This document shows positions 1 to 64,000 of a DNA stretch of 64,000 bases, piece by piece; position 1 is the stretch's first letter, and every line of letters starts with the position of its first letter. Position numbers and translations under genes: made by a program. Where the stretch lies: positions 868,001 to 932,000 of the forward strand of contig JARGXX010000096.1 in NCBI GenBank assembly GCA_030374765.1, written 5' to 3'. The stretch is from Agarophyton chilense. Taxonomy: Eukaryota > Rhodophyta > Florideophyceae > Gracilariales > Gracilariaceae. Below the pieces are notes generated by a model that searched no databases, was not told the DNA's origin, and was given only the letters and a program-made list of their open reading frames with translations.

Positions 1-885
1 AAAGCTGAGTTCGTCCGTGGTGTCATCGTCAGCGAGGTGCACGCCGCCCGCGTCGCCGCTGGCGCCTACATCGCGGACGGCGCGGGCGGCGCCGTCAGCG
101 GGGTTGGCGGGATGGGCAGGGCGCGTCGTGCCACCGAGCTGCACAGGCGCGAGGGGCGATGCGTGCGCTTGCGAGAGCTGCGCCGCATGGTGCAGCGCGG
201 CAGGTCTGACGCCAAGCCGCTTCGAAAGCAGCGCGCTCTTGGAGCGTCGACGGCGTGAGAGTTGCGACGTAGTGCCCAGCACTTCCTCCATCATGGCGGT
301 GAGCGCGTGAACGCTGACGGGCTCGCGACATCGCTTTGGCACGGGCGGGCGCGCTATGCGCTCGCTGACTGGCAGCGGCAGCTTTGGGGCACGCGCGCCG
401 AACAGCAGCGCGCTGCGCGCTGGCGACGGCAATGGAAATGGAGACGGCGGAGGTGGTGACAGCGGCGGGGGCCGCGGTGGTGGTGATGATGGTGGAGGTG
501 GAGGTGGTGGTGGTGGCAGTGGTGGCAGTGCTGACGGCGGCAGCTGTGACGGGGTACACGGCGTAGAGGCGCGGATGGTGGCGTTAGAGGGGTTGTTAGC
601 GGCTCTGGTGGCGAAGTTAGTGGCGCCGCGCGTCTGGAACGGGCGGCAGTTGGGGCGCGAATATGGCGGCGCTGCTGTGACCGCGGCAGTGGAAGCAGCG
701 GCACAAGCCTCAGCGCAAGTCTCAGCGCAACAAGAAGCAGAGGATACAGCGGAGCAGGAGCCGACGCGGGAGGCGGCGCCAAACACGTAGCCGTGTGTGC
801 GACGGCGACGGTCAGCGCACCGTTGGGGAAGCGGCAGCTGAAGCTGCAGCTGCACCTGTACCTGCACCTGCTCCGCGGCACGCAT
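1..885 (-). CDS. Pro/Ser/Ala-rich protein, 5' part of a gene running off the left edge
   Basis: Reading the minus strand from an ATG at 885 gives 295 codons without a stop down to base 1, so the 3' end lies outside the window. The product has a short Gln-Val/Gln-Leu repeat near the start, a Cys/Ala/Ser-rich stretch, a long Pro-rich tract (about residues 115-155), a basic Arg/Lys patch, and an acidic DDDTTDEL stretch near the edge. A more ordinary-looking stretch (VHALTAMMEEVLGTTSQL) lies about residues 190-210. No known domain is recognised. The frame also stays open upstream of 885, but no earlier ATG was seen there. GC is high, so long open frames can arise by chance. It shares a divergent promoter region with RPN11. 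Confidence 0.45.
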   Translation of the reverse strand, partial: MRAAEQVQVQVQLQLQLPLPQRCADRRRRTHGYVFGAASRVGSCSAVSSASCCAETCAEACAAASTAAVTAAPPYSRPNCRPFQTRGATNFATRAANNPSNATIRASTPCTPSQLPPSALPPLPPPPPPPPPSSPPPRPPPLSPPPPSPFPLPSPARSALLFGARAPKLPLPVSERIARPPVPKRCREPVSVHALTAMMEEVLGTTSQLSRRRRSKSALLSKRLGVRPAALHHAAQLSQAHASPLAPVQLGGTTRPAHPANPADGAARAVRDVGASGDAGGVHLADDDTTDELSF

Positions 886-1437
886 AGCGGCGAACGACGC
901 AGACGACGACGCGGGTGACGACGCGGGCGACGACAGGGGAGACGGCTTGGACAACGGCGGCGGGATGGTGAGGCTGGGCGCGCAAGGGCGCGCACGCGGG
1001 CGGCAAGGATGCGACGGGGGGTGGTGACGCGCGTGTGTGCGGCGTGATGGCGCGACCAACGGTAGCGGCGGGCGCGTGTGTGCGCTTTGGGCGCGTCGCG
1101 CCTGTCGTGCCGCCGTTTCAAATAAACGCACCGCGCTGGCGTAACACGTTGCCTTTTCGCTTTTCGTTTCGCTTTTCGTTTCGCTTTTCGTTTCGCTTTT
1201 CATTTCACTTGCCCTTTCACTTCAGACTGGCGCCCTGCATGCATACGTGTCCACGTGAGCCACTTTCCCCTTCGTCTTGTCTCGCGCCCTCCACGCCGCT
1301 ACCGATTCCGTCCGATCCTTCCGCGCAGGCGCATCCCCTGTGTGATTGGCACGAAGCTGCAACGCCCTCGACCTCGCCCCCCCACCAGCCTCCCCACCAG
1401 CCCCGCCCCTATCGTCCCCTACTTCCCATCCACCGCC
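886..1437. promoter_or_regulatory. Divergent promoter region with TTTCGCTTTTCG repeats
   Basis: This gap lies between the minus-strand partial gene and RPN11. At 1153-1204 it holds about four tandem copies of a 12-bp unit close to TTTCGCTTTTCG, decaying to TTTCATTTCAC. An AATAAA lies near 1120. Several longer open frames cross the gap on both strands, but they show only Arg- or Pro-rich low-complexity sequence. The promoter role is inferred from position only. Confidence 0.4.
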
Positions 1438-2382
1438 ATGGATCGCCTGCAGAGAATGCTCACGCAGAGCCAGGGCGTCATGGCCGCCGACACCCCCGTG
1501 TGGGACACCGCCGAGACCGTGTACATCTCCTCGCTCGCGCTGCTCAAGATGCTCAAGCACGGCCGCGCCGGTGTGCCCATGGAAGTCATGGGACTCATGC
1601 TGGGTGACTTTGTCGATGATTACACCGTCAAGGTCATCGACGTCTTCGCCATGCCGCAGAGCGGCACCGGCGTGTCCGTCGAGGCCGTCGACCCCGTCTT
1701 CCAGACAAAGATGCTGGACATGCTCAAGCAGACCGGCCGCCCGGAGGTCGTTGTCGGCTGGTACCACTCGCATCCCAGCTTTGGCTGTTGGCTCTCTGGC
1801 GTCGACATCAACACTCAGCAGAGTTTTGAGCAGCTCAACCCGCGCGCCATCGCCGTCGTCATCGACCCCATCCAATCCGTCAAGGGCAAGGTCGTTATCG
1901 ACGCCTTCCGCCTCATTATCCCGCAAATGCACATGCTGGGCCAGGAGCCGCGACAGACCACCTCAAACGTCGGTCACCTTCACAAGCCATCCATCCAAGC
2001 CCTCATCCACGGTCTCAACCGCCAGTACTACTCCATCGCCATCGCCTACAAGAAAAACCACCTCGAGCAGGAGATGCTGCTCAACTTGCACAAGAGCAAG
2101 TGGATGGACAGTCTCTCCGTTGCCGATTTCGAACACCACTCTGCAAGCAATCAGAGCACCGTCGCCGCCATGCTCCAACTCGCCAAGGCCTACCACACCA
2201 CCGTGCAGCAGGAGCAGAAGCTCACCCCGGAGCAGCTCGTCATTGCCAGGGTCGGAAAGCGCGATGCCAAGAAGCATCTTGCTTCCGATGTTGCCCAGCT
2301 TATGGCCGACAATATCAACCAGTGTTTGGGCACCATGTTAGATACTGTCATATTTCGTCAAGACGTTGCCACTACCGATTAA
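1438..2382 (+). CDS. RPN11: 26S proteasome deubiquitinase Rpn11/PSMD14
   Basis: This is the JAMM-type metalloprotease of the 19S lid, which removes ubiquitin chains as substrates enter the 26S proteasome. The 314-residue product starts MDRLQRML and is close to the usual length of about 310. The metal-binding motif is complete: H110-S-H112-P followed ten residues later by D123, with the upstream catalytic E49 in PMEVMG. The segment [20 protein letters not shown] is the classic Rpn11 signature. The frame is open upstream to 1255, but that extension is Pro/Arg low complexity. The ATG at 1438 gives the conserved N-terminus. It is a single exon and strongly GC-biased like the neighbouring sequence. 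Its neighbours show no functional link. Confidence 0.97.
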
Positions 2383-2808
2383 CAGTTGTACATATACATT
2401 AAACCCTCCTTTCTGGCGCTCTTTCCAATTTGAACCTTCTAACGCTACGAAACCTCACTAGATGATGAAAACCCAAAACTTGCCCATATGCGCACATTGC
2501 CCACACTCTTGCCCTCATCCCCTCTGCTTCTTTTTCGCACAGTCAAATCGGCTGAATTGCGGCGCCGCCATGCGTTTTTAAGGTAGCAAGCCATTGAATA
2601 AAAGTGAAGGGTAAAGGTTGGCAGTCATTACTTTCTTCAGCTCTCACGGCCCGATATCTCAACATATCATTTTTCTAGGTAGAGCGCGCCGCCCAAACGT
2701 ACCCTTTGTATTTGTACATCTTTCATTTTACCCTGTCTGTCCCATCAATTCTGATCCTCACTAGCCCACCATCTCCCCAACTATCCGTCTGTCACTCCGA
2801 AGCACACG
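2383..2808. other. Intergenic, no gene seen
   Basis: The 3' flank of RPN11 and upstream region of the next gene. An AATAAA-like signal (GAATAAAAG) lies near 2595. No supported coding region or RNA gene was found. Confidence 0.5.
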
Positions 2809-4029
2809 ATGCGTCGTTCCGCCCAGAACGACCCGTCAGTCACGAAACCTCTCTTTTCCGTGGACGACGATGAAGATCTCAACGAACCGTCCTTCACACA
2901 ACATGCGCCACCGCCGCCACCACCCCCTTCACGCAAATCCTTCTTCCGCAATGCATCGCAAACTTCGCCATACCCAAGCCTCTTTCTTATGCGCTTGAAC
3001 CGCGTTCTGTTCTTTTTTTTCCCCCGCCTTCTCGTCGCAATTGTCATTTTTCTCGTAGCAGGCACTCTTCTGCCTGGCGGATGGCGAGTGGCCTTGTGCG
3101 CGGCAAACCTCCTGCCCCCACCAGCGCTGCGTCCGGGTGAGAACATCACGCTGATTGCCCACCGAGGTTGCGAGTTTCCATATCCCGAGAACTCCATCCA
3201 TGCCCTTCGTCTAGGCGCGGAGCAACTGCACTTCGTGGAAGTGGATATCACGCTAACTTCGGATGGAAAAGTTGTTGCCATGCACGATCTCAACCTGGAC
3301 CGAACAACCAACGGAACGGGCCTTGTCTGTACCAAGTCGCTGCAGTACGTCAAGAAACTCGAACTTAAAATGCCTGCACGCGATCCACGCGGCCGGATTG
3401 CCCAAGCAAAGTTTTGTTCTGTTCCCTCACGCAGTGGAAGCACCGTTCCGTGTACCTACCGCGTCCCGACTCTGGACGAAGTGTTCGAAGAGCTCCCGGA
3501 TGGCACGCACTTCATGCTCGACATCAAGGATTGCTTTACGGATGGTCTCCCGGTTTCCAGCCCAAAGTGTACTGACTGTTCGCGGTTGATGAAAGCCACT
3601 AGGGATCTCATGCAAAGATATGCTGTATCGCCGGAGCACGTCGTCTTCACCTCTTCCCAACCAGCGAGCCTTAAAGTATTTCAGGATGGCATACCGAGAA
3701 GCACGTTTTCCATTAGCTTGGACCAGAAGTATACACATTATAAGAGATCAACTTTCACAGGGCTTATAACACGCGGAAAATACGACTCTGCTGCCATGTA
3801 TTACGGCTTGGTTGCCGTTCGTCCTGACCTAGTACGCATAATGCGTTCTGAAAAAGTGAACGGCGTGGGTAAGCACGGAGATGTCTATGCATGGACAATA
3901 CGAAAAGACTTAGATTACCGATTGGCTAGATGTGCTGGAGTGAGCAAAATGATCGTAGCTGAGCCGCATCGCGTGAAAAAGAGTTTCACGTCGGGCAGCA
4001 TCGCTCAATGGCTTGCGGAAAATGTGTAA
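2809..4029 (+). CDS. Membrane-anchored glycerophosphodiester phosphodiesterase
   Basis: GDPD-family enzyme that hydrolyses glycerophosphodiesters to glycerol-3-phosphate and an alcohol. The family core is clear: AHRG with H118/R119, PENS with E127, then VEVDITLTSDG (E144, D146) and HD..LDRTTNGTG with H159. These cover the metal ligands and both catalytic histidines. Residues 1-56 are a hydrophilic, Pro-rich tail. Residues about 65-88 form one strongly hydrophobic segment (FFFFPRLLVAIVIFLVAGTLL), so the catalytic domain probably faces the lumen or outside as a type II membrane protein. Later family landmarks (PTLDEVFEEL, FMLDIK, VYAWTI) follow in order to residue 406. Single exon. The substrate cannot be told from sequence. 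Confidence 0.93.
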   Translation: MRRSAQNDPSVTKPLFSVDDDEDLNEPSFTQHAPPPPPPPSRKSFFRNASQTSPYPSLFLMRLNRVLFFFFPRLLVAIVIFLVAGTLLPGGWRVALCAANLLPPPALRPGENITLIAHRGCEFPYPENSIHALRLGAEQLHFVEVDITLTSDGKVVAMHDLNLDRTTNGTGLVCTKSLQYVKKLELKMPARDPRGRIAQAKFCSVPSRSGSTVPCTYRVPTLDEVFEELPDGTHFMLDIKDCFTDGLPVSSPKCTDCSRLMKATRDLMQRYAVSPEHVVFTSSQPASLKVFQDGIPRSTFSISLDQKYTHYKRSTFTGLITRGKYDSAAMYYGLVAVRPDLVRIMRSEKVNGVGKHGDVYAWTIRKDLDYRLARCAGVSKMIVAEPHRVKKSFTSGSIAQWLAENV

Positions 4030-4752
4030 TAGTACTTGCTACCCATGCAAACCCCCTACTTTGAGAACATACCTTACTTCAGACATCTATCATTTGACTT
4101 GTAAAACGAGAATAGAAACCCAGGACTTTTAGTAAAGCATAGTCGCAGCGCTCCGTCTTTCTTCCCTCATGCCCGAAAGTGTTCAACCGGAGTGTAGTTA
4201 CTACCGGACACCATAGGCATGCTAGCCTCTGCTTATTTTTCCGAAACAATCACAGCCTTCGAAGCCATTCAACTGGTTATTTCTTTAAGTGGTATGTTTC
4301 AAACCCTGGACATCATGCCGAACCTTTTCCTCTTCTTACAAGTGAAGGATGCCGTGACGCTCCAGTTTCTTCCCCTCCGCCTTGCCAAAACACACGAGCG
4401 ATCCAGGAACACGTTTCACGCATGACAGTCACATCACACCTCCGGCCGTGATCTAAACGGCGCTGTGAATAAGCAATATTGGGCCGTTGTATCTGTGTCA
4501 AGATAAGAGTAATGCACATTTGACCCTGCTGCCCGGATATAAGGTGATTTGAACGAAGTATTCAATTCTAAGTTCGTCTCTCTATCCGCTTTAGTGTTGC
4601 TGCCGGAGTGCTGCTTGTATTTTCTTGGCGAAAGACTACATCTTTGCTAAACATTCCCCTTTAGGTAGAAAAGGCCTTGACACATCTATCCGTTTGCCCG
4701 TAGCCACTATTTCGCTTTTGAAACTACCAAAGTTCACTTGGAAACCAAAACG
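4030..4752. other. Intergenic, no gene seen
   Basis: The shared 3' side of two convergent genes (GDPD on plus, ABC-F on minus). Open frames here are under 100 codons, resemble no family, and overlap each other on both strands. No RNA gene or repeat was recognised. Confidence 0.5.
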
Positions 4753-7149
4753 TTAGAGGGCGGGCAACTTCGCAAACTTCATTCGCGAAGGCGTAGTCTC
4801 GCCAAACCGCCGACGTTTGTCCTCAAGATATGCTGAGAAATTTCCTTCGAAAAACGTCACTTGCCCAGGGACAAGGTCCCCTTCAAATGCAAGAATATGA
4901 GTCGCCACTCTGTTCAAAAACGCTATGTCATGAGACACGATAACGGCGCACCCGACAAACGACAACAAAGCTTCTTCCAAACTTCGGATTAAAAATGCAT
5001 CAGCGTCATTTGTCAACTCATCTGTAGTCATATAATAGTTTTGAAGTAAGGAGTTAGTTTCACATTCTCAACTGTTCGACGGCGATTTCTCTATAGCTCT
5101 CAGAGATGGAATCAACGTACCTCCTAGTAGCACGTTACCACCGCCTTTCACAACTTGAGCCAAGGCTAGTCGATTTAGTTCACCACCACTGAGAGCGCCG
5201 ACGGGTTTTTGCTGATCGCCCCCTTTGAAGTTGAACCACGAAAGATAAGCTCGTGATTTCACAGATCTGGTCCCCAAATGAAGTTCATCGTTACCGTCAG
5301 AAACTGTTTCAAACACTGACTTTTCTCTGTTCACAGAAGAGCGATTCTGATCCGCATACATCGGCTAGCGAACATGAAAAGAAATAGGCAGAGTCAGACC
5401 AAATGTTTAGATTTGAATGAAGACGTCAGTTCGTTGAACGCTATTGTAACCAATAGCTACTTAAACGATAAAGTGGCGGGTTGACTTACGATTACCGACT
5501 CCCCGACTGTGAATACCCCAGCGTCGGGGGTTTCTTCTCCCATGATCATTCGCAATACTACATATCGATTAGTTAGTCGTTTGTTTTCGGAGTACATGGG
5601 CTCTTTTCCGATGAAACTAGTGGTGCTGTGCAGATGTTCAACTCACATGTGGTCTATAATTGAAACAGCGGCAGGAAGAGACAAAAATTTGGAAAGGATG
5701 TAGATAAGTCAGCTACTGTTTTTCTCCTAGCAAGCAAAAATATGACAAGTGGTGAGTGATAAACTTTACCTTTCCAGCTCCATTGGGACCTATTACACCA
5801 ACAATACCTCCTCGTGGCAAGCTGAATGACATGTTTTCAAAAAGAACATTCTCCCCGAAGCCCTTCCGTACACTTTCTGCTTCTACTACAATGTCACCCA
5901 ATTTCGGACCTGGTGGTATGTACATGCGATCAAGAGCTGATTGCCGGTTCGCCTTAGCATCATCGTCGAGAAGGCTCTCGTACCGAGATATCCTTGCCTT
6001 AGACTTTGCTTGTTGGCCCTTCGGACTAGATCGAATCCATTCAAGTTCCTGCCGGATAAGTTTCTGTCGACTTGATGCCACCTTTTCTTCTTCTTCCATT
6101 CTCTTTGCCTTCTTCTCCAAATACGTCGAGTAGTTCCCTTCGTATGGGAAGGCTTGGCCATCGTCAATCTCCAAAATCCAATCTGTCAGAGCCTCAAGGA
6201 AGAAACGATCGTGCGTAACGCAAATCACCGTGCCGTTATAAGTCTCTAAGAATCTCTCAAGCCACAGGACGGACAGGGCATCCAAATGATTTGTGGGTTC
6301 GTCAAGAATCAAAAGCTCAGGTCTCGTGAGTAAAAGCGCACACAAGGCAACGCGACGCTTTTCACCACCGCTAAGAGTTTCAATGAGAGCATCACCAGGA
6401 GGACACCTCAAAGCTTCGCGCGCTCTGTCAATGTTTCGATCAATTTCCCAGGCGTTGGCGGCCTCGATCTTGTCCTGCAATGATGTCCATTCAGCAGTAA
6501 TCTTTTCGCGCGCAGATTCTGTTATGCCATCCTCGCCGATCATTTTTCCTAGCTCCGCGTAACGCTGTAGCCAGCCTTTGGACTCGCTCACAGCCTTTGC
6601 AATGTTTTCTTCTACAGTCTCTTCTTCAAGAACTGGCTCCTGGGCCAAATAGCCAATTTTTATTCCATTTTGCGGCGCGGCTACTCCGTCGTATTCTGAG
6701 TCGAGACCCGCAATGATTCTCAACAAAGAGCTCTTTCCAGAACCATTACTCCCTACGACTCCAATTTTTACCCCGGGAAAGTACGCAAGCGATATGTTCT
6801 TAAGAATCTGCTTTCCGTTATTCAGAGTTTTGCTAACACCGGCCATTTGAAAAATGTATTCTCGGCGATTTGTGTCGATTGAATTTGCTTTTGCTCTCGG
6901 AGGGGAGCCATTCCGACCCTGAGAACTGGAGGCGTTACGAGAAACACCTTTTTTCTTCCCTCCCTTCTTCTTGTTCTTGGCCATGTTCTTAGCATTTAGT
7001 CCCATCAGTAGCGCCTCACGTGACCTTTTGGAAACGGCTTTTTTGTCAATGCTCTCATGCCGGACAATGAGGCAATGGCGCCCGGAGAACTGGAAACCGT
7101 GGCGAGTTTTGATGAGCGGACAGGATGGAAGGAATGCTATTTCATTCAT
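4753..7149 (-). CDS. ABC-F ATPase, EttA-type, five exons with a 7-nt microexon
   Basis: Ribosome-associated ABC-F protein of the bacterial EttA type: two ATPase domains on one chain, no membrane part. Exons on the minus strand are 7149-5770, 5653-5647, 5557-5490, 5364-5121 and 5021-4753; introns of 116, 89, 125 and 99 nt all have GT-AG ends. The joined frame gives 655 residues. Domain 1 has GSNGSGKS (133-140), LSGGEKRR (from 259), Walker B ILDEPTNHLD (from 281) and H313. A charged linker (about 340-400) follows. Domain 2 has GPNGAGKTT, LSGGELNR and SHD (H597), ending in the EttA-like ILAFEGD and FFEGNFSAYLEDKRRR. Domain 2 Walker B reads GDELTNDAD where relatives have LDEPTNDLD. ATG 7149 adds a 48-residue leader that might target an organelle; ATGs at 7005 or 6984 (MAKNKKKGGKKKG) are alternatives. 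Known EttA regulates translation initiation; the plastid or cytosolic role here is not known. Confidence 0.88.
5647..5653 (-). other. Seven-nucleotide microexon of the ABC-F gene
   Basis: The first large exon ends in GGA AAG at 5770 with donor GTAAAG. The third exon (from 5557) starts in the wrong phase for a direct join. The 7 bases ACCACAT, preceded by ATTATAG and followed by GTGAGT, restore phase. They turn the Walker A loop into GPNGAGK-TTLL, matching the family pattern GKSTLF. The downstream acceptor ATGTAG has a CTAACTAAT branch-like sequence just before it. Confidence 0.8.
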
Positions 7150-7635
7150 GAAGGAGAAAGGGAGCCCTGCGTTCGATCCGCCAATGCTTTAATAAAATAC
7201 TTGGCTGCGGAAAACTCTCGGGTATGTCGGCAGAGAGCAGAGACTACAAGCGCCTGTGGAGTCGAGCACATCGGTTCCAGGTTATGAGAGAAGGTGTGAT
7301 CTCGCCCGCCTGTATCAGTTAAGAAACCGGCTTTACAGTGAAAGAAACAATTATAGGCAGCTACAGGTGAACACTGCAACTAGTGTGGGCCTCACTAAGG
7401 GCCGGTCTATACAGCGTCGATTTTTCTGAATCTGTATCTCCTGCGGGGGTTAAAAAACATACTTCCATTCAGAATGAACGGACGGTCTATACACGTGAAT
7501 ATAGCACACCATGTTCGGACCCTCGTACTTGATCAAGCTGAAAAGTGTGGGTGCAAACGGCAGTGCATCGCACAGCGACAACTCTTGAGACTGTACCTCG
7601 TACCATCTTTCCCGGTGGAGTACCCTATTAGCACG

Positions 7636-8959
7636 ATGGTGGATAGCTATGAATCTGATGCAGATCACGGTGATACATGGCACGCCCAGGACAAAAAAGA
7701 ACGTCCCAAAGCACAGGCCAAGATTGTTGCCGTTGTCGCATTTTCAGTCATCTTTTCACTTTTTGTTGCTACCGTAGTGACTTTTTTGGGAATCTCAGCA
7801 CCACTTATGACCCACAGGGTGATCTCGAAAAGACGAAAAACGAAAAAAGAAAGTATCCGAAGGACGCGGGCATCTTTCTCCGAGTGCCATGTCTACCTGT
7901 CAGATAAGGAATTTCAAAGAGCCTTTTTAATCACCAGAGAAGCTTATAATCAGCTGTTGGTCATTTTAGGTCAGCGATTTGAGCGGGACGCTGCCATGGC
8001 AACTCGATATAGCGGCGGACGTGTGGAACCAGTAGTGCGGGTCTGACAATACGAATGCTATCGGGGGGTCTTATCATGACTTAATAATTCTGTTTCGTTT
8101 AGGGCGCTCTACTGCATATGATATATTCGGAGCGACCATAGACGCCATTTTATCGGAAATGCAACGCCCTGAACTGCCACTGAATGATGCAGACCAGCTA
8201 CATGGAATGGCAGAAGCTTTTAAAAACGCACGGCCAGCCGTGAGCTTGCTTTGGGGCTGTGTTGGAGCACTCGACGGTATTGCTGTAAAGATATCGAAGT
8301 CCTTGCTCTTTCACAATCTAACAAGCTACTACTGCCGGAAAAGATTCTTTGCCATCCCCGTACAGGCACTTGCAGATTCTTCCTACCGCTTTCTTTATAT
8401 GTCGTCCAGATCCATTGGTTCTACACATGAATCACTCGCGTTTACTGTCTCCGACTTAGCAAAACGCTTCCGTGCGAGAGAGCTTATGCAAAGGTACTTG
8501 ATAGCCGATGAACCGGCATTTTAGTGTAGAAATAAAATTGTAACGCCGTTTTCAGAGTCACAGCTTCAACACGAACAGCTGGAGGTAGCCTGCGACGGTT
8601 TCAATTTTCTACATTCCTCTTTGTGCACCGTGGTCGAACAAGCGTTTGGTATGCTTACGGCTCGCTTCGGTGTTATGTGAAATCTTATGCGATATTCCCT
8701 ACCACGAGTGCCTCTGGTACTTTGCGCGTGCATGCGCATCCACAATTTCTGTATAGACAACAATTACCCGTGCATCAAGCGTGCCTTGTCAGTTGAAAAG
8801 TTAGCTGTTTGCGAAAAGGCTTTTGAAAGCTGGTGCGAGGCTGCTACTAAAATCAGGGACAATACAAAGCAAGAACGAAGGGGAGAACTTGAAGTTTCGG
8901 AGCTGAGAGACGCTCTCACTGCTGCAATTCAGCAGATTGGATTTTATCGACCTGTTTGA
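7636..8959 (+). pseudogene. Harbinger-type DDE transposase, frameshifted
   Basis: DDE nuclease that would cut and join the Harbinger ends. The first frame (ATG 7636 to stop 8046) holds a basic/hydrophobic N-terminus and an HTH-like region (SDKEFQRAFLITREAYNQLL). Family sequence then continues in another frame (GGSYHDLIILFRLGRSTAYDI) across about 8050-8158 and into the frame ending at 8524, which has the DDE features GALDG, then YRFLYMSS..GSTHES. A third stretch, 8550-8959, carries the conserved VVEQAFGMLTARFG and CMRIHNFCIDNN, interrupted by a TGA at about 8678. At least two frame breaks and one stop make it non-functional unless short introns are being missed. Confidence 0.8.
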
Positions 8960-9076
8960 GTCTATGCGAGGTAGCTGCAACCTGCTTCGTATGGAAGAAT
9001 CACCGGTCATGGCAATTTGTCACAACACGCAGACAACGACCCCCTGCTCTCTTCTGGACTAGCACAGGGCCCTTTC

Positions 9077-10020
9077 TCAGCGTCCGGTGTTTTCTTCCGG
9101 GTCCCCTTCATCACAGCGCAATGCTGTGAAAATTATAAGAGCGCGCTTACCGTCCGCACTGATCTCACATGAGTTCGGAGCACGCGGAACAAAGTTCGCG
9201 AATGAATTGGGATCGGGGTCATTTTGTCCACTCCGGTTCCATTTGTCTAGAGCAACTGTGAAAATGGCCCTTATGCGGGAGAACTGCTGGCAAAGTTTGT
9301 CTCCTGGCAGATGCAAAACCGGAGGCGAAAAGGGGTCTACATCCGATACTACGCCCTTTAGATTTAGATTAGGCTTCACAGCTGCGTCATTGAAGTACTT
9401 GCAGACCACGGTGTCCCAGAAGTCATTCGATGATGCCCGTTGATCGATATAACTTCTAGTAAGGCACGTTCCTGACTGTAGAAGAGCATGAGTGCATTCT
9501 TCAACAGTGTACAACACGCCGATAAGTCGTGCAAACTCGTTTGACGTAAACGGTGCTGCTGTCGAGGCGGAAACTGTCGGGCCCCCAACACTCCTCTGTC
9601 CCTCAAATTGTCGGGCATGTTATGCAGTAAATCAGCTTCAGTTGGACAACGCTTCCAACGCTGACTCATTGCTAAAACCTGTGCGGAATTCGAGCACCAG
9701 TCACGCACTTTGCTCTCGTTTTTTTCAATCTCCGCAGCTGCAAGCTAGCTGAATGAAACCTCCTCGCGTTCCCCACGCCAAAATCGAAGACCCAATCGCA
9801 GTGCCATTTCACGTTTGTTACCCACCTGCTTCATGTCATACCGTTTGTGAAGCGCTCTTAGCAGGGGAACAGTGCGGGATAGTAAATAGGTGTACACCTT
9901 GTCGCGAACGGTTGTTTCACCATCTTCTACCAGAGCATCAACATGTTTCTTCTCCCACAGCATGTTGCTGGCCTCAGTCGAAACATGACGGCTGCCGGGC
10001 TTTGAATGATCATCGGTCAC
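9077..10020 (-). pseudogene. Harbinger accessory protein, C-terminal part, broken
   Basis: Harbinger elements usually carry a second, DNA-binding protein gene. Three overlapping minus-strand frames (10020-9745, 9708-9376, 9517-9077) read in order as one decayed protein; the last contains SGQNDPDPNSFANF and similar segments. The frame entering at 10020 (GTG ACC GAT, Val-Thr-Asp) has no start of its own before the LTR. It continues exactly in phase from the plus-strand frame ending at 32080 (ATG GAG GTG AC), which is the detached N-terminal part. The domain family is not identified with certainty. Confidence 0.55.
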
Positions 10021-10686
10021 TGTAGTATCCACTCTAACGGAGAGAGCAGACACCTGCGACAGCGTTCGGAGTGCCGATGGGTCGCTTGCGGCGAAGGAAA
10101 AGGGGTGGTAGAGCTACAACACCAGCGAGCTGGAAGTGGGGTGTAAGGCCACTACTCGCCAGCGAGGGTGAACATTGCAACTGTAAAACGTTGATGGGAC
10201 GTAGGTACGAGACGGCTCGTGAAGTGGTTGGGGGCTGACTATCTATTATAGCTCGTCCGGATCTCCGGTTAAAGAATCCTAAGCGAGGAACAGAATAGTC
10301 ATGATGCCCATGTTGTCTCCTTTACTTGGGAGTCGGCGCTCACCTCTGGTGCACTATATACTGTGTGCCAGGGTGAGTGCCCAAATAAATATATAAATAA
10401 TACCCAGTGGTCAGCCACTTAGCAAAACCACTGTATGGGTATGGACCCTAATGGACTTACATCTACAAAGGGTAGTAAAACCAGCCACGTGGATCGCCAC
10501 TACACGCGCCGTTGCAAGCCACTCCACTCGTGATACCACGTGTTTCAACAATGTACCTTGCCTCCTGGCATCCTACGCGGTGTGTCGCTTCTTATCCTAG
10601 CACTGACCAGGCCACTCAGTAATGAGTTCCAAACGCGACTTTGCGACAAAGAAACCATCGGAACGCCGAAGTAGTAGAATACTACA
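10021..10686 (-). repeat. Gypsy family-1 LTR, 3' LTR of element 1
   Basis: 666 bp. In sense direction it begins TGTAGTATTC and ends GGATACTACA, a short inverted terminal match with TG...CA ends. It aligns along its length with 19832-20499 and, in the opposite direction, with 32081-32746. The last 105 bases or so (10580-10686, the U3 start) match 19832-20499 poorly but the outermost part matches 32081 onward. The outer flank is GTCAC. Confidence 0.92.
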
Positions 10687-10695
10687 TACCCCCCT
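10687..10695 (-). other. Polypurine tract next to the 3' LTR
   Basis: On the minus strand GAGGGGGGTA directly precedes TGTAGTATTC. A comparable purine run (CGGGGGGATG) precedes the family-1 LTR at 25218 on the plus strand. Its position fixes which LTR is the 3' one and therefore the sense strand. Confidence 0.75.
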
Positions 10696-10710
10696 CGTTA
10701 AGCGCGAACC

Positions 10711-12535
10711 ATGGGGGACGCAAGAAGCGTTTATACGCAGTCGGACGGGTGTTCCGGGTACTCATCGTCATCACGAATTCCTCGCCGCCCGACCAACTCT
10801 TACAGTTCTCAACAGCATTCTGTTCCTCACCGCTCTTCAGCTCGATCTCTCGCGATGGATCGAATGCCGGGTCCAACCCGTTTCAGCCCTCCTCTGAGGA
10901 TGTGCCTTCAGGGGCTCCGTCCAACACTGCTGGTTATGCGTCGCAGCCTACTGCTCAACTCGGTCCATACCGTTCGTTCTCCACACCGTACACCGGATTC
11001 CGGTCGGTACCGTTACCTCAGCCAACCGTGGCTCCGATGCCGAACGCGGCTTACGTCGCCTCTGCGGGTGTGATTCGATCTCCTTCTCGTCGTTTTCAGC
11101 GGAGCTACCCGCCCCCTGCGTATTTCTATGGACGATATCCTCTCTACAACGTTGAACTTTTCGCGCAAGCGCCCTGGTTTGATCCAGTTGCTATCCGCGA
11201 TGACGCGTTGATACAACAGTATGTACGCGGTGGGTACTTCCCCGACGGTATTCCGGAACACGCGATTTATAGCGACGACTGGGCGAGCCATATTGCTTTG
11301 CCAGACAACGCGATCGCGCGATATTCAACGGAAACCTTGTCCGAAGCCCGTACGCGGTTCACCAAGCTGATTTACCAGCGTCTTCATCGATTCATCAGTA
11401 CGGTTCTCCTCCCGCAGGACTGAGAACTTGATACCTGTAAAGCACGTACCGACGGTGAAGGTTACTCGTATATCGAGACACTCGTTGAAGTCGATGTTAG
11501 CGGTTGGCGCGGTGTGCGCGGTGTGCGTGATGCAGCTCTCTGCTTTCAGCAACCTCTTCTCCGTGCGGAGTTCCGCTTCCTTCGAAAGCGTGACATTCCC
11601 TATAGGGATTATCCTGGTTGGGAACGTCGTACTCGATCACGTTTGGGCTATTTGGTGCCCTATCAAATGATCGAGATTGACCGCATCCGGCGGAACGCGC
11701 GCTTAGGGCGCTACATCCGTATTCCGGAGCATTGGGCGGCGATCGAGAGTCCTCGTGGTTGCCCTGTGAAGCTCCCACCTGCGATCTCCTACATCGGGTC
11801 CGCGTTGGTTAACAACCCGTTCTCGGAATATTGGAAGGTGGTTTATACCGAATTTATCGCCAAGATGGCCGTCTTCCTCCTGTAGGATGCTTTTGATACC
11901 TTTAGAGTTTGGTACATGTCGCTCACAGCGCGAAAGTATCGAGAGAACTCGATCTTTCCCTTGTCCTGGGATCCCGTGCGAACCATGCGGACTTCCTCCA
12001 TCTTGTGGATTTGATCGACAGTGTCGATTGGTTTGGAGTGCCAGCTGATCAATCCGCTCGCGGAACCCGTGCAATACACCACGACCATTCTCCTGGACGA
12101 ACAGCAAGTGCTGGAGATTTCGTTTGGTACGACCCCTGGACGCGCCAGTTGATCACCTCCGAGCAGGCTCGCTTTCTTCGGGAGAACCCACGTGACATGC
12201 CACCGAACCAGCTTACTGGATACGTGTACGATGCTACTCCATCTGAGAACGGAGAGGAACTGCATGAGGAAGCGCCGGGAGCTGAGGCTGAACTCGGTTA
12301 CGAGGACAAGCCAGAGCTGGCAGGCGTAGCGACTTCCGTCGATCAATCCGCAGCGGCGGGAGTTGCTCAAGAGAACTTTCATGGGTTTACCCAACAACCG
12401 AGTGCAGTGCCGGTCGAAGATCCAGGCTTGGATCCGCTGAGGCAGTTTCCCTTAGATGCGGGCTTTCCCGTGGACCAAGTTGAGGGTGATCGCGCACAGC
12501 TTCTTGCGAACCTGCGTGCTCGCACGTCTCTTTGA
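10711..12535 (+). pseudogene. Antisense accessory gene of the gypsy element, broken
   Basis: This gene runs opposite to gag-pol, between chromodomain and 3' LTR. From ATG 10711 a Ser-rich start leads by a frame change near 10875 into a frame reaching a stop at 11423. The same frame continues past that stop to another at 11885, and after a further shift the tail runs to 12535. Recognisable pieces are WFDPVAIRDDALIQQYV, ARTRFTKLIYQRLHRF, KLPPAISYIGSALVNNPF, then an acidic tail. The same pieces occur on the minus strand at 23818-25105, where the stop at 11885 reads as Trp. The intact protein would be about 600 residues. No known domain, signal peptide or clear membrane segment is recognised. It could correspond in position to antisense ORFs known from some plant gypsy elements. 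Confidence 0.65.
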
Positions 12536-12716
12536 TGATCCTAGAAAAGACTCCTAGTCAACACTCTTGCGGTCGTATCTTGATACCAATAAAACTCCGG
12601 TGATTTCGTGTCTCCACGTTCCCTTCTTATCTTCTAGTCTTCATCTCTTCTCGCTTCTCGAGTTCTTCAATCCTTCTTCTCGCTTCTCGAGTTTTTACTA
12701 CCTTTGTAGCCCATAC

Positions 12717-13187
12717 TTAGAAATGGGATGTGCCCATGAGCCCCACTATCGAGGAGTCGATCTCCCTGGGGAGTGGAAATCGCATGCGTCGATGATATCG
12801 CACGAGTTGCGAACGGGGGATATGAGCTATAGGTTCCCACGTATCCGCTTCCGGAGGAAAACCGTAACAACGGACTCGATACAGTAATTCTCTAGTATTA
12901 TCATGCTCTCCATGTTCACACATGCGATCCATAACATATTCCTGGGCGTTTCCCAATGCTTTCGCTGTTGGCGCGAGATTCCTGTTAACAGGTTTGAAAT
13001 GACTTAGGGCTGACCCAAGCGTCTCTGTGTTAGCAGTCTCAGCGTCGATAAGCGTTCGCTCGTCGACTAACTGTCGTTCTGCCCGCAGGGGCAGTGTAAT
13101 CATTCCTTGAGAACCTTTCTCAGATAAAGAGTTATCCTGTTTTCCGGGTTCCATAAAAGCGTACTTCTTGCTACTTCTCAATTCCAT
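12717..13187 (-). CDS. Chromodomain end of gypsy polyprotein
   Basis: A 156-codon frame whose second half is a chromodomain: EYVMDRMCEHGEHDN, then LLYRVRCYGFPPEADTWEP, then QLVRYHRR. Aromatic and Trp positions match the family pattern (YxVxWxGYxxxxxTWEP). In chromoviruses this domain follows the integrase and directs integration to chromatin marks. It is separated from the integrase tail frame (14054-13188) by one shift, so in the intact element the two would be one protein. The spacer between them is Pro/Glu-rich. Confidence 0.8.
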   Translation of the reverse strand: MELRSSKKYAFMEPGKQDNSLSEKGSQGMITLPLRAERQLVDERTLIDAETANTETLGSALSHFKPVNRNLAPTAKALGNAQEYVMDRMCEHGEHDNTRELLYRVRCYGFPPEADTWEPIAHIPRSQLVRYHRRMRFPLPREIDSSIVGLMGTSHF

Positions 13188-14054
13188 TCATGGATGAACT
13201 TCCTTCGGTTTATCCGATTCTGACAGCTGTTCGGTGGACGATGGTGCTTGCCCCACGACAGGAGGCGGTACCTCTTCTTCTTCCTTCCCACGAGGGATGG
13301 GAGCCGATATCGGCGGAACAGCGAGTGGCGCTTTACCTGACTGTTCAGCCTGAAGCAGCAACGGCGAGTGCTCGCGTGCACTTGTTTCCAAGTCCTTGGG
13401 GCCAACTTCCAAAACATCTTTCCTGCTTTCAGGTTCCATTTCTGTACTTACGGGTGTGCGCGTGCCACGGGGCATATCCCGATACTTCGGAAGCTGTCTA
13501 TGATTGGCGTACGCAACCGCCGGCGGTGGGAGATCAGGAGCTTTCTCCTCCGCTCGAGCTATTGGTGGCGGTTCACTCTCCTCAGAGCCACTTGGGCTTT
13601 TGCCTCGACGTTCCGTCGCACTTGCCTCCTTAGTTCTACCAGATACCTGGAGTTCTACTTGCGGGTCAGGCGCGACTTCAACGCGATCGCGCGATACACG
13701 TTCAACGTCCTCACCTGTCTTGATGACCACCGTGTCTTCATCAAGGTCCACCACTTTGAAGGGTCCAGCTGCTATCGGCAACAAATTATGACGCGATTCT
13801 TCCTGTTTGTCCGGTCTTTCGACTTGCACGAAGACGTGACCTCCTACTCGGATTGCCGGATTTCCTCTTCGCCTTCTGGCGTCATAGTTTCGCTTATAGC
13901 GAGCTTGTGTCTTCGATATCTCCTTAGCGGCTTCTTTCGCTCTGGCATTCAGGTCATTCCTCCATTTCAGATGGTACTTAGCCGGGGTCGGCGCGTCCAA
14001 TTCTGTCTCGTCGTCGAGCGCAACCGGTAAAGCCGGAGGGTTACGTGAGAGCAC
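13188..14054 (-). pseudogene. Integrase C-terminal (GPY/F-type) region and Pro/Glu-rich linker
   Basis: Starts with the end of the integrase: KYHLKWRNDLNARAKEAAKE, a basic stretch RYKRNYDARRRRG, then the GPY/F-like core HNLLPIAAGPFKVVDLDEDT. After about residue 130 it becomes a Pro/Glu/Ser-rich linker leading to the chromodomain frame. A frame change near 14050 separates it from the catalytic integrase frame (14241-14041). It is part of the pol polyprotein, not an independent gene. Confidence 0.7.
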
Positions 14055-16392
14055 GAGGTCGAACGGTTGCCGTCTTTGTAAAGGTATGCACTTGCGTATT
14101 GTACGCGTAGCACAGAGTATCAGTAAACATGTCCCATTCTTTCGGGTGGTCCGCGATGTAGTGTCGTAATGCTGCTATCAGCGTGCGGTTGAAACGCTCC
14201 ACCTGACCGTTGCATTGCGGATGATAGGTCGTGGTAAACACGTTTCAAATGCCCATAATGCGGCAAACTTTCTGAAAGAACTTCGCCACGAATTGCTTCC
14301 CATTATCTGATAACAGAATTTCTGGTGGTCCGCATATAAATACCCAGTGTTTGATAAACACCTGTGCGATTACGGTTGCGGTTATCCGCTTCATCGGCAC
14401 AGTCCGCACTAGCTTCGAGAAGCGGTAGGTGATTACCAATAGGTAGCGATAACCTCGCCTTGAGCGAATCAATTCCCCTAGGATGTCGATACTAACGTAT
14501 TGTAAAGGCGCTTTCTCCTGGAATAACGTCATCGGTTTCCGCTTCCTGTAAAGCTTCACGCGATTCTTCGCACATGTTGAACACAACCTCACTGTAGCAT
14601 GGCAGTCCATTGCCAAAGTAGGCCAGTAAAAATCTCTTCTTAGATTCATGAACAACTTCGTTCCTCCTGGATGACCAGACAGCCTGCTGTAGTGTGCCAG
14701 ATGGAGTACTCGACTCTTCAAGACGTGTGGAATCACGATTTGATCATGCTTTTCGACATGTCTTAACAGTATTCCTCGTGAATCGAGTGAAAAGGGGAGC
14801 TCCTCCCCCCCGTTAAGACGAGAGCGTATCGACGCACAAAACGTATCGGCGTGTTGCTCATTGAGGAGCTCAGTGCACGAGATTCGCTCGAGTTGAACTG
14901 AAGGGTCAGTGTCTGCTAATGCAAGGAACGGGTCTGCATCCGAAAAATCATCAAGGGTCTCTTGTTCCACTTCTTCAAAAGATGGTGAATGGGTCTCTAT
15001 GTAGAAGCAAGGTATCTCTTCATCGATTTCGCCTTGGCTTTCGCCCAGTGTTTTGAGTCGCGATAGCGCGTCAGCTTGGCCATTGGCCAATCCCTTCTTA
15101 TACTTTACTTCGAAATCGAATTCAGAAAGGCGTAAGCGCCATCGTGTGAGACGACCAGACGGGTCTGTAATGGACATTAACCATCGTAGAGACGAATGAT
15201 GCGTGTTGACGGTAAAACGTTCTCCTTGTAGATACGGTCGCAATGTGGTTAGAGCCCAAACGACTGCAACGCATTCCTTTTCTGAAACTGAATACTTCTT
15301 CTCAGCTGCGTTCAGCGATCTTGACCAGTAACCAATGGGGTTTCGTTCACCATCGGGGTGTGTTTGAAAAAGGGTACACCCTACTTGGTACTCGCTAGAG
15401 TCTGTATCCACCGAGTATGGCAGGTTGGGGATGGGCAGCGCCAAGACTGGGGCTATAATAATCTTTGTCTTCAGCGTGACGAACGCTTCTACTTCAGCTT
15501 GTCTGCATTGTTCCAGCTGTACTGGTTGTCCTTTACGCAGCTTTGCGTTGAGCGGTGCCGCTATATGCGAGTATCGCGGCACGAATCGTCGGTACACGTT
15601 GCACAAGCCGAGGGAAGAACGCAATTGCTTCTGTGTCGACGGAGGTTGTACTTCGCGGAGAGCCGCTGTTTGTGCCTCTTGAATGGCTAGCTGTCCCGGT
15701 TTGATCACATGTCCTAAGTACCGGACGGTGCCAGCGAACCATTCGCATTTCTTGAACTTCAAGGTGATACCTGCGCTCTGTAGTGCTTTGAGGATCTCCT
15801 CGATATGCCGTAAATGGCTTTCCACATCCTGGGAAAAGATGACCACATCGTCCAAATAAACTAAACAAGTCTTCCACTTGTATCTTGAGAGCAAGATGTC
15901 CAGAGTACGCTGGAAAGTAGCCGGTGCATTCTTTAAGCCAAAGGGCATCCTTTTGAAACGGTAGAGGCCGGCGTGACACGCAAATGCGGTTTTATCTTGG
16001 TCTTCTTCCGCTACAGGCACCTGCCAATAGCCAGAGTTGGCGTCCAAAGTGGTGAACACGTTCTCTTCTCCTAAGCTGTCAATAAATTCGTCCATTCGAG
16101 GCAACGGGTATGTATCACGAACTGTAACTACGTTCAGTTTTCGATAATCGATACAGAATCGTAAAGAACCATCAGGTTTTGGAACCAGCACTACTGGTGG
16201 GGCCCAAGCAGATTGAGCTGCTTCGATTGCTCCTTCTTCCAGCAGTTTGCTGACATTCTCCTCCTCGATTTGGCTAGTTCGCAGTCCCGCTCTGTAGGGT
16301 GGTTGGGAGATGGGTCGTAACCCTGGGACAAAATCAATGTGGTGTTCCGTAGCGGAGATCTCTCCTAGTTTTTCCATTCCACATGGATGCAT
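14041..16392 (-). pseudogene. Gypsy reverse transcriptase - RNase H - integrase
   Basis: The long frame 16392-14245 holds 715 codons. RT landmarks in order: LRFCIDYRKLN, TTLDANSGYWQ, FKRMPFGLKNAPATFQ, and the active site CLVYLDDVVIF. RNase H: YSVDTDSSEYQVGCTLFQ, YWSRSLNAAEKKYS and EKECVAVVWAL. Integrase: an HHCC finger (HLAHYSRLSGHPG through CSTCAKN), then first Asp in VSIDILGEL and second in LLSDNGKQF. A stop after KVCRIMGI is followed at once by the frame 14241-14041 with TTYHPQCNGQVERFNRTL, which has the catalytic Glu. The break is a single small defect between the second Asp and the Glu, so the enzyme parts look recently disabled. Confidence 0.92.
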
Positions 16393-16963
16393 ACTTCTTC
16401 AGCATAGACCTGATCTTCGTTCTGTAGGGTTCCGACACATGTGCGAAGTCTAGCTCATCGACCAGGCTCTCTGGATCCTTTGCCGTTTGCAATTGATCTC
16501 CAGACGGAGTTTGCAGTTCTTCGTCTGTGTCACCGACATGTGTTAATCCCAATACTTCTGCAGTAGAAATATGAGTAGGGACCACCACTGTAGGATGAGG
16601 CAAAGCTGTTGCAACAACCTGATTCTTCGGTATCTGATAATTTTTATCGGTGAAGTTACTCACTAGTATCCAAAAGTGGCTACCAGGATCAACCTTAACA
16701 ATGCAGTTAGCGACTATCAATCCACGGGATTCGTACATCCGAGTATTCGGTTGAATTACCACGAGTCCGTGTCGTTCTCTTCTTACTTGAACCCAAGTTT
16801 GGGTTTGCGCCTTCAGCATGGCACTCTTCGCTACTCGAATCCTCGGCGAGACACGTCCTCGGGATTTCCCGTATTCCATAGATGGCGGAATTGGAGGTGC
16901 TTCAGGGCAACGACGCATTGGCTTGCGAACAATTGGTACCATTGATCCATCATCTAGTTCCAC
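16334..16963 (-). pseudogene. Pol spacer between protease and RT of element 1
   Basis: A 209-codon frame between protease and RT. It contains a beta-rich stretch (RERHGLVVIQPNTRMYE, GSHFWILVSNFTDKNYQIPKNQVVATA) like the segment between protease and RT in chromoviruses. It ends with an approach to the RT start (PYRTKIRSMLKKYASMWNGK). It overlaps the RT frame by about 60 nt in another phase, showing a frameshift near 16390. A homologous segment occurs in the copy at 20495-21583 (SNFRDKPVLLLQGKVI, YQAMWSGRLG). Confidence 0.7.
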
Positions 16964-16996
16964 TAGTTTTCTTCGCGGGCGAATGGCTTCGACAAA

Positions 16997-17497
16997 CTAG
17001 TCGCAATAATCACATCCCAGTACCACTGGTGCAGCTAACGTCTTACAGACGATGAAGTCGACTAGGACTACAAAGCCTCCCAAACGCACCACGACTCGAA
17101 CTTTTCCCAGTGTCTGCACAGCATTTTTGTTGGCATCCCGGATGTCCGGGAAAGGACCGTATCGAATTCGTTTTAAGTCAGCAGGAGCGAGCTCCGATTC
17201 CCGTATAAAGTTCAGACCAGCACCTGTGTCCAGGATAGTCAATCGACAAGACAACAGATTCCTGTCAGAGCCGATGTCGGCATAGACCTTATAGTTTCTT
17301 TTAGACACTATCATGAGGTAACTTTCCCGTTTTGGCGGAGAAGTATAACGTCTCCAAGGAAGATGTAACTCACAGTCAAACTGTACTCGCTTTCCGTCTG
17401 GCGGATTGACTCCGTACGGCGGAAATTTCTGAGGTCTCAAGAGAATCTTGGGCTTCCAAGCGCGGGAGCAGGGAGGCGAGCTCTCCCTGGTCAGCAC
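16997..17497 (-). pseudogene. Gypsy aspartic protease
   Basis: Retroviral-type aspartic protease that would process the polyprotein. The active-site motif is LTILDTGAGLNFI (DTG), followed at the right spacing by the hydrophobic flap side and the second conserved stretch LAAPVVLGCDY. The frame starts in a Pro-rich junction after the gag zinc knuckle and ends with a stop at 16997, before the pol spacer frame. It would be one domain of gag-pol in an intact copy. Confidence 0.82.
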
Positions 17498-17538
17498 TAC
17501 GGGATCGACTAGTGCCGACCCCCTAGGGGCTCCCTCAC

Positions 17539-19617
17539 TTAGTTTTCCGGTTGCACCGGCTTAATGGCCTCAAAGGCGCCTCTTCGTACCGGGGTTCCGG
17601 GTTGTAACACTTCAGCATTCTGAGCAACCGGCTTGTCCGTCCGGCGCATTGGTGTCTGAGAAAACCAACTTTTGGCTTTCCAATACATGCCCGCCGGTAA
17701 GCGGCTCCTTTCCTCTTCTGAGAGTGCTTCATAATTTGTCATGATACGACTCAAATCCTTTGCAGGAAGCGTGCATTCTGCACTCAAATGGTGTTTCCAT
17801 AACATGAATAACAAATCAAACCGTCACGACGGTTGGTCAACATAGGTTGTGAACGGTATGCCGCGCGAGTATCCACCCATTCGGGTTTCCCGTTCTTAAA
17901 ACCTCCTTGTGGTGGCATCGTGTAGGGACGGTACATAGGGCGACGGCCTTCCATAGCCATTAGGGCTTTCTCGTCCTGAGACTCCGAGTGTGGGAGATCC
18001 ACTGGAGGTACAGAAGAGTCCGTATATTCCATTAAATGGACCGCGTCCTCATGCGAGTCACTCTTTTTGGGTGCCAAAGACGAATCTCGCGAGTCAACTG
18101 GAGATTCCAGACGTTGCAGTTTGCTGCGCTGATTAACTCTGGCGGAGATCTTCTCCTTACCAATTGAGGTTCCAAAAGCCACTGAACGACGGGGGCTACC
18201 ACGCGCTCTGGCCTCGTCTCCTTCAGCTTTCGCAAACTGAACGAACTCCAAAAAGGAGACTCTTCCATGCTTCTCTCGATATCGAGCTACCAACGACTTG
18301 ATGCTTTGGTCAAGCCCGTCGATGTACAAAGTAATCTTTTCCTCCGTCGAGTGGACGTTTCCACTGCGGACTGAAGCTTTGTTAAGCCTTGAGCTGTACT
18401 CAGCTTCGCCCTTCTCAGGCTTTTGGGTCACATATCCTAGGCCCAGGATCGCTTGACGTATCGCGTTTAAAGTCGCGTAACTGCGCAGCAAATACTGCAC
18501 TGCCTCTGGCCATGAGGTAACGCCGCCTTCATCGGCTGTCAATGATCCGTATACGGAACGATATTGCTCTAAAGCAAAACCCTTCAGGAAGTGAGGTAAA
18601 GACACAAATGCCTGCGGTTCACTCATCTCCAGAGTGTCTGCTTCGGCAACGAATCGAGTGAGAAACTCGATAACGAGAATGGGGGTTTTCCCATCAAAGG
18701 TTAAATCATTAAGGCCGATCTTCAATCGTTTGATGTGATCCTTCACCTTCGCGGTTACGCGTCCTGAGCGCTTCTTGCTCTTCACCTTCAGACGGTAGTA
18801 CCTGTAATTCAGGACCTTCCGATAAAGCGGATTCGTGCACGGGAGCACCTTCACTCCTCTGTAAGGTGAGCCTTTTTTCTCATTAACCACGAAGACGTGT
18901 TCTTCTTCCGAAATCGGGACCTTCGATGACCATCATCACTGTCGTCGTCATCTGACGTATCTGAATCATCAGAATCATCAGTACTGGAACTGAAGCCCTC
19001 CGTACTTGACGATTCATCACTCGAATCACGTGCGGACTTCCGCTTCTTACGTCGTGACTTCGACTTCTTCGAACGAGCTTCTTTCAAAGGAGCTCCTTCC
19101 TCTTCCAGCACGACTGGTTTAGCAGCAGTCTGCGCATGAACTGCCGCCTCCAGGCGTTCTAAACGAGGGTTAACTTGAGTGAGGACTTCCTCTACATCCA
19201 CGGTTAAGCCGGGTAGCGCATCGGGCGTATTCCCGTACCTCTCCAGTAGATGGTTCAAATCCTCACGTAGTGCTATCACTGATACAGAGACCCGCTTCCC
19301 ATCGTCTTGACGAACGAGTGCTTGATGCGCACTCCGTAATTGTTCGACATCAGCGCAATTCCCTGCGCAAATCATCCTCTTCTTGAGGTCCGACGACCTC
19401 AGGGTCAACTACGGCTTCTGTGGTGGGCGTGACTGCCGCTGCCACAGGGGCCGGTACATCCGAGAGATCTCGTTCATCATTCACCGAGCGTGAGCGCGAC
19501 ATCGCTTGACGATACAGCCGCTCTCCGGCTTCAACAGATGAGGCGAGCCTCCGTTTCGGGGGTGGTCCAGCAGGACCGCGGCGACCAGTACTCGACTGGC
19601 TTCGGGTCTTCGGCATC
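17539..19617 (-). pseudogene. Gypsy gag with CCHC zinc knuckle
   Basis: Capsid-nucleocapsid protein of element 1. The likely start is ATG 19617 (MPKTRSQSS). Sequence passes through three frames: 19617-19350, 19408-18851 (Lys/Arg then a long Asp/Ser tract) and 18890-17784. The last has the capsid-like part (KIGLNDLTFDGKTPILVIEFL, YLLRSYATLNAIRQAI, KITLYIDGLDQSI). It ends in CYSCYG; the knuckle continues in another frame as KHHLSAEC (17814-17539), giving a complete CX2CX4HX4C. The shift near 17800 is therefore inside the knuckle. Confidence 0.8.
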
Positions 19618-19814
19618 CTAGACCAAACCTGAGTCCAGGTGCGAACCAAATGGTGTCTTCGACTTCTCGACCACGTGTTCAACCACGATGAACTCTGCAA
19701 TTGCCGGAGGTGGTTCTATAAACAATAACTGTAGTGATTCTACTTCTTCTAAGTATCGATATCGATTCCACGTTCCAGGAACGAAATGTTCAGTGCTGCT
19801 GACCACAGTGGTTC

Positions 19815-19829
19815 TAAGTCGGGAGACCA
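19815..19829 (-). other. Primer binding site of element 1
   Basis: Minus-strand TGGTCTCCCGACTTA starts 2 nt after the 5' LTR, with the leading TGG that pairs with a tRNA CCA end. The same 15 bases occur at 26785-26799, 3 nt after the family-2 LTR. So both families use the same primer, presumably one tRNA, not identified here. Confidence 0.75.
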
Positions 19830-19831
19830 CT

Positions 19832-20499
19832 CGTAGTATCCGCTCTAACGGAGAGAGCAGACACCTGCGACAGCGTTCGGACTGCCGATGGGTCGCTTGC
19901 GGCGAAGGAAAAGGGGTGGTAGAGCTACAACACCAGCGAGCTGGAAGTGGGGTGTAAGGCCACTACTCGCCAGCGAGGGTGAACAGTGCAACTGTAAAAC
20001 GTTGATGGAACGTAGGTACGAGACGACTCGTGAAGTGGTTTAGGGCTGACTATCTATTTTAGCTCGTCTGGATCTCCGGTTAAGGAATCCTAAGCGAGGA
20101 AGAGAATAGTCATGATGCCCATGTTGTCTCCTTTACTTGGGAGTCGGCGCTCACCTCTGGTGCACTATATACTGTGTGCCAGGGTGAGTGCCCAAATAAA
20201 TATATAAATAATACCCAGTGGTCGGCCACTTAGCCAAACCACTGTATGGCTATGGACCCTAATGGACTTACATCTACAAAGGGTAGTAAAACCAGCCATG
20301 TGGATCGCCACTACACGCGCCGTTGCAAGCCACTCCACTCGTGATACCACGTGTTCCGACAATGTACCCTGCCTCCTGGCATCCTACGCGGTGTGCCATT
20401 TTATATCACAATGCTGATGATATCACTCACTTATGAGTTCCAACCGCGACTTCGCGAAAAACCAGCCTATCTGATTCCCCGACATGGTAGAATACTACA
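19832..20499 (-). repeat. Gypsy family-1 LTR, 5' LTR of element 1
   Basis: 668 bp copy of the LTR at 10021-10686. Most of the length differs by scattered single bases only. The outermost 105 bases or so (U3 start, about 20395-20499) are clearly different from the partner LTR. The U5 end reads TACG instead of TACA. Its outer flank CAAGG joins directly to the RT region of another gypsy copy (20500 onward). Confidence 0.9.
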
Positions 20500-21583
20500 C
20501 AAGGACGAGGGGACTTGTCCATTCGGATTGCTTCGGAGGCACCGGCTCTATGACTTGAGCTTTGCGCATCTTGTCCGCCTGATCGGCGACAATTTCCCTA
20601 CCTTTGAGGCCGGTACAGTATGGGTGCTGGAACTGTGGTTTAGCATCATCCTGAAGGTCAATGCGGTGTGCATTGGCTCTAATTTTTCCCAATCTACCGG
20701 ACCACATGGCCTGGTATTCTTTGAGGAGATCAAGTACCTGGGGTCTGTAGGATTCGCATTCTGCGCCGATAGCGACTCTCCCCTCCCAAGATTCGACGTG
20801 CTCGTTGGGAGTTGGCGTTGCAAAGTTATATATTTGGGCCTCCATAATGGCCACAAACGCATTTAGAGTGATGTCAATCACTTTACCTTGAAGTAACAGT
20901 ACGGGTTTATCTCTGAAGTTGCTGATTGTGACCAAGAACGGCCTGATGAAGCGGATGTCCATTACGCCACTGGCCATCAACGTAAAGTGCTTCAGATCCG
21001 TTTTCGGGTGGTTCTGAATCGTTACGAGACCTGAGAACTGGGAATGGACCGATACAGCGAGTTGGGTCAACGGCGGTATAGTTATGGTCTTTGACAGGCG
21101 AATCCTATTGGACTTCGTATTTTCGGAGACAACCGCCCGATTGTGGTTAGCTCCTGGCCCTGGGGTTGAACCAGTTATGGAGATGGAAGGTGCGTGGTAA
21201 AATGCGACTTTCCAAAGACCTGGATAAATGGCCTTAATGTCTTGGTCGATAAAGGAGGTCCCTAGGATTGCTTTAACGCTTAAGTTAGGACATACAAGGA
21301 ACCACGCGCGGACTTTGAATTGTCCTAATTGTATGTAAAGTGGTACTTTCCCTTTGATGTCAATTGGTGTACGAGACGCATCGGTAGTCCTTAGGGTCTT
21401 ACTTGACTGAACGAAATCTTCCCAACCCAGTGAGAGCAGCTTAAAATGGACCAAGTTGAGACCAGCGCCTTTGTCCATTACAGCTGTGGTCACTCGAGAG
21501 TTGATGGAACGAAGTCCTGTGGTTACTCGAACTTTAAAGTTCTCCTTCCTGAGGATACAGACGGGATCGTTACTGTGTTCCAA
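20500..21583 (-). pseudogene. Gypsy protease and start of RT (second copy), truncated
   Basis: A 362-codon frame. The protease active site reads VMDKGAGLN, with Lys where DTG is expected, so it would be inactive. Then AILGTSFIDQDIKAIYPG matches the second protease motif. A beta-rich spacer (SNFRDKPVLLLQGKVI) leads to the RT start, ending SEWTSPLVLV, which is the point just before the conserved PKxDGxxR of RT. The frame then enters the family-1 LTR. A DNA junction inside the RT gene is therefore certain, but the rest of the RT is not next to the other end of element 1. Confidence 0.82.
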
Positions 21584-22191
21584 TTGTGGTTCATCCTGAT
21601 TGATCCATTGTGGGTGGTTTGTATTGGGAGGTGAGGAGCTCTTTGGCTTATGACCGTCAAATTGGTTGAGGCAAGGGCGTAAAGAGAGAGGATTTGCCTC
21701 GCGTGGACCCTCTAAGAGTTTTCCGATGGGGTGCCCATTTCTTCCTGAGGATTGGGTTCTTCTACGGGGTCGTCCGTAGGATCTACAATGGCGTGGACCT
21801 GTGGGGCTTTGATCGGATTGTCCGGATGCGTGGCATAACGTGAGCTTCCAAAGGTCCTTGTGGTTCGTTGCTGTGCCCTGTTATACATTCCTTCGGATCT
21901 CCGCACCCGGTAATTCTCTTCCCTTAGGGCTAGGAGGGGTTTTCCTGCGTTCTGAGGCAGATACCTCGTACAGTCAAAAGGTTGGGTCAGTGACAGGCAG
22001 AGGAAGCAGGCCCTTGGGCAGCGAACAAAAACGTCCTTGCAGGGCGGAAAGAGAGAATCCCTAGGTGTGGGTGGTCCAGTGGTCGCTGTAGTTCCCTGGG
22101 AGGTGTATGATGGGGGCCCGGACGGAGGAGCACTGAAATTGACCGCGAGGACGTCTCCAGAATCGGCGTCATGGAGTGAAGCATCCATGTC

Positions 22192-23145
22192 CTACTCCGT
22201 GGAGCAAACCAAATGGGCTTGGTTGGGTTTTCGAGATGGAATTGCGTGTCCTCTGGTTCTTTTATCGTTGCGCCTGGAGGTTCTGTAGGTTTCGCCATAA
22301 CCCTCGACGTAGGTAACGAGCCTTGGGAAGGAGTATTGCGGGTTTTCCGTGTGGTAGTTGCGCACATGTGTCCGAATGGCAGGGAGCAATCCCGTGATGA
22401 AGTGACAATTAAGCCGTCCTTCGGAGAACACGTTTTCACATCGGTAAGCCTTCTTCAATAGGTTTTCTGCGAAAGCCGAATCAGTCATGTTGGAGCTCTG
22501 CCTAAAGGAGATGACTTCCAGGTGGGCATCCATTATGACTTCATCCGTGGCGTAGGTTTCCAATAGGTAATAAACAACTTGGGGGTATGACCTGCGGAGC
22601 TCATGGTCTTGAGCATCTACGAGGGCAGTTGTGCCAGATATCTTCGGAACCACTCGGTCACGCGCCACTCCTGAAAGGAAGAATTGGAAAAGGTACAGAG
22701 CGGCGCTCACGTGGACACCGTTCTGATCGCAGGCCGTACGGAACAAACTGAGAAACCTAAGAAAATCAATGGGATCGGAACCAAAGAACTTTTCCGTAAT
22801 GATAAGTTGCATCCGTTTGGCCCATTTGGCGACTCTGCAAGCTACCGAACCAGATTATTTCGGGGACCTGTCGTCCAGCCGGTAATTCCGGTAGTTTAGA
22901 ACCTCAAGAAAAAGTTCGTTTGTGGTTGTCAGTGGTCTGAGGCCTCGAACGGCCGCCTCATCCACTTTCGAGTCGGTCGTTTCGGTCGAGGCCAATTCGG
23001 AATCACTCGTGTCCGAATGGTCTCTTCTTTTACTACTTCTGTGCTTCTTTCTCCTGCAGTTACTTCTTTTGTTCTTTCCAGCGGAGTAGGGACCTAAGGA
23101 ATCGATCTCTCTATCATATCCGATGGAGCCCTGAGGTCGCTGCAC
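22192..23145 (-). pseudogene. Gypsy gag of the second copy, frameshifted
   Basis: Two frames, 23145-22855 and 22812-22192, with a third continuing at 22188-21712. The first has a basic/Ser-rich stretch (RSNCRRKKHRSSKRRDHSD) and VLNYRNYRL, which parallels VLNYRYYRL in element 1. The second has the capsid-like segment (SDPIDFLRFLSLFRTACDQNG, VVYYLLETYATDEVIMDAHL, CHFITGLLPAIRTHV). The third contains a possible zinc-knuckle remnant (CPRACFLCLSLTQPFDC). Not functional as it stands. Confidence 0.7.
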
Positions 23146-23175
23146 CTCGTATAATCCGTCGGGTGGGGCAAGCGG

Positions 23176-25105
23176 TCACTCTTCTAGACGCGGAGCTTCT
23201 CTTCTGCTCCTAGATTGGCCCACAATGGGGTGTTCGTGATGGTATTTCCGGCGAGGGGCAGATAATTCCGCCGCTTCTGGGGTTTTGGTAGGGGACTGCC
23301 ATATGGAGAGCGGATGGTTAATTTGTGCTGGAGTGGTCCTAGGGACCAAATTGCCTGCCTGGCGTATGAAGGCTCCTTGACCGGCCTGTAGGAGTGAGTC
23401 TGTGAATAAGTCAGATTCCAATACCTTAGGGACGATTCGCGCGATAAGGTAATCCGTATGGTCAGCGATCGCCGTAGCGAGTCGCACGTCCATTATGGAA
23501 TCCACATGGGCTGAGCAGAGCTCACAGTGACGGGGCCAGAACCGAGAAGGTTGGCAAGCCCTGCGGGCATATTTTCTCTAGTTCCTTCGGTCTGTTGGGT
23601 TTCTCCCTGACGTGTCCCTGGCCTCGAGATGGCCTTGGTGAGGCGTTCTCGTAAACGCGCTGCCACTGCGGGTTCTTGGCGAATCCTTTCAGTGTTATCC
23701 AGGGGCGTCAGTACTTCTTGCGGCTGGCTCCTCGTTCTCCTGCGGTCGCTAGCCGTATCAACCTGAGGGTCAGGCGACATCGCTGGCGTTGTAGTCGCAC
23801 TTCGTCCTGCCGTAGGAGTCCAGGGACTGTACCATACAAAATCTCCAGCATTCGCTGTGCGTCCCGGCGAATGATCTCGATGGCGCACCCTCTTGCCTCT
23901 ACCTGATTGCTCCAATATAACTCCATGCCAGTCGATACTGTCGATCAAGTCTACCAAGAGTATGAATTCGTCATAATTAGCACGGGACCCCAACACAGGG
24001 GAAAGATCGAGTCGTCTCGCATATCTCCGCGCTGTTGGCGACATGTACCAAACCCGATAGGTATCGTAGGCATCCCAGAAGAGACACGCTGCCATCTTCG
24101 CAATGAACTTGGAGAACAAGACCGTCCAGTATCCCGAGAACGGGTCGTTGACCAACGCGGAACCGATATAGGTTATGGCAGGAGGAAGCTCCACCTGACA
24201 TCCACGAGGGCTCTCGATCTCCGCCTAGTGCTATGGCAGCGCGACATTGCGTCCGACGCGAGCATTCCGCCTAATTAGATCAATCTCGATCATTTGGTAT
24301 GGAACCAGGTACCCGAAGCGGGATCTCGTAGGTCGTTCCCAACGAGGATAATCCCAGTACGGAATGTCTCCCTTATGAAGGAAGCAAAAGTCCGCACGGA
24401 TCAAGGGCCGGCGAAGGCAGAGGGCCGCGTTGCGTACATCGCCTAAGCCACGCCATTCGTTGACGTCGACCTCGTATGAGAACTCGATGTACGACTATCC
24501 TTCGCCATTCGTGAGAGCCATCTAGGGATCCAGATTCCAATCTCCAGTGAAAATGACCATGCAAACGAACCGGTGCAGACGCTGATATATCAGCTTGGTG
24601 AACCGAGTACGGGCTTCGTCCACTCTTTCGTTGGTATACCGGGCTATCGCGTATTCTGGCAAAGCACAGTGCATAAGCCAATCGTGGCTGCGGATAGCCG
24701 CATACGGAAGGCCGTCAGGAAAGTAACCGCTGAAGACGTATCGGTTGATCAATGCGTCATCGCGAAGAGCGACTTGGTCAAACCAGGGAGTCTGCGGGGA
24801 AGAGGTCAGCGTCGTCGAGAGGGCTTCGTCCCACCAAGTCCGCGGGATGTGGATAGCTGCGTTGAGCCCGACGAGACGGCGCTCGAATGAACGCAGCGGA
24901 GGATACATAAGCCGCATTTGACATCACACCTGACGTCGAAGGCTGTAAGGGAAAGGATTGGAAAGCCGCACGAGGAGACCGCGTTGACCGGAACACGGAA
25001 GTCGCCGCAGCATGCAAATCGAAGCCACTGCTGGCGTAAGAACCCTTGGAGGGTACGTCTCAGTTGTTGGAGTTGTGCGGCGCGTATGGGTTCATCGTTG
25101 AGCAA
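23176..25105 (-). pseudogene. Antisense accessory gene of a second family-1 copy, fused to family-2 gag
   Basis: From about 25105 down to 23821 the minus strand repeats the accessory gene of 10711-12535: WFDQVALRDDALINRYV, ARTRFTKLIYQRLHRF, ELPPAITYIGSALVND, LLVDLIDSIDW and AGDFVWYSPWT. Stops at several points (for example just after 24522) break it. At 23818-23821 the similarity ends in a shared GGAC. The frame continues without interruption into the gag start of the other family (SPDPQVDTASDRRRTRSQP), giving a 233-codon chimeric frame 24194-23493, followed by gag frame 23505-23176. It is oriented away from its own LTR (25218-25834), as in element 1. Confidence 0.68.
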
Positions 25106-25217
25106 TTCGAAACAGATGGTACTTTCGTGGAGACGAGGATAATCCGGAACGCCGATGCATGCTCCGGTGTATAAGGAAGTCTTGCGTCGCCGGTGCTTCG
25201 CGTTTAACGGGGGGATG

Positions 25218-25834
25218 TGTAGTATTCTGCACTGTCGGAATGCCGATGGAAGGTGTTTTGGCTAAGTATAATGATACTCATAAGTGAGTGCAACGGCTAG
25301 GATAGAGTAATGAAGCGGCACCCAGCAAATGGTCCGTGAGGTGGTATGTTACACGTGGGACCTCGGTCTGCCACGGCGCATCTGATTCGACCCTTTGTAG
25401 GGAAATACCGGATTGGCAACGGCGCATATACTGTAGTGAGTAGCCACGTGGCGACCATTATCCCGTACTTTAGAGGAGTTAATCGGCTACCCAAGTTTAT
25501 ATATATATTATTATGTGCGGCGCTTACTCCTGTGCCCTGTACTCAAGGCACAGAAGGGAGCACCGACTCCAAAGTAAATGAGACAACAAACGGGTTCACA
25601 ACTCACTTGTTCCTTCTTTAGGATTCCTTAACCGGAGATCCAGACAAGCTACAACAAGTAGTTTTCCGTTCAATAGTACCAACCAACCTCATTGGCGAGA
25701 GTGGGGCCTTACAATCCCCATTCTAGCTCGCTAGTGTTGTGCTCTACCAAACCTTCCCCTTAGCCCCAAGCACCCATTCGGCAGTCCCGAACACTGTCGC
25801 AGGTGTCTGCTCTCTCCGTAGAGCGGATACTACA
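25218..25834 (+). repeat. Gypsy family-1 LTR, diverged, 3' LTR of a plus-sense copy
   Basis: Runs TGTAGTATTC to GGATACTACA in plus direction. It aligns with the other three LTRs but with many changes and small gaps. A purine run CGGGGGGATG directly precedes it, so it is a 3' LTR and its element's sense strand is plus, with the antisense gene to its left on minus. The right flank CTCGTGTCCG is gag sequence of the copy at 25835-26802 (compare 23006 onward), so this LTR marks an insertion into that gag. Confidence 0.82.
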
Positions 25835-26802
25835 CTCGTGTCCGAATGGTCTCTTCTTTCACGCCTTGTCTTCTTTTTTTTCCTGCGGTTACTTCGGTTC
25901 TTTCCAGCGGAATGGGTGCCTAACGGATGGATCTATATATCAAATCCGATGGAGCCCTGAGGTAGCTGTACCTCATATTGTCTTTTGGGTCGATCAATCG
26001 GTCTCTCTTTTTTAGACGCGGAGCTTCTCTTCTGCTCTTAGATTGTCCTTCCATTGGATTTTCCTGATGGTATTCCCGGCGAGGAGCGGGTAATACCGCC
26101 ACTACTGGGAGTTCGGTAGGGGGTTGCCGTATGGAAGCCGGATGGATAACTTGTGGAGTGGTCTTAGGGACCGCGTTGCCTGACTGGCTGGTGACTGCTC
26201 CTTGAACGGCCTGAATGAGGGAGTCTATGAATAGCTCAGAATCCATGACCTCGGGAACGATTCGCGTAATGAGTTAATCCGTGTGGTCTGCAATAGTCGT
26301 AGCGAGTCGCATTTCCACAATGAAATCCATATGGGCTGAGAAGAGCTCACGGAGATGGGGCCAGAGAAGGTCAGCAAGCCCGGCGGGAATATTCTCCATA
26401 ATTACTTCCGTCTTATGGGTTTTTCCTTGTGTCGTTCCTGTGCTAGCGGTGGCCCTGGTGAGGCGTTCTCGTAAACGCACTGCTACTGTGGCTTCTCGGC
26501 GAATCCTTTCAGGGTCCCCAGGGGAGTCAGTACTCCTTACGGCTGGCTTCTCGTGCTCCTGCGGTCACTAACATTATCAACCTGAGGTTCAAGGGACATC
26601 GTCTGCGTGGCAGTGGCAACTGGTCCTGTCGTAGGAGTCCTATGGTCTGGTCGGTTGGGTGTATTTCCTGCATCCATAATGGCGGTTGCTTCTGTACTTC
26701 TGGTCCGTTGGGGAGTTAAACCAAAGGTTAGAATCCGGATAATTCTTCGTTCCAGTGGTCCGTTCAATTATTACTTGAGGTTTCTAAGTCGGGAGACCAA
26801 AA
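25835..26802 (-). pseudogene. Gag start of a family-2 gypsy copy, interrupted
   Basis: Minus-strand frames 26767-26537, 26480-26274 and 26246-25920. They read MSLEPQVDNVSDRRSTRSQP, then NIPAGLADLLWPHLRELFSA, then VPEVMDSELFIDSLIQA. All are clearly related to 23176-23800. Several stops occur (one directly after ADHTD). The copy begins at the primer binding site 26799-26785 next to the LTR at 26803 and is cut at 25834 by the family-1 LTR. Confidence 0.72.
26785..26799 (-). other. Primer binding site of the family-2 copy
   Basis: Same 15 bases as the site at 19815-19829 (minus strand TGGTCTCCCGACTTA), 3 nt from the LTR end at 26803. It establishes that the LTR at 26803 is a 5' LTR in minus sense. 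Confidence 0.72.
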
Positions 26803-27162
26803 TGTAACGCAATGACGGGTTTAGTCAGCGTACGGGTCTCGACCGGTGGTAGCGTGGTAGAGCGGGTCCTAGGGTTCGAATCCGTGACGGCGGCACTCCC
26901 AGAGTACTTGGTGCAATGGGTTGGTATTTTCTACCTATTCCTACAGGTTGGAGCTACAGAAACGATGGCTTGAAGACCAATTGGTGGAACTAATGTATCA
27001 AAGGGGTTATTTAGTATCCTAACGGTGCCTACCTTACTCTATGGGAAAAGCGTCATCCAGGCCTAGTAAATAGCAATGGCGACGCGGTGGGATGCGTGGT
27101 GTTTGTAAGATACCTCAGGCCCTGGCGGCTTACACAACTCAACCGCTATCGTTGCTCCTTCA
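26803..27162 (-). repeat. Gypsy family-2 LTR, 5' LTR (360 bp)
   Basis: In sense (minus) direction it begins TGAAGGAGCAAC and ends GCGTTACA. It aligns in inverted orientation with 35200-35640, which is about 80 bp longer through an AT-rich insertion (or this copy has a deletion). At 26842-26886 it contains a D-arm-like TAGCGTGGTAGAGC followed closely by GGTTCGAATCC, a perfect tRNA T-loop box. The outer flank is CAATA. Confidence 0.8.
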
Positions 27163-27186
27163 CAATAACGCCGCGTACAGAACGTC

Positions 27187-28384
27187 TTGAAAAATACCGA
27201 GAAGACTACCGTGGCCAAAAGGATGATAGATGAGGCGGCAAGTAACGGCGAAAAACTTGTTATTTCACGAGCAGTAAGCCACTTTATAATTATTTTTCCC
27301 GTGGCAATCATAAAGCTAACCTACAGAAAGCAAGTAGATATTGGAAACAAAGAGAGATGTTGTTCAGTGGGGATAACAGGATATCCAAGAACAAAAAATT
27401 TTCACTCGTCACACACACAAAATATGGACTAAGACGAAACTCTTGCAAGTCTCAAAATGGATGCCTCATAAAAACCTCTCCATTGGTGTACGCACTGCAA
27501 TTAGATCTAATTGAAGAATTCAATCGCATGCACAAGACCGCCTTAAAGTTCAATACAACTTTATTACGTCGTTTGGCTATGTTGCTTATTTCAAAGAAAA
27601 GATATGGCTCCTTTCATGTACATATGAGAGAAAATCACACAAACGACCTTATCAAAAATTAAATAACCTCGCTGGGGATACTATCTTTCATGAAACGATA
27701 TCCCATCGTCAGCCGATACCAATGTGGGAAGATAATGGTGTCTCTAAAGAAGCAAGAACAAATAGAGCGCGAAATGGCCCTTCATTTCGGACAGTTAGCA
27801 GGAAAGTCCCGCTTCAACTCTTTGCTTGAAAAAGAAGTCCTAAATGCAGGCAAAACGCATTTTTGCATTAATATGGACGACCGAATATGTTAGCGCTCGT
27901 CGGAAAGAAAAATGTTTGCTACGCCGATGTTGTTTCTGGATATGATGGGATTACAATCATGGGTATGATATAGGGTAGAAAAACGGCTTCTCTGGAGATA
28001 ATGATGTCGATTTTCAAGAACGCACATAGTAACTATCCTATTCGCGGTCTAGCAGAAGATGCTCTACAAGCGGTATACCGGACAGGTCCAAGAGCGTGGA
28101 TGAATGAGCAGGTCGTTCTTGAGTTGGTGCGCGAAAAACATATGTTTATGCCGTTGCCAAATGGCAGCAAACGTGTTCTGTACATTGAAGACTTTAGTAT
28201 TCGCGACATCACGGAGGACGTAAGGAAATTATTCGCCGAAAGTAACACAGAGATTTGGTCCTTCCCTTACAATGCCAGTAATTTAGTACAGCCTGCTGGT
28301 AGCTTCATCATTCAGATACTCAAGACGATTTGGAGGAGAGAATGGTATGACTATAAGATGGAATTATTAGATAAACTCTTGTAG
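27187..28384 (+). pseudogene. Pogo/DDE_1-type transposase relic, plus strand
   Basis: Decayed DDE_1 transposase. Frames 27187-27432, 27357-27662, 27690-27893 and 28001-28384 read in order. The first Asp region is THFCINMDDRIC; it is followed in a shifted frame by CYADVVSGYDGITI and after a stop by SNYPIRG. The next frame has RTGPRAWMNEQVVLELV, then VLYIEDFS where an active copy has the second Asp, then NASNLVQPAGSFIIQ, and ends IWRREWYDYKMELL. The usual LVQPCDSF is altered. GC is lower than in the gypsy elements. Confidence 0.72.
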
Positions 28385-29223
28385 GCGGACGGTGGAAAGA
28401 GATTTGGAAAGTTGGGAAACCCTGAAAAACATGGCTTTTTGAAGACCGCTGCTACATCTGTGCGTGTGATGAGTGCACAGGGCAACAATGAGTAGCTTCC
28501 GCCCAGGGTCAAAGTGGAGCACTTTTGACCAAAATTTTGGATAAACCATGATAATATCCCCAATTTAATTGAAATACTGCTCCAACCGAGCAAAAACAAG
28601 TCTTCGAAGAGCCCCAAAAACGATTTCGTATGAAATCCAGTACTTTTCCTTTCCGACAAGAAACAACGCAACCCCCCAAACTTTGATAAAACCAGTTTTC
28701 CGAGGTCAATGTGGAGGAGATTCGCTTCTATTCAAAAGCACTAAGCATTTTCCAATTCTTATCGTCTAAAACCTATTGATCGCCTAAAGAGTGGTCAATG
28801 ATGATTTTGTGCGACTCGAAGGCGCTATTCTCAACCTCGTGCTGCTTCAACAAATTTTGCGCACACATTTCTTCCCCAGCCAAGACATGCTTGTGACGCA
28901 ACTGATCCTCACTCTTACTTGAATCACACAGCCCAAGTCGTTCAGCGAACGTTCTGCGCCGCGGCTCTCGACTAATTCTCTCCAATGTTGGATACTCTAA
29001 AGATTCGCTGTGTATCAAAAGCCCACTCGGACAATCAATATCGAAGGCTAAGCTAGGTGGCGGGGAGGAAGTATTTGGTTGACTTATTTCAAATTGCTTT
29101 GATGAAGAATTTTGCATGGACTTCTTCTACACAGATGGCGCACTCAATGTGTTACCGCTGACTCTGAGGCAATTTTTCCAACCTGCCCCGAATTCTTTCT
29201 CAATTTTGCCTCTTGTCGTTTCT
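28385..29223. other. No gene seen; end of one relic and start of the next
   Basis: AT-rich. A 114-codon minus frame (29117-28773) with no recognisable family lies downstream of the minus-strand relic and may be part of it. No terminal inverted repeats could be found by eye. Confidence 0.35.
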
Positions 29224-30940
29224 TCACTTTCTGCAGTCTAGTGCCTTCTCGTTCTTTGGACTTCTGAGTCTTTTCTTCCACTTTCTATCGTTGACCTGCA
29301 GCTTCTTCAAGCCATTTTCCTTGCGTTCGATTCCTTTTTTCTGCTTTTTTCTGTTTCCTGAATTGAATAGATTCTTCATTGCGCTTCTGGTTCTCGAGTT
29401 CCATTTTCTGCGCCAATTCAGCCGCTTTCTTCCGTTTTTTATAACTTCACCATACGTTAGATATATGGCCGGGACAACTGTCGATATCGCTGTGCGGTCG
29501 AATAATTTGTCTATTGCCTTTTTGTCCTTTTTCGATGTTGGAGTAAGTTCAACGGTGATATTTTCTGCTCTACGACTCTTTTCGAAGACGTTGTTCAGCC
29601 TTACGTGCTTGTGAAAAATAGATCGTTTGTCGGCTACAATGTCATTGAAATTCTTGAGAAAGGCGGTGCCTGTAACCCGCTTAATCTCATTTTTCGCTGC
29701 GTTCGTCTTTCTTGAAGTGGCTCCATTCCACTTTTCTTCGGCCATAGTCTCGTGCTCTCAAACACAGCATTCACGATAGTCTTAGTGAGAGATTTAAAAC
29801 CTGTGATACCAAAACGAAACTTATTGACCATGTCCGGGAAGTCAATATGTACATCTCGCGACAGATAGTCACGCATGGAGCGTGTTGCTTTCTTGAACAA
29901 ATGATTGAAAGTATTGTAATAGACTCGCATGAAGTGGGAAGTATTTGCTGAGCTTTGAACGATTTTTGCATTATTTTCTATAGCTTTTTCCAGCCAGTCA
30001 AATCGATTTCGAGACCTGTGACCATCCGAAATGAGTACGAACTTCTTCTTGGGTTTTAAGTTTTAGAAGGCGTGGCGCACAATGTGATTGATTAAGTAAA
30101 GTATAACATCCTTCGTCGTGGAGCCATTTTCTATCCCAATTATGAAGGCATCTCGAAGAAACCAGTCTTCGTACTTCACTCAGTGAGACCGTTCTCATAC
30201 TTGAAAATTTTCTTCGTGTAGAGGGTAAAACCACCGTTTCTTCACGTACTTGCCCGCAAAAATAAAAAACGGGGGCAGCACATGTCCGGCGGCGGACGTA
30301 ATGACTACAGCTGTGAAATGCTTTCCTGGCTTAGTTGAATTGATTTTGAATCCTCCATGCATAGTATGAGCCCCTACGAAGCCTTTTTGAACACTTATTC
30401 TCTCGCCAACTACGTCTATTATGTCTATGATTCATACCGAAACAGTATCTTCCAATTTGCCATTATTTTGATTTCGGCAAGCTAAAAGAGATTTTTCGAA
30501 TGTCTTCACATGTTCAGGGTTTTCAGAGGTAAGTTCAACTTTATCCTTGTCCTCTGCTTTTCTAAAGGTGATGCTTCTGTGTCGGGCTCTAAAATAACGT
30601 ACCCAATCGTCGGAAGGGTATCCATTCGAGAACGATAGGCGGTTATCGCTGGCCACTTTTGCCGCTATTGATTTCAGTGTATTCACATTGGTTGCGAAAC
30701 CTTTCTTGGCAGTCTCGATGAAGTGATTAAAGTTTTCTTTCTTCTGTTATCGTTAGTACTGTTTTCTTTCCTCGTCGAATGTTTTGAAAGGCGTTGCAAT
30801 ACAGTTTGTTTGATTGTTCGCATTGGAATATGTTCTTCTTCATTGTACAGGTTGTTCCATTGGAAAGGCTTGTTATCTTTGTGATAGTGCAAATAGGAGT
30901 TTTTTCGTCGCAGAGTAATAACTTCTCTCCTTAATTTCAC
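29224..30940 (-). pseudogene. Pogo/DDE_1-type transposase relic, minus strand
   Basis: A different decayed DDE_1 transposase. 30940-30432 holds a CENPB/pogo-type DNA-binding part (SFSNGYPSDDWVRYFRARHR, then ITFRKAEDKDK). After a stop the catalytic domain follows: VGERISVQKGFVGAHTMHGG, AAGHVLPPFFIFAGKYVKK, then VLISDGHRSR with the second Asp, and IVQSSANTSHF. The expected LQPCDQ after SHF is replaced by MRVYYN, so the third acidic residue is lost. A Lys-rich tail continues in frame 29745-29224. Stops and shifts at 30434, 30215-30235 and about 30070 confirm decay. Confidence 0.75.
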
Positions 30941-31714
30941 AGTGTTTTTTCCCGCTCATTGCGTTTGCGAATTATAAATTATTTCTTTCGCATTGAATTT
31001 ACAATGTTTTGCGAGTAATCTCTGCAAAACGGAATGATGTTGACAGGTTTTTGCTCGTTATCAAATAAAACTATTGCGTTTTGTAGCCCGTCGTAGCTAT
31101 GAAGCAGTTACAGAAGTGCTTTGTTCAGCTGTTTGCCACATGAGCTGTAGGATTCAAACCCATTCTCTCTTGGAGATGGGGAAATTTTTGTTCAACGCTT
31201 TATGTTAGCTACAAATGCTCTGATCAAATTGAGGGTACAGAATGGATTCTATGCACCACAAAAAGGCCTTCGCGTATGAATACAATACCAAAGGTGCTTG
31301 GGGCAACTGAACGCATTAGAGATGCCTGGAAAGTGTTCATATTACCGTTTCTAACTTCTGAAACAGACTTCTCCAAAATCTTTGCTCTACTTTGACGCTG
31401 CGGGGAAGATAGTCATTTATGCCCATGAAACCATGATCAGATGCAGTTTGGCTCTAAATTATAACGGACAGTGGGAGGAAAGGCAACTGTATCCAGAGTT
31501 GCAGGCGATTGTTGGCAAGTACAGGGAAAACTTTGATGGTGAGGTTGTAGGAGAGACATCACAAGGTCTACTTTGGCACCCACACTATTTCGGATGGTTC
31601 TGATTAGCGTGGTCCACACTAATTTACCCGATACTCAACTATTGTGGGTAATAAAAATAGTGTGGTTCACACCAATTCTGTTGAACTGCCGTAAAAAAAA
31701 TGCGTTCAGATTTA
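30941..31714. other. Unassigned AT-rich stretch with paired palindromes
   Basis: No recognised gene. A 73-codon plus frame (31382-31603) and a preceding broken frame resemble nothing known. At 31606-31670 two imperfect palindromes occur, TTAGCGTGGTCCACACTAA and TAGTGTGGTTCACACCA. A related one, TAGTGTGGGCCTCACTA, lies just left of the Harbinger at 7380-7397. Confidence 0.4.
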
Positions 31715-32080
31715 GGGCCGGTCTATACAATGTGTATTTGGATATGTAGCTGCACGGTTGTGATGAGACCAGGTAATATATGGATTCTCATTCGGCGAAA
31801 GGGAAGATAAGAATACAGATTTCGTTCAGACAGAAACACTTTTTCCGGTCAGAAAAGGAAGTGAGATGGCCTGAAGCAACGCAATCTGCTTGGATGCCGT
31901 ACGAAACCGAGATAAATATCCCGGGAACTCTCCTTTTTTGGCGGGATCGGTGCGATTATCGCACTTCGATGACTGCATCTCCATGCCCCCTGCTGACCAA
32001 GGGGTGGTATCAGCTCGAATCCGTTGGTTCATGACAGCCGAAGCTCTAGTTGCCAACAAATCTGTCAACATGGAGGTGAC
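31715..32080 (-). mobile_element. PIF/Harbinger right end, detached and inverted
   Basis: Begins with GGGCCGGTCTATACA preceded by TTA, which reversed is the right terminal repeat followed by TAA. It ends at GTGAC (32076-32080), the reverse of the GTCAC at 10016-10020. The plus-strand frame from 31890 (SVRLSHFDDCIS, SARIRWFMTAEALVANKS) runs open into the LTR and is the N-terminal part of the accessory protein whose remainder is at 10020-9077. Confidence 0.85.
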
Positions 32081-32746
32081 TGTAGTATTCTACTACTTCG
32101 GCGTTCCGATGGTTTCTTTGTCGCAAAGTCGCGGTTGCAACTCATACGTGAGTGATATCATCAGCATTTTGATATGAAACGGCACATCGCGTAGGATGCC
32201 AGGAGGCAGGGTACATTGTTGGAACACGTGGTATCACGAGTGGACTGGCTTGCAACGGCGCATGTAGTGGCGCTCCACGTGGCAGGTTTTACTACCCTTT
32301 GTAGCTAGACGTCCATTAGGGACCATAGCCATACAGTGGTTTGGCTAAGTGGCTGACCACTGGGTATTATTTATATATTTATTTGGGCACTCACCCTGGC
32401 ACACAGTATATAGTGCACCAGACGTGAGCGCCGACTCCCAAGTAAAGGAGACAACATGGGCATCATGACTATTTTGTTCCTCGCTTAGGATTCCTTAACC
32501 GGAGATCCGGACGAGCTATAATAGATAGTCAGCCCTCAACCACTTCACGAGCCGTCTCGTACCTACGTTCCATCAACGTTTTACAGTTGCACTGTTCACC
32601 CTCGCTGGCGAGTAGTGGCCTTACACCCCACTTCCAGCTCGCTGGTGTTGTAGCTCTACAACCCCTTTTCCTTCGCCCCAAGCGACCCATCGGCAGTCCG
32701 AACGCTGTCGCAGGTGTCTGCTCTCTCCGTTAGAGCGGATACTACA
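32081..32746 (+). repeat. Gypsy family-1 LTR, single copy
   Basis: 666 bp, TGTAGTATTC to GGATACTACA in plus direction, opposite to the LTRs of element 1. The first 55 or so bases are identical to the U3 start of 10021-10686, the next 50 follow 19832-20499, and the rest fits both. The left flank is GTGAC (inside Harbinger), the right flank ACAGA (inside a family-2 copy), so the two sides come from different insertions. Confidence 0.9.
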
Positions 32747-35199
32747 ACAGAGACTAGGGTCACCCGGGGAGCCAACTGGACCACTATGACGGGCCCCAGC
32801 GAGTCAGGCACGCCTCTTCGGCGGAAATTTACCTGAAGAGCTATTAAAGCCTCCCGGTCACTCAAATTTAGACCATACAGGGCATCCAAGTCGGCTGTAA
32901 CCCTCTGGGACATCACCTGGTAGTTCTGCTGCAGGATATTGACCATGGCGGTCTTCAGGTTCTGAATTTGTTGGACAACCGCTGCGTAGCGCGCCGAGTG
33001 ACGCGCCCAAGAGCAAGCTTCCCTCAAGACTGTCGCGATGTCCATCTAGGCCGTAATACCAACGCTACGGCAGAAATGACGGAGATCCGAAGCCGCAGCC
33101 GTGACCGAAGCGAGAAAAGATGGCAACGGAGAGGACGGAGCGATGTAGACGCCCCCAGAGGACGTTTGAGCCAGCGCATCACCCAAAAAACTTCCAGCTT
33201 CCATAGTAACTTCGCCAGGAGGGATGTCCACCTGGGCGACGGGCGGCTCATACGAAAGATCATCCTGAGGAGCAGCGCCCGGAGAAGCTGGAGGAGGGGA
33301 AGCGGTCGGCAACTCCACAGCGGAGGCAACCGGAGATTTCACGCCCTCTTCGGGTAGGACGAATGGATCTTCACCGAAGGATTCTCCATCGGACATACCA
33401 GCAGGGACCAACGGCGTGGCTTCCACATCAGGCTCAAAGCATAGGGGATCGAAAGCAATGGCCTACGGATGATAGTCCGACACATGGCGCCTCGGGATGT
33501 CCGATGGTTGATTCCTCAAAGGCTTGGCGGGATATGCACGGGCGTCGTCCCGACCCTGCGGATGTATCGGAATCGGCATGAATGAGTCGGTATCGTGGTC
33601 CTACCAAAGGAACCCAGTAGTCTCGCCCCACTCCACCCGTAAGACATGATCCAAAAGGGCCTCGATTTCATCGACGTGGCATTGGGTCCCACGGACGATA
33701 TTCTGGATGTCAAGGTTCCTTAGGAAACGGATCATGATGTCCGAGAGCGGTATTAGGCGACCTCGAGGATCGGTTATGTTCTCGTCGCACCATACCCTCC
33801 AATCCTCCGAACGGACATTACCACGGATTCCGTACTTCGCAGTATCTAGGAAGGCCATAAGGGACATCACGCCGAACTCAACGAAAAGTACCTACCAGGA
33901 CAGCCACGACCTTCGGTCATTGTCATCGCCCATGAGTTGGGAGGAGTAATACGCCAGCACAGACGGTGTGGGAACCAAAAGAAGTGGGGAGACACGCCAT
34001 TACATGGCCAATTGGTTCTCATCTTCGTGGGGAAGCGAAAGATATAACGGAAGACGTTTGTCTGCGCTCATGTCGTGAAACCCCACCTGATGCCAACAGA
34101 AGAAGAACCCCATGGATTTGCGCAAACGACCATCGGGCTCGTGCATCTCGTTCCAATGAACCCTATTGGACATCCAAAACAGGAGGTCCTACGGTGGCCG
34201 AAAGCACATAAGCGCCAAGAGGTTGTGACCGGCGGGAGGAAAGCGTACATGAGGTGAGATGAAGTCCGTGTATATGTCCAAAAGGAGTTTGTTCACCCTG
34301 AACTGGTATTAGGCTTCCTCCTCGCAGCGAACGTATGGCATGTCCGCTTTGATGAGGGTGCGACATCGCGTCGCCGAACGCGGATCCACAGGACAATGCA
34401 ACCATCTGTTATACCACGAGACGCTGCGCGCGTTCTAGCTGCCCCTCCGGAAATCGGATATCTTGGCAAACCTTCAGGAGTCGAGATAAATATGACAGAA
34501 CATTTGGTATTCTTCCACGGAGGACGGAAGAATGGCATGACGCACTGCCCGCGGATTACGTCCGATGGTATGGTCGTAGCGGTCCCCGGGACGTTTATAA
34601 ACCACTTCTTATCCTAAGAAGCTCCCCGCTGGGTTGTTCGAAGACATGGTGCCGCTGCCCACAGGCTGAGACGCCGGGAAGTGAATAGCACGACCGACGG
34701 AGGCGACAAAGTCCGGAGGGAGAACGGCATATCCGACGGGCTTATAAAGCATGTTCGGCATCGCGCGCGACCAATGGAAAAGTACCACGATGGGAAGACG
34801 AGATGACGAAGTTGACCCGAACGGACTGATAAGCGTGAACCACGGTGGACGAAGCGCGGAGGGTCGCCAAAGGAAGAACGGAGACTAAGGATGGCCCCAA
34901 TGACCGTCAAAGGAGAAAAAGCTAATGCACTGTCTCGTCAATGCGACGCGAGGAATGCGCTGGCGATGGACCAATGGCCTGCGCTCACGGCGCGTGGGAG
35001 TTTCAGTCCTTAGGAAAATTAATTGCCCTCCGCCGCCAATGTTCATCTCACGCTTCCCCACATTCCCGCGTGAGATCACGACGCCACGTGCCGTTGCAAC
35101 CAATAGTACAGGGAGCAACGAAGTGCTCGCGTCCCCTGGGTCAATCATGAGGCCATCTGGACTTCGCCCTGACGGCCGAATCCTAAGGAGGGAGATATG
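32747..35199 (-). pseudogene. Antisense accessory gene of a family-2 gypsy copy, decayed
   Basis: Lies on minus, just left of a plus-sense family-2 3' LTR, the same arrangement as the antisense gene of family 1. Pieces in order: 35214-34885; 34750-34610 (MLYKPVGYAVLPPDFVAS); about 34290-34020 (MHEPDGRLRKSMGFFF, DENQLAM); 33870-33601 (ALLDHVLRVEWGE); 33426-33046, acidic and Pro-rich; and 33045-32750 with a helical stretch (VVQQIQNLKTAMVNILQQNY). Similarity to the family-1 gene is in layout (folded first part, acidic tail) more than in clear motifs. Many stops. It is truncated at 32747 by the LTR. Confidence 0.5.
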
Positions 35200-35640
35200 T
35201 GAAGGAGCAACCATAACGGTTGAGCCCTGTAAGCCGCCGGGCCCTGAGGTATCTTACAACGGCGTGGACTGGCCGATATCGGCTGGGCTTATTTAGATAA
35301 TTATTTTATTCTAATTAGTGTAATAGATTAGCCTTACAGTTCCAAGGAGAACCCAGCGCCTCACCAGTACTATTTGTTTGGCTCGAGTGACGCTTCTCCC
35401 TTAGAGTACGATAGGCACCGTTAGCATACTAAATAACCCCCTTTGGTATATTAGTTTCACCAATTGGTCTTCAAGCCATCGTTTCCGTAGCTCCAACCTG
35501 TAGTACCACGCAGTAAACGCCAGCTCATTGCACCAAGTACTCTGGGAGTGCCGCCGTCAAGAATTAGAATTTTAGGATCGGCTCTACCACGCTATCACAG
35601 GTCGAGACCCGTACGCTGACCCACCAGTCATTGCGTTGCA
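35200..35640 (+). repeat. Gypsy family-2 LTR, 3' LTR (441 bp)
   Basis: Begins TGAAGGAGCAAC and ends GCGTTGCA on plus, matching 26803-27162 in reverse. A purine-rich AAGGAGGGAGATATG directly precedes it, as expected for a polypurine tract. No primer binding site follows 35640, so this is the 3' LTR of a plus-sense element and 35641 is outside DNA. Confidence 0.8.
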
Positions 35641-37777
35641 GATAAACACATGATTCGTTTATGGACCAGGGTTGGTCTGCGCTACTATAGTGTACACGTA
35701 TAGTTCACTGTCTAGTTTAGACATAAGTGAGGGCGGTGACGCCATGAATACCAAAAAGAAAATGGGAACCGAGTGCTTGGCTTTAGATTATGTCGCCTAT
35801 GCGAGTCTCTTTCTCTTAACGGGAAGAACAGCGACCGGTTTGTCTAATATTTCTTCTCAGAAAGCTCAGGCGTCACTATACCATTGTTATTAATAAGTCA
35901 GTTTCTTTTGTTTGGTTTTATGTATTGAGGGCAGTACACCGCTTCAGTATAAGGTTGTTTTTACCCGTCTTGGTTTCGCTTATCCAGTGTGGATAACCCT
36001 TTTATAGGTCTGTACGCTTGTTCGTGTGTCCTATTGTACCCTACATTTTCACCCTATATTTTACTGTTGTCCACGGAATATCCTCGTCCTTGGATATTTC
36101 TTTTATCCTTCTCCTTCTCTTGGATTCATCACCTTCGTATCTATTTCGTGAACTACTGTCATTTTACACCCACACATCGGTAGCATGAAGGCCCGCTCGC
36201 TGAGTTACCACTCCTCGCGAGAGTGCGAATCGAACACCCGAGAAGTATCTCTTCGTTGGGGATTGCTCTACAGCGAGTCGAAGCGCATTTATTGTCAGAG
36301 TAATATTCGCTGGGACGCAAGTCTTAGCTTTGCCGGCTAAGCGAGTACTCTACTGTTTCGTAAGGTCTTCCCTGCCGTTTTGTAGGCGAGCAATAAAATC
36401 CCTCATTTCACCGTGCCTCTTCCCTTCAGCGTAGACCGGTGCAGCTCCTTCATCTAATCGATAGTTTTCGTCACAACTAGTATGACGTGTTTCATGGGAA
36501 TTCAATGGTTGGTCGGGCCGCCCATTTGACGTCAAAAACCCGCGTCATTGTCGCCAATCTCTTTTGTCCCATCACAACCATTCATGTGGCTAGCAGTGAC
36601 AGGGTCCAGCAAATTTTTCGCAACCTGGGATGAAATCGTAGCGACAAGAAACTTCACCAAAGAAACAAGACGTCGCCGCAAATGCGAGACGCAGCAGCAT
36701 ATGGCCAGTAAAGATATACTCAGCATTGGGAGCCCAAAGTTCCATGTTAGCAGGCCAGATGTGAATTGGATAACTTTGGAACCCGAGAACAGGAGTTGTG
36801 GGGGCGCAACTCGCAGGTAGGCAAATCAAGAAGCCAAAAAACATGTGAAGGAAGGTAGTTCTTTTACCAATTTTCTTACGCGATAATAATGGGCAACAGG
36901 AAGCTGTAACTGCAGTGATAGCTATCACGCCAACCGGGCAGTCGCATTGGGAAAGCTGCAAAGCAAAGGCCAGATCACGGACAAAGAGGGCCAATGCGAT
37001 GCATGAGTGGGGAGGTGACCGGGGAATTCGCACTACTGGGATGGTGTGAGGAAGAGAAGGGCTGTGCATGTTGGAAGCCAAAAACTTTTTGAGATCCAAA
37101 AGTGGATCAGCCATGTTTCATTATTCAATTTGTTCACTTTTTATTCGTTATCGAGGTCTCCAAGCTGTTCGGGGAGAAATCATTTCTCCTCGTGATTATC
37201 AGAAACAGGGAAGAAATCGGAGAAGGCAGAGTACGAAGTGGCGCCCTCCGATTGGCCAAGCATACTCCTCCGATTTCCATTTTCCATTGTCCAAAGCCAT
37301 TTTTAATTTATAGGTCGGCCGTGAGTACTGACTACGATAAAAGGCCCATTTGCCATTTGTGGATGGCAGTAAGGAGGAATAGGGTGGTGGCTATATCCAG
37401 ATTTCGCGTACTGTAATTGTGGTTTTGGATGGGTACAGCACTCATTTGTTCCTACGTATCGTATAGTAGCTTCACCTCACACGGTAGTCTTATATAAATA
37501 AAGATGAGTTCTGGATTCGATTCTGTAGGGGTTTAACTATCTTTCTATATGGTTTTATGAGGAGAATTATCCCACAACTTTCAACTAGCAGTCTTGTGAG
37601 CAAGATCGTGAAACTTTAAAAAACCGGGGTGTGGTATAGGATTTCGCTCATTCTACGAGGAACCACAATTGGCATCTCTTTCATTCGGCTTTCGGCTCTC
37701 TACCGCTTAAATCCAGACACAACCTCTTAGCTAGATACTACATGTCTACCCTCTATAGAAGAAAACAATTTTTGTGA
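35641..37777. other. Long stretch without a recognised gene
   Basis: A 174-codon minus frame at 37114-36590 is Cys-rich with hydrophobic stretches (HMFFGFLICLPASC) but has no known match; it may be chance. A tRNA-like T-loop box on minus near 36221-36235 does not fold into a full cloverleaf. No repeat or transposon ends were recognised apart from the LTR at its left border. Confidence 0.4.
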
Positions 37778-39523
37778 TTAATCAATTACTCTCACACCAA
37801 CGCCCTCATTACCAGCAGGACTAGCTTGGGCACATAGGTTCCAATAGTGTTCAACGCCTTGTTTGCGAAACATTCCCCGACATTCAGCTTCCTGTGGTAA
37901 AGACATTGTCTGAAACTGTTCAAAAGATGTCTTTTGTATCGGGCCCTCCCAAAGAAGTACACAGCCTTTGTTTGACAGCTTTCCCTCATCTTGCTCTTCA
38001 TTTACGGGATTGTTTTTCGTTGTCCCGGAATAGCTTTTCTCGCTTTCAGTCCAATCAATGCGCCTTAGCATGAGCTTTTTGAACTTGCGAAGCGCCTTCT
38101 TTCCTCCTTCAACAACGACAACATTAAAGGCGCTGTATAGAACAAGAACTCCACTCATGTCAAGTTGTCGTGCGTTCACACTTATTTTAAACTTCTGACC
38201 CCCATGTATGCCACCTAATCGATAAACGGCCGCAAACAATCCTGCTTTCTGGTCGTTTGCCAACTTTTCACGAGCCGCATCGCGACGCTCCTCTTTGCTC
38301 TTCTTCCTTTCGTCATTTTCAAGTTCGTGTTTTCGCTTCCTTTCTTCCATTTGCAGTCGAACTTCTTGCTCAACTTTGGTTGGATCCGCGGTAACCTCTG
38401 ACAACAACACACGTCTCATATTGCTCAACTTAATTTTTGGGGGTGGTGGAGGCATGAGTCCTAATGCAATCATTTCCTGCTTCTCTTTTTGAGCCTCTTG
38501 CCGTCGCTGCCTTCTGAGCTTCTTGGCCTCTTTCTTAGTTAGCATGAGAGGAAGTTCGGGTGGCGGATGCTTTGACATATCTGGATTGATAGGAGGTGGG
38601 TGATGTATGTAGTGAGTTATGCGATCTTCTCGTACCTCCAATGAATCGCTTGTATCGTTATTCTGATCTTTGTCAGTTGCAAAATCGCCGGAAGCTTTCC
38701 CAATGAATGGTTCGTCCCACCATTCGCAGTCGGGTACCATTGCATCTTTTACGCGTAAGTCCTGCGCTAGAGGTGGAAGCACAGGCAATTCACCTTCTCC
38801 TTCAGCGAGGCGCTTGCGATATTCTTCTCTCCGAGCTTGAATCAATACTGCTTCTCTCTTCCGCTCCGCTCGGGCGGCAATCTCTCCCTGAGGTACAAAC
38901 TTGATTTCTCGTGGAGGTCGTGATCGGGATATGGTATTCTTAATGGAGTTGTCAAAATATGGGTTTCGGGTCGGATCCCGGTCAAGCAGATCATTCTCAG
39001 ATATTTTCAAAACAGCATCCAACTTACGCTTCTTTTGCACGGTTCTGTTTATGCGTAGGGTTGAGACTGGAGCTATTGGTATTGATGAAAGATCAATATT
39101 TGCAGAAGCAGTAGCAACATTTTTAGAAATAGGAAGGGAGACAAAACTCGGTGCAGCTCGAGGAAAAGCCTCAGATATTGGCTTGCGGTTTTCGACAAAC
39201 GGAGGTTCGGCCGTGGAAAAGCGAGAGCCCTTTCGACGTTTTCTATCGCGATTGGTATTCTCCGAGTGCACATTGGTTCGCTCCTCTTGGTCCGCTGCTT
39301 GTAGCTCAAGGGTTCGTTTCTGACGAGAAGAATTAACAGCTCGCAACGCAGCGACAAAAGGGTTGAGCAACACTGTCGGGGCCTCATTTGCTGACAAGCT
39401 TTGTTTGTTGGGCTCGGATGCAGTCAGTACCGTGTCAACTGTGCCAGTTACCTCGTCAAGAGCGGTAAAACGAGATCGGCCTCGCTTTCTTCTTGACGTT
39501 GATTTGCGTGCCGTTTCAGTCAT
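37778..39523 (-). CDS. PRP3: U4/U6 snRNP splicing factor Prp3
   Basis: Core protein of the U4/U6.U5 tri-snRNP. From ATG 39523 the product is 581 residues. The N-terminal third is basic and low complexity. The PRP3 domain follows with NPYFDN, FVPQGEIAARAERKREAVL, DAMVPDCEWWDEPFI and the ITHYIHHPPPINP region. Then LTKKEAKKLRRQRRQEAQK and a long charged helix. The C-terminal DUF1115-type fold has KISVNARQLDMSGVLVLY, VVVVEGGKKALRKFKKLMLRRIDW and the closing KTSFEQFQTM, YWNLC. The frame is open upstream to 39565, but that part crosses a splice acceptor. This makes a splicing factor gene whose only intron is in its leader. Confidence 0.95.
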   Translation of the reverse strand: MTETARKSTSRRKRGRSRFTALDEVTGTVDTVLTASEPNKQSLSANEAPTVLLNPFVAALRAVNSSRQKRTLELQAADQEERTNVHSENTNRDRKRRKGSRFSTAEPPFVENRKPISEAFPRAAPSFVSLPISKNVATASANIDLSSIPIAPVSTLRINRTVQKKRKLDAVLKISENDLLDRDPTRNPYFDNSIKNTISRSRPPREIKFVPQGEIAARAERKREAVLIQARREEYRKRLAEGEGELPVLPPLAQDLRVKDAMVPDCEWWDEPFIGKASGDFATDKDQNNDTSDSLEVREDRITHYIHHPPPINPDMSKHPPPELPLMLTKKEAKKLRRQRRQEAQKEKQEMIALGLMPPPPPKIKLSNMRRVLLSEVTADPTKVEQEVRLQMEERKRKHELENDERKKSKEERRDAAREKLANDQKAGLFAAVYRLGGIHGGQKFKISVNARQLDMSGVLVLYSAFNVVVVEGGKKALRKFKKLMLRRIDWTESEKSYSGTTKNNPVNEEQDEGKLSNKGCVLLWEGPIQKTSFEQFQTMSLPQEAECRGMFRKQGVEHYWNLCAQASPAGNEGVGVRVID

Positions 39524-39549
39524 AGATAAGTATTTGCCGTTGTTGAAAG

Positions 39550-39598
39550 CTGGAAGAAAAAGCAAAGCCTTAAATCAAGATATTCGCTACCGACTTAC
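39550..39598 (-). other. 49-nt intron in the 5' leader of PRP3
   Basis: Minus strand reads CG|GTAAGTCGGTAGCG ... GCTTTTTCTTCCAG|CTTTC, a strong donor and a pyrimidine-rich acceptor, 26 nt before the PRP3 start codon. The exon before it (39599 upward) has no in-frame ATG, so the intron is most likely in the untranslated leader. Confidence 0.7.
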
Positions 39599-40147
39599 CG
39601 AAACTTTCTTTCGGGGACTTCGTTGCGTTTCCCGGGCAAAGTAGTACTAGACGGAACGGTATCACATGTGCGACATTCACGCGCACGTTCTGTGTCACAT
39701 GAGACGGAAACTGGGGGCTTCTGACGCAATGTTACCGAGCACAATCCGCGTGTGGTCGCGCTTGGTATTAAGCAGCAGAAAACGGGTCCGGGGTTGGCGC
39801 TCTTTCTGGCAGACCGCCCGCTTTAGATTTGGAACGAACAATTTCTTTTTTGCAAAACGCATAAAAAATAATGTACCCTTTGTAGGTGCAGCTGAGTACA
39901 ATCCTAAGTCCTTTAGATGATGAAAGTCGCCCACTTCTAACTTCACTATGCTTCAGAAAGGTAATTACCATGGAACGTCGTGTGTCATGAGCGCTTTCTC
40001 TTTGTAAACCCGGGACCACCCCATCTTGCTGCATCTTCAGGGGAGAAGTAATTAGGGTTCGCCTTCATTCAATTCAATCACTCCTCCATCACAATACTAT
40101 TACATTGTTAACCTCCTTCTTCACTCCGAAGGTAGGTTGAGTGATAT
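39599..40147. promoter_or_regulatory. Divergent promoter between PRP3 and the F-box gene
   Basis: A 0.5-kb gap between two genes pointing apart. Overlapping open frames up to 88 codons on both strands match nothing. No known operator or repeat was seen; the promoter role is inferred from position. Confidence 0.4.
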
Positions 40148-41647
40148 ATGTCTAATCCAAGTCGAAGGCGAGAGAGATCTGCATCTCTTCCAGTGGATGC
40201 CTGGCGCCAAGTGGCATCCCATCTTTCCACATCAGACCTCAGCAACTTAGCGCTGGTTTCCAAGTCATGCAGAGTAGCGGCTTTATCTCCCGACTTGTTC
40301 GCGAAACATATATACTGCCAGCCCCAAAGCGATTTGCTTTCAACCACAGGCTATCAAGCCATATACCGCAACTCAAAGTCACTGCGGCATGCTCCGACGA
40401 CGTCTACCATCCATTCCCGTCAATACAAACGCGTCAATCTGGGTATCCTTGGTTCCATTTCACGCTATCTAATTCTCTACAATGAAAGAGAAGGAATTGT
40501 TAGCTGCCTCCCAGCTGGTTGGCGTCGTCGTGTTTCAGAACTGCTTTTGGAAGAATCTGACCACACAGATGCATCATACGGTCAAATCCCATTGTTTCCG
40601 CGACAAGAATTTGTTGCTGCGAGGTTTCTAGAAATGCCGGACTGTAAAATAGGTTTCTTTTGTACTGGTGGCACTGGTTGTAGGGGTCAACTGGTCACAA
40701 TATGTGGAAGGACTGGGCAGACGACTGAACAAGTCTTTGTTCCTCTAAATGAAGCCCATACGGGTATCAACTTTTCAATCGGCACCGAGAAACAAAAGCT
40801 GACTCTCCTCGGGGGTGTGGGTTCACAGTACCTAGTGTATTATACGAAAAAGTCGTTCAATGTCATTCAACGAAATACTGGACGTATTGTCAAGAAATGG
40901 CCGAGAATGCCCGAGGCCATGTTAATCAGGGGGGAGACTACGTGTAACGCGCCTTTGATTACGGGCGTTGTCACATGCGAAACCGTAGGAGATAGAAAGC
41001 ACTATCATATACATCCGCTCGAAGGTGGAGCGGCAGAGTATAGTTTCAGTATAGATACCGAAGATCAACTTATTGATGTCACACGAAGTCGTGACGGAAA
41101 AACAATAACGAAACGAATTGTAAGTGATGGGGTGGTGAAGCTCTGGACAGTCGTTCATCGCAATGCCATTTTTCATTGGCTTCAAGGACTTCGCGTCAGC
41201 AACAAGTCAGGAGAAGTGGAAATGAGATCCAATGGCTCTCAAGTGTTCATGAGACCCGGGGGAGGTGATGGTCGAATCATAAGGTTTACATACAGCTCTG
41301 TTGTTCGAGTGGATAAGATAGCGAGACGAGTGCAAGGTATGAGTTTCGATTGGGCAAGGGCCAGTTGGGATGGGAGAATAGTTCTAGCAGTGAGTCGGAA
41401 AGGTGGATTTATTAGCATATTTGACTGCGATGAAGGACGATGTTTGAAAAGCATTTCCATTGGTGATGAAATTGGCGACTTGGTTCTTGTCGACGGGCAT
41501 CTGCTTGTATGCTTCACCGCCAAAAATATTATTGAATGCCATTTCAAACGGTTCTGTAAATGTCTCGGAGCCTTTGGAGAACTCTGTCGATCCGAGGAAC
41601 AAAAAGCTGGATCGACGGACAAGAGGATGAACGCTGAAGTATTGTAG
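40148..41647 (+). CDS. F-box protein
   Basis: A 499-residue protein with an F-box near the N-terminus (about residues 14-55): LPVDAWRQVASHLSTSDLSNLALVSKSCR, with the Leu-Pro start and the typical LALVSKSC stretch. F-box proteins recruit substrates to SCF ubiquitin ligases by binding Skp1. The remainder has repeated short beta-type segments with Asp-Gly turns (RSRDGKTITKRIVSDGVVKLW, SWDGRIVLAVSRKGGFISIFDCD), which suggests a beta-propeller-like substrate domain, although no clean WD repeats are seen. Single exon. Start at ATG 40148; an in-frame alternative was not needed because the F-box follows at once. Confidence 0.82.
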   Translation: MSNPSRRRERSASLPVDAWRQVASHLSTSDLSNLALVSKSCRVAALSPDLFAKHIYCQPQSDLLSTTGYQAIYRNSKSLRHAPTTSTIHSRQYKRVNLGILGSISRYLILYNEREGIVSCLPAGWRRRVSELLLEESDHTDASYGQIPLFPRQEFVAARFLEMPDCKIGFFCTGGTGCRGQLVTICGRTGQTTEQVFVPLNEAHTGINFSIGTEKQKLTLLGGVGSQYLVYYTKKSFNVIQRNTGRIVKKWPRMPEAMLIRGETTCNAPLITGVVTCETVGDRKHYHIHPLEGGAAEYSFSIDTEDQLIDVTRSRDGKTITKRIVSDGVVKLWTVVHRNAIFHWLQGLRVSNKSGEVEMRSNGSQVFMRPGGGDGRIIRFTYSSVVRVDKIARRVQGMSFDWARASWDGRIVLAVSRKGGFISIFDCDEGRCLKSISIGDEIGDLVLVDGHLLVCFTAKNIIECHFKRFCKCLGAFGELCRSEEQKAGSTDKRMNAEVL

Positions 41648-42601
41648 ATCGCAATTCAATGTGAGTGTTGCACAAGTGCAGATTAGGGTCCAACCCATCT
41701 TTTTCGTGCGCTCTCGTTAGATTACGTGTATCATGACGTCTGATCAGGTATATCAGTACTTTTCTCGTCTCTGGTTATTCTGTTGTGCACACGGGAGTAC
41801 GCAGAGAAGATATTAAGCCTGATAATCGGATTTCCGGGCATGCTCTTGAGATGCGTAACACGCAGGCAGGGCCAGCTACAAGCCCCTGCGGTTGGGTAGA
41901 GTTCTCGGCTCCCCGTACAAACAGTAATGGAAGCCAAGGAGATCGCCATGGGTATTATCATTGTTTCTTTTTATGCCTACTAACATTTAAGTAGTGTTGC
42001 TCGGAGAGAAACAGTACGAAGGGGTAAATGTTTTGGCAAAGGGCAAACCCAATCCAATACAGAGTAGCATTGCATTGTAGCTTTTCTGTTCTCACAATTG
42101 CGGGACTGAAACGCTCAAACTACCTTCGTAACAATTTGTAAATTCGGCAAAGTTAAATCTACTTCACATCAACTATCTCGAGGGATTGTTAAAAACTTTT
42201 TGAAAGGTCGTCAAGATTTGTGCAGTTGGAAGTCACTCTCACCAGTATGATTTTCAAGTTTAGATTCATACACGCACGGAAAGCACACGCTCGTTTCGGA
42301 TAGAAGAAACAAATACATTCGTGAGAGATAAGGAGGTCTATTTACCTTTCATGACCTGGTTGCCCTCTTCTGTGAAATAACGCGCGTAGTCTACATAGGC
42401 TAGGAAGGAGTCGTTGCAGTCATAGCATGACCACGCGTAGTTTGATGCTCCTGAAAAATCGGAGGATTTCCGCCAACTCGAGCCGTGACAGTCCAGCCGT
42501 CCCTGTTTCAAGTCGAAACACCTACACCAGTGCCTTGACCTCCACCCCCGAGATTGAGACAGTGATCTGGGTTCAACTCGACTCGAACCGCTTGGTGCTC
42601 G
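41648..42601. other. Intergenic, no gene seen
   Basis: Moderately AT-rich; only frames below 80 codons with no family features. Downstream of the F-box gene and upstream of the lyase gene. Confidence 0.45.
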
Positions 42602-42678
42602 ATACTATTTCCCTTGACTATTTCCCTTGACTATTTCCCTTGACTATTTCCCTTGACTATTTGCCTTGACAATTTCCG
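42602..42678 (+). repeat. 13-bp tandem repeat in front of the lyase gene
   Basis: Five consecutive units of TTGACTATTTCCC (42614-42678, the last two diverged) plus a partial unit before them. It ends 47 bp before the preferred start codon, so it is in the promoter or leader of the lyase gene. Confidence 0.85.
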
Positions 42679-42725
42679 TTGGTATGTCAAACTTAGAAGG
42701 ACAGACGTGTTCGAAAGCAATTGGA

Positions 42726-43421
42726 ATGGCGTTCATAAACCACACTCCGGTGTTTCACCGGCCGCGAACAGCGGTCGGTACATGTCCCACATTCCGCCCA
42801 GTTGGTAATGCGCCGACGAAAAGGCCATGTGCAGCGCATGTGAGCATGGTGGCACAGCGCGCGTCTCGCACTCCATTCTCAGGGGTGGGAATGACGGTAG
42901 ACGACTTTTTTGAGCGCTCGATAGGTGTATGGCGTTCCCAACGATCCAGCCATATTCTGGCGTTTTCGCAATTCGAAGCCATCACGAGTGAGATCAACAT
43001 CGAGAAAATTGGCGTCGATGACCAAAGAACAAAGGATCTGGCAAGTATGCACAAAGTGCCGCTCGACGAGATTGCTATAGCGATTTACATGAGTTGGGAA
43101 GGAGAGTCGGACTGGGATGACGATACAGACGGGGAGTTGAGTGGACACACTATGCTGGCTGTCACAAAGGACACCGACAGCCGGGGGAAGCTGCTGCGCA
43201 GTAGCGGGTACGCCGAGACCATTCCGGCCGTCGGTGAGTGGCGCATGACGGACGATGGAGTGTTTGTGTTGGAAACGCCGTACGAGGCTGCTGCAGCAGA
43301 AGAGCGCATTTGGTTTGCGAACAAGGACGTGCGAATGAGGGTGTCACAAATTCGGACGAGCTCCGGTGCTGGAGTGATTAGCGCGTCGATGAGCACGGAG
43401 ATTCGTAGACTGAAATTGTAG
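42726..43421 (+). CDS. Plastid phycobiliprotein lyase, CpeS/CpcS type
   Basis: CpeS/CpcS lyases attach phycobilins to conserved cysteines of phycobiliproteins (often Cys-82 of beta subunits). From ATG 42726 the product is 231 residues. The mature part begins about residue 56 with VDDFFERSIGVWRSQRSSHILAF, then ITSEINIEKIGVDD, YMSWEGESDWD, KLLRSSGYAETIPAVGEW, EERIWFANKDVRMRVS and the C-terminal SMSTEIRRLKL. All are landmarks of the family, and the length (about 175) is normal. Residues 1-55 are Arg/Thr/Pro-rich with Phe at position 3 and look like a plastid transit peptide. ATG 42684 is a less likely start. Which bilin and subunit it serves cannot be told. This gene is the main reason to call the organism a red alga. 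Confidence 0.9.
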   Translation: MAFINHTPVFHRPRTAVGTCPTFRPVGNAPTKRPCAAHVSMVAQRASRTPFSGVGMTVDDFFERSIGVWRSQRSSHILAFSQFEAITSEINIEKIGVDDQRTKDLASMHKVPLDEIAIAIYMSWEGESDWDDDTDGELSGHTMLAVTKDTDSRGKLLRSSGYAETIPAVGEWRMTDDGVFVLETPYEAAAAEERIWFANKDVRMRVSQIRTSSGAGVISASMSTEIRRLKL

Positions 43422-43575
43422 GAGATGGTATGGGTGGGTGGCGTTCCTTAGTGTTTTACTTGTGATTGGAAGTTTTGAAAGAGGATTTCATGGTGTGGTG
43501 TCTGAACCTGGTAGGATTGCGAAGTGGTTGGCAAGTTGCAAAGAAAACTATGGACATATGGACATGGAAGTGCGA

Positions 43576-44094
43576 CTAGAGGTACAAGCCATGGTGGCGG
43601 TTTTGACTTGAGTGTTCGTTTTCAGGACGTGCAAAGGTAACGGTTCGAGTGGTAGAGGCGTGAGAAGTAGCAGGAGTAGTAGATGACTGCGGCGTGGTGT
43701 GCTGCTGAGGCAACTGGTGGGCGCCCTCGGCGTGCGGTTGAAGCGACTTGATACATTTTCGTAAACGAGATATAGCGGCGTTTCGTCGTAGAATGATGGC
43801 AACGTTTTCGCCAATGGCTTGCGTGAGGTCAGGGTCGCTGTGATGGGGGTCCATGTTGTGCATTTCGGAGTTGGATGCCAGCAACATGGTGACGCTCTTG
43901 ACGAGGTACTCAAGCTCCGCCTGCAGCTCTGGCAAACTCATTTGGTCGTACGACTTGGAGGCAGTGACAGGGTGGGGGCAAACATTGACAGAAGACGACG
44001 AGGCGGGGGTGAAGTAGATTGCGGGGGCAATGATTTTTTCGCGGCGCGGAGGCTGCTGGTGATGCTGGTGGGCGGGGGGGGTAGGCGACTGCAT
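43576..44094 (-). CDS. Small helical protein, resembling TMA17/ADC17-type chaperones
   Basis: A 172-residue frame starting ATG 44094. The N-terminus is Pro/His/Gln-rich. Residues about 50-115 form two likely helices: LPELQAELEYLVKSVTMLLASNSEM and DPDLTQAIGENVAIILRRNAAISRL. The pattern of a 'LxxSVxxLxxSNxEM' helix followed by 'DxDLxxAIxENxxxIxRxxxxIxxL' resembles the short TMA17/ADC17-type proteasome-assembly chaperones, but this is from memory of the pattern only. The C-terminus is Thr/Ser-rich. Coding bias of the helical part and the absence of competing frames support a real gene. Confidence 0.55.
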   Translation of the reverse strand: MQSPTPPAHQHHQQPPRREKIIAPAIYFTPASSSSVNVCPHPVTASKSYDQMSLPELQAELEYLVKSVTMLLASNSEMHNMDPHHSDPDLTQAIGENVAIILRRNAAISRLRKCIKSLQPHAEGAHQLPQQHTTPQSSTTPATSHASTTRTVTFARPENEHSSQNRHHGLYL

Positions 44095-44623
44095 GACGGG
44101 GGCAGGGCGGCGGCGAAGAAGGGCGGACGGCGACGAAGAAGAAGGTGGCGAAGAAGAAGGTGGCGAAGAAGAAGGTGACGGAAGATGTTTCGGTTGGGCT
44201 GTGGAGAATTTATGGCGCTCGGGTGCAATTGGACGAGGGCGAAAACAATTGTTTCGCGTGGGGGGGGGTGGTCGGTGCGGGTAATACTGTACAGTATTAT
44301 TATGTTGGCGCGCGCGCTGTCGAGCAGCGCCGCACTGCCGCGCACGCGGCGCAGCGCGCGTAGCGCACCCTGCCCAACCGTCGCACGCACGCCGTAGAGT
44401 GTGACAGCCACAGCGTGCGCAGCACGTAGCGCGCCACGGGGCGCGCGCGCACGCGCTGCTGCACTACTAGCAGCACCAAGTAGACACAGAGAGATAGAGA
44501 GAGAGCGAGATAAAGACAAAAGACAGAGAGACAGAGATATGTAAGGTAACCATCGTAGCTAACTACCAACGTAGTAGCTAAAAAAGCGCACTGTGTGTAC
44601 GCTACCATTGCTACAGTGCGCCT
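44095..44623. other. Intergenic, low complexity
   Basis: Upstream of the small helical gene: GAAGAAGGTGGC-type repeats (44140-44185) and CG-rich palindromic patches such as GCGCGCGCTGTCGAGCAGCGC. No gene supported. Confidence 0.45.
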
Positions 44624-44984
44624 TTACTCGGAAAGTTGTAAAGTGTTTCGTCTGGATTCCAACGTCAGAGTTTCCAGACGCAAGCGACGTGTCTGGCACG
44701 CGCGGTGCGAGCGGCGATAGCCCATCTGCGCCATTCGCTCGGCCACCTGCTTCATGGTACGGCCCTTGACGACGCCCACGTCTTTGCTGAGCTTGAGCAG
44801 CAGATCGTCCTCCTCCTTGGACCAGCGCACACCGGCGCGATCGCTGTACGCCGAGGCGTTGGACCCGGTGGTGCGCGCGTCGCCTATCACACGCGACATG
44901 CGGAGTTGCACGTCCTCCGTTAGTGCCGAGTGCGCAGTGCTCACCGTATGTTGTTGTTGCTGTTGGTGATATTGTTGTTGTGGC

Positions 44985-45017
<33 letters not shown>

Positions 45018-46075
45018 GGCTGTTGTTGTTGTTGCTGTTGTTGTTGCTGTTGTTGTTGCTGTTGCTGTTGGTGGTGGTGCTGATAATGTTGCTGATGTTG
45101 TTGATAATGCTGCGGCTGTTGCTGCGGCTGCTGGTGTTGGTGCTGGTGTTGGTGGTAGTGGTGTTGGTGGTGACCGTGTGCGGCAGCGGCCGCAGCAGCA
45201 GCGGCGGCGGCGGCGGCGGCTACATTGTGGTTGCTGGCAGCGCTGGAAGTGGCCAGCAAATGGTGCGCGGGCGTGAGCGACGGCTCGTACATGGAGGACG
45301 GCACAGCGGCAGCCATGTTGGACGTGGCAGTGGCATCAGTGCAAGCACGCCAGTACGGGGTAGGGGCGGAAGGCGTAGTGACGGCAGCTTGTGCGTAGTA
45401 ATCACCACCCACGGCCAGTTGATTATCTTGCAGCACCGAGTCCGGCGAAAAGGTGGTGCTGTTGTGTGACAGATTTGTGACATGCGGCAGTGTAACAGCC
45501 GATGCGGCGGCGGCAGCAGCAGCAGCAGCAGCCGCAGCCGCGGCCGCGGCATTGGTGTCGGAAGACGGGGCGGAGGCGAGCGATTGGGCAAGAGGGTGGG
45601 CAAGAGACTGAGCAAGACTGTGTGAGAGCGGCTGGGCGGGATGGTGGGAAGAAGGGGGCTGGTACATGTGGGGGGACAAGTAGCTGTGCGCCAATAGCGG
45701 CTGGTGGTCCAGACTGAAGGCACGCCATTGGGGATGTTGGGGAGGGGTGGCTGCTGGGGTGGTCAGTGTGGGGGGGTTGAGCGCATGCGACGCGTGCGCA
45801 TAGCGGAGATGCGGGGAGGGCGGGGCGTCGGAAGGAGGGGCGCTGTTGTACGCGGTGGTGGTGGTGGTTGTATTGGTGGCCGATGTGACGGTTGTGGTGG
45901 TGGTGGGCGTGTCGGCGGTGGGCGTGTCGGGTGGCGACGCGTCATTGGTGGAGGACGGCTGCGGCTGCGGCTGCGGCTGCGGCTGCGGCGGCGGGGGAGT
46001 GGGAGGCGGCGGTGGGGGGTGCGCTTGGTGCGGGGAGGATGGCGGCGCGGACTGCGCGCGCGGCGACGCCGGCAT
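44624..46075 (-). CDS. Myb/SANT-like DNA-binding protein with polyQ and polyA tracts
   Basis: From ATG 46075 (MPASPRAQS) about 483 residues. Most of the chain is low complexity: Pro-rich start, a Gln-Pro run, Thr repeats, two polyalanine tracts of 14-16 residues, a His/Gln-rich part and a long broken polyglutamine run. The only folded part is at the C-terminus: RWSKEEDDLLLKLSKDVG, RTMKQVAERMAQMGY, RRSHRACQTRRLRL, a single Myb/SANT-type helix-turn-helix. It is likely a nuclear transcription factor. The frame continues upstream to 46267, but with Pro/Arg shadow sequence, so the ATG at 46075 is preferred. CAG-type repeat length may vary between individuals. Confidence 0.8.
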
Positions 46076-46812
46076 GACGAGAGCGGCGGGGCGGAGGGTC
46101 GGGAAGGAGAGGAGAAGGGAGGGGGAGGGGGAGAGAGGAAGGGAGAGAGGGAGCGGAGGGGGAGGGGGAGAGGGGGAGCGGAGCGGACGGGGAGTGTGTG
46201 TGAGAGGGGGTGAGGGGCGGGCGAGCGCGCAGCAGCGACAAGGTGAGCGCGCACGCGGAAGGCACACGGCGTGGCGACGCTGTGATAGGCGGCGCTGTGA
46301 TAGGCGGCGCTACGCTCTTGTTAGGCGTTCGCTCCGCGTGCGGTGCATGCGCGCGAGTTGCGCCGCAGCTGCTGTTGCGCACCGCTCGCGCGCACACACA
46401 CCCTCACACACACCCTCACACACACACTGACATCACTGAGGCGTGGCGTGCCTTGTGACGTGGCCACCGTTCATCTCTCGCCAAGTGTCTGCGTCTGCGT
46501 GCCATCGCATCATGCGTGTGTGAGTGGTACGCGTGGATGAGTGGTACGCGTGGTACGCGTGGTACGCGTGGTACGCGTGGTACTGTCATCCACGTCAGAG
46601 GAGTACGCTCTCCTTCCGTTGCTTGTGCATCACATGCATGGTGCCACGCCACGCATGGTGCGTGCGCTTCTATCTCGTCCTCACGAGCCACACACAGCAC
46701 AGCGCACAACGCACAACGCACAACGCCGTGTCGTACCTTCATATTTTAGCCGCCGTGTACGCTCCGCTGTCTCTCACTCTCAACTCTCACCTCAGCTTCC
46801 ACACATCCCGCG
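46076..46812. promoter_or_regulatory. Divergent promoter between the Myb-like and MFS genes, with GGTACGCGT repeats
   Basis: Purine-rich near the Myb side (GGGGAGAGGGGGAG), then a 9-bp tandem repeat GGTACGCGT at 46526-46582 (units at 46526, 46543, 46552, 46561, 46570 and a part unit). Each unit contains ACGCGT, the core of the MluI cell-cycle box known from yeast. Function in an alga is inference. Confidence 0.5.
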
Positions 46813-48837
46813 ATGAGCGCCTCGCACGGCGCCGCCGCGCGCTGGCGTGTCGCCTTCGCCGCCGCCGCCATGAACGCAATCCAGTCCGCCAGCTTCTTCT
46901 TCACTCCGACCACCCTCATGCCGCTTATCGTCTCCGACTTTTCCATCCCGCTCTCGCTATCTACCGTTCCCATCGCCGTCGGAAAGATCGCCTACGTCCT
47001 TCTGCTTATTCCCGGCGGCATTGTCGTCGACCGTTACGGTCCGCGCATCTGCGTGCTGCTGGCCATCGCCGGTTTGGCGCTCGTCATGACCATGTACGCC
47101 GCTTTCATCGTCTCCTTTCCGTCCCAGCTGCTGGCCCATGTCCTCATGGCCGTCTTTGCCAGTGTCAGTGGCGTTCCCATCTATTCCATTTTCATAGCTC
47201 ATTGGTTTCACACCGCCATTGGCCTTGCCATGGGGCTTGTGCTGGCCGGCTACTCGGCCGCCGGAACCATTGCTCCGTTGGTGCTGGGACCCATCGCCGC
47301 CGAAATGGGTTGGCGAGTCGCCATGGCATGCATATGCGCCTTGCTCTGGTGCGTCGGACTCCCCATAGCTTACTTTTTCCTCAAACAGCCCCATCACGTT
47401 CACCCCGCCGCCCCCTTCGACTTTGTATCCGAACCGCAACGCTCTGCTTTTCCTCCCCAAGTCCCGTCTGTGCCCTCCATCATTCCCGATCGCCCGCTCG
47501 TCAGTCACAACTCGTTTACCTTTGCCGGGTTTGCGCTTTCGTACATTCTGCTACAGTACTGCTTCGGTTGCTTTGGGGAGAACATCATGTTCTATCTCAC
47601 AATTGACCGCTTTCTGTCCCTCTCCTTTGCTTCCCTTTTCTTCAGCGCTCTCAATCTTGCTTCATTCACGGCCAAGCTCGTCGGTGGTCACCTGGGAGAT
47701 CGCTTTGATCGCTTCCACGTTGCCGCCGTTGCCAGTGCGCTGGCCGCCATTGGCATCACTTTTCTCTTCAACCTTGGCGCTGGCCTGGATCACAACTACT
47801 TGCCCAAACTTTCCGAATCTGTGTTTCCCGTCTTGATCTTTGCTATTTTGTTTGGCTTTGGATATGGAGCCACTTTCAATAGCCTGTATGCGCTCACGCC
47901 CCTCGTATTTGGAAAGCAGAACCTGGGCCGCACTCAAAGCACCTTCTTCGGACTTGGCCTCTGTGGTAACGCCGTCGGATCCGTGCTCACCGGCGTGTTG
48001 CGCTCCAAACACGGTACATACCAACTTCCGTTTTTCCTTGCCGCGCTAGTGTGCACTTTAAACTTTTTTGTTTTCAGCTTTACTCGCATGTCTCTTGGCG
48101 GAAGCATCTCTGCAATGAAAGTGTTGGCGGAACAGCGTTCTGCCGCAATGTTCGAGTGTGATGAAACCGAAATCTCTCCTTCCATTTCACCGCGCCACCC
48201 GTCGTTTCTCACTTCTTCAGCCAGTTTCTCTAAAACGTCACCTTCGCCCGCTGGAGCTCACGGTCCCAGACACACTTCGTCCCCTGCTCTGAATCGGTAT
48301 GATGGGCAAGTAATGCGCACTGCTATGTACGATTCAATTGAAATGCTCCCTGCTGCACATGGTACAATCCCTCGCAGCCTTAGTCGTCATAGTGGCACTG
48401 GTATGTTTCCAGAGCGTGGTTATCCCATTGTACGAGACTGGTCCAATTCGTCTCTGCGCTCGCAGCATCAAGGCACTTTTGCCGCTTCACCATTTCCCCA
48501 GGGCAGTGTACCACGTGGTACCAATTTGCAAAGGTCTTCTACGTTTGAAGCTATGATTGATTCTGGAATTCTTTCGGCTAGTATGGAAGCCGTCGGATTT
48601 TTGGGTACGACTGATGCCACGCTCAGAATTGCATCTCCTACACGCAGAACTCCAGCCACAAGTCCGTTGATTCGAAGTACACCCAGCCCGTCCCCGATGC
48701 AAAGACAGAGATATTCTGCTTCGCCGCATTCGGCTTCGACTGCAACGCATGCTGGCCATACTGTGTTGCCTTCTTTGCCCCCGCTCTCTGCCAAAGGCCT
48801 TTCCGATCGGCCCGACACAGCACCTGAGCGTCCATGA
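46813..48837 (+). CDS. Major facilitator superfamily transporter with a long C-terminal tail
   Basis: A 674-residue membrane protein. Residues about 10-440 form a 12-helix MFS core. After helix 2 comes GGIVVDRYGPR, close to the family motif A, and the second half repeats it as LVGGHLGDRFDRF. The start MNAIQSASFFFTPTTLMPLI and the layout resemble monocarboxylate/oxalate-formate-type (OFA) porters, but the substrate is not determined. The loop between halves is short. Residues about 440-674 form a hydrophilic Ser/Thr/Pro-rich cytosolic tail that could be phosphorylated. Start at ATG 46813; single exon. Confidence 0.88.
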   Translation: MSASHGAAARWRVAFAAAAMNAIQSASFFFTPTTLMPLIVSDFSIPLSLSTVPIAVGKIAYVLLLIPGGIVVDRYGPRICVLLAIAGLALVMTMYAAFIVSFPSQLLAHVLMAVFASVSGVPIYSIFIAHWFHTAIGLAMGLVLAGYSAAGTIAPLVLGPIAAEMGWRVAMACICALLWCVGLPIAYFFLKQPHHVHPAAPFDFVSEPQRSAFPPQVPSVPSIIPDRPLVSHNSFTFAGFALSYILLQYCFGCFGENIMFYLTIDRFLSLSFASLFFSALNLASFTAKLVGGHLGDRFDRFHVAAVASALAAIGITFLFNLGAGLDHNYLPKLSESVFPVLIFAILFGFGYGATFNSLYALTPLVFGKQNLGRTQSTFFGLGLCGNAVGSVLTGVLRSKHGTYQLPFFLAALVCTLNFFVFSFTRMSLGGSISAMKVLAEQRSAAMFECDETEISPSISPRHPSFLTSSASFSKTSPSPAGAHGPRHTSSPALNRYDGQVMRTAMYDSIEMLPAAHGTIPRSLSRHSGTGMFPERGYPIVRDWSNSSLRSQHQGTFAASPFPQGSVPRGTNLQRSSTFEAMIDSGILSASMEAVGFLGTTDATLRIASPTRRTPATSPLIRSTPSPSPMQRQRYSASPHSASTATHAGHTVLPSLPPLSAKGLSDRPDTAPERP

Positions 48838-49636
48838 TGCATGTACATACATGTCTATACGCTTTCCGTGTTTTCAGTGCTTAGTATATTTGTGCTTTAA
48901 CATTTCAAGTTTAAGTAACGCACATACACAGCTTCGTTACGCCACTCGCAATTCGTAATTTCTGTAGATTTCTGGTAACCGAGCAAGAACGTCCTTTTGC
49001 GCTCCCGACCTCTCAATAACACTCATGAGTTGAAGATAACATTTATCGAGACGAACAAAGCACCTTTTCGCCGGTATCGATATGCAACAAAACCTGTAAG
49101 TAAGGGGTTTCTCGACATTTCACATACGTGTGTGAACATGTGGGAACATTTGGGAACGAAAGCAATTTTTGAACAGAACGTAATCACCTTCTTGTGCACA
49201 TTTCCACCTTCACACATAGATGTGAAGGTACATATGTGCAGATCGTGCGCTGCTTTTTTCGAGGCTAAGCGTTACGGGTTGTGATTGTCGCTTTCTTTGT
49301 GGGCAAGACATAAAGAAAAGGAAAAAACTGTTTACCCGTCATAGAAGAACTCCGGATTAATCTAGAGCCCGCTTTCAATATTTGATGCATCTCATTAATA
49401 CTCATACCTATTGTCTACGTCCAAATAAGAGATGTGCCATCGTAGTGAAACCCAACATATCTCGCAGGTGCTCCAGCGCGCTACGCTACGGCAAAAGGCA
49501 GAAGACAGAAGAGTATACACACGCCCTAATGTCATGTAAAAGCTCGCCCAATGAATGGTTAGAGGCTTGTCCTCACCTTTTCACGCCCAACAGCCGCTTG
49601 TGAATCATCGGCGTCACAAAAGAACCAGCACAGAAC
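48838..49636. other. Intergenic between convergent genes, no gene seen
   Basis: The 3' sides of the MFS and amidohydrolase genes. Small frames only. A locally repetitive stretch with ACATGTGGGAACATTTGGGAAC lies near 49135-49160. Confidence 0.45.
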
Positions 49637-51052
49637 TTAGCTGGACTGGACTGGGAGTTTGTACAACATGATTGCATTCTCCGCCAAAATTTTGCGCACC
49701 GCTGCCTTTCCCTCAAAAACGGTCAAGTCCCCGGAATGCACATTGGCCGATACTACCGCGGCCACCACCCGCCTTCCCCATCGAGCTCCGAGATAGAACG
49801 CATCAGGAACTGTATGAGCATCGCTAGAGTACAACAGCTTTGATACTGGCGCAACTTCCATTGCACTATCTAGCGCTCGAAACATTCCGCGTACCGAGAG
49901 CAACGGGATTGCAAGTCCGAAGTCAAGAAAGCAGTTGCGAAACACTGATGTCAGGTAGGCAGCTTCTCGAACAAAAGGCCAGGCTGCGTGAAGTAATACA
50001 ACTTTCACACTCGGGAAACTTTCGAGCATCGGCTTCAGCAACAGCGGATTTGCTTTTTCTAGTCTCAGGTCTGTATCACCGAACCCGCAGTGAAATTGAA
50101 TGGGTATGTCGTGTTGATCAGCGACTTCAAGAGCCATTTGGAGAACGCGACCAATGATTTCTTTGTTTCTTAAGCGAAGCTGAAACTCACCCCCTTCTGT
50201 TCTAGTCATGGAGTTGGTTGTCTCTTGCAGCTTTTCATCCAATTCTTCGTCCGAACAGTTGAAATAGATATTCAGACCAGAACGGTAAGCTGCAATACTT
50301 TTGAATGCGATAACCCCCACCTGTAGAGGAGAAAGACGCTTTCTCAGTCGTCCAAGAAACATGACGCTTCTGAATGTGGTTCGTGCTCTCTTTTCAGGAG
50401 ACGATGGTCTACCAACTCTTCGCCAAACCCCGTCTTTATTTTCTTTGACAAGCTCCCTGATAACTGACTCAGCCTCTACCTCCAAGCGCAACACCCTTCG
50501 CACAACCGGCACTCCAAACGCGCTCATCTCTGCCAGAGAAATCTTTGCAGGTATGTCTATACCGTCGTCAACCAAAATCGCCGCTATTCCAGCGGCTGAG
50601 AAACACCTGCTGGCAAGACGTACCACACCAAGAGCGGTGCGACGTTGTTCTAAAGCCTTGTGTCCAGGTGCAGAACCGTCAAACGCGAGTTCTTCATCAG
50701 AAGAACTCTGCTCGGATTGAGTTACGGGTGTTGGCGTCTCGGGAGAGGGTGACGCGGGTGTGTGCGCCGGCATAGAAGACATTGGGGCTTCATAAAACAC
50801 TTGAGCTTCCTCAGTTTCATGCTCCAAAAGCGCTGATATATCGCGCATACCGCGATTATACGCCAACGTCGCGCTCGCTGGGTATGGATCGAACGAGGTC
50901 GTTGCGGCCTCAGTTAATATGCTCGACAACGGGCGGGGCGCATTTCGGCTGATTGGATGAGCATGGTTATCGACCAGCAGCGTAGCATCGGCGACAGCTT
51001 CGAGTTCTGAATAGATTGGTGTTTGCGTTATGGAGTGCGCTGAGAGGTCCAT
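49637..51052 (-). CDS. Amidohydrolase of the FluG/nodulin N-terminal type
   Basis: Metal-dependent amidohydrolase-2 family protein, 471 residues. Metal and active-site landmarks: VDNHAHPI with H30 and H32, VIAFKSIAAYRSGL with the conserved Lys, IQFHCGFGDTD, VVLLHAAWPF and LLYSSDAHTVPDAFYL with the Asp. This set matches the N-terminal half of FluG and plant nodulin/GSI-like proteins, where it is fused to a glutamine synthetase domain; here no such domain follows. A Ser/Pro/Glu-rich insert lies at about residues 88-125. No targeting peptide is clear. The substrate is unknown. Single exon starting at ATG 51052. Confidence 0.88.
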   Translation of the reverse strand: MDLSAHSITQTPIYSELEAVADATLLVDNHAHPISRNAPRPLSSILTEAATTSFDPYPASATLAYNRGMRDISALLEHETEEAQVFYEAPMSSMPAHTPASPSPETPTPVTQSEQSSSDEELAFDGSAPGHKALEQRRTALGVVRLASRCFSAAGIAAILVDDGIDIPAKISLAEMSAFGVPVVRRVLRLEVEAESVIRELVKENKDGVWRRVGRPSSPEKRARTTFRSVMFLGRLRKRLSPLQVGVIAFKSIAAYRSGLNIYFNCSDEELDEKLQETTNSMTRTEGGEFQLRLRNKEIIGRVLQMALEVADQHDIPIQFHCGFGDTDLRLEKANPLLLKPMLESFPSVKVVLLHAAWPFVREAAYLTSVFRNCFLDFGLAIPLLSVRGMFRALDSAMEVAPVSKLLYSSDAHTVPDAFYLGARWGRRVVAAVVSANVHSGDLTVFEGKAAVRKILAENAIMLYKLPVQSS

Positions 51053-54000
51053 ATCGTGAGCTTCATCGGAAGAAGCTGCACGACAATGTTGCTCGCAATA
51101 GCTCTTAAGATTACTTTAGGTGCTGCGGAGAAGCTGATATGAGTAGAACAGTGTCTGTTTTAGGTTTGTTTTGTACGGCAGAGGATTGTCATCGACTCTG
51201 GCTCGTATGAGCGAGCTGCCTCTCGAGCTTTGAAGAGTCGCGAGCAGTTCAAGCACTTCATCTTGACCAATCATTTCAAGGAGTTTTTCACAACCCTAAC
51301 AATGCATAGAAGATTAAGGCGGCGCCGAAAACGTGGCCCATGCGGAGAATAGAGAAGGAGCGAATCTATACTGGCAACATTAAAGCAAAGGTGAGCCCCA
51401 GAGTGATCCGCATTCGTTGCTATCCCTTTGCCCAGGAACGTCTCCCGCATTTCCCATTGCGTTGTTTGCGTTTTTGAGAGAGAAAAGATAGGCGTGGGAG
51501 TCCATATGTGGCTGCACCGCACAAATATCCTTGGAACTCGTATCCAGATCCAGGCAGGCCTGTGCAGGAATGTTCGAAATTTTTTAGTTCAAACACGAGC
51601 CGATATCTATTGCGGCGACTCCTTGTCCAGTCATTTCTCCTGCGGCAACTCAAATGATACTACAGAAAGCTATGGGATCATGGTCAGATACTTTTCAAAC
51701 TGTTACTTATCCTACGATATATTCACAATCTTTCCAGCTGATTCCAATATCATCATATAGATATCTTATCATAGTACACCACACTGAACTTTAACTTACA
51801 GTGTACTATGGTACATATCGATATCCCTTCCATCCTGCTGCCAATGTTTCCTTGGCTCTGAAGAGAACATTTAATATTAAATATATACCGTCGAAAATGG
51901 ACGTTATGTTACTACTTTCTTTGTTGATAGACTCCCATGCTATTGAGTTGCATATGACACCCAACAATCAGTTACATAGTTGTTCAGGATTGGCGAAAAC
52001 TGCAGTTCAACAAAGTCCTGACAGCAAATGGTGCACAAGATCTTCAACAGAAAAAAAAATCTATTCGGTTAAGCGAAATGTAAACTTAAACTGTGGCGGT
52101 GTTTTCAGAATTCTCGCGTCTCGTAAAAGGAGCGAAGAAAGGAAAACAGCAGTCCTGTTCCAACACTCCAAGATGCTGCTGCGCATATGGCAGCTTAGGC
52201 AGCTCCATTACTATCAGTGTGTAGTAAAAAATTGTGAGGCCTCGTTGCAAACTTAGAATAGGTAATTGCTATAGAATATTTCTCTGCCCGCCTTTTGGGC
52301 ATATGATTGGGATTCTATCTCGAAGGGGTTTTCAAAATCTCAACATGGAGCTCACTTTTGGTAGCGAAAAGTTCCTCTTCAACTCGGATTTATCTATTTG
52401 TGACTTTTTTGGCAACTCCATGATGGCCGGTCTCGGCTATGCAATGAGAGATTTCATAAGCTTTGAAACCTTCTTCTGTAAGACGAATAACAACATTTGC
52501 TCAATCCAAAAGCCAAGCCGACCTAAATTCGAGGACGGCGAACATACAACTGCAAGAAAGAATTGTGGTTTTCCAACAGACTTGTCAATAATTGCTCTGA
52601 CATCTAGTACGTCGATCGGTACCAGTATTCTCTATTCGACCGGAAGCTTAAAATCGGACTTATGCATTTTATAACCTATCTGGTTTGTGTCACAACGACC
52701 AGGTTTTCACAATTGACTAATTGCACGGTGTTGAACAAAACGACGAAGAATGAACGCGACTTTTTGTCGTTTTAAACAAAGTCCTTTATTGCAGATGCGC
52801 CACGTAAAATAAGAAAGATATGTACTCTTACGAGTGCGGATGTGATGCGATAAATATCTCCTGTAGCAGTGAGCTCCGTTTTTTTTCGCGCGAAATTCAA
52901 CACCAGACTGTTCGAATGTTCATTAGTCGAGTCCAAAAAACTTCGGCTGTCCTTCGTCTGGAGATATTGTAGACCATACTTTAGAAGAAAGAGAAGAAAA
53001 TATTTCTAATGAACTGCTTTGTCATCTTCGGCAATCCTTCGATATGTAATGTCTCGTCCACTGCCCCCATATTTTGTAGTAAACATTTCTTGGTCTCTTT
53101 ATGATCTGTATCTATTCAATGGTTCATTGTTCTTTCTGGTGAGTGTGAGATAATAAAGGATAATCTCAAACGAAACAATAATTCTCCAAATAAACATGCT
53201 CGACGTAGACTCGAAGCACAAGTACTTATAGAGCAAATCGCCATATGGTTTGAACATATGGGAGAAAATCGGATTCCTTTGAAAACAAGTCGAACATTAA
53301 TTTCTTAGTATTTCAAAATGCTCTTAGCTTAGCAGAAGGAAAATCCCGTATATTGCACTTCTCTCGTATGTCCATAGCCAAACATAGAAGGACAGAGATT
53401 CTTTTGTCAGAGAAAGACCAGTGGTGAACAAGTAAAAAATGAAAACTGGGGTTTGGTCTCCAGGGAAAAGGGCGGGCAATCGAAATGATTTGTAGACTAA
53501 AAAACCATTTATTACGAAGAACACCGATATTCCCACAACTCGAAGAATAGTCGGGACTGGGGTCCCAATTTCCCTGTTCGGACAACGGGTCACGTTCAAT
53601 TTAGAACCCTGTTCTGCATTCACTTCTTTCCGATGCTTCCTAGATACGGTTGATTACTTCTCGATGGCCTATCGAGGACCACAACAAAAGAAATAAAAGA
53701 CCTGTTGCGGTTGTCTAGGTAAAGAGAACTATTCGATTGAGCTTAGTGATGCAGTATGAAGATGAAGAGTACAATGCTTTGTTTAATGTGCACGGAAGAG
53801 AAGAAGCTTACAACGAGGTCGGAAACCACCTGGGAATTTGGATTTAACTACACTCTATGTCAAATCTACCATAGAATAAATTTAATGTATCTCCATACAG
53901 ACACATACACCGCAACAGCACAATCGCGAGGGATGGATTCTCTAAATTGCATGATATACGCAGACATGTACTTCTCTTCAAAGCGTGGCGCGCTCTTTTA

Positions 54001-54490
54001 GCTCGTGCCCGTTGACCCTGCTATCTCATCTAGAACAAATAACCGCCCCTTCCTCCCGATACTCAAAGAGGCCGCCAACTTCATGGATCTACCTTCGTAA
54101 AACTTTTATGGAGAGAAGAGCTTCTCAATTGGAAAAAACGATATCTTTGTGGTCAGCACACTGCAAAATACTCTCTAGATCGAAATTTAAGCACAACGTT
54201 GGAACGCGCAACCTAAAAATATAACGAAATTTAGCGTTGTCCAGCAGAAGTTGCCGCAGATCATGACCCCTCGCCAACCTTGCACCTCCCACGCACCCGC
54301 ACACCCGCTACGCTCAGCGACCGCTTCTCTGGCATCCGCTCCGCCCCTTGCGCAGCGTCATGAAAAGGACTCGGACTCGGAGAGCATGTCCACAGTCGGA
54401 GGAAGCTTACACGGTACATGTGAAGAAGATAAAGACTGAAGGATATTCTTTGCTTTCTAGCTCTCAAATTGAATATTCGCTTTCCTGCTG
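51053..54490. other. Long stretch without a recognised gene
   Basis: Moderately AT-rich. Frames at 51801-52256 (151 codons) and 52234-52674 (146 codons) on plus and 53623-53313 on minus match no family and have no coherent composition. A short frame at 54251-54439 lies just upstream of the PfkB gene and may be leader sequence. An inverted repeat sits at 51774-51813. Confidence 0.4.
51774..51813. repeat. 10-bp inverted repeat around a 20-21-base loop
   Basis: CATAGTACAC and GTGTACTATG flank about 20 bases, with further ATATC/GATAT similarity outside. Could be a hairpin or a small transposon remnant; nothing else supports either. Confidence 0.5.
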
Positions 54491-55801
54491 ATGACAGCAT
54501 TGCCAACGCCATTTTTGCTAGCGTTCAATGGCCCACTGCAACAACTACCCTGCTCCCTGAAATGGTCTCCTTCCATTGGTGGTGAGCGAAATTCGTCATC
54601 ACGATGTCAAGCTTCAGGCAAGGGCAGGCTGAGTATTTGGGGTCGAGCTGTACCCGAAACATCTAAAAGCTTCGTCCCCCTTTCCTCAGTAAGCCACAAT
54701 CGAAAACCGCAGCAGAAGAAGAAAGTTACAATGACTTCTAAAGAAATTATTTCTCCCGAGGCGATAGACATTGTTTCCGTTGGAAATATGTGCATTGATA
54801 TCATGCTGCCGATCAGTCATTACCCTATTTGTCAGAGTGAACATCAAGGGCTAAGAAATGGTGCTTTCTTTGAGATTGGTGGCTCTCTCAACGCGCTGAT
54901 AAGCGCTACAAGATTGAACGCAAGAACGGCCGCCGTTGCTTACATAAGCGGCGTAAGAAAAGACCTTCATCCGAGTGTTCTATTACTTTCTCAGTATTTG
55001 CGAAACGCAGCTCGGGACGAAGGTATTGATGTGCAAGGCTTGGTCACTCATTCGAATGTAACAGTTCCCACATGTGCCGCTCTCTTCGATCCACATGGGT
55101 CTCACACTTTCCTTGCGTCAAATGAGGACGTTCAGGATCAAAATCTCTTTGGTAAACGGCTTCCAAATGCCATGAAAGACCGTGTAAGGGATTCAAAAGC
55201 TCTAATAATTGACGGTTACGCACTACATAGTGATCGAGAATTAGTGCAACAATGTTTGCAAGTTGCAATACAAAACAAATGTGAGATTTGGGTCGATCCA
55301 CAAGCAGCGACCGAGTCCCTCTTGCAACGAAATGATGAACTTTTCTTGCAGATTCTGAACTCTGCGCATGGTATCTCGTTGAATTTTGATGAAGCTAAGG
55401 CGCTAACTGGCAAAGAAGACCTTGCAGATATAGTTCATGCATTACCATTCTTTTCGAATGCGAGTACAATTCTCCTCAAAGATGGCCCTCGCGGATGTCA
55501 TGCATTTACCAGAAGTAAGATTGGAGAAGAAATTTGCAGTGCACCAGGGTTTAATCTGGGTGAAACTTACAGAGACTCGATTGGAGCGGGTGATGCGTTC
55601 ATAGGTGCGTTTTTGGCCGGTAAATTGGTTCACCGACTCGAGCTCAGGGAGTGCTGCCTTCTTGCGAATTCCATGGCTGCTGCAACTTGTAAGCAACACG
55701 GAGCAGGAATCTATGGGATAGGACGTCGAGCCCAAGCAGCGCAAATGCTTTCGTTGAGCTCTATAGACGCAAGTCGAATTTTGCAAGCCCTGCAGCTATA
55801 G
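54491..55801 (+). CDS. PfkB-family sugar/nucleoside kinase with a plastid-type leader
   Basis: Ribokinase-like (PfkB) ATP-dependent kinase, 436 residues. The kinase begins about residue 92 (DIVSVGNMCIDIMLPI) with the early IGGSLNALISATRLNA glycine motif, and has VDPQAATESLL and SLNFDEAKALTG. The second signature RDSIGAGDAFIGAFLAG places the catalytic base at D368 in the anion-hole motif GAGD. Residues 1-85 are rich in Ser, Lys and Arg with Phe at position 8 and look like a plastid transit peptide. Plants have plastid PfkB proteins of this general kind, but the substrate cannot be read here. A downstream ATG (54731) would remove the leader. Single exon. Confidence 0.88.
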   Translation: MTALPTPFLLAFNGPLQQLPCSLKWSPSIGGERNSSSRCQASGKGRLSIWGRAVPETSKSFVPLSSVSHNRKPQQKKKVTMTSKEIISPEAIDIVSVGNMCIDIMLPISHYPICQSEHQGLRNGAFFEIGGSLNALISATRLNARTAAVAYISGVRKDLHPSVLLLSQYLRNAARDEGIDVQGLVTHSNVTVPTCAALFDPHGSHTFLASNEDVQDQNLFGKRLPNAMKDRVRDSKALIIDGYALHSDRELVQQCLQVAIQNKCEIWVDPQAATESLLQRNDELFLQILNSAHGISLNFDEAKALTGKEDLADIVHALPFFSNASTILLKDGPRGCHAFTRSKIGEEICSAPGFNLGETYRDSIGAGDAFIGAFLAGKLVHRLELRECCLLANSMAAATCKQHGAGIYGIGRRAQAAQMLSLSSIDASRILQALQL

Positions 55802-56171
55802 AGCATTTGTCAGGGGGTGGCCTTCGTCAGGGGGTCAAAGGGCGAAGTGTGTGCATTCGATGGGCGAGGTGCTGTTAGACGTGACCAGCCTTCGTAGGCA
55901 CAGCTCCTCCGTATAGCAGATAGAGAGACTTTCTGTCCTTCACGGTCACGGTCACGGTCACGCCAAGGGAAGAACGGCCCGGAAGTAATAAGTAATAGAA
56001 CAATAATGGCGAAAGAGAGCAATCTCACTTACTGAAAATGGCACTGGGTGGTAATATCTTCGAAGAAAGCCCGCACCGTCTTTGCGTCTTTGATAACTTT
56101 GCATATGAACCATACCCAGTACTGTTCGGACTCCATGCTAGAAGAAAAGCGCTTTTTGTGTGTTGCATTCA
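55802..56171. other. Intergenic between convergent genes
   Basis: No gene. Near 55940-55964 there is a short CACGGT repeat (three tandem copies, GGTCACGGTCACGGTCAC). Confidence 0.45.
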
Positions 56172-57698
56172 TTATAAATTGACCTGCAATTTTTCCTTTG
56201 GCTTGAGCTTCATAGCAGCCTTTTTCTGTTTCAATTCCAAAGAGTCGTCAGTTAGCCTCTCATCGTAGGGGATGTGTCGACCATGAGTGTGGTCAATTAA
56301 AAAGTCTCTGGGTCCTCGAAGCTCTTTGAAGGATTTCGAGGAACACTCAGTTTCATTTCTTGATGAGTAAGAAATGGATTGGTCTTGGTCCCATAATACG
56401 ATCTGTAAAATTGACATTTTTGCAGCTTCTCCAGCAAAATCCTTGGCGATGACCGAGTTGGCTCGCTCAAACGAAGTACGTCTCACATCGTTTGCGTTTG
56501 TAACAGGGGGAACAAAATCGCGCTCGAACGTTTGAGGAAAATGTAGCACAGTTCCTGGGTAACTACACTCGTATAGAAGAAGCGGTATCGGAGACGCCAT
56601 TCTGTACTGCGGTCTGCCGTTGGAAAAGGTACATCCGGCCGTTCTAGCATCTGCTAACATACGTTTGATCACGTCCGGTTTCTCATTCCTCATACCAATA
56701 TCAAACAACACCGCAGTCATACATCGTACTTGATGCCAGAGAAAGGCCTGACCTTTCACGAAAACGTAATACATGGTGTACTCATCATCTTTTTTGTCAT
56801 GAATCAAACTGTCGTCGTGCATACGCCGAATTTGAACAATGAACATGTGACGTTCAAAGTTCGTTACGTTGTCATCGATGCGACAAAAGTTTCGAAAATC
56901 ATGCGTACCTTCAAAGAATGAGGCGCCCTTACGCATCGCATTGATATCAAGATCACCCCTTGGGAAGAAGTACTTGTAGGATCTGTACGTGGCGTCAAAA
57001 CGAGCTGAAAACTGCTCCCCGGGCCGCCGAATAGGGCACGTTTCCTCGATTTGTCCTTTTCTTACGGCCGTCCAGTATTCTTGTATGGGCAAGGGATCTC
57101 CTTCGTATACCTCAGGATAAGTGGAGGTACCGTCTGATACAGGTGTCCATCCAGTACACCGAATACCCCGGGGCAGTGTACTATTGACAATTTTAATATA
57201 GTCAAGCTCTCGTTGACCTGTTGAAGGGGGTTTGACATTGCTCCGAACGCGAATACCAACAATTTGACATGCGGCTGAAACGCCAACATCGGTTCGACCC
57301 GCTCGAGAGTAGTGGCAATCCCCGCGAGATGAGATGAGACGGGTTTTGAGCAGAGATGAAAATAGGTGAGCCTCAACCGTGTTTTCTGAGTCAATCTGCG
57401 ATGCGAAGCCGTGAAAACGCCAACCTGTATACATGATTCGCAGTGCTATTTGTCTTTGTCCATATCGACTCATGTCAAATTGGCGGGGTTTCTTACGAAG
57501 CGGTTCATCATTCAGTGGCCTTGACTTGACGGGTAAGGTTGTTTTGCTGTCCTGAGGAGGAGAAGAATGAGGAAGCAGTTGGTTTAAAGCGAGAGACAAT
57601 AGTTGCTCTCGCGACATGGCACGAAGTTCATGCTCACGAAAGTTGCAGCGAGGAGGCATGGCTTGTCCCAATCTAAGAAACTTTGCTATGCGCCACAT
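56172..57698 (-). CDS. PUS3: tRNA pseudouridine synthase Pus3/Deg1
   Basis: TruA-family enzyme that converts uridine 38/39 of the tRNA anticodon arm to pseudouridine. The product is 508 residues from ATG 57698 (ATG 57659 would also work). The catalytic segment is SRAGRTDVGVSAACQIVGI with D137; most relatives have Lys rather than Val after the Asp. Pus3-specific landmarks follow: RPGEQFSARFDATYRSYKYFF, FFEGTHDFRNFCRID, NVTNFERH and GQAFLWHQVRCM. An N-terminal helical part (ELRAMSREQLLSLALNQLL) is also usual in Deg1. Basic C-terminal tail. No clear organelle leader. Confidence 0.94.
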   Translation of the reverse strand: MWRIAKFLRLGQAMPPRCNFREHELRAMSREQLLSLALNQLLPHSSPPQDSKTTLPVKSRPLNDEPLRKKPRQFDMSRYGQRQIALRIMYTGWRFHGFASQIDSENTVEAHLFSSLLKTRLISSRGDCHYSRAGRTDVGVSAACQIVGIRVRSNVKPPSTGQRELDYIKIVNSTLPRGIRCTGWTPVSDGTSTYPEVYEGDPLPIQEYWTAVRKGQIEETCPIRRPGEQFSARFDATYRSYKYFFPRGDLDINAMRKGASFFEGTHDFRNFCRIDDNVTNFERHMFIVQIRRMHDDSLIHDKKDDEYTMYYVFVKGQAFLWHQVRCMTAVLFDIGMRNEKPDVIKRMLADARTAGCTFSNGRPQYRMASPIPLLLYECSYPGTVLHFPQTFERDFVPPVTNANDVRRTSFERANSVIAKDFAGEAAKMSILQIVLWDQDQSISYSSRNETECSSKSFKELRGPRDFLIDHTHGRHIPYDERLTDDSLELKQKKAAMKLKPKEKLQVNL

Positions 57699-58157
57699 AT
57701 GATTGCATCAATCAGGTTATGGTTCGTGTGCACAATTGTGTTCTTCAAGGCACGTGAATCTCATAAAAGATAACACATTTGCATTGGGCTGGGGATTGGA
57801 CTTTTCGTCTTAATAGAACTACTTCATAAAGAAGAAGTGGTTCTTTTGAAGCACTGCTCTAATCGAACAGAGTTGGACAAGGATGAGTGACCCGTGCAAA
57901 GCTGTTCAAACTTGGAACTAATGTGCGAAGGATGTAGATAGTGGAGCTCTGAAGAGAGTTTCGGGCAGAAGCGTTCCGTTGTACCACTCCGGAGCCCGGA
58001 CGGCGAATCTACAGCACGACGTCTCTCCAAGCGCAAAAGATTACAGTGCTGTAATTCTGATGCTCCGCCAGGTACTACATCGCATCGAAAGTCGTGTTTG
58101 TGACGTTCGCGATACGTCCGCCCTCTCGTTTACATGTTTCCTTCGTAAAGTATGTCT
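57699..58157. other. Intergenic, no gene seen
   Basis: Upstream of PUS3 and downstream of the RETICULATA-related gene. Only frames of 60-70 codons without features. Confidence 0.45.
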
Positions 58158-59345
58158 TTAATCCTTGACCTTTTGCACATTTGTGTAACGACAAAACATA
58201 ACCCATTGCTGAGACCCCCAGAACGTATTACCATAGCGTAGAAGGAAGGTGGATGCTTCTTCGACAATTTGCGGAGTCTTGAGAAAGATGCGGGGGAAAA
58301 CGTGATTCTCAACACCATTCACAAGCTGGTACCGAGTTCCAGACGAAGCTCCCAAGAACACTGCGTAGAGCACGGAAACAAGCACAGGGTTTTGCTTTTG
58401 GGTTTTTGGAACGTAATTGTTATCGAGTTTCTCTCGAATGAAGATGAGGGAGTTTGTGAGGATGACGCCAGTGAAGCAACATGCCATGCCCACCACGAAG
58501 AGCTGGCTGGCCTTGAGAGTGAAGCCAGCAGCTCTTTGCGCCAAGGTGAACGGTCGGTCGGTCTGGAAGATGTTGCTTGGTAACGTTTTTGATAGATTAC
58601 TGATCCAAGACATAATGCCTTTTCCCGCCGAAGCCTTTGACAGCGAGACGGACGGAGCTGGCAGATAAACCAGAGCAAAGTCGGCCAAAAGAGCCGTGAC
58701 CAAGTTGGCAAAGACAAACTCCTTTTCGTCCCAAAAATTTTGGCGGCGTTGCTCATATTCGGCAGAAAGTTTACCGAATACACCAATGCCTTCTTCGATG
58801 AGAATCTTGAGCAGGAATAGTTTATCTGCCAGGAATCTGTTGCGCATGCCTGAAGCTGTACCCATCAGAGCGCGGGACAGGACGTTGGCACGCGCAGAAA
58901 AGAAGTTGGAAATGGCGGAGAGTGGGATTAAGCCTTCTCGGTATGCTCTGAGTATATCAGCAGGAATGTCGGTTAAGGCAGCGTTAGAGTCGCGCAGCAG
59001 AGCTGAGAGTTTTGTGTCGGGGGAGGGCGCTGCTTCATCATCGGAATCACCTGATCCAGACCCCGATGACGAACCTGACGGAGGAATAGAGGCTCCATCG
59101 TATGAAGGCTGGGCAGCGGCCTGGTCTTCTGCGGGGAAGTGGGAGTTGGGGGTGGGCGCAATGGGCCAGAAGTCGATGTCTGAAGCGCCAGGCTGAATTG
59201 GGGAGAGACTGCACAGCAGGCGAGCACAGCGCGTGGGAAGGACGGTGCGAGGTGAAAATTTGGCACATGTGGAGAAGTGGCGTGTGGAAGAAAGGCGCGC
59301 GGCACAGAGAGGTAGACGCGAGACGAAGGCAGTAGGGTTCGCCAT
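58158..59345 (-). CDS. RETICULATA-related plastid envelope protein (DUF3411)
   Basis: A 395-residue protein of the RETICULATA family, found in plants and algae and located in the plastid inner envelope in plants; its biochemical role is still debated. Family landmarks: FLADKLFLLKILIEEGIGVFGK, a conserved EYEQRRQNFWDEKEFVFANL, membrane segments in TALLADFALVYLPAP and LFVVGMACCFTGVILTNSLIF, and the end GTRYQLVNGVE, TFLLRYGNTFWGS. Residues 1-60 (MANPTAFVSRLPLCAARLSS) look like a transit peptide with Phe at position 7. An acidic Ser/Gly/Asp linker follows. Single exon; divergent with the gene at 59585, 239 bp apart. Confidence 0.9.
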   Translation of the reverse strand: MANPTAFVSRLPLCAARLSSTRHFSTCAKFSPRTVLPTRCARLLCSLSPIQPGASDIDFWPIAPTPNSHFPAEDQAAAQPSYDGASIPPSGSSSGSGSGDSDDEAAPSPDTKLSALLRDSNAALTDIPADILRAYREGLIPLSAISNFFSARANVLSRALMGTASGMRNRFLADKLFLLKILIEEGIGVFGKLSAEYEQRRQNFWDEKEFVFANLVTALLADFALVYLPAPSVSLSKASAGKGIMSWISNLSKTLPSNIFQTDRPFTLAQRAAGFTLKASQLFVVGMACCFTGVILTNSLIFIREKLDNNYVPKTQKQNPVLVSVLYAVFLGASSGTRYQLVNGVENHVFPRIFLKTPQIVEEASTFLLRYGNTFWGSQQWVMFCRYTNVQKVKD

Positions 59346-59584
59346 GTGGCCAGGAGATGGATGCCGAGGGTGCGTACGCGTGGAAGGAGAGACAACTCGG
59401 GCAGCGGTGAGTCGTTTTGGGTGAGAGATCCAAGCACGGGTGTGACAGCGTTAGCAGCTGCTGGCGCCCGATTGACGCAAATGCAAATGCAGCAACTGCA
59501 ATAAAAATGACGTGAAGTTACGGCTTCATCTCGCGCATCTCACGCCGTTCGTGGTGACGAAGCAAGGCAAGAGCGGCGTGTATC

Positions 59585-60397
59585 ATGCGCAACGGCGCTC
59601 CGATCACGGGCTTTCTGCCGTGTGCGGCGGGCGGGTTCGGGCGTGCGTTGTTCCAGAGTGGGCATCGTTGGCGCAATGGACGCAATGAGACGAGAAGCCA
59701 AACGCGATGCACGCTGAGCGCGCAGCGCAGTTGCGCCCGTCGGTGCCAGGCACTTACGGTGGAGGCGTGCAGGCTGGATGGCTTTTCTAGCGACTTTGTT
59801 CGTGAACTGCGCCGACTGGTTCGATGTAAGTGAGCATTTTCGGGTTTATGCATACAGCGTACGACGCGTGCGTGCTGACATGATGATGATGATGATGATG
59901 ATGATTTGGTAGCACCTTGGTTTATTTCGCGAGTGCGGGACCGCATCGAATGGCCTTACTTTCGGTTCAGCGGGGTGCTGTTCGTGCGCCGAGAGATAGG
60001 GTACACGGACGAGCACGACGAAGACGACGAGCACGACGAGCACGACGAGCACGAGGACGGCGGCGATGGCATACCCGGCGCCGTTCGGCAATTGGCGCGG
60101 CGAGCCGACATGAAGCTGGTGGACATTCCTCCGCTCGTGGTTCAGCACGCGGCCACCAGCAGCAAGCAGCCGCTGCGCAGCGGCGTTCAACGCATCGTCG
60201 CCGTCTTCGAGACTTACGGCCACTGTAGCGGCGCGCTGCCGGAGATGCAAAATCGGCGAGTTCAATTTGAAAACGACCTTCTGAAACAGCGCCGCGCGTG
60301 GGCCGATCACAGGGACATTCGTCGTAACGAGACCGTCATCATGGGACTGCACGGCGCTGACCCGTTCGATGACCACTATCTCGACTACTATCTGTGA
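59585..60397 (+). CDS. Unknown protein, two exons, directly upstream of SURF1
   Basis: Exons 59585-59825 and 59913-60397; the 87-nt intron has GTAAGT and TTGGTAG ends and contains a run of about nine GAT triplets. The joined frame gives 241 residues. The start (MRNGAPITGFLPCAAGGFG) is Arg-containing with few acids and could be an organelle leader. Exon 2 has RVRDRIEWPYFRFSGVLFVRR, an Asp/Glu/His repeat (DEHDEHDEHE), then a helical C-terminus rich in Arg ending DDHYLDYYL. The family is not recognised. Both the in-phase splice and the fit to the frame support a real gene. The stop lies 29 nt before the SURF1 start on the same strand. Confidence 0.65.
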
Positions 60398-60426
60398 GAC
60401 ACCCTGCTTAAACCTTCGTCACCGTC

Positions 60427-61398
60427 ATGTTCACTAGATCCGCCCTTCTCTCTCTTTCATTCACGCCTCCATCTTCTTCGTCTTGCTCTCTTTCGTCTTT
60501 GCGCTTGTTTCACAGACGCCTCTCCACCCAAACCACACCTGCCGCCCCAGACGCTTCGCGCGCCGCACAGCCACACAGTCGCTCGCGCTCGCGCGCCTCT
60601 CGCTCATCATCAATACTCTTTGGTGTTCCAATCGCCCTCACCTTTTCGCTCGGCGTCTGGCAGCTCTATCGTTTACGTCGAAAACACACATTGATCGTCG
60701 AGCGTCAACTTCGTCTCAGTTCCGCCCCAATCGATACAGCCTCACTCTTCCAACACGCCGATACCGATCACAGGCGTATCCAACTTACAGGTCGCTTCTT
60801 GCACGAGCATGAAATGCTTGTAGGTCCTCGATCAGCCCCAAAACATACCCCCATGCCGGTTCTGCAATGGGGTGGTTCAACAGGTCTGCAAGTTATCACA
60901 CCGCTCAAGACCGATGATGGCAGTATTGTGTTGGTCAATCGCGGTTGGATCCCCCAACGATTATCAGCTCGTTCGCGACGACATAATCCACAACTTAGTC
61001 CATACTCCTTCATCACAAAATTCGATCGCCACGCTACTTATTGCGACTATCACGACTCCAGTGTTCTTTCTCCGCAAGTATCTTTTGTTGGTGTCGTTAG
61101 AAGTACAGACGAGCGTAATCGTTTCACTCCAAAAAATGCTCCATCAAAGGACGAATGGTTTTACGTGGATGCGAATGCTATGCTGCACGCACACGGTCTG
61201 GAAGGTTGCGAGCGCCTTGTGGAGTTAGTTGAACCTCACCCACAAGCAGGTTGGCCTTTCCCTCGTAGCCTTGAATCGTATGCTGAATTTCGAACTCCAC
61301 CAAGTACGCACATCACGTACGCCGTTACATGGTTTAGTCTAAGCGCGTGCATTGCTCTGCTAACCCGTTTCAGAGCTCGCCAAAAACGTACTTTTTAG
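60427..61398 (+). CDS. SURF1: SURF1/Shy1 cytochrome c oxidase assembly factor
   Basis: Mitochondrial inner-membrane protein needed to assemble complex IV. 323 residues: a Ser/Arg-rich mitochondrial leader (1-60), a first membrane segment with the family motif FSLGVWQLYRLRRK, then RRIQLTGRFLHEHEMLVGPR, GLQVITPL, SIVLVNRGWIP and WFYVDANAM, and a second membrane segment near the end with HITYAVTWFSLSACIALL. The order and spacing match SURF1 (two membrane anchors around an intermembrane domain). Single exon. The start is only 29 nt after the upstream stop, and its stop is 2 nt from the stop of the convergent signal peptidase gene. Confidence 0.94.
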   Translation: MFTRSALLSLSFTPPSSSSCSLSSLRLFHRRLSTQTTPAAPDASRAAQPHSRSRSRASRSSSILFGVPIALTFSLGVWQLYRLRRKHTLIVERQLRLSSAPIDTASLFQHADTDHRRIQLTGRFLHEHEMLVGPRSAPKHTPMPVLQWGGSTGLQVITPLKTDDGSIVLVNRGWIPQRLSARSRRHNPQLSPYSFITKFDRHATYCDYHDSSVLSPQVSFVGVVRSTDERNRFTPKNAPSKDEWFYVDANAMLHAHGLEGCERLVELVEPHPQAGWPFPRSLESYAEFRTPPSTHITYAVTWFSLSACIALLTRFRARQKRTF

Positions 61399-61400
61399 TT

Positions 61401-62159
61401 TCAAAAGAATCTTGTACCAAAACGAGTCGGAGGCCAGTACCGCACCAGAGCTCGACCGATAATATTATGCTCTGGTAAGAAGCCCCAAATATGTGAATCA
61501 AAGCTGTTGTTTCGGTTGTCTCCCAAAACCATAACAAATCCGTCGGGCACGGTTCCAGGACCCCAGTCGTAGTTCGGGCTTTCATTTATAAATTGTTCTT
61601 TCCTAGGAATACCGTTCACTTCCACTTGACCGTTGTGAATGTGAACACGATCGCCACCACGTGCAACGATGCGCTTGATGAAAGCATCGCTTTTCTTGTA
61701 TCCTCGTTCTTGCAATGCTGGTGGTGGTTCAAACACAACAATATCGTTTTCATGCGGAGCACGCACGAAACGCGATAACTTGTCTACTAGAAATTGATCG
61801 CCAATGTCGAACGTGGGGTACATGGAAAGCGAGGGAATATACCTCGGCTCGACCATGGTCGAACGTACGAACAAAGCGACCAAAAACGCCATGGAAAACG
61901 TGCGTATATCGTCGAACTGGTCATCTTCTAATATGCGGCGAAACCAGGATTTCTTATCGATTTTGAGTGGTGCGGATGCTTCACTTGTTTGCTTGATTTC
62001 TGGTTCTCGCTGGTCTTGTTGCTCCGGTAAAAGGTTCATGCGGGGCTTCCCGGTAGGAACACGTCTGTATAAAGGCGCGATGCTTTGAGAACATGTAACG
62101 GAGGTAAATCGGCTCCGACATCGAATGGGTTGAGCAGAAACAAAAAGTATGGGAAACAT
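61401..62159 (-). CDS. Type I signal peptidase, plastid-type
   Basis: Serine protease of the S26A (LepB/thylakoidal processing peptidase) type that removes signal or thylakoid-transfer peptides. From ATG 62159 it has 252 residues. The active site has Ser112 in YIPSLSMYPTF and Lys162 in DAFIKRIVARGGD. The later boxes are present too: NGIPRKEQF, DGFVMVLGDNRNNSFDSHIWGFL. Residues 87-105 form one hydrophobic anchor. The leader begins MFPILFVS with Phe at position 2 and is basic, as a red algal plastid transit peptide would be; hence the plastid assignment. The frame stays open upstream to 62330 but without an ATG. Confidence 0.9.
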   Translation of the reverse strand: MFPILFVSAQPIRCRSRFTSVTCSQSIAPLYRRVPTGKPRMNLLPEQQDQREPEIKQTSEASAPLKIDKKSWFRRILEDDQFDDIRTFSMAFLVALFVRSTMVEPRYIPSLSMYPTFDIGDQFLVDKLSRFVRAPHENDIVVFEPPPALQERGYKKSDAFIKRIVARGGDRVHIHNGQVEVNGIPRKEQFINESPNYDWGPGTVPDGFVMVLGDNRNNSFDSHIWGFLPEHNIIGRALVRYWPPTRFGTRFF

Positions 62160-63291
62160 TGTCGTGGTCACCGTGAAAATCTCCTCTGTGGAGCTATATC
62201 TACCCTGATAAGACTGCAGTTGTGAGCAGCTTGAAGCGGACGAAATAGGTGTCAAGAGAGGGATAGAACCGCTGCGTGTACTTGGGCTTCTTCCGTAGGT
62301 TGCGAAATGGCCCCAAGTTAATGTGAGCACCCGTGCACTGCGTGCAGTAGGTTAGGTGCCGAACAACAATCACGACCTCCCATTTCAGGATCATGAAAAA
62401 CCTCTCTGCAATCCAATTAAATTGGGCCATTTCGATTTTCTGGTCTGGTGCGGAGCCTTGGTTATTGCATCTCCGTTCCACTACCACCTCACGATGCTCG
62501 TCATGAGCCGGCAACTGAGGTTATCATCGTCATGGATGGTGCTGATGGTTTGATCCTCAACGCTGCTGCTCCTTGAGAATGTGAAATAAAAATCCAAGGA
62601 ATGCAAATTCGGGAATCTGGTAAAGCCAGGAAAAATGACCGTATGAAGGCAGTGAACAACGGCACATGGAGGCTGATATGCCTAACCTGTTACCATGTTC
62701 ATACAGAATCTACCCTTCGGTAATACAGGTACAAGAACTTGATTTCGTTCGATCCTTTTTTGTAGAATTCGACCATGATATGTAGAGATCCGTCTCCGTT
62801 CGTTACTTTCGGTGATTGCTGCTCGTAGATCGCGTTGCTGTTAGGGGTCTTTTAAACACTACTGTACTGCCTTCGTCTACGAGGTTCTTAGATAAAGTTG
62901 ACTCTGTTCTCAAACAAAAGTGAAGAAAGATTCCCAAAGGATTCGGCTCTTGCGTAAAGTTGTACATTTAACATCTGAAATTACAAAACTAGCTAGTGCA
63001 CCTGAAAAACTAAACCTTTTTGCAGTTGGCATGATCCAACATCTCACGTGCAGTCCACAGTCCACTGCCGGTGATGCAAGTTATCACAAGCCGTTGCGGA
63101 GCACATTCTGTGTTTCTGTATTTCTTGCTTTCTACAATCTCTGCCTGGAGATCCAGAGCGTGCACGTCCATGATTTTCTCGCCTTCACCTTAAGGATCTA
63201 CCTTTCACAGTTTGATACCAAGAATACATTTCATTTGTCTTGCATGCATTTTGTGCTGTGCTTCAAGATCTAATACCGTACCTACACACTG
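62160..63291. other. Intergenic, no gene seen
   Basis: A 1.1-kb gap between divergent genes. Frames of up to 117 codons (62920-63273) match no family. No repeat or RNA gene recognised. Confidence 0.4.
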
Positions 63292-64000
63292 ATGACCACG
63301 ACGAATGCAAATCAGGGACAGAGCAAACTTTCCGTGCTTCCATTTGTGCGGGGTGGAATTTCTGGAGTTCTATCATGGCTTGTCATTCACCCCGCCGATG
63401 TAGTCAAAGTGCGCATGCAGATCGCTGGTGAGGGAACCAAGGAAACCCCGTATAAGGGATTCATACAAGCCGCGCGAGTGATATCCAAGTCGGAGGGCGT
63501 CAGCGCATTGTATTCAGGTTTGTCGGCCGCTCTTACTCGACAGATCTCATATACTACCTTACGACTTGGATTGTATTCCAGCCTTCGAGACCATTATGCA
63601 AAGGATGGTAATTCGATATCGATGGGCGCAAAATTTGCTGTCGGTACTGCTGCTGGAGGTATAGCAAGTGCAATATCTACTCCTGTGGAGCTGTCGATGG
63701 TGCGTATGTACAGTGACGGAGCGGCGGAAGCATCAAAGAGGCGCGGGTATCGAAACATATTCGACGCTTTATGGCGAATTGCGAAAGAAGAGGGTATTTC
63801 TGGGTTGTGGCGAGGTGCTACTCCCACGGTCACAAGAAGCATGGTTGCAAACTGTGTACAGCTTGGAACATACGATCAGGCGAAGGAAGTTTTCAGTGAA
63901 ACCGGGATTAACTTTCTCCAGGAAGGCGTTTCGCTTCACTTGGCTGCATCCATCACCTCTGGCTTTTGTTACTCGGTCGTCACACTTCCAATCGATTCTG
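63292..64000 (+). CDS. Mitochondrial 2-oxoglutarate/malate-type carrier, cut by the right edge
   Basis: SLC25 inner-membrane carrier. From ATG 63292 the frame is open for 236 codons to the window end. The first repeat has PADVVKVRMQ (PX[DE]XX[KR]), the second PVELSMVRMYSDG, and the third begins at the edge with LPIDS. Other family marks: GIYSGLSA-like ALYSGLSAALTRQISYTTLRLG and EEGISGLWRGATPTVTRS. The combination AGEGTKETPYKGF, RQISYTTLRLGLYSSLR and PVELSMVRMYSDG matches 2-oxoglutarate/malate carriers (SLC25A11) and the related dicarboxylate carriers best. About a quarter of the protein lies outside the window. Confidence 0.92.
   Translation, partial: MTTTNANQGQSKLSVLPFVRGGISGVLSWLVIHPADVVKVRMQIAGEGTKETPYKGFIQAARVISKSEGVSALYSGLSAALTRQISYTTLRLGLYSSLRDHYAKDGNSISMGAKFAVGTAAGGIASAISTPVELSMVRMYSDGAAEASKRRGYRNIFDALWRIAKEEGISGLWRGATPTVTRSMVANCVQLGTYDQAKEVFSETGINFLQEGVSLHLAASITSGFCYSVVTLPIDS

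Follow-up and report, generated by a model that had tools for sequence, protein, structure and literature searches.

The question raised by this locus, a 64,000-nucleotide stretch of the Agarophyton chilense genome (the window), is how a single Harbinger DNA transposon came to be in two pieces approximately 22 kb apart and in opposite orientation. An ABC-F-like gene (5713-7188) lies on one side of it and the PRP3 gene (37778-39574) on the other. The left part (7399..10020, plus strand) begins with the left terminal repeat at 7399 and contains broken transposase frames and, read from the minus strand, 3' accessory frames, while the right part (31715..32080, minus strand) carries the right terminal repeat at 31715-31729. 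GGGCCGGTCTATACA is found on the plus strand at both ends, preceded by TAA at 7399 and by TTA at 31715, as the preliminary description of this DNA had reported. That description had also pointed to the TAA present on both sides of the element once the right part is turned; the flanks are indeed there, but carry little weight, given a chance match of about 1 in 2. Other copies of the element are flanked by TTA/TTA (contig C116), TAA/TAA (C80), TTA at the sole end (C13) and TAA versus a diverged TCA (C12).

Members of the PIF/Harbinger superfamily encode a DDE_Tnp_4 transposase and a second, Myb/SANT-like protein, and possess short terminal inverted repeats with a 3-base TTA/TAA duplication. The window element resembles them in its transposase (DDE_Tnp_4 match at 8036-8524, E 1.1e-5; the C116 copy gives E 8.7e-9 and 5.2e-6) and in its repeats and duplication, which were observed in the C116 and C80 copies and in the turned window element. 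It differs in that its second set of protein frames lies on the opposite strand and has no Pfam match, as was found for the two minus-strand frames of the C116 copy. Searches with one accessory frame and one transposase fragment yielded no protein relatives at E 0.001.

Whole copies elsewhere in the genome confirmed that the two parts belong to a single element. The left part is 91-94% identical to the C116 copy (L008) and lacks approximately 411 bases near 9088 that are present in the C116 and C12 copies, whereas the right part matches the C116, C80 and C12 copies at 92-93%. Among the six other right-end matches in the genome, four reach the junction point, and in all four the sequences corresponding to 7399-10020 and reversed 31715-32080 adjoin, with a 5-base overlap (GTCAC) in L008, L009 and L011 and as a gap-free run-on in the diverged L047. 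A single GTCAC is present at this point in the C116, C80 and C12 copies. The accessory reading frame had been proposed to continue across the break once one GTCAC is removed, and it does so: the right piece ends ...SVNMEV, the left piece starts VTDDHSKPGS, one shared GTG explains the frame, and in the uninterrupted C116 copy the minus-strand frame runs through this point as ...SVNMEVTDDHSKPGS... A junction query (9921-10090) was matched at full length by the window only, among 40 scored matches, with three other Harbinger copies matching as far as its base 100 (window 10020) and then stopping. Because this Harbinger-LTR junction was found once, the halves can be assigned to one element. The uninverted junction was absent beside the seven right-end matches of this assembly. 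Two separate complete Harbinger elements were ruled out, as the two halves adjoin at a single base and overlap by five, the four other copies reaching that point are continuous there, and no other copy was found with an LTR in this place.

The two Harbinger halves abut gypsy LTRs of opposite orientation. GTCAC at 10016-10020 precedes LTR A (10021..10686, minus strand), and the reverse complement of this motif, GTGAC, precedes LTR C (32081..32746, plus strand) at 32076-32080; these are the halves of a split 5-base target duplication, as had been suggested. Five bases is the length that the family duplicates: among the seven other solo LTRs with host sequence on both sides, five have an exact duplication and the remaining two do not. 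LTR A is laid out as the 3' LTR, and LTR B (19832..20499, minus strand) as the 5' LTR, of a gypsy element with an internal region at 10687..19831 (minus strand). The LTRs do not match their present partners, a further point of the preliminary description that was borne out: the outer flanks of A and B are GTGAC versus CCTTG, and those of C are GTGAC versus ACAGA. The second exchanged duplication that would be expected is therefore missing, with CCTTG outside B and ACAGA outside C, which shows that more than a simple insertion lies behind the partner LTR. A search for a counterpart of the B flank elsewhere gave no matches at up to three mismatches.

The gypsy interior contains a reverse transcriptase, RNase H and integrase frame (14245-16398; Pfam RVT_1, E 4.3e-36, RT_RNaseH, Integrase_H2C2 and rve), antisense frames (10626-12535) and a purine-rich tract adjoining LTR A at 10687. 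When compared with the 1.5-kb flanks of other copies, its 3' end matched at 93-96% and its 5' end mostly at 92-96%, in many copies. The interior ends did not sort, and the only subtype-1 element of the panel (L024/L039) gave no 3'-side match.

A second gypsy family is also divided at this locus. Its 5' part, E2 (20500..27164, minus strand; 5' LTR at 26803-27164), is cut at LTR B, and its 3' part, E3 (32747..35640, plus strand; purine-rich tract and 3' LTR at 35198-35640), is cut at LTR C; turning 20500-32080 places both in one sense. E2 carries older insertions, and its frames at 20495-21880 and 22192-22854, without Pfam matches, were read by eye as the start of a protease/RT frame and gag. 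The E2 end matches at least 39 other loci at 85-87% among the matches listed, and among the best 40 matches of each part, contigs C16 and C128 carry E2 and E3 stretches on the same strand, separated by 4.6 and 3.4 kb. One relative of each part runs past the cut into sequence that, apart from a weak 69% match to the other gypsy, is absent from the window. The outer flanks of E2 and E3 (GTTAT/GATAA) agree at three of five bases, which decides nothing. A tRNA search gave no match.

Recombination between oppositely oriented LTRs, the reading originally proposed, best explains this arrangement. Specifically, we favor, with a probability of roughly 65%, a history in which a Harbinger element containing a gypsy insertion was split by a crossover between LTRs B and C (19832-20499 and 32081-32746) that inverted 11.6 kb (20500..32080); turning this segment returns both the Harbinger halves and the second gypsy family to one orientation. 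The inverted arms are 94% complementary over 666 bases for A and C, and 95% over 629 bases for B and C.

The composition of the LTRs lends moderate support to these endpoints, which were also those first preferred. LTR A is of subtype 1, while LTR C is a mosaic of subtype 1 over its first 45 bases and subtype 2 from base 54, the switch falling at 32125-32134 (LTR bases 45-54). Over bases 14-45, C has the A letter at 17/17 varied columns; over bases 54-102, it sides with B at 15/20, the other five being columns at which C alone (58, 67) or B alone (96, 100) departs, or at which all three differ (89). LTR B appears to be of subtype 2 at its 5' end (~20396-20499, LTR bases 1-102) and A-like further in, from ~20316. 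A copying model, with few sites to draw on, described B as L062-like over 1-160 (mean posterior 0.88), A-like over 161-402 (0.84) and derived from C over 403-563 (0.70), and C as A-like over 1-49 (0.69) and mostly like other LTRs thereafter. The exchange point in B is likely to lie between 20316 and 20396 (LTR positions 102 and 182, converted by hand). Since C starts A-like and then switches, and B starts as the other subtype and then seems to become A-like, an exchange between B and C is favored.

The same comparison holds features that oppose one clean event. B and C share base 248, found in 0/54 other LTRs, and base 456, found in 1/54; together with the C-derived tract in B, this sharing is not predicted by the simple model. 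Unrelated LTRs commonly have one private letter in common, and the number shared by A and B, two, is also reached by C and L060. The A-B sharing value of 0.243 ranks 13th of 1596 pairs and is lower than in any of the six better putative mate pairs (0.258-0.863). C-like mosaics also exist elsewhere, nearly equal in L055 and partial in L050, L051 and L053, and the C mosaic could therefore predate the inversion; the possibility that C simply belongs to a mosaic subtype was considered on these grounds, and the chimera argument is not exclusive. As the panel was picked by likeness to C, the mosaic counts provide no base rate. The unmatched outer flanks and the fit of an exchange between A and C likewise speak against one clean event.

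In that exchange (10021-10686 with 32081-32746), which the preliminary description had allowed as an alternative, the Harbinger element would have held a solo LTR and ~22 kb, including the gypsy body, would have been turned. We consider this possible but distinctly less probable. The GTCAC flanks and the orientation of E2 and E3 agree with it just as well; it accommodates the subtypes with a conversion tract over A bases 14-45, much as the B-C exchange does with one over B bases 54-102; and the sharing of bases 248 and 456 by B and C is what mates would show. Against it, A and B have in common two letters found in 0/54 other LTRs (bases 182 and 242) and a minority run at 225-230 not shared by C, and in the copying model A is the source of B 161-402. 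Another route, in which the crossover fell in the gypsy interior and a solo LTR formed afterwards, was rejected, as it explains C but not why B should be A-like over 161-402, and leaves the CCTTG/ACAGA flanks unexplained.

Translocations, in the form of at least two LTR-LTR exchanges with distant loci instead of one local inversion, would be in keeping with the unmatched CCTTG/ACAGA flanks and the missing parts of E2 and E3, which do make at least one further rearrangement likely. However, all halves of the Harbinger element and the second gypsy family lie within ~28 kb of one contig (7399-35640) and are set right by one flip, and we regard translocations as very improbable. It is just as hard to credit that an assembler turned the segment, even though inverted LTRs of ~666 bases from a family with 1299 first-look candidates form a classic flip site, given that any two of A, B and C differ at 6-8% of sites, the 80-Mb assembly has 135 contigs, and long reads should easily span 666 bases.

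Under the B-C exchange, the history of the locus would run as follows. A Harbinger element first occupied a TAA site, as its two ends and the whole copies elsewhere show, and a gypsy element, its LTRs probably of subtype 1 as judged from A, then inserted at GTCAC in the accessory frame, as the split duplication shows. A reversed subtype-2 LTR of the same family would already have been present ~11 kb away, inside a damaged gypsy element of the other family, and the 5' LTR of the first gypsy element would have recombined with it. The exchange point would lie within LTR bases 45-54 in C and farther in, at 102-182, in B, with a subtype-2 stretch of ~50-130 bases left in the two LTRs, such as gene conversion beside the crossover would produce. 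LTR C would then adjoin the right end of the Harbinger element on one side, and LTR B would be bordered by E2 on its outer flank.

Inversion by LTR recombination is already known as a process, and this locus is a well-marked case: a clear natural record, in a red alga, of an inversion probably made in this way; both the target duplication and the host transposon are split, and a candidate exchange point can be placed to within ten bases. Loci of this kind allow one to count how often retrotransposons turn chromosome segments. They also warn against taking every split element or unmatched LTR flank for a separate old fragment, as rearrangement can leave such marks too. Because the 11.6-kb segment is still bounded by LTRs in inverted orientation, repeated flipping is conceivable, and the patchy three-way sharing among A, B and C is as repeated exchange would leave; that LTR-LTR exchange between elements is a main and continuing source of local inversions differing between strains of this alga is a long shot.

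The published marks of transposon-mediated inversion, as in the Galileo inversions 2j, 2q7 and 2z3 of Drosophila buzzatii (PMC2775673), are two copies in opposite orientation, exchanged target duplications and chimeric copies. The present locus is similar in having two oppositely oriented copies of one mobile element (19832-20499 and 32081-32746, 94-95% complementary) and a chimeric copy at the right breakpoint (LTR C). One pair of duplications is split between the breakpoints, with CCTTG/ACAGA unmatched. In 2z3, both duplications are exchanged and the uninverted chromosome was sequenced (PMC2775673), whereas one of two is exchanged here and the locus is known from its present order alone. Unlike in the Galileo cases described there, the agents are gypsy LTRs and the segment measures 11.6 kb. 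In plant retrotransposons, solo LTR formation and LTR gene conversion have been described (PMC7251063), and the window shares with them LTR-LTR recombination and conversion tracts within LTRs. Solo LTRs, however, arise there from direct repeats with deletion of the interior (PMC7251063), whereas the product in the window is most likely an inversion, formed from inverted LTRs that probably belonged to two elements.

The Harbinger terminal repeat GGGCCGGTCTATACA has seven exact occurrences in the assembly searched (79.8 Mb in 135 contigs), with two of these in the window, both on the plus strand. A whole copy on contig C116 (L008:956-4363; 3408 bases) has TTA at either side. Window positions 7399-10020 align to bases 1-1695 and 2107-3047 of this copy, i.e., approximately 411 bases are absent near window position 9088, and positions 32080-31715 align to bases 3043-3408. 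The two pieces overlap on the C116 copy at 3043-3047, which reads GTCAC. Seven genome matches to the right part were found among those listed, one being the window itself. Four of the other six (C116, C80, C12 and a diverged match on C88) reach the junction and all four are continuous there, confirming the proposal of the preliminary description that the two parts come from one element; those on C13 and C128 stop short of it. Copy lists are lower bounds, with at most the best 40 candidates scored per search. Among 40 scored matches, a query across the Harbinger/LTR junction (9921-10090) was matched at full length in the window only, while C116, C12 and C80 matched up to base 100 (window 10020) and then ended. 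The accessory frame was likewise found to run on in phase across the split, as had been claimed: the minus-strand frame of the C116 copy reads SVNMEVTDDHSKPGS across the junction point, and the matching frames in the window give ...SVNMEV for one piece and VTDDHSKPGS... for the other.

A DDE_Tnp_4 domain was detected at 8036-8524 (E 1.1e-5) and, in two pieces, in the C116 copy (E 8.7e-9 and 5.2e-6); in both copies the transposase region is spread over several frames. In the C116 copy, no Pfam match was obtained for two frames on the minus strand, and the one of them searched for relatives had none at E 0.001. The C12 copy contains an insert of about 635 bases (L009 ~5064-5698) with no match to the window, and another motif resembling the terminal repeat is found 80 bases in from the left end of the Harbinger copies (L008:1036; window ~7479). 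Neighboring genes identified by Pfam included PRP3 (37778-39574, minus strand), an ABC-F-like ABC ATPase (5713-7188) named from its ABC_tran and ABC_tran_Xtn domains, RPN11, a GDPD protein, a pseudouridine synthase and a signal peptidase. PRP3 equals an Agarophyton chilense protein at 545 of 563 aligned positions, with mismatches confined to the start and 100% identity over residues 60-598; the next named relatives are from Gracilaria domingensis (75%) and Gracilariopsis chorda (60%). This red seaweed, A. chilense, is accordingly the very probable host.

Three LTRs of one gypsy family are present, A (10021-10686) and B (19832-20499) in the same orientation and C (32081-32746) in the opposite one. 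The inner border of A is a purine-rich tract and that of B is AGTGGTCTCC, so the stretch from A to B has the arrangement of a single minus-strand gypsy element; it carries RT, RNase H and integrase domains. Long plus-strand frames at 10626-12535, just inside A, are antisense to its polyprotein, and the second region (23818-24925) has a 71% related stretch; frame 23493-24224 had no Pfam match. It is possible that red algal gypsy elements have a conserved antisense accessory gene. The outer flanks are GTGAC 3' of A and 5' of C, CCTTG 5' of B, and ACAGA 3' of C. Consistent with the preliminary description, the flanks as they now stand do not match (GTGAC vs CCTTG for A/B; GTGAC vs ACAGA for C). 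Amongst seven host-flanked LTRs drawn from 28 others compared, five had an exact 5-base duplication. The remaining two, the solo LTRs L029 and L038, lacked matching 5-base flanks, suggesting that elements of this genome may often exchange with one another.

LTR variation was analyzed in a panel of 57, selected by likeness to C: the three window LTRs plus the 54 that remained once three duplicates and the window's own copies had been dropped. The first ~105 bases sort into two main subtypes, with A belonging to subtype 1 and B to subtype 2, so that A and B are not unchanged mates of one insertion. The A-type end and interior have full-length matches of 96-97% at three other places among the matches listed, indicating that A is typical of its subtype. 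Across 14-45, C agrees with A in each of the 17 varied columns, and it sides with B at 15 of the 20 in 54-102 (the other five are B-private, C-private or three different letters), placing a subtype switch at 32125-32134. Ends like, or partly like, that of C were seen in four of the 54 other LTRs (L050, L051, L053 and L055). L050, L051 and L053 form a cluster (C99:2057866-2073297) intermediate between the main subtypes, which may be a source of mosaics.

In a copying model, B was drawn from a subtype-2 LTR at 1-160, A at 161-402 and C at 403-563; C was drawn from A at 1-49 and chiefly from other LTRs beyond that, although A reappeared weakly as a source at 291-390. For six putative mate pairs in the panel, the fraction of length that one mate drew from the other was 0.15-0.97; for a seventh it was 0-0.05. 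The A-B mean of 0.243 was lower than in all six mate pairs, yet ranked 13th of 1596 pairs (B-C 42nd, A-C 98th). Two private letters are common to A and B alone, one to B and C alone, and one to all three alone; a single shared private letter is frequent among unrelated pairs, and C and L060 have two.

Pieces of another gypsy family lie on either side of the proposed flip point. A 5' half occupies 20500-27164 (minus strand), with a 5' LTR (26803-27164) followed by TTTTGGTCTCCCGACTTAG, closely resembling the tract adjoining B; its frames terminate at B and have no Pfam match. A 3' half (32747-35640, plus strand) includes a purine-rich tract and 3' LTR (35198-35640). One relative of each half extends beyond the cut, and the only counterpart of this extension found in the window was the RT region of the other gypsy, with weak (69%) similarity. 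With 20500-32080 flipped, the window is arranged like C16 and C128, which hold both halves within 5 kb on one strand (best 40 matches per piece). Similarity between the 5' and 3' LTRs of the two halves is 84-89% in the blocks that match, and three of five positions are the same in their outer flanks, GTTAT and GATAA. An older partial relative of the A/B/C family (77-85%) lies at 25551-25834, inside the inverted segment.

We favor an exchange between B and C, with a probability of roughly 0.65. The gypsy 5' LTR, formerly the match of A, would have exchanged with a subtype-2 LTR to yield B and C, both chimeric; confidence in this is fair for C and moderate for B. If the subtype-2 LTR lay between the second-gypsy halves and part of that element had been lost, this would account for the unmatched CCTTG and ACAGA flanks. 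The GTCAC-type flanks are equally compatible with an exchange between A and C, turning about 22 kb including the gypsy body, and the subtypes fit either event given one conversion tract, i.e., 54-102 in B or 14-45 in A, respectively. Bases 248 and 456, common to B and C, favor the A and C exchange, and the resemblance between B and A over 161-402 favors that of B and C. The exchange between A and C is the less probable of the two and doubtful overall. An assembly error as the origin of the present order is unlikely. Under the B and C exchange, the stretch 54-102, of subtype 2 in both LTRs, would be the conversion tract.

Searches of the available literature on Agarophyton chilense or relatives and their transposons found nothing on this locus. 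In plants, LTRs commonly undergo gene conversion with one another (PMC7251063). Published marks of inversion by ectopic recombination are copies that face opposite ways, duplications exchanged between them, and chimerism of the copies (PMC2775673). Compared with these, the present locus shows opposite orientation, exchanged duplications in one of two pairs, and chimerism in C, with moderate support in B. The locus is most likely a fresh instance of an already known inversion process.
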